Shown here one piece after another: positions 1 to 36,584 of a DNA stretch of 36,584 nucleotides (position 1 is the first letter of the stretch; each line of letters opens with the position of its first letter). The DNA lies in assembly GCF_000003605.2 (NCBI RefSeq), contig NW_003112484.1:54554-91137 (forward strand), given 5' to 3'. The notes below the pieces were generated by a model. That model ran no database searches. It was not told the DNA's origin and saw nothing but the letters and a program-made list of their open reading frames with translations. Source of the stretch: Saccoglossus kowalevskii. Lineage: Eukaryota > Hemichordata > Enteropneusta > Harrimaniidae. A program made the translations under genes and the position numbers.

Positions 1-1067
1 ACATGTGCTCCCAATTCCTCTGGGGTTTCTCCAAGAGGAGTGCAGGAGTGGGGACAAAGGTTATTTCTATCCTTTTGTTCTTAGTAGTCAGGTCAGTGAC
101 CTCATGTCTCCAATCTGGCAGTAAATCAGTCAAGTTAGTTTCCTATACAATTTGGCAATGATTCACAATGTCCTTCAGCCAAGTCAGTGATACTGTTTGG
201 TAGTAATTAATTCTCATGTTTTTGCAAATACGCTGTTTTCCATAAACACGCGTCTATAAACTACAATGTTCTGCCAAGAGCATGCCTAGGTGGCATCGTG
301 ACGTCCTGACCGCAAAGTGTACGTATGCACAAAAATCTTCCTACCTGGCTGTATTAAACACACTGTCTAGAGGCTGGACATGTATAGATAAACAGAACAG
401 ACCATTTGTGATAGATTTTCTGACGAACCCTGTGACAATGACCTTTAGGGATAACAAAATACCAGGATGTGTGACCTTTAGGGATAACAAAATACCAGGA
501 TGTGTGACCTTCAGAGGTTACAAAATACTAGGATGTATGACCTTCAGGGATAACAAAATACCAGGATGTATGACCTTTAGGGATAACAAAATACCAGGAT
601 GTGTGACCTTTAGGGATAACAAAATACATGTACCAGGATGTGTGACCTTTTAGAGGTACCAAAATACCAATGTATAATGATTAAAATATGCATGCACTTA
701 AGCTTCCTTCACAGATTATCCGAGTAGCTGTGGAGCTTACCGAAAGTGCTATATAAAACAAATTGCAAGCTTAGCAACCTGACTGCTTGATTCCTGTAAA
801 AAGTTGGGCTACATTCATTGCAGACAGTTTATTTGTAGAAAGCCATGACTGGATTCTCAGTGCTGTTCAGTTTGAATTGAAGATAATGGTGTTGTGATAG
901 CTTTCTCTGTAACTGGATGTAATTAGTACATCATTTAATGACCCCAATTAAAAAATAAATAAACTTTGAACTGATTGCAATGCTTCATATAAAAATATTA
1001 ATTAATAACAAGCTTGTAATATTATTATTACCCCGAATCAATCCAGTGTTTCTCTTGTACTTTTCAG
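1..1067 (+). other. EXD3 intron (3' part), with minisatellite
   Basis: No exon recognised. Apart from the 33-bp repeat array at 437-672, this is AT-rich sequence leading to the polypyrimidine tract at about 1048-1067. Confidence 0.7.
437..672 (+). repeat. 33-bp minisatellite, about 7 units
   Basis: The unit begins tgtgacctttagggataac and ends with aaaataccaggatg. Units differ by a few substitutions, and one carries a 6-bp insertion (aaaatacatgtacc). The period is a multiple of three with no in-frame stop, so an 11-residue repeat (VTFRDNKIPGC) is open within 282-653. I regard this as a by-product of the period, not as coding. Confidence 0.9.
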
Positions 1068-1135
1068 CCCGGTGCTATTATTGGTATCGATTCTGAATGG
1101 CGTCCAGCATTTGGTCCTATCTGTGAACCCGTCAA
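1068..1135 (+). CDS. EXD3: EXD3 exon: exonuclease motif I
   Basis: First exon visible in the window. It is preceded by a pyrimidine-rich acceptor (cttttcag) and followed by gtaagt. It encodes PGAIIGIDSEWRP and onward. The D-x-E pair is the metal-binding motif I of DEDD exonucleases. The exon ends after two bases of a Lys codon and the next exon supplies the third. It starts in phase 0, so an upstream exon must end on a codon boundary outside the window. Confidence 0.9.
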
Positions 1136-4100
1136 GTAAGTCATCAATGGATACAGTTGTAATAAGTACTTCTTAAAAACTGTCGATTTTGAGAAATGAT
1201 AAATTTATCAATTTTTCACTCTTTTTTTTCATAAGATAATAATGAGCACAGTGCAAAATATTTGCAAAATAAAGTTTGGATCAACATTTGAGACTTATTA
1301 CCATGGCAACTTGGAAAAATTTGGGTAAGGTCTGCAAGAAGTGTATTTGACTACCTAATCCTGTCAGTTCAGTTCCATTCACCGATTGGCAGCCATTTTG
1401 AATCAAAATTTGTAAACACGTCTCTGAAACAAATAGGGTGGATTTGGTTCAAACTTTGATTTGTGGCAGTTTTGTTTTTTTATTCATGTCCATGGTAACT
1501 CCTCTCTAATATATCACCTAATTTAGTTGAAAGTTTTCATACAAATACTTTACTCTTAAGTAATACTTAAGTAATATTCAAAATTCTAAAATCACAGTCT
1601 GTAAATGTGGAATCATTTTTTGCAAATGAACAAGATTCGTGTCAGGATCATACTTATTGGGTTACATGTGCATGTCATATTTTTGTTTAGATTGAACAAA
1701 AGTTAGTCAGCTGGCTATTATTTGAATTTTTATTATCCATGCTAGTTTCTGTGGCAGTATGTGTGATTATAATCACCACATTTTGTCAGTCATTTATTCA
1801 AGTCATGAAGCCCTTTGGTATTTAGATCTACATGACTATTGGTAATAACTGTGCATTGTCAATGTTTGCAGTTCGCAAGTAGTCCAAAAATGGGGACTTG
1901 TGTCCTGCAGTCCAGTCCAAGATGGCCGAATGGCAGCTATTTTAATGCTGAAATTCATCAAAATGAAACAGTACTATTTTTTTTTTTCAAGTCAGATTCA
2001 AAATAGCCGAATGCAATGTTTTTAGAGCCATGTTTCTGACATGCATTAACCGATTGCAATTAACCTCTACCACGTCATTTGTTTCATGTTCTGTTTGAAG
2101 ATTGCTGACATATTTCAGTTTTGTTTACTATCGAACTGACAGGGACCTGTTATATTATGACATGACCTGTTATATTATGGGAATGTGGATTGTTTATACA
2201 GATAAAACATGTGTCCATGTATTTTTATTTTCCAATATATTGTCAAAGTTTTTAATGATTTTGTTATAATCAGTTATGTTGTGCTTTTGTTTTCTTCTAG
2301 AGTGAGTTTGTTGCAGCTGGCATCTATTGATGCTGTGTTTATTTTAGACATGATGACCTTATCGCAGTGTGTTGACGTTGACATCTTGAAAGATTTTATG
2401 TTGAAATTGTTCACAACCCATGATATCCTAAAATTGGGTAAGTTTTATTTACTTAATATGCAGTGACTCCTCGCTAAGTCGCGCCTCAGTACAGTAAATC
2501 GCGATTTTGGCCAAGTCGCAGGTAGTTGGATGGCTCCCAAAAATTTTGTTGTTTTGCCAAAGGTTTTGAAGTAAAAGATCTAATGTTTTGTTGCATCTTG
2601 TATTTAGAGACAACTTAACACTTACTGTCCATCAATTAATGAGATACAAAAGGGTGATGGTAGCCTGACTCAAAGTGTCAACGAGCTGTCAAGTCGCAAC
2701 TTTACGTACTTTTCGCTCAGTCCCCCTTTTGATATAGCTCTTTAAAACTCGCTACAATGAGTTGAATCCATCCGGACATGGATGCTGTGAAGTTTTTCAA
2801 TAAAGAAAATGTATTATAAACCCATGTGTGTATATGTGCTTTTATCCATTTTCGATGCATGAACCTCTCTTTCACGAAGCCCCTCGGTAAATCGCGAACG
2901 CCGATAAGTCATGGTTTTTGCTTGGATCCTGACATCCGTGACTTAGCGAGAAGTCACTGTATTAAAAGTGGCTACAGTGACCGTGTAGGACATTTTTTGC
3001 CACCTCTACAAAGATCACACAATTGTTCTAACATGATTTGTAACCTTATTTTGTCTCCCAGGTTATGGTATTGATGGCGATATCAAAATGTTGTTCAAGT
3101 CCTATCCTTTGATGAGGAATGCAGCCGACTTGCAAAGAATTGTAGACTTAAGTGTGCTCACAAGAAATGTAAGTACACAACAAGACAAGCATTAACCTGA
3201 AGTGAATACCTCAGTTTGAGTGAGCATGCTACAGACTCCAGTAGGGATGGAGTTCAAAGTAACTGGCTGAGTTTCATTCACTGATGGAAGTGATGATCAT
3301 ACAATCCAGATTATAGTCCCAAACATTTAATATTTCTGTGGCAGTATGCTATGTGTTACAGTCATCATTTGCATTTTACACAAACAAAAAAATCAATGAG
3401 AGACAATAGTGTTGACATTCGATCAGTATTGGGGACTGTCACCTGACGTAAAAATATTTGAAACAAAACTTTACTTGTAATATCAGCATATTATTTTTGC
3501 AAGCCCTTTAAGGCAAAATGATGTGCAGAATATGACATATGCCAAATCCATCTCCACACGTTTTAAAGTCACATGACCAGGTTCAAGATACTGAGAAACA
3601 CATTGATAGAGAATCACAGTTATGAAATTGTAAAGGACACAGGAATCACTAATACTGTAGATTTCCTATTCAGGCCTCATCATGCAATTTTTTATAAAAA
3701 AATTATAATTTAATTGTTGGTTTGGCATGGCCCTTACCTCCTTTTGAAATCTTACACAAAATAAAGCTGCATAATTATTTTCATTTAAAAAAAAATTATC
3801 AAAACCTTTAGCTAATAGTAAAATTTGTTCATTTTGGACAAAATTATGAAAAAATATATAGAAAAATACGTAACAATTTATAAAATGTTGCATCAAGATT
3901 TGGCGGGAAAAAAAATGTTGGGTTCAAAAATATTGTCTCATTGATATTGTAAATACAATGCAAATCCAACAGATACAGAAAGAGTCACCTGAGTTACTAC
4001 AGAATAGCAGTACAACTGAAGACGCGAGTGGTGAAGGCAGTGGAAAGAAAGGAAAAGAAAAAGGCCTCAGCGAACTCGTACAACGCTGTCTTGGAAAACC

Positions 4101-7100
4101 TCTGAATAAAATGGAAAGACTTTCTGACTGGGAAAGGCGGCCTTTGAGACAGGCACAGCTTATATATGCAGGTATGTGTTAAGACCCCCTAACTTTCTCC
4201 AAAATCTTCAGCTTGTTAGTTCAGCAACGGATATTAAAAATTGTGGCAAACATCAAATTAAATAGAATGTTTTGTTCAACGTATCTTGAGGCATTATGTT
4301 GTGTCCTGTTACGTAAGCTATAGCGCATCTGGTATCAAATACATTCTCAACAGACTACTGTTAGTACTCCGTTGCCTAGACTTGTTTTTGTTTGAAAAAT
4401 GATAAATAAATATTGACAAGGATTTATACGATGTAACTTTCATAAACATGTGCGGTAAAGATCTCATGTAAAGAAAACTCTCTCGCTTTGCAAATATTTG
4501 GAGGCCGATCATACTCTAGCCAGTAGTGTCACAAATCGCATTGGGAACCTGAAAATTATCGCTGCATTAAAAATTAAAATGTATCATATGTTATGCAAAT
4601 AAGCAAGAAAACAATTTGGGATGAACACTTGTAAGTTCGTTACTAATCACTAATTCTAATTATGATTTCTAGTAATGTAGGTTAGTCATGTGATTTTGTG
4701 ATCATACAACGTTTTGAGTGAGATCTTCATTGTATATCACACCTTAGCATATTAATTGTGAATAATATTAATAATTTTTTATTGAATCATTGTTGAGATA
4801 TAGATAAAATTACAATAAAGAATACAATTGTAATAATAATAAAAAACACAGAAAATTCATTTGAAATAAAAGTAAAATAAGTACATTGCATAGATGGTAT
4901 GAATATTAAAATGAAATGTTTTTTACTGTAAGATAGTTTATCAAATTAATTGTATCAAATTAATTCCAAATCAGCTAGTTTACGTTCTCGTGTGAGTTGC
5001 ATAGGCAGTTCTTGTTTTGAAATTCGTCTATCAAAATTTTAACATTTTCTTGGATTTTGTCGGTGCATGATGTAAATTGTTCTCGAATATTTGAATGTAA
5101 CCTTGCACTTTACGGTTGAAATTGCATTTGAATCCCAAGACATCGACGAAATAATATCACGAGTAAATGTCACTTTGTTCTTGAGAGTTTTTGGTTCAGC
5201 TTTAAATGGAGTATGTTAGCAATGCCTAAAGGAATTCTTAGTAATTTAAGGTTAAAGTTCAAAGGTTAGTGTTAATGTTTTGTGCATATTCACATTGCAT
5301 GATTGTACACTGTTGGCAGTAAAACAAATATTTTAAATAAACTGGCAAACCTCTATCACCTTACTGAATTTTGATACAAATGGACATAATTTTGGAGACA
5401 CATGTGAAAAAAATCATCAAGGTTTTATTTTGTAAGGTGACAAAAGTTGACTCCCACACTCTAAGGGAATGATTATCGATTTCTCAAATTCTCAGACAAA
5501 TATCAAATTTTAAATGGTAATTATGCCAAGATATTCTAATAATAAAAATCCATCTGATAGAAACAGCGCCCTATATGTCTGTGTTTTACTATATCCCCAA
5601 AATGTAAGGCAGGAAGATCTTGCCAAAACATTTTAAATTTGTCAAAATACAATCATTTCACAACATTTATTTATAAAACATCTTGTAATAAATATAAATA
5701 CGTTTTTACTTTTTTGTTATCACTTTAGCATTAGATGCTTACTGCTTATTGGAAGTCTATGACCATATTAGGAATAAAGTGAAAGAATCAGGACTGGACA
5801 TAAACCTTGAGCCGCCACTGCCGAAAAAGACTCCAAAAGTTAAGAAAAGCAAACCTGATGGTGGCAGTGAAGGTGGTGGAAGTACTGATAACTCAGGAGT
5901 TGTCAAAGCAAGCCGTGCCCCGCAAGTAAGTTATTATGACCATCTATTTTCTGTTCTCTGTTATTTGGTCTACTATGTGGCTAAAGTAATTTTCGTCTAC
6001 TCATATTTCCTATTCGAGCAGCTGTGCATCAGTTGAAAATTGGTTGTTTTGGTCAAAAACTGTGTGGTCATTTCTGTTTGGGTAAGTTTTTGTATAATGT
6101 TCTACGTACAACATTAAAAGTATTCAACTCTTCAACATTATTTTAGTTTGTTGATGACTTTTAGGTGTTTGTTGATTAGGATTATTTCTGCAACAGTTTT
6201 GATCTTTTTTTAGTCCCTGTTCATATTTGGCACATACATCATAAATATTGTAGAATACATGTCCATGTCAGTTTGTTCATAATCAGATCAAAGATGGCTG
6301 TCTTGTTTTTGACCATACTACGATATCTCCAAGGCTTGTCTGCTTGTACTGCGTTTTCCAAAAAACAAAAAGTATTTCATATTAGGGGAGTTCAAAAGGC
6401 TATTTTGTCTAGGTTGCAAATTTTTTGGGGGTTTTCAGTTCTTCAATTATTCTATTATCCTATGTGAAATATCTTCTTTTTTTTGCAAACTTTGCCAATT
6501 TGGAAACACATTACCAATAATGAAGATTGTGTGCAAATACACCCTAAATGTTGTTAAAATACACATTTTCTTTTTGTTCACCCAGAGACCAGTAATGTTG
6601 CATCACCAGCCAACAGGTCCATCCATTTCTCCAAGCGAGTTCCATGTTGTATGTGATACCATGCTACAAGGGCTTGGTAGACAGCTCAGGTGCTGTGGTG
6701 TGGATGTACGGATACTAGACAACACAGAGGAACATGACAAAGCAGCCGAGGTGAGTCTCATGACAAGCACATGTCAGTCACATGTCAGGCACATGACAGG
6801 CACATGACAATCATGTCTCGGCCACATGTCAGGCACATGACAAGCATGTGTCAGACACATGACAGGCACATGTTAGACATTGAGGTTTGGATGTGATACC
6901 ATGCTTCAAGACTTTATAGTATATGCAAATGTTAAATAAATTATACTTGTTTTTCAGATTGCCCGAAGAGAAGGCCGTGTGATACTGACTTCAGGAATGC
7001 CATATCAAACAGTATGTAAATTCAGTTTTCCATCTTTTGTAACTTCTAAGACATGTATCTTGTACATCACAAAATTGTGAAAACAGTGAAACATTCATTG

Positions 7101-10100
7101 TCCCAGTGCTATGTTTTATAGTGACTTATTAGTTTCTGTGAGTGCTGTAAAATATTGAATTGACTCGTGCATATTTTGACATGAACACCATTTCAACCGA
7201 TGAATTTCAAGTGTTTTAAGATGCATTTATCTTCACTTGGCGGACTTTCTTAAAAGTTGTTTTTTTGAGAGCATTCATAGAGCTATTATGTGAAATATTA
7301 TGTGAAAAATTTGAGATGATTGCAGTTAAAAAAATTTGGATCCACCTCTGGTCTACAATATTTAAATTTGGAATTGATGGCAAACTTTGTGAATCCACAT
7401 ATATTTGAGCACTGTTCAAAAACAAAATTCAATGCACCACTGTACCATGTATTTCTATGGGCTCTGCGCGAGCTGCTGTGGAACGCCGGTCGAAAAGCTG
7501 GTGAATATAGCTGAATTCAAGAAAACAGCACAAACTCAACTTTAAAGTAAATTTGAGCAACCAAATTGATACATGTTAGACATGTTGGGGTAATCTTGTT
7601 ACACTGTTCGTGAGAGTCTCAGCAACCATCCCAAAGTACCATTTTCTGAGAGTATTCAGCCCTTGGTTTTCATGCAAAGGCTGCTAGGCAATGAAAATGC
7701 TTTGATATCCAACCCAGAGAATAGAAAGTGAAACAATCCTCTATCCACATAGTTAAGGAGCTGCCCTCTCTGATAGATTTCTTCTTGTATATTTTTCAAA
7801 GTCTGTAAAAAAGTAAGATTGTAAAATATGTCACATGTCAATAAAGTGCTATAGACACTTATTGAGTTCAATTTTAATGCATTATTGAAGGACAGAATAC
7901 GTATCCAGTCAATATAAGCTCAAATCCTGTCTTGCTCAGCAATGCCCAAATTGTGAATAGCATCGCAGAAATACAGACATGGTTAGGTCTTCTGATAAAA
8001 CGATGCAATACGCAACCTGTATACCATTTATTTCCAAAAATGACTAAATACAGCGGTATAGGAACATGGATAAAACAGAAATTGAACGTAGATTGCTCCT
8101 CATAAACATAATTTATGCATAACATTTGGATATCGGCGGTATCACTGTAACATCGAGTATAACGATAATAACTCCAAAAGTAATAATAGTATTAATGTTA
8201 TCGACATACTTGGGGTGCAAGAAAAAATATTAAATACAACAAGAGTTCAACTGGAAATCAAGTCCAGAATGCGGAGGCAACATGAATTCAATAAAATTAC
8301 CATGTCGTTTATTCGGTGTTATTTACTTGTTTAGTAATAGATAAGTTTTGAATTCCGTCGTTACCTCTGGTGTAAAATTTCAACGCATAAATGTTTGAAC
8401 AAATTTCGCAAACTAGGAATCAATTCTTGCACGTAAACTGTCTGATGTCGCTATAACTCAAAACTCGTCTATTGAACAACATTTTGAAATAATTAAATCT
8501 TTCCATAATATTTTCACAGCTGCGTTCTCAAGTCGGTGAGGGCATGTGTTTTTGTGTCAGCAATAGAAAAGCCAAACACCAAGTAAAAGAAGTACTGAGG
8601 CATTTCAATGTGTACGTAGCAGCTAGAGATATCTTTAGCAGGTGTCAGGTAAGCGTGTGATTATTTTGAGATGACCTACATCTGTATTGGCTGCAGAAAC
8701 CACAACAACAACCATGCCGTGCCACATTTGATATGGGACAGGAAGTCAGCCATGCACTACAAGACCACTGCAATGATTTAAAACCTTTTAGCGCTAAATT
8801 CAACTTTTGCCACAAAATAAAATATATTACGTTTTTCACAATTTTTTTTTCTCAAAATTTTGATCAAGACATGTAACTATAAGGAATTCTGTTAATTTGG
8901 TCCAAAATAATAAAAAAAAATACTTAAAAATGGTCAAAAGTGTTGTACCAAAACTATTGCCACCGTTAACAAAATAAAAAATATTACGTTTTTCATAATT
9001 TTTTTCAAAATTTAAGCTAGACTAAGGAATTATGTCCATTTGGTTCGTAATAACTTTATAAATTTAATAAAATTATGGAAAAATATCAGTACATAAAAAA
9101 TGGATAAAATGTTGTACCATAATGTTGGCAAACAAAACTATGGTATTGAAAGTATTAATACTATGTGTGATAGAAAGTGTTCTTAAAATTCTTATTCTGA
9201 GTCATTTTTCAAACTGATTGAAATATTTTTTTTTTCATGAGCACAGAATTTTGCAGCAGAATTACAAACTAAACTTTCACAGTCGGTAAACAGATTGTAC
9301 TGGTTTTTAAATGTACCTTGCCCGCATCATCAAAGATGGAAGGTTGAGGGATAATAAGTGAAAAATTTCTATCCGGTGTTGTCTTTGTTGTCGTTGTCAT
9401 CATCGTTAATAATTGTTATTGTGTGCACAATAACTTTACTAATTCTATCCCAAACTCTATCAAACTTAGTCATCTTATTTGCTATTTTCACTGATAAGTA
9501 AAATTCGCTAAATTGAGTTCAGTTGAACATGTGAAATAACAATAAAACTTAGTTTGTGAACTTAAAACCCAGTGAATATGTTCAAAACATCAAAATAGTG
9601 TAAATGCCAGTTAAAAAAATGTACGGATTTACATGATTCACCTTAGAGTGTATATTGAAATATTGAATACAGATTAGTATAAATTTTAATCACAGTAATT
9701 AATACACTGAAGTCAATTATGGCATACATTCTGTAAAATTATTATAAACCTACATATTTCTGAACTCAAACAGCAATTACGCATTGTACAATGACTTGAA
9801 GTTGGTACCGTCCAAGCTAGCCAGTCATCTCATATGATGTAGATAAGACCGATTCCAAATGTAATATGTTAAGCTTATAAAGTATAAAACATGCCTTTGT
9901 TGATTTCAGTGTATCAAATACATCGTCATTGGTAAAAACGAGTGACAAAGCCAATAATAAAACAAAAATCACAATAACAACAAAATGCAAATGCTAAGAT
10001 CATGAAATGTTGTCAAAAATCAGAAAGTGATTGACATGATTCTATTAAGATAAAGCTGAATTAAGATAAAGATAATTTGATTGGTACTTTTTTTTTAATC

Positions 10101-13100
10101 ATTTTCCCTGCTTATAGCCCAATAACAGTGTATTCACTGTAAACATCATCTTCACAATGAAACAGTTTATTTTCCTTATTTGGAAATCTTTCTTTACTTT
10201 CACAGTGGAACAGCCAACTTGCCTTATTTGAAACAATAGAACAGCCTGGTTTCCTTATTTTTAAATCCCACCTTCACAATCCAAAAGCCAACTTATTTGC
10301 CTTTTATGGAATTCCTACTGTGAAAAGTTGCAGATATCATCAAATTTTAATATCATACTGCAAAACGTTCACATTTATATGTCGCCCTCTTTTCATTGCA
10401 AGGGGTTTTTCATTCACTTTACTCAATCTTAGCTACTACATATTCTCCTTACAGACGCCTTTTAACAAGTACTGCAGAGAGCGTAGATTGAAAGGAATTT
10501 TGTTTATTTTCTGGAGTTTATCACTGCCTTTAGCCAACAAACATTACACATCCCAAAGACTCAACAAGTATGTTTATTATTATTGACTGTTTTGCAACTC
10601 TGTTTTTCTCAATCATTTGAACTTTTAGTTGTAAAACAGCATGTAATTTACATGTAAATTCATTTTCAAGGTTCATGTTTTGGCATAATTTTGTACATTT
10701 TCATTCTATGACTGTTTTGCAACTCTGTTTTTTTTCTGGATTTATTTGAACTTTTGGTAATCATTTGAACTTTTAAATTTTCGTTCTATGATGCATAAAT
10801 ATTACCTTTTTTTACTGTGTTTACAACGACTACATGTAAATTTGATGTACCCAGTCATATGATTCGCTGTAACATTGCACGCAGTGATTGCTTAATCTAA
10901 ATATACCAAAAGTTTATCAGAAGTCACCAAAGCAAATGACACTAGAAACGTTTTGGCTGATAGTGGTTCGATGGTTTCAGACAGATTGTAAAGCTGTGTG
11001 GAGAAGTAAATATCAAAGATGGCGGTACATGATTATATTCCGCTGCTGCGTTAACAACTACGTATACAGCGAATCGAAAATCTGCACTGAACTTGGGCAG
11101 TTGCTTCAATCACCCCAATGTATTGATACTCCACTTACATCGGTTAAAAAAACATTTGCACTCATTCACTGATTACAGTTAGAAATGTTTAATCTCAGAT
11201 TGAATTCAGGTCATACAAATAATCCGGCCGATGCTACAGCTAAATATGCCGTGCCGCCAGAGATCATGAACAATATACAGTTTGTATTGGGCAGTGTAGA
11301 TTGAATACGTTTGTGCGTATGTAAATGACAAAAGTATTTGTTACTTGTGTAAGCACTTTTGTAAATGATGACTGCGAGTCTATGATCATATTCAATAATC
11401 CATTATATGATAGTTGTAATTTTTGGTTTGTATGCACTTTTATTGGAGATGTGTCTTTAATAGAATAAATGTGGTATAGTCACGACAGTGCTACATGTAT
11501 GTCTGGTGTCCATTGTGAATTATTTGAGTTTTGGTTTTGGTGTCTTAGCTACCCTAAAGAATGTAGATAGATTTGATCATAATTGTTGGGCACTATGATT
11601 TTTTTGGAGATATGCTATCCAAACATGTGTAGATAACTTTTTTGAAAAATTACAATTTAGGGGTTAATTTTAATTTTCTGTACAATTTACCACAAAAATG
11701 TTCCTAAAACCTATTTTGATATACTGTATTTGCTCTATTAGAAGCGCATAATTAATTAAAATATTACACTGCCCATAGAAAAATCTCTGTAATTTATGTA
11801 AGCACATGTGGTACTAATAGAGAAAAATACGGTATTGAATTCAGATTTTGTTGTGATCATTATCCTCCCCTGCCTGACTGCTCGCCCTGTTCAAAATGCA
11901 AAGGAAACTTTGTTTTACCAGTAGATGTAACAGTTGTATACTTCTTTTAAATCTAAGTTGCTTATACCGGTATACGTTTTTTTTGTTCTGTAGGTGTGCA
12001 ACGGAAATCAGTATATAACCATTCCAGTGGACACCATGAAACAAGCAATTGCACAGAAGAGGAAGGCGAAGGACGTGGACGTAGACGGAGACCGACTCAA
12101 TGAGCAGCAATCGTTGGAGTTAGAGCTAATAGAAGGCACTGAGAAAGCGTACGACATTCAGCGAAAAGACAGAGCGATTGAAGGTAAGGAAATCGAAGGT
12201 GATGTGTCATGTGCAGAGCCGAATGATTGTGATTCAGATGAAGAGATGGTTACCGAGAAGACAAGTAACTGTAGTTCGATAGCATCACAAAATGTTGGTG
12301 CTGCTGATAAGGTTGTTAAGAAATTAGATGTTGCGACAGAGGAAGTGAATGATGAGAGCGACAGTGACGATGACGAAGATGACCAGGTGATGGAGTCTGG
12401 ACTTCTGTGTAACCAGAATAGTGACAGCATGGCGATCAATAAAGAGACCTGGACACTGGAGAATGGGGTTGCGATTCAGCTTGATCGAATACACGATAAT
12501 GTTATCGAGGAAGTGAACGAAGTCTACTGCTGCGTAGCTTGTGGTAAATTAGTATGGAGAGGCAAGCACTTCCGACGAATTTGTAAATGTTTTAAGTTCG
12601 GCCGTCAAACTATATCTAAATAAAGCCATTCCAATAAATTGGAATACTATATTTTATGAAATTCATAAATATGTGATTAAATGTTACTGTAAATATAGAT
12701 TTTGTATATTTTCATAATTTGTGGGAATGGAAAAAATAATTTGTTTAAAATTGAATTGTTTTCTGTAAACATGTTATTTCTAAATTTTAAATGAAAGTAT
12801 GTAATCAATATTGAAATGAATTGCTATTTTTTTAAATGTACATTAATTTAAGTTTTATTTAAATAATACATGTAGTTTTTGTACTGTAGAATTTTTTTTT
12901 TCTTGGAGTCTATTGTTTGGTGAAATAACAAAAGTTAGAAAAAACACTACAAAAAAGATATGGATATCTGGATAATCAGCCATGCTAGACTTGATTAATA
13001 TACTTGTACCATTATAACTGTTGATTTGATGAATCACATCAAGCAGATATTATTGTGTCAGAAGTTAAAAATGACTGAATAATCTAGGATGGATGCAGTT

Positions 13101-16100
13101 CATACTGATGAACTGCTACTACCCAAGCTTCTTCCGTCTGTTCCTTCGCTTCACTTCCAAAAGACTCCAGTACATTTGCTGTACGGTTCATGTGCACTGG
13201 ATAGGATAGGGGCGTGCTAATTACTGGCATTTTTAATGAGTTAATTCTTTATTCATGTCATTAAAACTTCCTTAGTTGCATAAGTTACCGGAAGTATTCG
13301 AAAACTCAATTAACACTATCGTCAATCGAGTCTCACAAATCCTGTCTCCAAAAAATTTCGATTAATTCTCCATTCTATATTTTGCCTAAATATATCGCAC
13401 AATGAGTGGAAAGTTTAACATTGGGTAGAAAGTATGTTTTTGTTTTGAGTGTCTGTCAATGTGTGTCAAGAAATCCCATCATTCAAGGGAGCTTGCATCA
13501 TTTTTGGTTGTCTTTTGCAAGTCGTGGCAACAAGTTATCATTTCCAGCCAAAGCAGAAAGTCATTCAATACATGTTTTGATTCAACGCAAGTTGCATAAA
13601 CATATACGATGGTAGTCATCAAGAGATATACTTCGTTAAAGGTGCCAGTGAATGATATTTTATTAACAACCAAAAGACTCCAGTTTCCAGGTGTTTTATT
13701 TATCTACCGACACAACAATCTCAACATGGCTAGAGCAATTGTACATTGATTTATCTGCGTCTTACGAAAATGTAACATCAAGAAATAGAACAGTAAACGC
13801 CTACGTGATCCTGTGGTGTTGGTAACACTTGTCAGTTGACAAGTATGAGTATGTAATTTATTAATCATTAATTGTTACTGACATCACGTTTTGCATGAGT
13901 TGGTATTTCTCAAAGGCTGAGGTATGCAAATTTATAGTGGGCGAACAGGAATCATATAGCAACTATAATGGAGTCTATTTTCGGTAGCGAAGCCGAGAAA
14001 AGTAAACTGCTACAACGTTGTTGGTGGAAGAAACATAACATTCGCTTATCTTCGTCGTTTCCATGTCGCAGCTGTGTTTTCATGCGTTATTGCGACTTTT
14101 GTCAGAACGATGTTTTGAAATTGTGTAATTGTTATAATTTTGTTTTTGTTACACTTTGTAAGTTTTATACAATGGTAAAGGGTCTACAAACTCAGGAATG
14201 TACATTGAATAGGGTATGTGTATTTTACTTCCTAATGCTACTCCTTTTCTAAGGAATCCCAGGCAACGCAGTCAATTTTTCAATTTCTAATATTGCCCTG
14301 ATACAATTTGTATTATTATTTTTAAAACCATTTTGTAATATTTCAGTGCATTGATTAAAACTAGTTTTAGTCATTTTCCTGATATTTTTTTTTATATTAC
14401 TGCGATGATATGATCAATAACTATTTTACAAAATATGTGCATAATCTCCTCCTATGGATAATCTAAATTTGTGATTATGCACATTGATACGAGCGACATT
14501 AAAGATAAATTCATGCAGCAGTCTTTCTCCCATGTTGCCATGCCAATACAAATCTCGCATTGAAAGAACCCATTGGAAAACAATTACATTATCTAAAACC
14601 TGAAGTCCAGATTAACACCACAGATGAGTGTACCAATGAGTGTTATTGATCTGTAGTATTCTCATATGATGACGTACAGTGTACACCACAAACCTGTACT
14701 TTAGTCTATAAATGTATTTATAAATACCAACCCCCACGACCTTTCATTCAAATTTAAATATGTATTTTGATTGGCTCAAAAGCTCAACACTGTCTTGCAT
14801 GCATACAGCAAACGTGCGTCTTAGGTCATATACAAGTGTGACATAGTGTCTGCAATCACCAACTTATTCAAATTAAATCGTTTACTTATTGAATAATGCT
14901 AGTAATATATACTCTATATGAAATCACAATACAATTGCTGGATTGGTGAGTTGGACTGCCAACAGTCATTTTTAATTTAGAATATTTTATATTTATAAAA
15001 CTTTTATTACGTCCACATTTAGTGCATGTACTGTACTCGAGTTGTGCAAGAGTGGCTATTTGTCAGTTTTTATAAAACTAGACATGTCTAATCATCGACT
15101 AAATCGATGTAGCAATGGATGTTATATTATATTTCTCTGAAAACAAACATTGCAGACTTGACATGCATTTATATCTGATGTGATAATGTCAACTGTTGTT
15201 GTTGGTTTTCTTATTCCACCGTTGTTGAAAATGCATAGAGCAAAAGATGTGTTGCTTAAATTGGCAATTTTCTTATTAAGCACATTGAGAAGTTTTTTAA
15301 CAACTTTCAACGAATTTGGGTTAGATTGGACATGAAAAACTTGTTAATTTCATTTTCTTAAGACCTAAAGTTCTCTTCGCATGCGTCCAAGGTTACTGTT
15401 AACTAAGGCCTGAAAAAAAACTGTTTCTGGTCAGCTTGTTTTTCACTTTAATATTTCACCACTGCACAGCGCCCTCTGTTGACAAAGTGATGAAACCTTT
15501 GTGAACCAAAAATCCCTTCACCGCCCCATTTAACAGTTTGAAATTTTTTCGCAAGTCCCAATATGGCAACGTTTTTTTTTTTGTGATGAAACCTGTGATG
15601 AAATCACTTCATCACTTCATCACTCCATATAGCAAGAAACGTGTTTTTTTTTGCAAGGCCCAATATTACAAACTTTTTTTTTTTGAGACTACATGGTAAT
15701 TCATTAGCTTATCTAGTTACAGTGAAACTTTTCTAAATAAAAACATTCTAAATGTGAAGCTAACAAAAAGTTCTTTGATGTCACCATAGAAACTGGTGCT
15801 GGGTATGTATCTCCTGAAATTGTTGCCAAAGGAAATCGCCAAGAGAAAGCTGATGTAGATCTGGTTACCATGGGAGCTGATTTGCAAAGTGATGTCGCCA
15901 AGGAGAATGTGACTCCATTTAAACTATCATATGGCATTATTAAAACTGGACCAAATGAAGGGGAGGGAGGCATATTGGAGGAGGAGGAGGACGACGACGA
16001 CGACGAGGAGGGGGGAGATAACACAAATAGTGAAGTGTTACTCATGAACCGTCCAGCGAGACCTCCGTATCAGCCACAGTTCTGCAGATCGGCCGAGTCG

Positions 16101-16292
16101 ATGATGATCAATACAGATAACTGGACACTGGAAAGTGGTGTTGAGATCCAAGTTGATCGTGTTCCCGAAGGTATTTGTGATAAAGTGGAGGTGTTCTATA
16201 GTTGTGCTTCGTGCGGTAAAGTGTTTTGGGAGGGCAGACATTATGTTCGGGTGTTTGATCAGTTTGAGCACGTTCTTCACAAGGACGATTAG
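1068..16292 (+). CDS. EXD3: EXD3 / Mut-7-like 3'-5' exonuclease with Mut7-C RNase domain (5'-partial, spliced)
   Basis: Recognised from two domains in order. The join is 1068-1135, 2301-2437, 3062-3168, 3973-4171, 5729-5925, 6586-6750, 6958-7011, 8520-8648, 11994-12183, 15790-16292. All introns are GT-AG, all phases agree, and the visible part is 582 residues. Numbering from the first visible residue: DEDDy exonuclease motif I is GIDSEW (D8, E10), motif II GYGIDGD (D75 likely), motif III YAALD (Y169, D173). A Lys/Gly-rich linker covers about 199-225. Mut7-C starts near CDTML (D260) and includes REGRVILTSG. A zinc ribbon uses C351/C354 (RCQVCN) and C554/C557 (CASCGK). The family contains C. 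elegans MUT-7, a small-RNA-pathway nuclease, and vertebrate EXD3. The RNA substrate here is inferred, not shown. The N-terminal few hundred residues should lie upstream of the window. An alternative end at 12623 is described separately. Confidence 0.93.
1136..2300 (+). other. EXD3 intron
   Basis: AT-rich, with no coding signal. The only structure I see is a direct 16-bp repeat gacctgttatattatg at 2144-2159 and 2164-2179. Confidence 0.75.
2301..2437 (+). CDS. EXD3: EXD3 exon: exonuclease core strand region
   Basis: Begins after tttcttctag and ends at ttgG|gtaagt. It reads VSLLQLASIDAVFILDM and then an amphipathic helix region (DILKDFMLKLF). The pattern of a hydrophobic strand, LLQLA and LDM is typical of the DEDD exonuclease fold between motifs I and II. 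Its first base completes the Lys codon left by the previous exon. Confidence 0.92.
2461..2959. mobile_element. Tigger/pogo-like MITE inside an EXD3 intron
   Basis: The ends form near-perfect 20-bp terminal inverted repeats. The left end is CAGTGACTCCTCGCTAAGTC at 2461-2480. The right end at 2940-2959 is its complement with one mismatch. An AAATCGCG motif recurs just inside both ends. CAGTG...CTCG at the tip is the style of pogo/Tigger elements (family knowledge, from memory). The right flank is TA, the expected target duplication, but the left flank is TG, so one copy has mutated or the assignment is imperfect. No transposase frame remains. It fills about 80 percent of the 624-bp intron. Confidence 0.75.
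3062..3168 (+). CDS. EXD3: EXD3 exon: exonuclease motif II
   Basis: The acceptor is tgtctcccag and the donor AAT|gtaagt. It encodes GYGIDGDIKMLFKSYP followed by DLQRIVDLSVL. The first Asp pair carries motif II of the exonuclease, and the second segment holds the DL...D stretch usual in RNase D-like proteins. The exon ends on a codon boundary. Confidence 0.91.
3169..3972 (+). other. EXD3 intron
   Basis: AT-rich. I see no exon or clear repeat. The acceptor end is unusually poor in pyrimidines. Confidence 0.7.
3973..4171 (+). CDS. EXD3: EXD3 exon: exonuclease helix and start of motif III
   Basis: Starts in phase 0 after ccaacag. The pyrimidine tract is poor, so the exact start is less sure than the others; the reading frame stays open upstream to 3958. 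It contains a Ser/Gly/Lys-rich insert and then GLSELVQRCLGKPLNK, DWERRPLRQAQLIYA. This is the classic RNase D-type segment leading into the YxxxD motif. It ends one base into an Ala codon at a gtatgt donor. Confidence 0.9.
4172..5728 (+). other. EXD3 intron
   Basis: Strongly AT-rich. Nothing is needed to bridge the phase between the flanking exons, and no further exon is visible. Confidence 0.75.
5729..5925 (+). CDS. EXD3: EXD3 exon: motif III Asp and basic linker
   Basis: The acceptor is atcactttag and the donor CAA|gtaagt. The first residues complete YAALDAYCLLEVYD, which gives the Tyr and Asp of DEDDy motif III. After this come PPLPKKTPKVKKSK and a Gly/Ser-rich stretch, a flexible, positively charged linker between the exonuclease and Mut7-C domains. 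The frame stays open for a further 111 bases into the intron, but the splice phase shows that part is not coding in the main transcript. Confidence 0.92.
6586..6750 (+). CDS. EXD3: EXD3 exon: start of Mut7-C RNase domain
   Basis: Fifty-five codons in phase 0, from ttcacccag to GAG|gtgagt. It encodes SEFHVVCDTMLQGLGRQLRC and then GVDVRILDNTEEHDKAAE. The D-x-ML-x-LGR-LR-CG pattern is the first conserved block of the Mut7-C domain (PF01927, PIN-like fold) with its first acidic residue. A CACATG-rich repeat array starts within ten bases of this exon's donor. Confidence 0.93.
6756..6880. repeat. CACATG-rich short tandem array at a 5' splice site
   Basis: About ten degenerate copies of a 10-11 bp unit (cacatgacagg / cacatgtcagg), beginning immediately after the gtgagt donor at 6751. 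The near-palindromic catgtca/tgacatg variants can fold back on each other. Confidence 0.85.
6958..7011 (+). CDS. EXD3: EXD3 exon: Mut7-C second block
   Basis: A short 18-codon exon between ttgtttttcag and gtatgt. It encodes IARREGRVILTSGMPYQT. The EGR-VILT pattern is the second conserved block of Mut7-C. Bacterial members usually have Asp after LTR, and here that place holds Ser-Gly. I recall the same substitution in vertebrate EXD3, so it is probably a lineage feature rather than damage. Confidence 0.9.
7012..8519 (+). other. EXD3 intron
   Basis: No exon visible. The 8130-8180 stretch (actgtaacatcgagtataac) recalls Tigger-type ends, but I found no convincing partner arm. Confidence 0.65.
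8520..8648 (+). CDS. EXD3: EXD3 exon: Mut7-C third block and first zinc-ribbon Cys
   Basis: Forty-three codons in phase 0 from ttttcacag to CAG|gtaagc. It encodes LRSQVGEGMCF, the helix KAKHQVKEVLRHFNV, and RDIFSRCQ. The SRC-x-x-C zinc-binding pair is split by the following 3.3-kb intron: the first Cys is here and the second opens the next exon (VCN). Confidence 0.93.
8815..9140. repeat. Degenerate ~160-bp tandem duplication
   Basis: Two copies share aaaatattacgtttttca near the start, a shared aaggaatt, and tgttgtacca near the end, with similar spacing. The copies start at about 8815 and 8977. They have diverged substantially by substitutions and small indels. Confidence 0.7.
11179..11304 (+). 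other. Coding-like fragment, possible cryptic terminal exon of EXD3 or pseudogene piece
   Basis: After an acceptor-like tgattacag the frame reads LEMFNLRLNSGHTNNP, then AKYAVPPEIMNNIQFVLGSV and TGA at 11302-11304. An AATAAA sits at 11464-11469. The start is phase 0, compatible with the donor at 8648. The same frame is also open from 10888 to a TGA at 11170-11172, so a once longer coding region with a stop is equally possible. I do not recognise the protein. Using it in EXD3 would drop the second zinc Cys. Confidence 0.3.
11994..12183 (+). CDS. EXD3: EXD3 exon: end of Mut7-C core, shared by both C-termini
   Basis: Starts in phase 0 after gttttttttgttctgtag and reads VCNGNQYITIPVDTMKQAI, then a charged tail. 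An internal AAG|GTAAGG at 12184 is a near-perfect 5' splice site that leaves phase 1. The acceptor at 15788-15789 (ccatag) accepts exactly that phase. If the donor is not used, translation continues to the stop at 12621-12623. Confidence 0.85.
12184..12623 (+). CDS. EXD3: EXD3 alternative 3' terminal exon extension (short-gene isoform)
   Basis: Reading through the donor at 12184 keeps the frame open to TAA at 12621-12623. An AATAAA lies at 12633-12638, only ten bases after the stop. The segment carries Ser/Asp/Glu-rich acid runs (DESDSDDDEDD), then ETWTLENGVAIQLDRI and YCCVACGKLVWRGKHF. It is clearly homologous to the end of the exon at 15790-16292. It keeps the CxxCGK pair, so a complete zinc ribbon is still possible. 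It departs from the family pattern after GK: LVWRGKHFRRICKCF instead of VFWEGRHYVRVFDQF. It could be a real isoform, or a retained and diverging copy. The intact frame argues against recent decay. Confidence 0.7.
12633..12638 (+). terminator. polyA signal for the proximal EXD3 end
   Basis: AATAAA ten bases after the stop at 12623. This would give a very short 3' UTR unless later cleavage sites are used; the following 250 bases are extremely AT-rich. Confidence 0.5.
12639..15789 (+). other. 3' flank of the proximal EXD3 end; intron of the distal isoform
   Basis: Very AT-rich. It includes a hairpin at 15595-15615 (stem gtgatgaa / ttcatcac, 5-base loop). It also has two copies of a gca-ag-cccaatat...acgttttttt segment about 100 bases apart (15551-15575, 15652-15680). 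No extra exon is recognised. Confidence 0.65.
15790..16292 (+). CDS. EXD3: EXD3 distal terminal exon: acidic run and second half of zinc ribbon
   Basis: The acceptor ccatag follows a good branch-point match, gctaac at 15759-15764, about 25 bases upstream. Phase matches the donor at 12184. The exon encodes TGAGYVSPEIVAKGNRQ, a run of Glu/Asp (about 15978-16012), and DNWTLESGVEIQVDRV. It ends with SCASCGKVFWEGRHYVRVF, which fits the C-terminus of the family better than the proximal copy does. TAG is at 16290-16292. A polyA signal AATAAA lies at 16714-16719. I treat this as the canonical end. Confidence 0.8.
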
Positions 16293-17842
16293 CGACTATG
16301 TTAATTAGTGTTTCCATAGAGCTGACTTTATGACAGTAAGGTAGTATGTAGAGTCCAACAAATTTGTTGCTCTCTGCAGTACGTGATATACTTCCCTTTC
16401 AAATTATGTTCGAAATCATTATACAGTCAGTATTTATTCTATTTTTAATCAAGCTGGTGCAATTTAAGGGAGAAAGTATTTGATGGTTCAATGGTTTTAG
16501 AAGTGGAACCCATAAAACATGCATCAACATACATAAACATATACAGGTCAAATGTTCTGTTAAGTGTTATGTTACACTTGATTAGTTAGTACTTTTGACT
16601 CCAGTCTGTTTTCCATACAATTGCCCTATGTTTATAAACAAAACATGATTGCTTGGTTGAATTTTTAATTAGCTGAACGTCAAACAAGATGCTTGTCCAT
16701 TTGAATGAGATGAAATAAATTTCTGGTTTTGGTTGAATTATGTGCATATTAATTACTTAATTTGCATATCTCAAGAACAGACCTCAGTGTGACTTTATAT
16801 ATAAATAGAATATTCAACAAACCTGATTAGCTCAGGATTGAAATATGTGCATATTAATTACCTAATTAACATATATTATATTGTTAATTATTCTAAATAT
16901 TTAAATTAAGTTTGATCATAGACCCTCCAGTAGACTAGAGGGTCTATGGTTTGATACACAAGTGGTCTGGAATACTCAAACTTCTTTTTTGTTATTACAT
17001 TTGTAGTTAATATTACAAACTTCTGTAGATCACTCTGCTTTAACATTGTGCATTTAATACGCAGAAGCTTCTTGTTAGTGGGCTAGTCTTAAATATTTCC
17101 TATATCCGATATTTTATGCTAATACCCTCAGCACATGGCTTTTCTTCTTTATCTTCTTTTAATTTTAATTATGTTATCTTTCAATCAAATTTGAGTCTGA
17201 TATTTGAGGTTTTGAGTTTATCGCCATTTCCCACTTCCGTGGTTAACCCTCTGACTGCCAGATATTTTTTTCGCCCCAAATTCAATGCAAATATTTTCAC
17301 ATTTCTTAAAATTGTCACTAAATTCATCATCATTTTGTGCCATACAGACAATTTTAGGTATTGGTTTTAGGGTTTCATCAAAAGTTTGTCAATGTTTTTC
17401 AACATTTCATGTTGGGAGGGAGCAGAGAGTAGAAAATTATGTATTTTGTAGATGGTGCCAAAAGTTGACAATGGTACTCAAAAGGTCAAATGTGGCATTT
17501 TTGTATGACTTAAAAATTGTGTGTATTACTTGGTAGTAGTTTTTGCCAAATTTTATTATGTGTTCATGAACTTGAACGGCTAAGAGTATAGAACCATGGG
17601 CATTAAACACCTTTTTATGAGCACTGTAGATATTCTGATCAACTCTCAACCTTTTAAACAATCCAGGGTACAAATCCAGTTTTTTTCAGAACAATTTCAT
17701 CTTTATAGTTTGAGGTTACCATGGATGCGGTTTGCAGTGAATTTATCATTTAAAAAAAAAAAAAAACATTTAGAAACTCCATGGTTAACATAAAATGATT
17801 GTAAATATATACTGTATTTTTTAAAATGTTATTTTTGCATGG
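16293..17842. other. EXD3 3' UTR and AT-rich intergenic DNA
   Basis: The 3' UTR probably runs to about 16735. Beyond it I see a repeated atgtgcatattaattac motif (about 16740 and 16842) and a perfect 11-bp stem (catagaccctc, 16917-16927, with 16938-16948). No gene is visible. Confidence 0.6.
16714..16719 (+). terminator. polyA signal for the distal EXD3 end
   Basis: AATAAA followed by T/TG-rich DNA (ttctggttttggttg), 420 bases after the stop at 16292. This is a normal 3' UTR length for the distal isoform. Confidence 0.55.
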
Positions 17843-17844
17843 TA

Positions 17845-18101
17845 TACCATCAACACAACAAACCTGTTTCTACATCTGTATTAATATTTATAAATTTATT
17901 TATATATTTATAAATTTTAATGACATTTGAATCAAACCAGCCAATCAAAGAGCACAGAGCACAACGTACCCCGGTATTACTTGAAAAATGTCCCAATATT
18001 ATTCAATCAGCAAATACAAACCTCTTGTTTCTATTTGATTTGTTTTAAATTTATAAAAAAAAAAGATAGATGAAGGGAGCAGGTTTGTTGTGCCAAGGGT
18101 A
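17845..18101. mobile_element. TA-flanked MITE with ~35-40 bp inverted ends
   Basis: The left end is TACCatcaacacaacaaacc; the right end, read inverted, is TACCcttggcacaacaaacc. Similarity continues to an atctgt/atctat motif. Both sides carry TA (17843-17844 and 18102-18103), as for Tc1/mariner-type insertions. The interior is A/T-rich with no coding. The superfamily is inferred only from the TA and the termini. Confidence 0.75.
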
Positions 18102-18268
18102 TAGCAATTTATTTATATATATATAATTTTTACAGTCAACTGATGTATTATTTGATTTGTATGAAAAAAACTGAAATAACAAAGAACTACCGAAAACAAA
18201 AATTGCTTTCATTTGTGTAACTGTAACAAAGCTAGTGTACCCATATATGAGTTGTGTTCACGTTACAC

Positions 18269-18899
18269 GAAGTACGGGCTAAGATTTAAGCTGATTTAGG
18301 CTTATCTAGCATATTTGCATTTCGGCTAGAACCAATTGCGTCCACGCACAGGGAGGGTCAGTCGTTAGCACGGGCTAAGGGGTGCCATTAGTCGGTGACC
18401 TTTGGTAAGCTGCTATTTACGAACGAAAAATGGATGACACGCGCGAGGTTCTATTTCTGCTGCTGGCATGTTTCGTTCTAATTTTGAAGTGACGTGCACA
18501 GGAACGCGAGAGAAGACGGACCCAACTTATTTGGATGCACAGAAACAGTATACAACGGGCGTAACAGAATACAGAGTTTTATTAATGCATGTCGCAGACA
18601 GCGAACCAAATTTATTTTGTCTACAATTGGAGCTGCTGTACGCTCTACTACAGCGACCCGATCAGTGTGGAAGCAAGCGCGGAGTAATGACTGGTGGAAT
18701 AGAGTCGTTATACGAACATGGGACAATTTTCACACCCAAAGGTCGCCGCAGAGGGCGATTAGCCCTGGGCTCGCGCATACTTCGTTAGCCCGTGCTAAGG
18801 ATCTAGACCGCGTCTTTAATTCGGATCAGATTTAACCCGTACTTAGCATTCCTTAGCCCGTGCTAAGCGTTCACACACGTTTTCTTAGCACGGGCTAAG
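18269..18899. mobile_element. Non-autonomous element with TTAGCACGGGCTAAG repeats
   Basis: A 15-bp motif recurs in both orientations. Forward copies are at 18365-18379 and 18885-18899; inverted copies are at 18785-18799 and 18853-18867. A related agtacgggctaag at 18271-18283 pairs with ttaacccgtacttag at 18832-18846. Nested inverted repeats around a transposase remnant suggest a deletion derivative. The exact outer ends are uncertain, and TTA/TAA at the motif edges would fit the 3-bp target sites of Harbinger elements. Confidence 0.6.
18430..18760 (+). pseudogene. PIF/Harbinger-like transposase N-terminal remnant
   Basis: The remnant starts at ATG 18430 (MDDTREVLFLLLACF) and is broken by TGA at 18490-18492. 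It continues in the same frame with an Arg/Gln-rich stretch (RAQERERRRTQLIW) and then shifts frame. In the second frame it reads RRQRTKFILSTI and later SVWKQARSNDWWNRVVI. The Trp-rich RS-x-DWW-x-VV block before the catalytic domain is typical of DDE_Tnp_4/Harbinger transposases (recalled family pattern). Nothing of the DDE catalytic region follows. One stop, at least one frameshift and the truncation make it non-functional. Confidence 0.55.
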
Positions 18900-18905
18900 G
18901 AATTT

Positions 18906-21900
18906 GACTCCGACCTTTAAACTACCCCCCCCCCCCCAATTCAATTGTGTGTGTCCCTCTGAATAATTATACATGTCCTTAAGCGGGGCATATACAATTA
19001 ATTTGAGGGGGCAATAGAAGTTAGTGGTCAGGTTAAAATTAGGATTAGACCCCGCCTACATTGGAAAATTCGTTCTTATTAGTATTTATCCTTTCCATGT
19101 GGTACCCTATTCAACTGCAATTTTGGGGTGTCAACAAGTTGTAGATTTCTGATGTAACCCCCCCCCCCCCCAGCTTTAGCTGTCTGGAAATATTTACCTC
19201 CTATATAAATCAATCCTGTGTTACTGAATTAACTGAACGTTTTTTTAAAAAAAACAATGCTTAGAAGATTTTGTGTTGTGTCCCGAAAATGTGTAATACA
19301 TTATTCCGGTAGTGACCACCCCTCCTGTAGTGAATGGTTGTCCCTAGATTCTTGCATAAATAATTGTTTTGGTGTTGTACCTTACCAGGTGATCATAATA
19401 TAGTGAAAGTGTTACGATCGGCCTGAGAAAATTCACGCTGTCTCTCAACATGTCGACAAGGTATGGTGATTTTCACGGTCCGTTACTTAGCACCGTCCAT
19501 CCGGTGGTCGTCAATCAGCGCTCTCGTGAGAGTCTTGCTGTTCATGTCTCATCCGAATGTTCAGCTTGGTCGACGCGCTCGGTACAGATAAATTACAGAG
19601 GCTGGTGGACACGTGCAAGACGCAGCTATTTTTCAAATATTTACTGACAATGCCCTTACGTGAAGTATGACAAGTATCAACATTAGCTCTATTTCTCTTG
19701 TTATTGCATTGTCCTCCATAACTCGGTTGATCAGTTATCCGTTGTCAGGTGACTCCGATCCACATTCCCGAAGACAAAGCCGAATTCGACGAAGCAGTTC
19801 GCGTAGTATGCATGGACGCTATTCCAGTTACACTTTCTTGTGATTTACGGCGGAATTTAACTACTGAGGGCGCATGTCGTACCCGCGGGAGGTGTCTTCC
19901 GCCGAAGTGATAATAAAACTAATGGGCCGAAGAGTTATAGTTTCTGTCACATTTTCTCGATGTTTGACATGTTTCAAGTATTTGCGGAGATAGGTGACCC
20001 ACTTGTCACGAGGGCGTGGACCGTGGAGGAAACTGTATCGTCTTGTGTCATCTTCGACCTTGTTCTTAGGTATGGTTCAGTCCCGGGTCTGTTTTGTATT
20101 TCAATTGTTGCGCCCTCTGTCGGCATTCATGCGTTACTAAGTTGTTCCTGTGAGGGTCCTCACGTGCGCAGGAAAAAACTAAAAAATGAGAAGATTGTCA
20201 CGTGAGCCAAGTATTCACATTTTCGGTGATATTCTCAGACCTAAAGTTTTACAGAAATTTGATGATAGATCTCGTCTCACTTATATGACTTTCTCGCAAC
20301 GTCGTGTCATGTTGATTCACTGAACTGTTACGACTTGTTGAAGTGATAATCGTCTCGTGAAACATAAAAACAATAAACATGTTTCCCCGTTCTCGGTCAT
20401 ATTTCTACGTACAGTCAAACCACTTGTGCAATCGGTCGACACATTGGGTCTGATTCCATGCGTGTTGACTGTCATGGGAACTGGTAGATAACCCCTCGAA
20501 TATAAATTTGACCGAATCATTGTTCACACCTTTATTGCGGTTGGGGGGGGGGGGTAAATGTATGACCGGTAGTTGCTAGGGAACAACACAAATCTGAAAT
20601 ATTCATATGAAACTGCCCGGGATGGGATGGGGGAGAAGAAGCATCTACCGTTAATGGTGTTGGGCACCGGGATCTAGGTTCAAGTAACGACAAAGATACA
20701 CACTGTCCCACAACCACATCAATTAGCCTCATTGGACTCTCAGCGGAATTGGAATAGCGAGTGAAGGTTCTTGACCTCCACTAAGTGCCCGAAGGTAGTT
20801 GACCCACCGACGACATCGTATTTACAATCAAGGCGTTATATATGTGTGCAGTTACTCGTAGTGTTTTTTTGTTTTGTTTTTGTGAACTACTGTGTCAGAC
20901 ATTACTGTAACAGTGTTCTTTCTTCCGTTTTTTCTTCTTTATTTTTGCCGCACAAAATAGTATTAAGTAAACCGTACACGGTCAGGGTCGTTGCTTGGTA
21001 ACGCTTCCCATTTATCTGTGGGGGAGCGACAGTTGAAAATTTAGAAAACAACTATGATTCACGCGATTTGTTGCTCGTAACGACGCACTCAGTAACGTGA
21101 AAATGGCTAATACGGATCTTTTCTGGAATATTTGTTCATATATTCTAAGATATAGCTATCATCTACACAGTTTAATGGAGTATATATTCATTGTTTGAAC
21201 GCAGACAATATCAAGTTGGTGTTCTGAAACAATGAACTGTGCAAGTGCGCATGTGCTTTGAATTACTGTTACGTACTATTACTAGTAATTACCAGTAAGT
21301 TGTGTGCATTCAACGTAATGTATTTATCATGTGACAGTCTCAGTGGCGGGAACGCTGCGCGCTGTGCAGTTCGCAAGATAGCGTTTCAAATTTGAGATTA
21401 TCGCTGTGTGTATTGGACGGTCCCGGACCAGTTTCCGAGTTTAAAATTCAATTTCACACACTTTTTTTTCCAAAACATGTTTATTACGCAGTTTTACTAG
21501 TTGTATTTCGCTAAGTGGAATGATATCTCAAGTGGGGTTTGTGCTATACCGTGCAATGCTCCCAAACTAAGGTCCCTGTATCGCAATCATGCAGAACGAC
21601 TGCATTCTGTACATACGGGTGTATGATACACCTTCTCCCACTTGTTCGACACATTGTTCTTTTTCAACAAAATATACTAGATAGATACATGACCGGACCC
21701 ATAATGCGTCGTTGCGTGAGTTTTACTCTGTGGCTCTGTCTTTGATACAAGTTGTAATGAATAATGTTTAAAACCTCACAGTCGTTCGAATTTCGCATGA
21801 ACAAGTGATTATGGATTTTACACGCGTTGTAAACATCGCGTCGTACCCCTATAAAACAGGACGCGTTGTGGCTGTGTCTCTTCGAATAGCGTACTTTCAG

Positions 21901-24900
21901 AACGGGAAAGTCGGCGTTTTAATTTCACACATAAATCTAAAGTAAACTGATATGGTGCAACTCGTTTTACGTGACCGCGATTTAACAGGAAGTCGATCAG
22001 CGTACGAAACCAGTCACGATTGGCTATTCTTCAATGACCTGAACAGGGCTGCATTAGTGTTACATTCATGTGCAAGCCTTGGACTATTAAACATGACAAC
22101 ACCGTTTTACAGATATTATCATTAGTATAAGCGCTGCATTTGAGGCTAGATGGCGTCGCTACATGTAAATCGAAATTATAATTTAAAACACAAATTATTG
22201 AAGTTTCTCTTAAATGCAATTCAATGGAATGCATTGTATCTTGATTAAACGTGAACCTGGTTCTGGCATTCGGCGTGGTATTGCTCACGCACCGCCGTTC
22301 CTCAAAATGACGAAATTGCGTAAATATGGATGTTTTTTACTGAACCTCCGAGAAATCAATAAAAAACATTATTACCTTCAAAGTTTTTTCTTGAGAGACG
22401 GTCTGGTTGCATTTTAAGTCAGGGGCGTCGATAGGGAGGGGGCAATGTCAACATTTTTACCAAATACTGCGAATATACTTCCCTATGAACCACTATGAAT
22501 ACCAGTGCCATGGGTCACTACTCACAGTATGGCCAGCGCCCAAAAAGGTAATTTTGCGAAATGCCATGGGGTTTTGTTTTGGCGTTATATGATTCGTACA
22601 CAGCTTGGGGGTGATTGGGTCAAATCTGGTGAAACAGATCTAGCGTCCGAATCATTCAAGCATTGAACTAATCACGAATTGTATCCACTTTGAAAAACTT
22701 TAGAGATCGCGTTTTACAGCACACAATTCTCGCGATATCAAGTACATGTACGTGGACTAGTTACATGCGAATCGCCGTTCTTTTTGTACTCCCCGTAATT
22801 GTCTTGTTGGGTTAGGCTTAATAGAGAAATTATACCAGCTCGTTCTCATCTATTAAATGTGTGGTTCATTATGGTAATCTACCTCTGCGTGGGAAAGTCC
22901 GTAATTTGTTGTTGACAGCGTTCAGTAGAGACCAGTGTGAACTTGATATACGGGTCACGTTGTCCCCACACTCGCACAGCCGACATCAGTATTCACGCGA
23001 CTCCAAGTCGTAAAAGATTTATGATGACATTTTGTGTTTTTTAATCACTGCTTTACGGTATCTGATATTACGACTGGTTGTTTTACCATGTGCACCGTGT
23101 GCTGTTGTGGGATCAGTACTTAACTGGCGATCTCAGGACACCGGGGCACCGCCCGGGTGAGAGAGAGTACGTGCCCGGCCACTGCTGACGGATGACCTCC
23201 TGGTTGACAAAACCGGCGTAATTTTGTAGACGAATTCCCGAAAAATGAAGAATTTCTAATGTTTCCTCTTAAGGTGGGATTGTGTACCAGTCGGTGGTTA
23301 AAATAACAGTAAAACGGTGTACAGAGGCATGTTAATAGAAAGCGTTTGATATCGCATTACTGTGTTTTTAAAATGGGAGTAGTCGTTTGTTTCCTGGCGG
23401 AATGATACGATAACGGATACGAGTGTCGATTCCACGTGTACGTACAGTGAACGGCGTGTTCACATGTACTTGTCCCGCTAACAGACCGCTTTTATCATGG
23501 GACCTATCATGTCTAACTTCCCATATATTCCGATAAGGCGATATTTGTGCCGTATTTCCCCCGTCCTATGTGGTGGTATCTTACTCGCTGGTTCGTGTAC
23601 CGATTGTTTGTGACAGATGAATCTTGGTTGAATTATCTAGCACCTGGGAACATTGTAGTCATGGCAACGACGCTATCCAAGTTGCGCCTGATAGATGCAC
23701 TGATAGAAGGGAAACGCCGAACAGCGTTTAGTGCCGGGATGGTACAAAGACAGCACTTTGAATTACCTTGGGCTGGACTATTATTTTACATGCTAGTTAG
23801 AATCAGGTAAAAAAAACGGACAGAGAAAATGAGATGTTTCAGAGCCTGTGAGAAAAAGTATGGCGAATTTCACAATATGCATACTACTGAACTGTCCGCT
23901 AGTTTTTACCTGACCAACCCCGTAAATATTATGATCTTATCCAGTCTATAGTTCCAGGTTCACTGCTTTTCTTTGTCCTATCAGTTATAGTCAGTATACT
24001 TTCCTAACACGTAACAGTTTTATGTCGTTTTACTAGTCGTGTTTGAATATGGTATACTGTTAATTGTCCCATCAATTCATATTTTCCTGGAAACTCCGCT
24101 CAGCTCCGAAATGGGGACTGTGATCGAACATATAATTTCGGTGTAATCAAAAAATGAAAAACGGTGCATGTTGATTACATCGCACATGTGTCTGTTTTTG
24201 AAATCTCAGTGACCTCCAATGTGGCCCGGTGATTTATAAATCAAAAATGACAGCGTAATATGATAACAATGTATTTATAATTAATGTATAATGTATTACA
24301 TGTATTAATACCATTTCTTATTCTTCATCTTCAAGTTGTCATATTGTCAGCTTTGTTTATGATTGTACAGTAAATTACTACTGTAAAGTTTTTGTTTAAA
24401 TGATTCATTCGTCAATTTAAAGTTAGTTATTACAAGTCTGAAAAAACTCGTATCATTTCAATAATATACCGAGATGAATGAAGCGATATGAATATATGAT
24501 GTCAACTTGATTCTGTACCTCATTGACAAGGTGATACACGCCCTCAATCGACGAATTGCTTCCATGACGTAATGAGTGCAATGAGTCTATTCGTAGTCAA
24601 GTTGTTATCGGTGGTCGGTCGTCAATACAAAAATGATTTACAATATTCTAAAGAATGACATAACCAAACAGTTGTCGTTTTGCACCACGACACTGTGTTA
24701 ACATGTATCTGCATATATGTCATTTTGACGTCATGAAATGAGTCGCCGCTGGAGGGCGCGTCCTATGTGGAAGGTGAGTTTCATGAATGTCACGTATAAT
24801 TCTATGTTGTTGTGCCCATACCCGGGGTATGTTTAACCAGCCACGACCATGATAAAAAAACACGCTCCGAGTCTTGCTTGTCGCAATTAAAAATGATTAA

Positions 24901-25603
24901 CAGGTGGCCCGGGCCACGGAGAATAAACACGGAGTGAACAAATTCAAACGTCTTCCAAAAATTTGTCATTTTTAACTAGTGCATAGACCTTTATTTGAAA
25001 ACTATGTAACGATAACACGGTTTCTATTTTCGCGTGATTTCTCATTCATGTTTGTGTGAATCCGTGTAGTGATTATGTGTTTTGCCCAGAGCCTCAATTC
25101 ATTAATAACGTCAAGCTAACTGTAAACATAATCGTGAAATCGCATGCACCCCTGGTGTTGAAAACAAATGGAAGACGTTCACCACCAACTCTCGAGTCAC
25201 ATGACATCTGCACCCGACGAGATCGGATCGTAAAATACACAAAGAAAAACATGAAGTGACAAGTCGCGACTGGAGCAGTGGCGGGACACAAGAAATTCAA
25301 TATCCTCCCAATAAATTTAATTCTGGGGAGAGAAATTGGGGGTAAATCGATTACCACGGTGATTTGTTATTACGTATTTATTTTCGAGGTGTGAACAGTC
25401 ACGGAACGGACACTCATTTAGTACGCTACAGTGTTCATCTGCCATTTCAGTTCCAAAGTGGGATGTTTATTACTGATCACAGGCGGGACCCATACAGCAC
25501 GGCGACAGCAAAGCGGTATGTTGGGTCATGGCGAGGAAATTAATCAGCGGTCATTGAACTTTTTATGTACATGAGCAGTTGAATTGTTAAATACAAAAAT
25601 ATC
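18906..25603. other. CpG-rich intergenic DNA, no recognised gene
   Basis: No frame here resembles a known protein and all are short. CpG is far more frequent than in the EXD3 introns. I see C-runs (about 18926 and 19160), a TATAAAA in CpG-rich context at 21850-21856, a CSL-type site at 22888-22895, and a TGACGTCA at 24726-24733. It may hold distal regulatory DNA or non-coding transcripts, but nothing proves this. Confidence 0.55.
22888..22895 (+). promoter_or_regulatory. Candidate distal CSL/Su(H) site
   Basis: CGTGGGAA, a perfect match to the RBPJ/Su(H) consensus YRTGDGAA, about 7 kb downstream of NRARP. A single 8-mer in a 36-kb window can be chance. Confidence 0.3.
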
Positions 25604-26428
25604 ATGGCGGGGTATAATTTAAATTGGAAATTTACAAATATGGAGGGGTATAATTTAAATTGGAAATCTACTACAAATATGGAGGGGTATAATTTATATT
25701 GGAAATCTACAAATATGGAGGGGTATAATTTATATTGGAAATCTACAAATATGGAGGAGTATAATTTAAATTGGAAATCTACAAATATGGAGGGGTATAA
25801 TTTAAATTGGAAATCTACAAATATGGAGGGGTATAATTTGAATTGGAAATCTACAAATATGGAGGGGTATAATTTATATTGGAAATCTACAAATATGGAG
25901 GAGTATAATTTAAATTGGAAATCTACAAATATGGAGGGGTATAATTTGAATTGGAAATCTACAAATATGGAGGAGTATAATTTAAATTGGAAATCTACAA
26001 ATATGGAGGAGTATAATTTAAATTGGAAATCTACAAATATGGAGGGGTATAATTTAAATTGGAAATCTACAAATATGGAGGAGTATAATTTAAATTGGAA
26101 ATCTACAAATATGGATGAGTATAATTTGAATTGGAAATCTACAAATATGGAGGGGTATAATTTAAATTGGAAATCTACAAATATGGAGGGGTATAATTTG
26201 AATTGGAAATCTACAAATATGGATGAGTATAATTTGAATTGGAAATCTACAAATATGGAGGGGTATAATTTAAATTGGAAATCTACAAATATGGAGGGGT
26301 ATAATTTAAATTGGAAATCTACTACAAATATGGAGGGGTATAATTTATATTGGAAATCTACAAATATGGAGGGGTATAATTTAAATTGGAAATCTACAAA
26401 TATGGAGGGGTATAATCTAAATTGGTAA
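25604..26428. repeat. 36-bp minisatellite, 23 units, open on both strands
   Basis: The unit starts atggaggggtataattt and ends with tacaaat. Repeats are nearly identical. They vary at a few positions: GGG/GAG/GAT near the start, TTA/TTG, and AAT/TAT. Units 2 and 20 each carry an extra 3-bp cta, and each is followed by a TAT-variant unit, 651 bp apart. The plus strand is open from ATG 25604 to TAA 26426-26428 (274 aa of MEGYNLNWKSTN-type units). The minus strand is open over 25540-26436 as well. Without other coding evidence I call this a repeat, not a gene. Confidence 0.92.
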
Positions 26429-29400
26429 ATGTACAAACAACCATTTAGGATCCAAGTAGCTGCTGAGCTAAGATTTTCTCACGCAAAAAAATCACGCGTC
26501 TGTTTGCAATTTTCAATCATCCGACTATAATGTTCCAACCCGCTATATTTAACAGTGTCTGCGTGCATGCAGCCGTGGGGTCATGGACACGCTAGTTCCA
26601 CAGGGGGCACCCTGTCCTATCGGGAAAACAGTATGCGGTTTAATAGTCACATTTGCAAAGCTTGTGCACTCATCAAGACCACCTCGTACTTGTGCACATG
26701 TAAACAACACGCGCACAATCAAAAACTGTTCAATGTAAAAATGGGACAATATGTTTTGGTTTTTGGTCACCCGTGGCGCTAAACAGGTCCTTCGCGGAAG
26801 TTATCGCCTTCTTATTTTATTATCCGTGCACGGCGTCTCGAACCTTTTCAAGAGCAACTAAGACGGAACTGTGCCAAAAGCCCGTATGCTGGCTGGATCA
26901 GTATTGTCTGTCACACTGCAAGCGTGTTGTACGGCTTTGTCGGATTCAACGGGTCAGTACACTGTACTGGTGCTAACGGGGGTGCATTCTCCATTAGTGG
27001 TACAACACGTGCCTTTGTTACCACACTAACAAAAGCAACCACCTTCTTTCTGCAACGCTTATACCCCACCCCCTTCACTCTGATGACAGGAACCCTGGAA
27101 CCACAAATGACTTAGACACGAGTTATGTTTTATATACGACAATTTTTTTTAACTGACAATTAGGGAACAAGTAAAAAATATATACAACCATCGTTCGTTT
27201 ATCATAAAATTATCCAATACTGTAAAAAACAAACATTGGTAAATTTGATAAAGTAACTAAGAGAAAAGCTCAGTGACAGTGAAAAAGTTATTCATGTAAT
27301 AAAGAAGAGTACCATCTTGAACACGTGTAATCCTATCCCCATCAAAGTTTTTTAATCGAACTGCGTCTTAATTGCAGTGGTAGAGAGGCAGCACTATAAA
27401 TAGATTTCCAGTTGAGTCGAGGCATAAATACAAGACATAAATAATTTGATATGTCGAAAAAAACTTTCAACAAACAAACAAACAAGCTACTCTCTGGTTG
27501 GTCTGACAGAGTTTGGTGTTGAGTTGGGTAGCCAATCAGGTACAGTTTTGTAAGTAGCTTCCATTTCTAGTTTCGGAATTCAAACCAGGTTTCAAACAGC
27601 GGCGACACATCGACACACAGCTGGTGCTTTTTTGTAGAATAAACGAGAATGTGGCGTTCACTGCACTTGGCGTTGCCATGGTGCTAAGGTGCGTATCCTT
27701 CATCACAGTTATGTTATGATTGGTCTTTTGGATGTAACACCACCACAACCATGGCAAGACGTGCTTTCAGAACGAAGCATCGAAAATGAAAAAAAAGTAA
27801 CATGTTTCGAAAACAAGGTTCCAAAGAGCAATACTGAAAAGAACTGATTTATATTTGGAATCAATTTATACAGAACGACATTACCAGCAACAATCACCAG
27901 TCTGTGTCAAAAACGTCCCTGCAAACTTCAATTTTACCCAAGCTTTGAAGAGAGGCACGTTTTATTTTATTTTGTCGCAAAGCCATTTGAAACAGCGACA
28001 TGAATCACTGCGGTGTGCTGACATAAGTTTGAATAGAGAAAACGACTTGAAGCTCGAGTCCGATAAGGCCGTTGAATGGGAGAGACTGGGACCTTTTGTC
28101 CAGAGCTCACATTACAACGTATGCTCTGGTCGACAAGGGCTTGCACAGAGAAAGCCAACTCATGCCAAACTTTGCCCCAGTTTCACAATACTCTACTTAA
28201 AAAGGGCAAAGACGAATACATGTTTTTCTCAACCTGTCTGCGTATTCAGCACTCTAATCAATATACCTTCGACATTACTGGCCAAAACTGCACCTTCTAA
28301 AAATATAAACAACTTGAGAAATATCACAAATTAGTGACGTAATTATCACCATGGTCACAGTGTATTGTCAACGTAGTGAGTACAAGTCCCTATTCACCAC
28401 GTGCGTGACTTATCAAAAATATATCAATTACAATCTATAAAATTCGTAAACAAGTCTCTACAAATTCGAACGTTTTATGTATATATATTGTAATTAACTG
28501 TGAAATATATATATTATGCAAATCTTTACCGTAATATACATATAGTACATGTCTTTTTCTTCAAAAAAAATGTAATAAGGAAAACCAACTTTCAAAAATA
28601 CATTTTTCGTACAATTTGTTCCCTCCAATAAGCGGACACAGACCAATAAACTATATATTTTAAATGCAACTTATAATCAGATGCGGACAACGATCTGTTC
28701 TTGTTAATCAATCCACTCAACAACTATGTACCAACTAGATAACCGTTTTTTTTTTTTTGTAAACTAGAGTTGCCTTCGTGTAGTCGGTTGCAACAACATC
28801 GAGGACACTGAACATGCCCATGATCCGAAAATGTTTTGAATGTTTTTTTTATAAGTTTCTATATAGACCTCAGGTCTATGGTTTCTAGCACCAGAGAAGT
28901 TGTGTTCGCCTTGTATAATGAGGCGTACAAGAAGACATTTAAACCATAAATAATGATCCTGTACATCGTCCTTGGACAAACCAATATTTAAAGGAAGAAA
29001 CAGTTATTTTCTTGGAAAGTTGCAATCTGTGCACGTATGGCCGCTAAGAGCTTTTCCGTTGCTGAACTAACGCGAAACAGTAAACTGAAGACGAGCCAGT
29101 TTCTGAAAACGTAGCATAACAACACGTCCATGTTGACAGCTGGGATACACATCATAGTGGCGTACATTGCCAGCGTGCCGAGAATCCATTCTGCTACTAG
29201 TAAATACAGCTAAAAGATGCGCCAAGTGTTAATTGGTAGTAATTCTTGTTAACACGGTGAACTCATCACCATGGAATACACGCTTTGTACAGCGTTCCAA
29301 AGTGAACAAACATGGCCCCGGCACTACGTATGCATTACTGCCATTGCAACTATGTGACCTCAGAAATAGGCATAGCGAAGGTCAATGAGGGCAAATCACA

Positions 29401-29693
29401 CGCCGGGGGAGCTGGCTCGAACTTGAAAACTGCTCGGTGAAATAGCTCTGCCTACCCATAGTGGCATACGAATCCACACTCAAACGGAATCCTTCTGAGG
29501 TAAAATGTTGAAATCGGGAAAGGTGTTAACTATTGTAGAGTTTAGTTAAATGGTGACTGATATTTACAACACGTTTAGTTATATATATACACAAGATGCG
29601 ATTTCAATGTAAAAAAATACAGGGTGTTACTTCCCTCGCACTGAATTAGAGTCGTGTAGTTCTTGGTCGGGTCCACATTGACGGTCCTCCTGC
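26429..29693. other. Intergenic DNA downstream of NRARP, including its likely 3' UTR
   Basis: The 3' UTR of the minus-strand NRARP should lie in the upper part, just below 29694, but I see no clear minus-strand AATAAA close to the stop. A 159-residue open frame at 27855-28334 on the plus strand has no recognisable domain. A ~70-bp conserved-looking element lies at 27478-27550. Confidence 0.5.
27478..27550 (+). repeat. Left arm of an inverted ~70-bp repeat flanking NRARP
   Basis: Contains ctctctggttggtctgac and ttgggtagccaatcagg. It matches the reverse complement of 33515-33587 over its whole length with scattered substitutions and a one-base gap. Each copy carries two CCAAT-type cores facing each other. 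Confidence 0.75.
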
Positions 29694-30014
29694 CTATCTT
29701 TTACAGCTATTGACATTTGTTATTAAGTATAGGGCGATATCCTCGTGTCCACCATACGCCGCGATGTGCAAAGCGTTCCAACCGTCGCGGTTGGCCAATT
29801 TTACATCAGCTCCGAACTGAACGAGTAATTTGACTAGCTCGAAGTTGCCATCAATGACAGACTGGTGTAGCGCAGTTTGTCCCTCGCAGTCAAACATGTT
29901 AACGTTGACGTCCTGCCTGGCCGTCTCAAGCACACGAGCAAGTTCGGTAGTATCGCCATTTTTGACTGCTTCATGGAATACCTTTTGGTGAGGGGATTGT
30001 ATTTGTGCCGTCAT
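29694..30014 (-). CDS. NRARP: NRARP: Notch-regulated ankyrin repeat protein
   Basis: Single-exon minus-strand gene of 106 aa; the vertebrate protein is about 114 aa and also intronless. ATG is at 30012-30014 in good context (acaATGa), with an in-frame stop upstream at 30090-30092. The N-terminal helix QKVFHEAVKNGDTTELARVL leads into two ankyrin repeats, about 45-77 (GQTALHQSVIDGNFELVKLL) and 78-106 (GWNALHIAAYGGHEDIALYL). The signature blocks TALHQSVIDGN and LANRDGW are diagnostic. In vertebrates the protein binds the Notch intracellular domain and RBPJ on DNA and lowers Notch output; it is itself a direct Notch target. A CSL site and two CCAAT boxes upstream fit such feedback. Convergent to EXD3, about 13 kb from its end. 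Confidence 0.96.
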   Translation of the reverse strand: MTAQIQSPHQKVFHEAVKNGDTTELARVLETARQDVNVNMFDCEGQTALHQSVIDGNFELVKLLVQFGADVKLANRDGWNALHIAAYGGHEDIALYLITNVNSCKR

Positions 30015-30416
30015 TGTTGCGCAGAGTTTCTTGTAGGTGTTGTTAGTGTCCACGGACTCCGTAATCTGTTCTCTTCCTACCCAACACCGTCAACCTGGCT
30101 TTTACGACCGCCTGTGTAGATGGAACGATGAAATTTCACGCTGTAATGACTGGAACAAACAGCAATACGAGAACGACAGCGTGAACTTCAAACTACGCAG
30201 CCTCGCCCACGTTATGCTATGCAACTCTGCGCTGGCATTCACAATTTTGACACAACATTCGGTTCCCTCGCCTCGTTACAAAAGGCAAAAGAGGTGTGCT
30301 CAAATATTCATCGTCCATAGATTTAACATAACACAAGGAGGCGAGATTTTGAATCGCGCCAGTTTCGGACCAAGGTCCAATGGCTATTGTTTACATGTGT
30401 TCCAAACTCCCCTGGG

Positions 30417-30421
30417 ATTGG
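30417..30421 (-). promoter_or_regulatory. CCAAT box (NF-Y type) upstream of NRARP
   Basis: ATTGG on the plus strand, that is CCAATCCC reading toward NRARP, about 400 bases before the start codon. Confidence 0.4.
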
Positions 30422-30457
30422 TTGGATCGCCCAAGTAGTACTGAAAGAGCTGTTTTC

Positions 30458-30462
30458 ATTGG
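30458..30462 (-). promoter_or_regulatory. Second CCAAT box upstream of NRARP
   Basis: Reads GGCCAATGA toward NRARP, 41 bases from the other CCAAT box and about 55 bases from the CSL site. The spacing is consistent with a compact proximal promoter. No clear TATA box is seen. Confidence 0.4.
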
Positions 30463-30516
30463 CCAACGTCATCAAATGATTATTAATTAAGGTTTGTTGA
30501 TTCATGGTGTCGAGAG

Positions 30517-30524
30517 CGTGGGAA
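30517..30524 (+). promoter_or_regulatory. CSL/Su(H)/RBPJ binding site in the NRARP promoter
   Basis: CGTGGGAA is a perfect high-affinity RBPJ/Su(H) octamer, about 500 bases upstream of the NRARP start codon. I found no inverted TTCCCACG partner at the 15-17 bp spacing of a paired (SPS) site. The position, ahead of a gene known as a direct Notch target, makes function plausible. Confidence 0.55.
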
Positions 30525-31206
30525 CGTCGACCGCGGCTCTTCTCAACTAACCTCGTGTGGACGTTGTGTGATTGACGCAGTGCAGGGGTAGTCGGCGTAG
30601 CACCGCCCACTGTCTGTCAAATGGAACTTAGACCAGTTATCTAGGATACCTGCGTAAATACTCTCATGCAGTTGTCTGTTTTATCAAAAAGTTGCTGTCT
30701 CTCCCTCCCCTTTTATCATTAGTTATGTCGACCTGTGCAATTGACAGACAATTAGTGGGTTATCGGCGGAGATGAAAAATGGGAGATTGAGCCCAACCCC
30801 GGAACTGACTTTTAAAAGCATATCGTCCGTGTGTACTCACGCACGGACCTACTGCACTGGATATATGTGTCAAGTGGCGGGTATCGTGGAATGTATTAGA
30901 TCCGTACATAGGTACCGTCGAGGCTGATATCGGGTTGGGGTGTATTAATAAATAACAACATATATATCGGGAATCACCGCACATAAGATGGACGCTGCTC
31001 TAATAGTCAGTTGTTCAATGGCCTCGTTTCAATCGCGTTTTAGAAACTTCCACTTATCTGCCTAAAGTTATTTAGTCGTCTGATTGTATGGTGCGAAACA
31101 TACGTAAGAGACATTGATTCAGTCGCGCAATATTAACAGAGGACACACAGAGCCTTCAAATTACCTAGATAAGACACGTCGCAAATAATTTGGCGATGTT
31201 GAAAAG

Positions 31207-31222
31207 ACTGTGACGTCACAGT
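31207..31222. promoter_or_regulatory. CRE palindrome
   Basis: ACTGTGACGTCACAGT is a perfect 16-bp palindrome centred on the full CRE TGACGTCA (CREB/ATF), 1.2 kb upstream of the NRARP start. Confidence 0.4.
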
Positions 31223-32939
31223 GCACCGACCTTTGCGTAAAATATGAAAGAAACATCAGTGTGTGTTTTATTCTTTGAAATGTGAATAAGTCAACGAGCA
31301 CGCTTTCTATCACGCATTCTTCAATTTAGTAAATGGTGGGGGAATCGACCAGAGATTGATTTGTTCTAAGGTAAACTAAAGAAAGACAAACAATCGTTCT
31401 ATATAACTCCGAAACAGCAAAACTAATACCACGGGGACCCCCGGCGGGGACCGACTTTTTTGTTTACCGGGGTTTCGACGTTCGGGTCGAAAACACAATA
31501 CTAGTTGCTATACTCATTCTATTTATACGTATGTTATATTCGGACGTTGAACAAAGTCCACGTACTATGCTTAGGAACAACTGTGGCATTACCACGTCAA
31601 TAGCCAGCGCCTAGCTCTCCGACCCCGCCCACTAAAAGTTGTATAGGATTCCGGTATTCATTTCATAGCACCGTGTCATGTAGCTTCGATGCCAACAGAG
31701 ACAGACACATTCCCGCAAAGCAAAGTGTAATTGGCAGTGTGGTTCTTTCCGGAATGTGACGATTTACGTGTTATTTACACGTCTCCTACGTTTATACACA
31801 AGGATCGTGGTCCTCCCGGTGGATTGCTCGTTTTTATACATGTGCGTATCTTGGGTCAATTGCGTCCTCTATCGTTCGACTCCGACGCCAAAGTTCAGTG
31901 TCGGACTTCGTGATCAAAGACAGTTTTGCACCAAATGGATGAAAGTCTGGCACATTTTGTGTAAAAAAAAATCTTAAATTGTGGTGACCGTATGCATGGG
32001 ATAGTGCTCTCTGTGGGGTATGGGTAGATCTTGTGGGTTATGCACCCGAAATGAACCGTCCAACGTTCCAAAACATATCGTGTCACGTGGCAGATAACAA
32101 TTTGTAAATACAAGACAGCAGCTTTGTTCTGTTTTGTTTTGTATGACAATTTTTAATTTTTAAACAGTGGTTTCAGATTACCAATGGAGGTTACGATTAC
32201 ATAGTATTTTCAAAACATCGATTTGAAATGACAGTAGAACGGTATCTTACCGGCTGTACACTGATATGCCAAGGCACTCACCCAAGACGATTGATGCACC
32301 TCTAAAGTGGCCGTCAAACGGAATATATGTCGTTATATATTTTGATAGATTCGATTTTTCGATGTTTTGGGGAGTAATGAATAAATTACTACGCACCATC
32401 TATTATTACTTGTTAACAGGACTTGGGCGAGGATGTACGCCTAAATACAGAACACGACTGCGTGTTCATCCATTATTGCGCACTTCTCTGTCTTTGCTAT
32501 ACGTTATCATTTAATAATATGGGCAGTGCTTTGTTGTCTATTTCCCAATTATCATGACAAATATCATGCATACTTTTATTATTAGTAGTACTTTGAAATT
32601 ATCTGTGGCATTCGATGAAAATGTCACTTTAACATGTTTGTGCACGTCCAGAGGGCACGATCACGTCTAATGTTTCCTTCTTATTAGTGTGTTCTCATGG
32701 TTCCATCAATGCAAATCACCATATTTCGCCGTGACCATGACCTCGATTGGCATACCTCTCTCGTCTCAAAACAAACGTGGTCAATTGTCCGTGCTACTAG
32801 GCTGGTATTACATACGTTCATGGATTTAGAAACGTTTTATTTATTTCTCCAACTTATAATTTGCGATAATTTGCTATACGGTATTCCGTAAAACCAATGT
32901 CAAGTGAAGTGATATCCAAAAACATTAAATACAGCAGCG

Positions 32940-33190
32940 GACCTATGTCACGTAGGGCAGACCATCGACTCTTAAGGGTAGACAATATATGTTAGGGACG
33001 GACCAATAACTCTTAAATTAGGTGCCAAACTATATCACTTAGGGCAGACCATTAACTCACTTGGGGCGAACCATTACCTCTTAAAGGTAAACACTAACTA
33101 TTAGAGCCGGACCAATAACTCTGTGGGATGGGCCATGAACTCTTGAAGCTGACCAATAACTCTGAGGGGTGTGTAAATATTTCTTAAGAG
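32940..33190. repeat. Degenerate repeat with gaCCAATAACTCTTA core
   Basis: About eight loosely spaced copies of a 25-35 bp unit around accaataactcttaa or accattaactc, many followed by g-rich gggca/gggg. Divergence is high, so the unit length is only approximate. Confidence 0.65.
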
Positions 33191-33514
33191 TTGAACCCTT
33201 AGAGTTTAAGCCCGCCCCGTATTCGTATGAGTTCAGTCACAAAGCCGTATAGAGGAGACCACCGTGACAACATTCGCATGATGTTGAAATTCACTAAAAC
33301 AAGTAAGATAATACGAACTTGTATGTGCGGTTCACCCATGAGTATGTGCGGGGCATATCATCACAGTATTACATCTGTGGGAGGTCGTTTGCATAATTTC
33401 GATCTTGGATGGACCATTTTAAAAATCTACTAGTCAAAGCTTGTATTTTAACAAGTACCAAGCTTGAGAGGAGTCAATACGCGCTTGATATATGTAGAAG
33501 TTAGATTCAGTGCG

Positions 33515-33587
33515 AAAGGTTGTGCCTGATTGGCTACCCAAACCTAATACCTAGCAGTCAGACCAATCGGAGAGCAGGTTGTTTATT
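33515..33587 (-). repeat. Right arm of the inverted ~70-bp repeat flanking NRARP
   Basis: The reverse complement of this stretch matches 27478-27550, including ggtctgac and gggtagccaatcagg. It lies 3.5 kb upstream of NRARP, while the other arm is 2.1 kb downstream of it. Confidence 0.75.
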
Positions 33588-33913
33588 TTTATTTTTATTT
33601 GTTTTGACGTATCAAACTCTTCCTTGTTGTATATATGCTTCGACGCAACTGAAGATTCGCTGCTGATCTGTAGTTGAGGCTTCGGCGTATAAATGGTCCT
33701 TGGCTTGTGAAGATGGTTGTCGCACGGAAGGTCGATTTTCGGTTGGTTTAGGCAAATCAAACAATATTCATCTTATAGTGTTTAAAAATAACGTTTAAAA
33801 AATGCGTCTTTTGATTTTGACGACGGTTTCAGATTTCCTCATCTTGATGGCATCTTTACGATGATAAAAAGTACGCGTACAAGTAAAAAAAAAAAAAAAA
33901 CATAGTTGTGGGA

Positions 33914-33921
33914 TGACGTCA
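33914..33921. promoter_or_regulatory. CRE site
   Basis: TGACGTCA followed at once by a half-site (gTGACGTtt). It is one of three full CREs in the CpG-rich part of the window, with 24726-24733 and the palindrome at 31207-31222. Confidence 0.3.
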
Positions 33922-36207
33922 GTGACGTTTATTCAAGCTTGTCGATTTTATGTTATTTCAGTGAAAATGTAATTGTTACGCTTTTCAGTACAATACAGTA
34001 CATGTCCATATTGACTCAAAATCACAGGCCTGCTTTGGAAACTGAAACAATACGTCTCAAAACGTCTATTTAATGCGTACTTTATAACTGGTGGCCAACC
34101 GAATAAGTAAACTATAGTTAGACTACTTAGTGGGCTCTCACTGATGCGGCCGTCGTCGATGAACACTATACAATGACTTTAACTATTACTGCAGTGTTAA
34201 TGTGGCACGGCCATCGGGCACGATTTTCAGTCTTTTTAACAACCAGTCGTGTTCATTTCATCGTATTACGCCGAGGTCCCACGAGACAATAGCGACGTTC
34301 CTGTAGGCTTAATTCTCCAAGCGTGAAAATGTCTTGTCAGTCCGCCCACCCCTAACTTACAACAATGGACGTGACCCCCTTTGTGAGCCAGGCAAAGTTC
34401 CAATAATGGGGAGCCTTCAACGGAGACACGGTAAAACGCTCAACGGCCTGGGACCCCGATGGGAAAATACATCAACCGTAAATAGATCTATTCAGAGGTA
34501 AACCAAACGCAATTTTCCCGCCCCTTAGAGCAGAAGACGGTGAGAATAAATTATGAATTGAACGTTTCCGTGACTTGTCTCAAATGCAACCGACGGGAGG
34601 AGAGGGTCACGTGACCCCGGTAATTAATTCTTCGAGTGCTTTATTTCTCTCACACACACACTAAGTGCGAGTTGAAATCTCACCAACCGTGTGAAACCCA
34701 CAGAACCGTGGGAGACGACCCTCGAATCTGAATAACGATGCACTATCCCCAACACTACACTACAATACATGCAATATATACCCCTCCTAACCATCCTCGC
34801 CATACCCCTTGCATTCATGATTGTCAAAAAAAACAAAAACATATACCCATAAATTGTAAATAAATCCAACAAATATGGGGATCGAATCCTTCCAAAAACT
34901 GAATAGTGTTTTAATTGTATTGTCATTTTCATTTTCACAAACTAAAGAAAATCTGCGAACGTTCCGAACCCTCACGCCAAGTTTACGCAAACTACTTTCG
35001 TTAGTCCAAAAAAACAAACAACACGCCACTTACGGGATGGTGTACTCTCCACATAATGTTTTCTTGAAAGAATTCAACAAAGATGACGGTTCATTGGTAG
35101 ACATCGTTGAGCACATATTGAAGGACACTTTTCGCATTGAATGTATTAACGCTCGAGTCCAGCATCACAATGGTTAATTTGTGAACTTGACAATGGAACT
35201 ATTGCTTTCCAAACTTGAACATGGGGGTTACACTGCGAATCAAGGACAAGTACTTCGAAACGGCGCCCATATACACTGGTCTAGCAATGCTAGTTTGATG
35301 GTACACTAATGTTTCCGTTCAGTGACTTGCTTTTATTCTTTCGTCTAATTGATCGACGTCAATTTCCCTTCAAAGAAAAATATTTGTTTCTTATATCCCC
35401 CTAACGACTAAAGACAACATCTTTAATTAGATTTGTAAAGGGAAACAACGAAATCTGACAATCCGTCGAACGCGAAGGCGTCATAAGCCGGTGATGTGTA
35501 AGCGGTTCTATTGTTATGGCAACAGTGGCGGTTTTCCGCTCATACAATTCACCATTGAGCGTGAACAGCGTAGAAAGCAGTGATAAATACTAGTACACAA
35601 ACATTATCAATGTTTATGGCACATTGGGGGGTTGGGTATTTGTGTTTTGTAGACACCATCGTGACTGGACGTGTTTTGCACCACTTGGAGTGTCAACCGT
35701 TTTCATTCTTTTTCCTGACCCGATGCCTACCTAGTATCGAGTATACACGATCAAAACAAACTAGAAATTACATGCACCTCCATGCTACATGCAACCCACC
35801 ACTTTTCAAACAAATGACAATAATATGATTCGAACAAATCAATGTATCTCTGTTTTCGCGACATTGCGACGATGCCCCGAGTATCTACTCATTTCTAAGT
35901 CCGATATAATAAAAATGGACGTGCAAAAACATATCGCCAATTACCCGTTACATATATTTCAACTGAAATATACAGGAAATATGCAAAGTTTAAACCGTTG
36001 ATCTTTAGTGTTTTTTTAAGACACCAATTTATTCATTATATAATTGATACGTATCACAACGACAAATTGTAATTCTTTTTTCAAATATATCATACTACAT
36101 AAATTTATGATTAAGTAAAATTTGCCGATTGCCATTTTTTAAAATTTAATGACGCCCATACAAAGCGTCGTTTCTTGGAAAATGTCCTCTTTACGGATGC
36201 GGCCACG

Positions 36208-36267
36208 ACCGCGTGGCCTGTCAGATTAAAGTTATCAAAACCGCGTGGCCTGTCAGATTAAAGTTAT
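36208..36267 (+). repeat. 32-bp tandem duplication, two units
   Basis: accgcgtggcctgtcagatt plus aaagttat occurs at 36208-36235 and again without mismatch at 36240-36267, separated by four bases. Perfect identity suggests a recent event. Confidence 0.9.
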
Positions 36268-36584
36268 ACTGTCATACAAACATACAATCATACAATGTGT
36301 GTATGTATAACTACAGTTGGTGTCAAGGCGGACATTCTTTTTGGAAATTGAGACGAAACACGACTGGTGTTATCTATTTCCCAATAATCTTTTAGTTAGT
36401 ACAGTTGTAAATAACATCACAAGGTGACTCTAGCTATGACTTTTCATCTGTAATTGGATGAGTTAGGATTTGGACCCTGGTCCAGCGACGCTATTCGAGG
36501 CAATAACTTTGTATTACATGCCGAACAAATTGCACTAATCATTGTGATTAGCGTGCAGAATGATACAATTAGTTGGCATGGCAA

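Follow-up and report, generated by a model that had tools for sequence, protein, structure and literature searches.

Ancient microsyntenic gene pairs of metazoans, the subject of a 2012 study by Irimia et al., reportedly combine a developmental regulator with an unrelated neighbour that stays next to it in different phyla. Another conserved pair is that of NR6A1 and NR5A1, which occupy a single locus in both human and mouse according to PMC3923872. For EXD3 and NRARP, the mammalian arrangement can be read from published gene lists. The order is TOR4A, NRARP, EXD3 in a human list (PMC4074351) and ENTPD8, EXD3, NRARP, TOR4A in a cattle list (PMC6304683); both lists look chromosome-ordered and give no strand. 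A human 9q34.3 peak of 84,660 bp contains COBRA1, C9orf167, EXD3 and NRARP, as stated in PMC6764480. The human sources thus agree with the preliminary description of this locus, where the two genes were given as direct neighbours in human, and the cattle list places them together too. Other papers that name both genes list them apart. NRARP binds and inhibits the Notch intracellular domain-RBPJ complex (a passage of PMC8229355), and paired (SPS) sites control mammalian Nrarp (a passage of PMC7561103).

Here we analyze the corresponding genes of the acorn worm Saccoglossus kowalevskii in a stretch of 36,584 nucleotides, referred to below as the window (contig C656:54554-91137). No description of EXD3-NRARP as a conserved pair was met in the main texts among the literature matches listed. 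The main texts of PMC8851819, PMC13317027 and PMC11175523 name neither gene, and PMC6543554 names NRARP in a reference only. Mentions of NRARP in the amphioxus, sea urchin or hemichordate literature numbered zero among the matches listed.

EXD3 and NRARP in the acorn worm

Nine joined exons on the plus strand (1068-12623) form an open frame of 561 aa, with the stop codon at 12621-12623. Exonuclease domain residues are found in the first recognised exon (1068..1135, including IDSEW), in exon 4 (3973..4171) and in exon 5 (5729..5925), where the domain ends (DAYCLLEVY); exons 2 (2301..2437) and 3 (3062..3168) lie between. The Mut7-C domain starts in exon 6 (6586..6750), which is followed by exon 7 (6958..7011) and by exon 8 (8520..8648), again Mut7-C. 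The zinc-ribbon end of this domain and the stop are encoded by terminal exon 9a (11994..12623). All eight introns are GT-AG with matching phases, and their lengths range from 207 to 3345 bases.

In the joined protein, Pfam places DNA_pol_A_exo1 (PF01612) at residues 5-188 (E 1.8e-15) and Mut7-C (PF01927) at residues 257-373 (E 3.9e-23), both above cut-off. This is the Mut-7 exonuclease architecture, a 3'-5' exonuclease domain and then Mut7-C in one chain. The top solved relatives are chains 7jw2 and 7jw6, named 'Exonuclease mut-7 homolog', followed by 8q66, 'Exonuclease mut-7'. Judged from its sequence, the gene at 1068-12623 is an EXD3/Mut-7-type exonuclease. No 5' exons of EXD3 were recognised within the window, and the missing ones are probably upstream, in a part of the contig that reads as N. 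A transposon-like insert with 33-nt inverted ends (82% complementary) occupies 2451-2969 in an EXD3 intron. Also present are tandem repeats of 33-bp and 11/33-bp units, at 439-669 near the left edge of the window and at 6759-6873 directly after an EXD3 exon.

A second Mut7-C terminal ORF, 9b, lies 3.1 kb beyond the stop of EXD3 (15741..16292, plus strand, 183 codons). It is a diverged copy of the EXD3 terminal piece, with 25 of 60 residues identical to exon 9a in an ungapped alignment; the shared part is the zinc-ribbon end of Mut7-C. Its Pfam Mut7-C score is 32.5 bits, compared with 21.5 bits for exon 9a alone. The ungapped similarity over 60 aa suggests that ORF 9b is, or was, coding. The piece at 15.7-16.3 kb was rejected as the true last exon of EXD3, as a good in-phase acceptor precedes exon 9a, which ends in the gene's own stop at 12623. 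Inspection by eye of ORF 9b did not reveal a pyrimidine-rich, in-phase splice acceptor, and no other EXD3 exon was found repeated in the readable contig sequence. ORF 9b may be an alternative last exon of EXD3, one that has no clear acceptor.

NRARP is a single exon on the minus strand (29694..30014), encoding 106 aa plus stop. With the whole protein as the PDB query, 6py8 (NRARP) ranks 12th of 352 sequences by E-value, after long proteins with many ankyrin repeats; it is aligned in one collinear stretch, residues 9-101 on 14-107. When the first 54 residues are used, 6py8 is the best of 10 (residues 9-54 on 14-60). The product is a short ankyrin protein with a single domain, and it aligns collinearly with vertebrate NRARP beginning in the N-terminal region. 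By these matches, the 106-aa protein is NRARP, the ankyrin-repeat feedback inhibitor of Notch.

Each gene was found in a single copy in its own genome. These searches covered the readable part of the 572-Mb, 4830-contig assembly and scored the best candidates (150 of 206 for NRARP). NRARP gave one full-length match, and the next best of the 40 matches listed is 38% identical. All nine EXD3 matches are on the contig of the window, ORF 9b being one of them. A search for the exonuclease family pointed to three loci on two other contigs. Identity to EXD3 is 25% and 35% at one of these loci, and the other two yielded no match with the E limit set at 1; thus, they were rejected as further copies and taken for different exonucleases.

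The same assembly includes a mitochondrial genome of 17,037 bp (contig C4830), with COX1 on the strand opposite to most genes and with ND5 and CYTB adjacent. ATA occurs at three sites of COX1 that we take to be isoleucine in other animals. Across the 12 genes counted, AAA is used 47 times and AGG 0 times, and the tRNA-Lys anticodon is UUU. A passage of PMC3121625 reports for the mitochondria of this species AUA as Ile, AAA as Lys, a missing AGG, tRNA-Lys UUU and the COX1 inversion. PMC2697986 gives the same ATA and AAA readings and the ND5-CYTB adjacency. These features place the host among acorn worms, as Saccoglossus or close kin; on the mitochondrial code and the tRNA-Lys anticodon, an origin from a vertebrate, echinoderm, lancelet, tunicate or pterobranch was rejected.

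The window and its contig

EXD3 (plus strand) and NRARP (minus strand) are convergent. The interval from the EXD3 stop to NRARP (12624..29693) measures 17,070 bases, is free of N and includes ORF 9b and a 36-bp minisatellite (25604-26437; 23 copies, 94% matches). The minisatellite yields long open frames on both strands. There is no N anywhere inside the window, and N stretches touch both of its edges. A six-frame Pfam scan (E up to 0.1) returned pieces of EXD3 and NRARP plus one FAM47 match (25638-25829), which falls on the minisatellite and was dismissed as spurious. Such a scan is weak for small exons, to the extent that EXD3 itself stays under the cut-off, and an additional many-exon gene is thus possible in the window.

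Both gene identities given in the preliminary description are borne out by the Pfam domains, the solved relatives, the open spliced frame and the collinear match to 6py8. The convergent arrangement is likewise as described, with no N between the genes. The statement that these are the only two recognisable genes is correct for the window and fails for the contig, where NR5A, an NR6A-like gene and others are present.

Nuclear receptor genes are found at C656:179377-181028 and 202411-204870, both on the minus strand and ~95-120 kb from NRARP. One is NR5A (FTZ-F1/SF-1 type), in which 64 of 74 DBD residues are identical to NR5A2. The second was detected by Pfam as LBD exons, for which the NR5-type receptor FTZ-F1 gives the best match among solved structures; no second nuclear-receptor DBD was found on the contig. 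From their residues, these LBD exons look like NR6A (GCNF). The human genes EXD3, NRARP, NR5A1 and NR6A1 are presumably all on 9q, and the NR5A and NR6A-like genes weakly support a neighbourhood shared with that arm. TRIM-NHL and WD40 genes also occur elsewhere on the contig and were left out of the synteny evidence because such genes are numerous.

Visual inspection of the readable contig ORFs of at least 95 aa, 10 of which were also checked with Pfam, did not reveal TOR4A, NELFB, NOXA1 or ENTPD8. As 70,599 of the 227,460 contig bases are N (156,861 are readable), this negative result is weak evidence either way.

The window contains five CSL-type sites (YGTGRGAA), compared with 4.9 expected, and no consensus site is found within EXD3 (1068-12623). 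The 3.1 kb around the NRARP start hold a single site, a count reached by 186 of 500 simulated sequences. No CSL pair with both halves perfect was found within 45 bases. A head-to-head CSL (Notch) pair is predicted at 30517..30547 (no strand assigned), 503-533 bp upstream of the NRARP ATG. It reads CGTGGGAA-N15-TTCTCAAC, with one perfect half, a partner matching at 6/8 positions and a spacer of 15. Under a relaxed definition (one perfect half, a partner of at least 6/8 and a spacer of 15-17), there are three pairs in the readable bases of the contig. The probability of such a pair in a simulated 2-kb upstream stretch is about 0.011, a value obtained with a threshold set after viewing the site. 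Since these thresholds were chosen after looking at the site, we treat the pair at 30517 as a lead. If it is real, acorn-worm NRARP would carry Notch input near its own promoter.

Age and persistence of the pair

EXD3 and NRARP are adjacent in acorn worm, human and cattle, a comparison across two phyla. The retention of this unrelated pair between an invertebrate and vertebrates, as claimed in the preliminary description, is therefore supported for one hemichordate and two mammals. Taking a round number of 20,000 genes, a particular gene would by simple arithmetic fall directly beside another with a probability of ~2/20,000, or ~1 in 10,000, which makes shared descent a much better reading than chance. 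Going by the adjacency in acorn worm and in human and cattle, the neighbourhood is probably as old as the deuterostome ancestor, or older. We infer that the ancestor shared by hemichordates and vertebrates already had EXD3 and NRARP side by side and that the acorn worm has kept them so; against this stands the comparison of one invertebrate with two mammals. We favor the reading of an ordinary pair of orthologous genes in an old neighbourhood, which most likely persisted because gene order is lost slowly, and give this reading a probability of roughly 0.85.

Independent joining of EXD3 and NRARP in hemichordates and vertebrates would also produce neighbours in both groups, and it would accommodate the apparently different orientation. 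Just three species are compared, which leaves it some room. We nevertheless regard it as very improbable given the ~1 in 10,000 figure, and the NR5A and NR6A-like genes on the contig, with human counterparts presumably on the same chromosome arm, also speak against it. Hardly credible is an assembly error that joined unrelated pieces between the two genes. Assemblies can slip at a repeat such as the 23-copy, 36-bp minisatellite that lies between them, but the window is without N and a false join would need to recreate the mammalian neighbour by accident. A genomic regulatory block, in which NRARP enhancers in EXD3 introns or beyond would have held the two genes together from the deuterostome ancestor onwards, is consistent with the confirmed adjacency in acorn worm, human and cattle. 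A developmental regulator beside an unrelated gene also fits the general model outlined in a passage of PMC3923872.

We consider such a block unlikely here. CSL motifs are at background in the window and absent from EXD3, the one paired candidate sits close to NRARP, and the EXD3 introns seen are short. No paper linking EXD3 and NRARP in this way was found among the matches listed. The suggestion of the preliminary description that NRARP regulatory DNA may lie inside EXD3 is so far unsupported by these counts, with the caveat that the absence of a motif is no proof against it, and the regulatory half of that earlier interpretation is so far speculation. In addition, given the apparent change of orientation, a block of this kind would have had to tolerate an inversion. 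The wider form of the idea, a deuterostome-wide or bilaterian NRARP block that came through a local inversion, with orientation-independent enhancers within EXD3 or past it, is more doubtful still.

In human, we take EXD3 and NRARP to be both on the minus strand, with the 3' end of EXD3 towards the NRARP promoter. With this presumed arrangement on one side and the convergent one on the other, a single inversion of either gene would explain the difference. A local inversion of EXD3 or NRARP since the common ancestor may thus have altered the orientation, provided that the human genes are indeed on the same strand. Under the preferred reading of an ordinary ancient pair, a gradual erosion of gene order inside a chromosome that is itself conserved would most likely account for the persistence of the neighbourhood. 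NRARP would probably take its Notch input from a site close to its own promoter, and shared regulatory DNA is a possible constraint on the pair.

These results would place EXD3, encoding a Mut-7-type exonuclease, and the Notch feedback gene NRARP among the pairs that have apparently remained linked from the deuterostome ancestor, or an earlier one, onwards. With its apparent change of orientation, the locus offers a concrete case for weighing shared regulatory DNA against slow rearrangement.

Comparison with known neighbourhoods

The closest counterparts are found at 9q34.3 in human and on chromosome 11 in cattle, where EXD3 and NRARP adjoin as they do in the acorn worm. The genes are convergent in the acorn worm, whereas in human they are presumably on the same strand. 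A further difference from human and cattle concerns TOR4A, NELFB, NOXA1 and ENTPD8, which went unrecognised by eye in the readable acorn-worm contig.

The NR6A1/NR5A1 locus is similar in being a conserved pair that is apparently present on the acorn-worm contig too, with an NR6A assignment that is tentative. It differs in that these genes are separate from NRARP, at a distance of about 95-120 kb in the acorn worm.

Unlike the pairs attributed to Irimia et al., EXD3-NRARP was examined in one invertebrate. It resembles them in that NRARP is a developmental regulator kept beside the unrelated EXD3. As a case of an ancient gene neighbourhood the pair is a good example, if an ordinary one, and its deep synteny has good support between a hemichordate and mammals.
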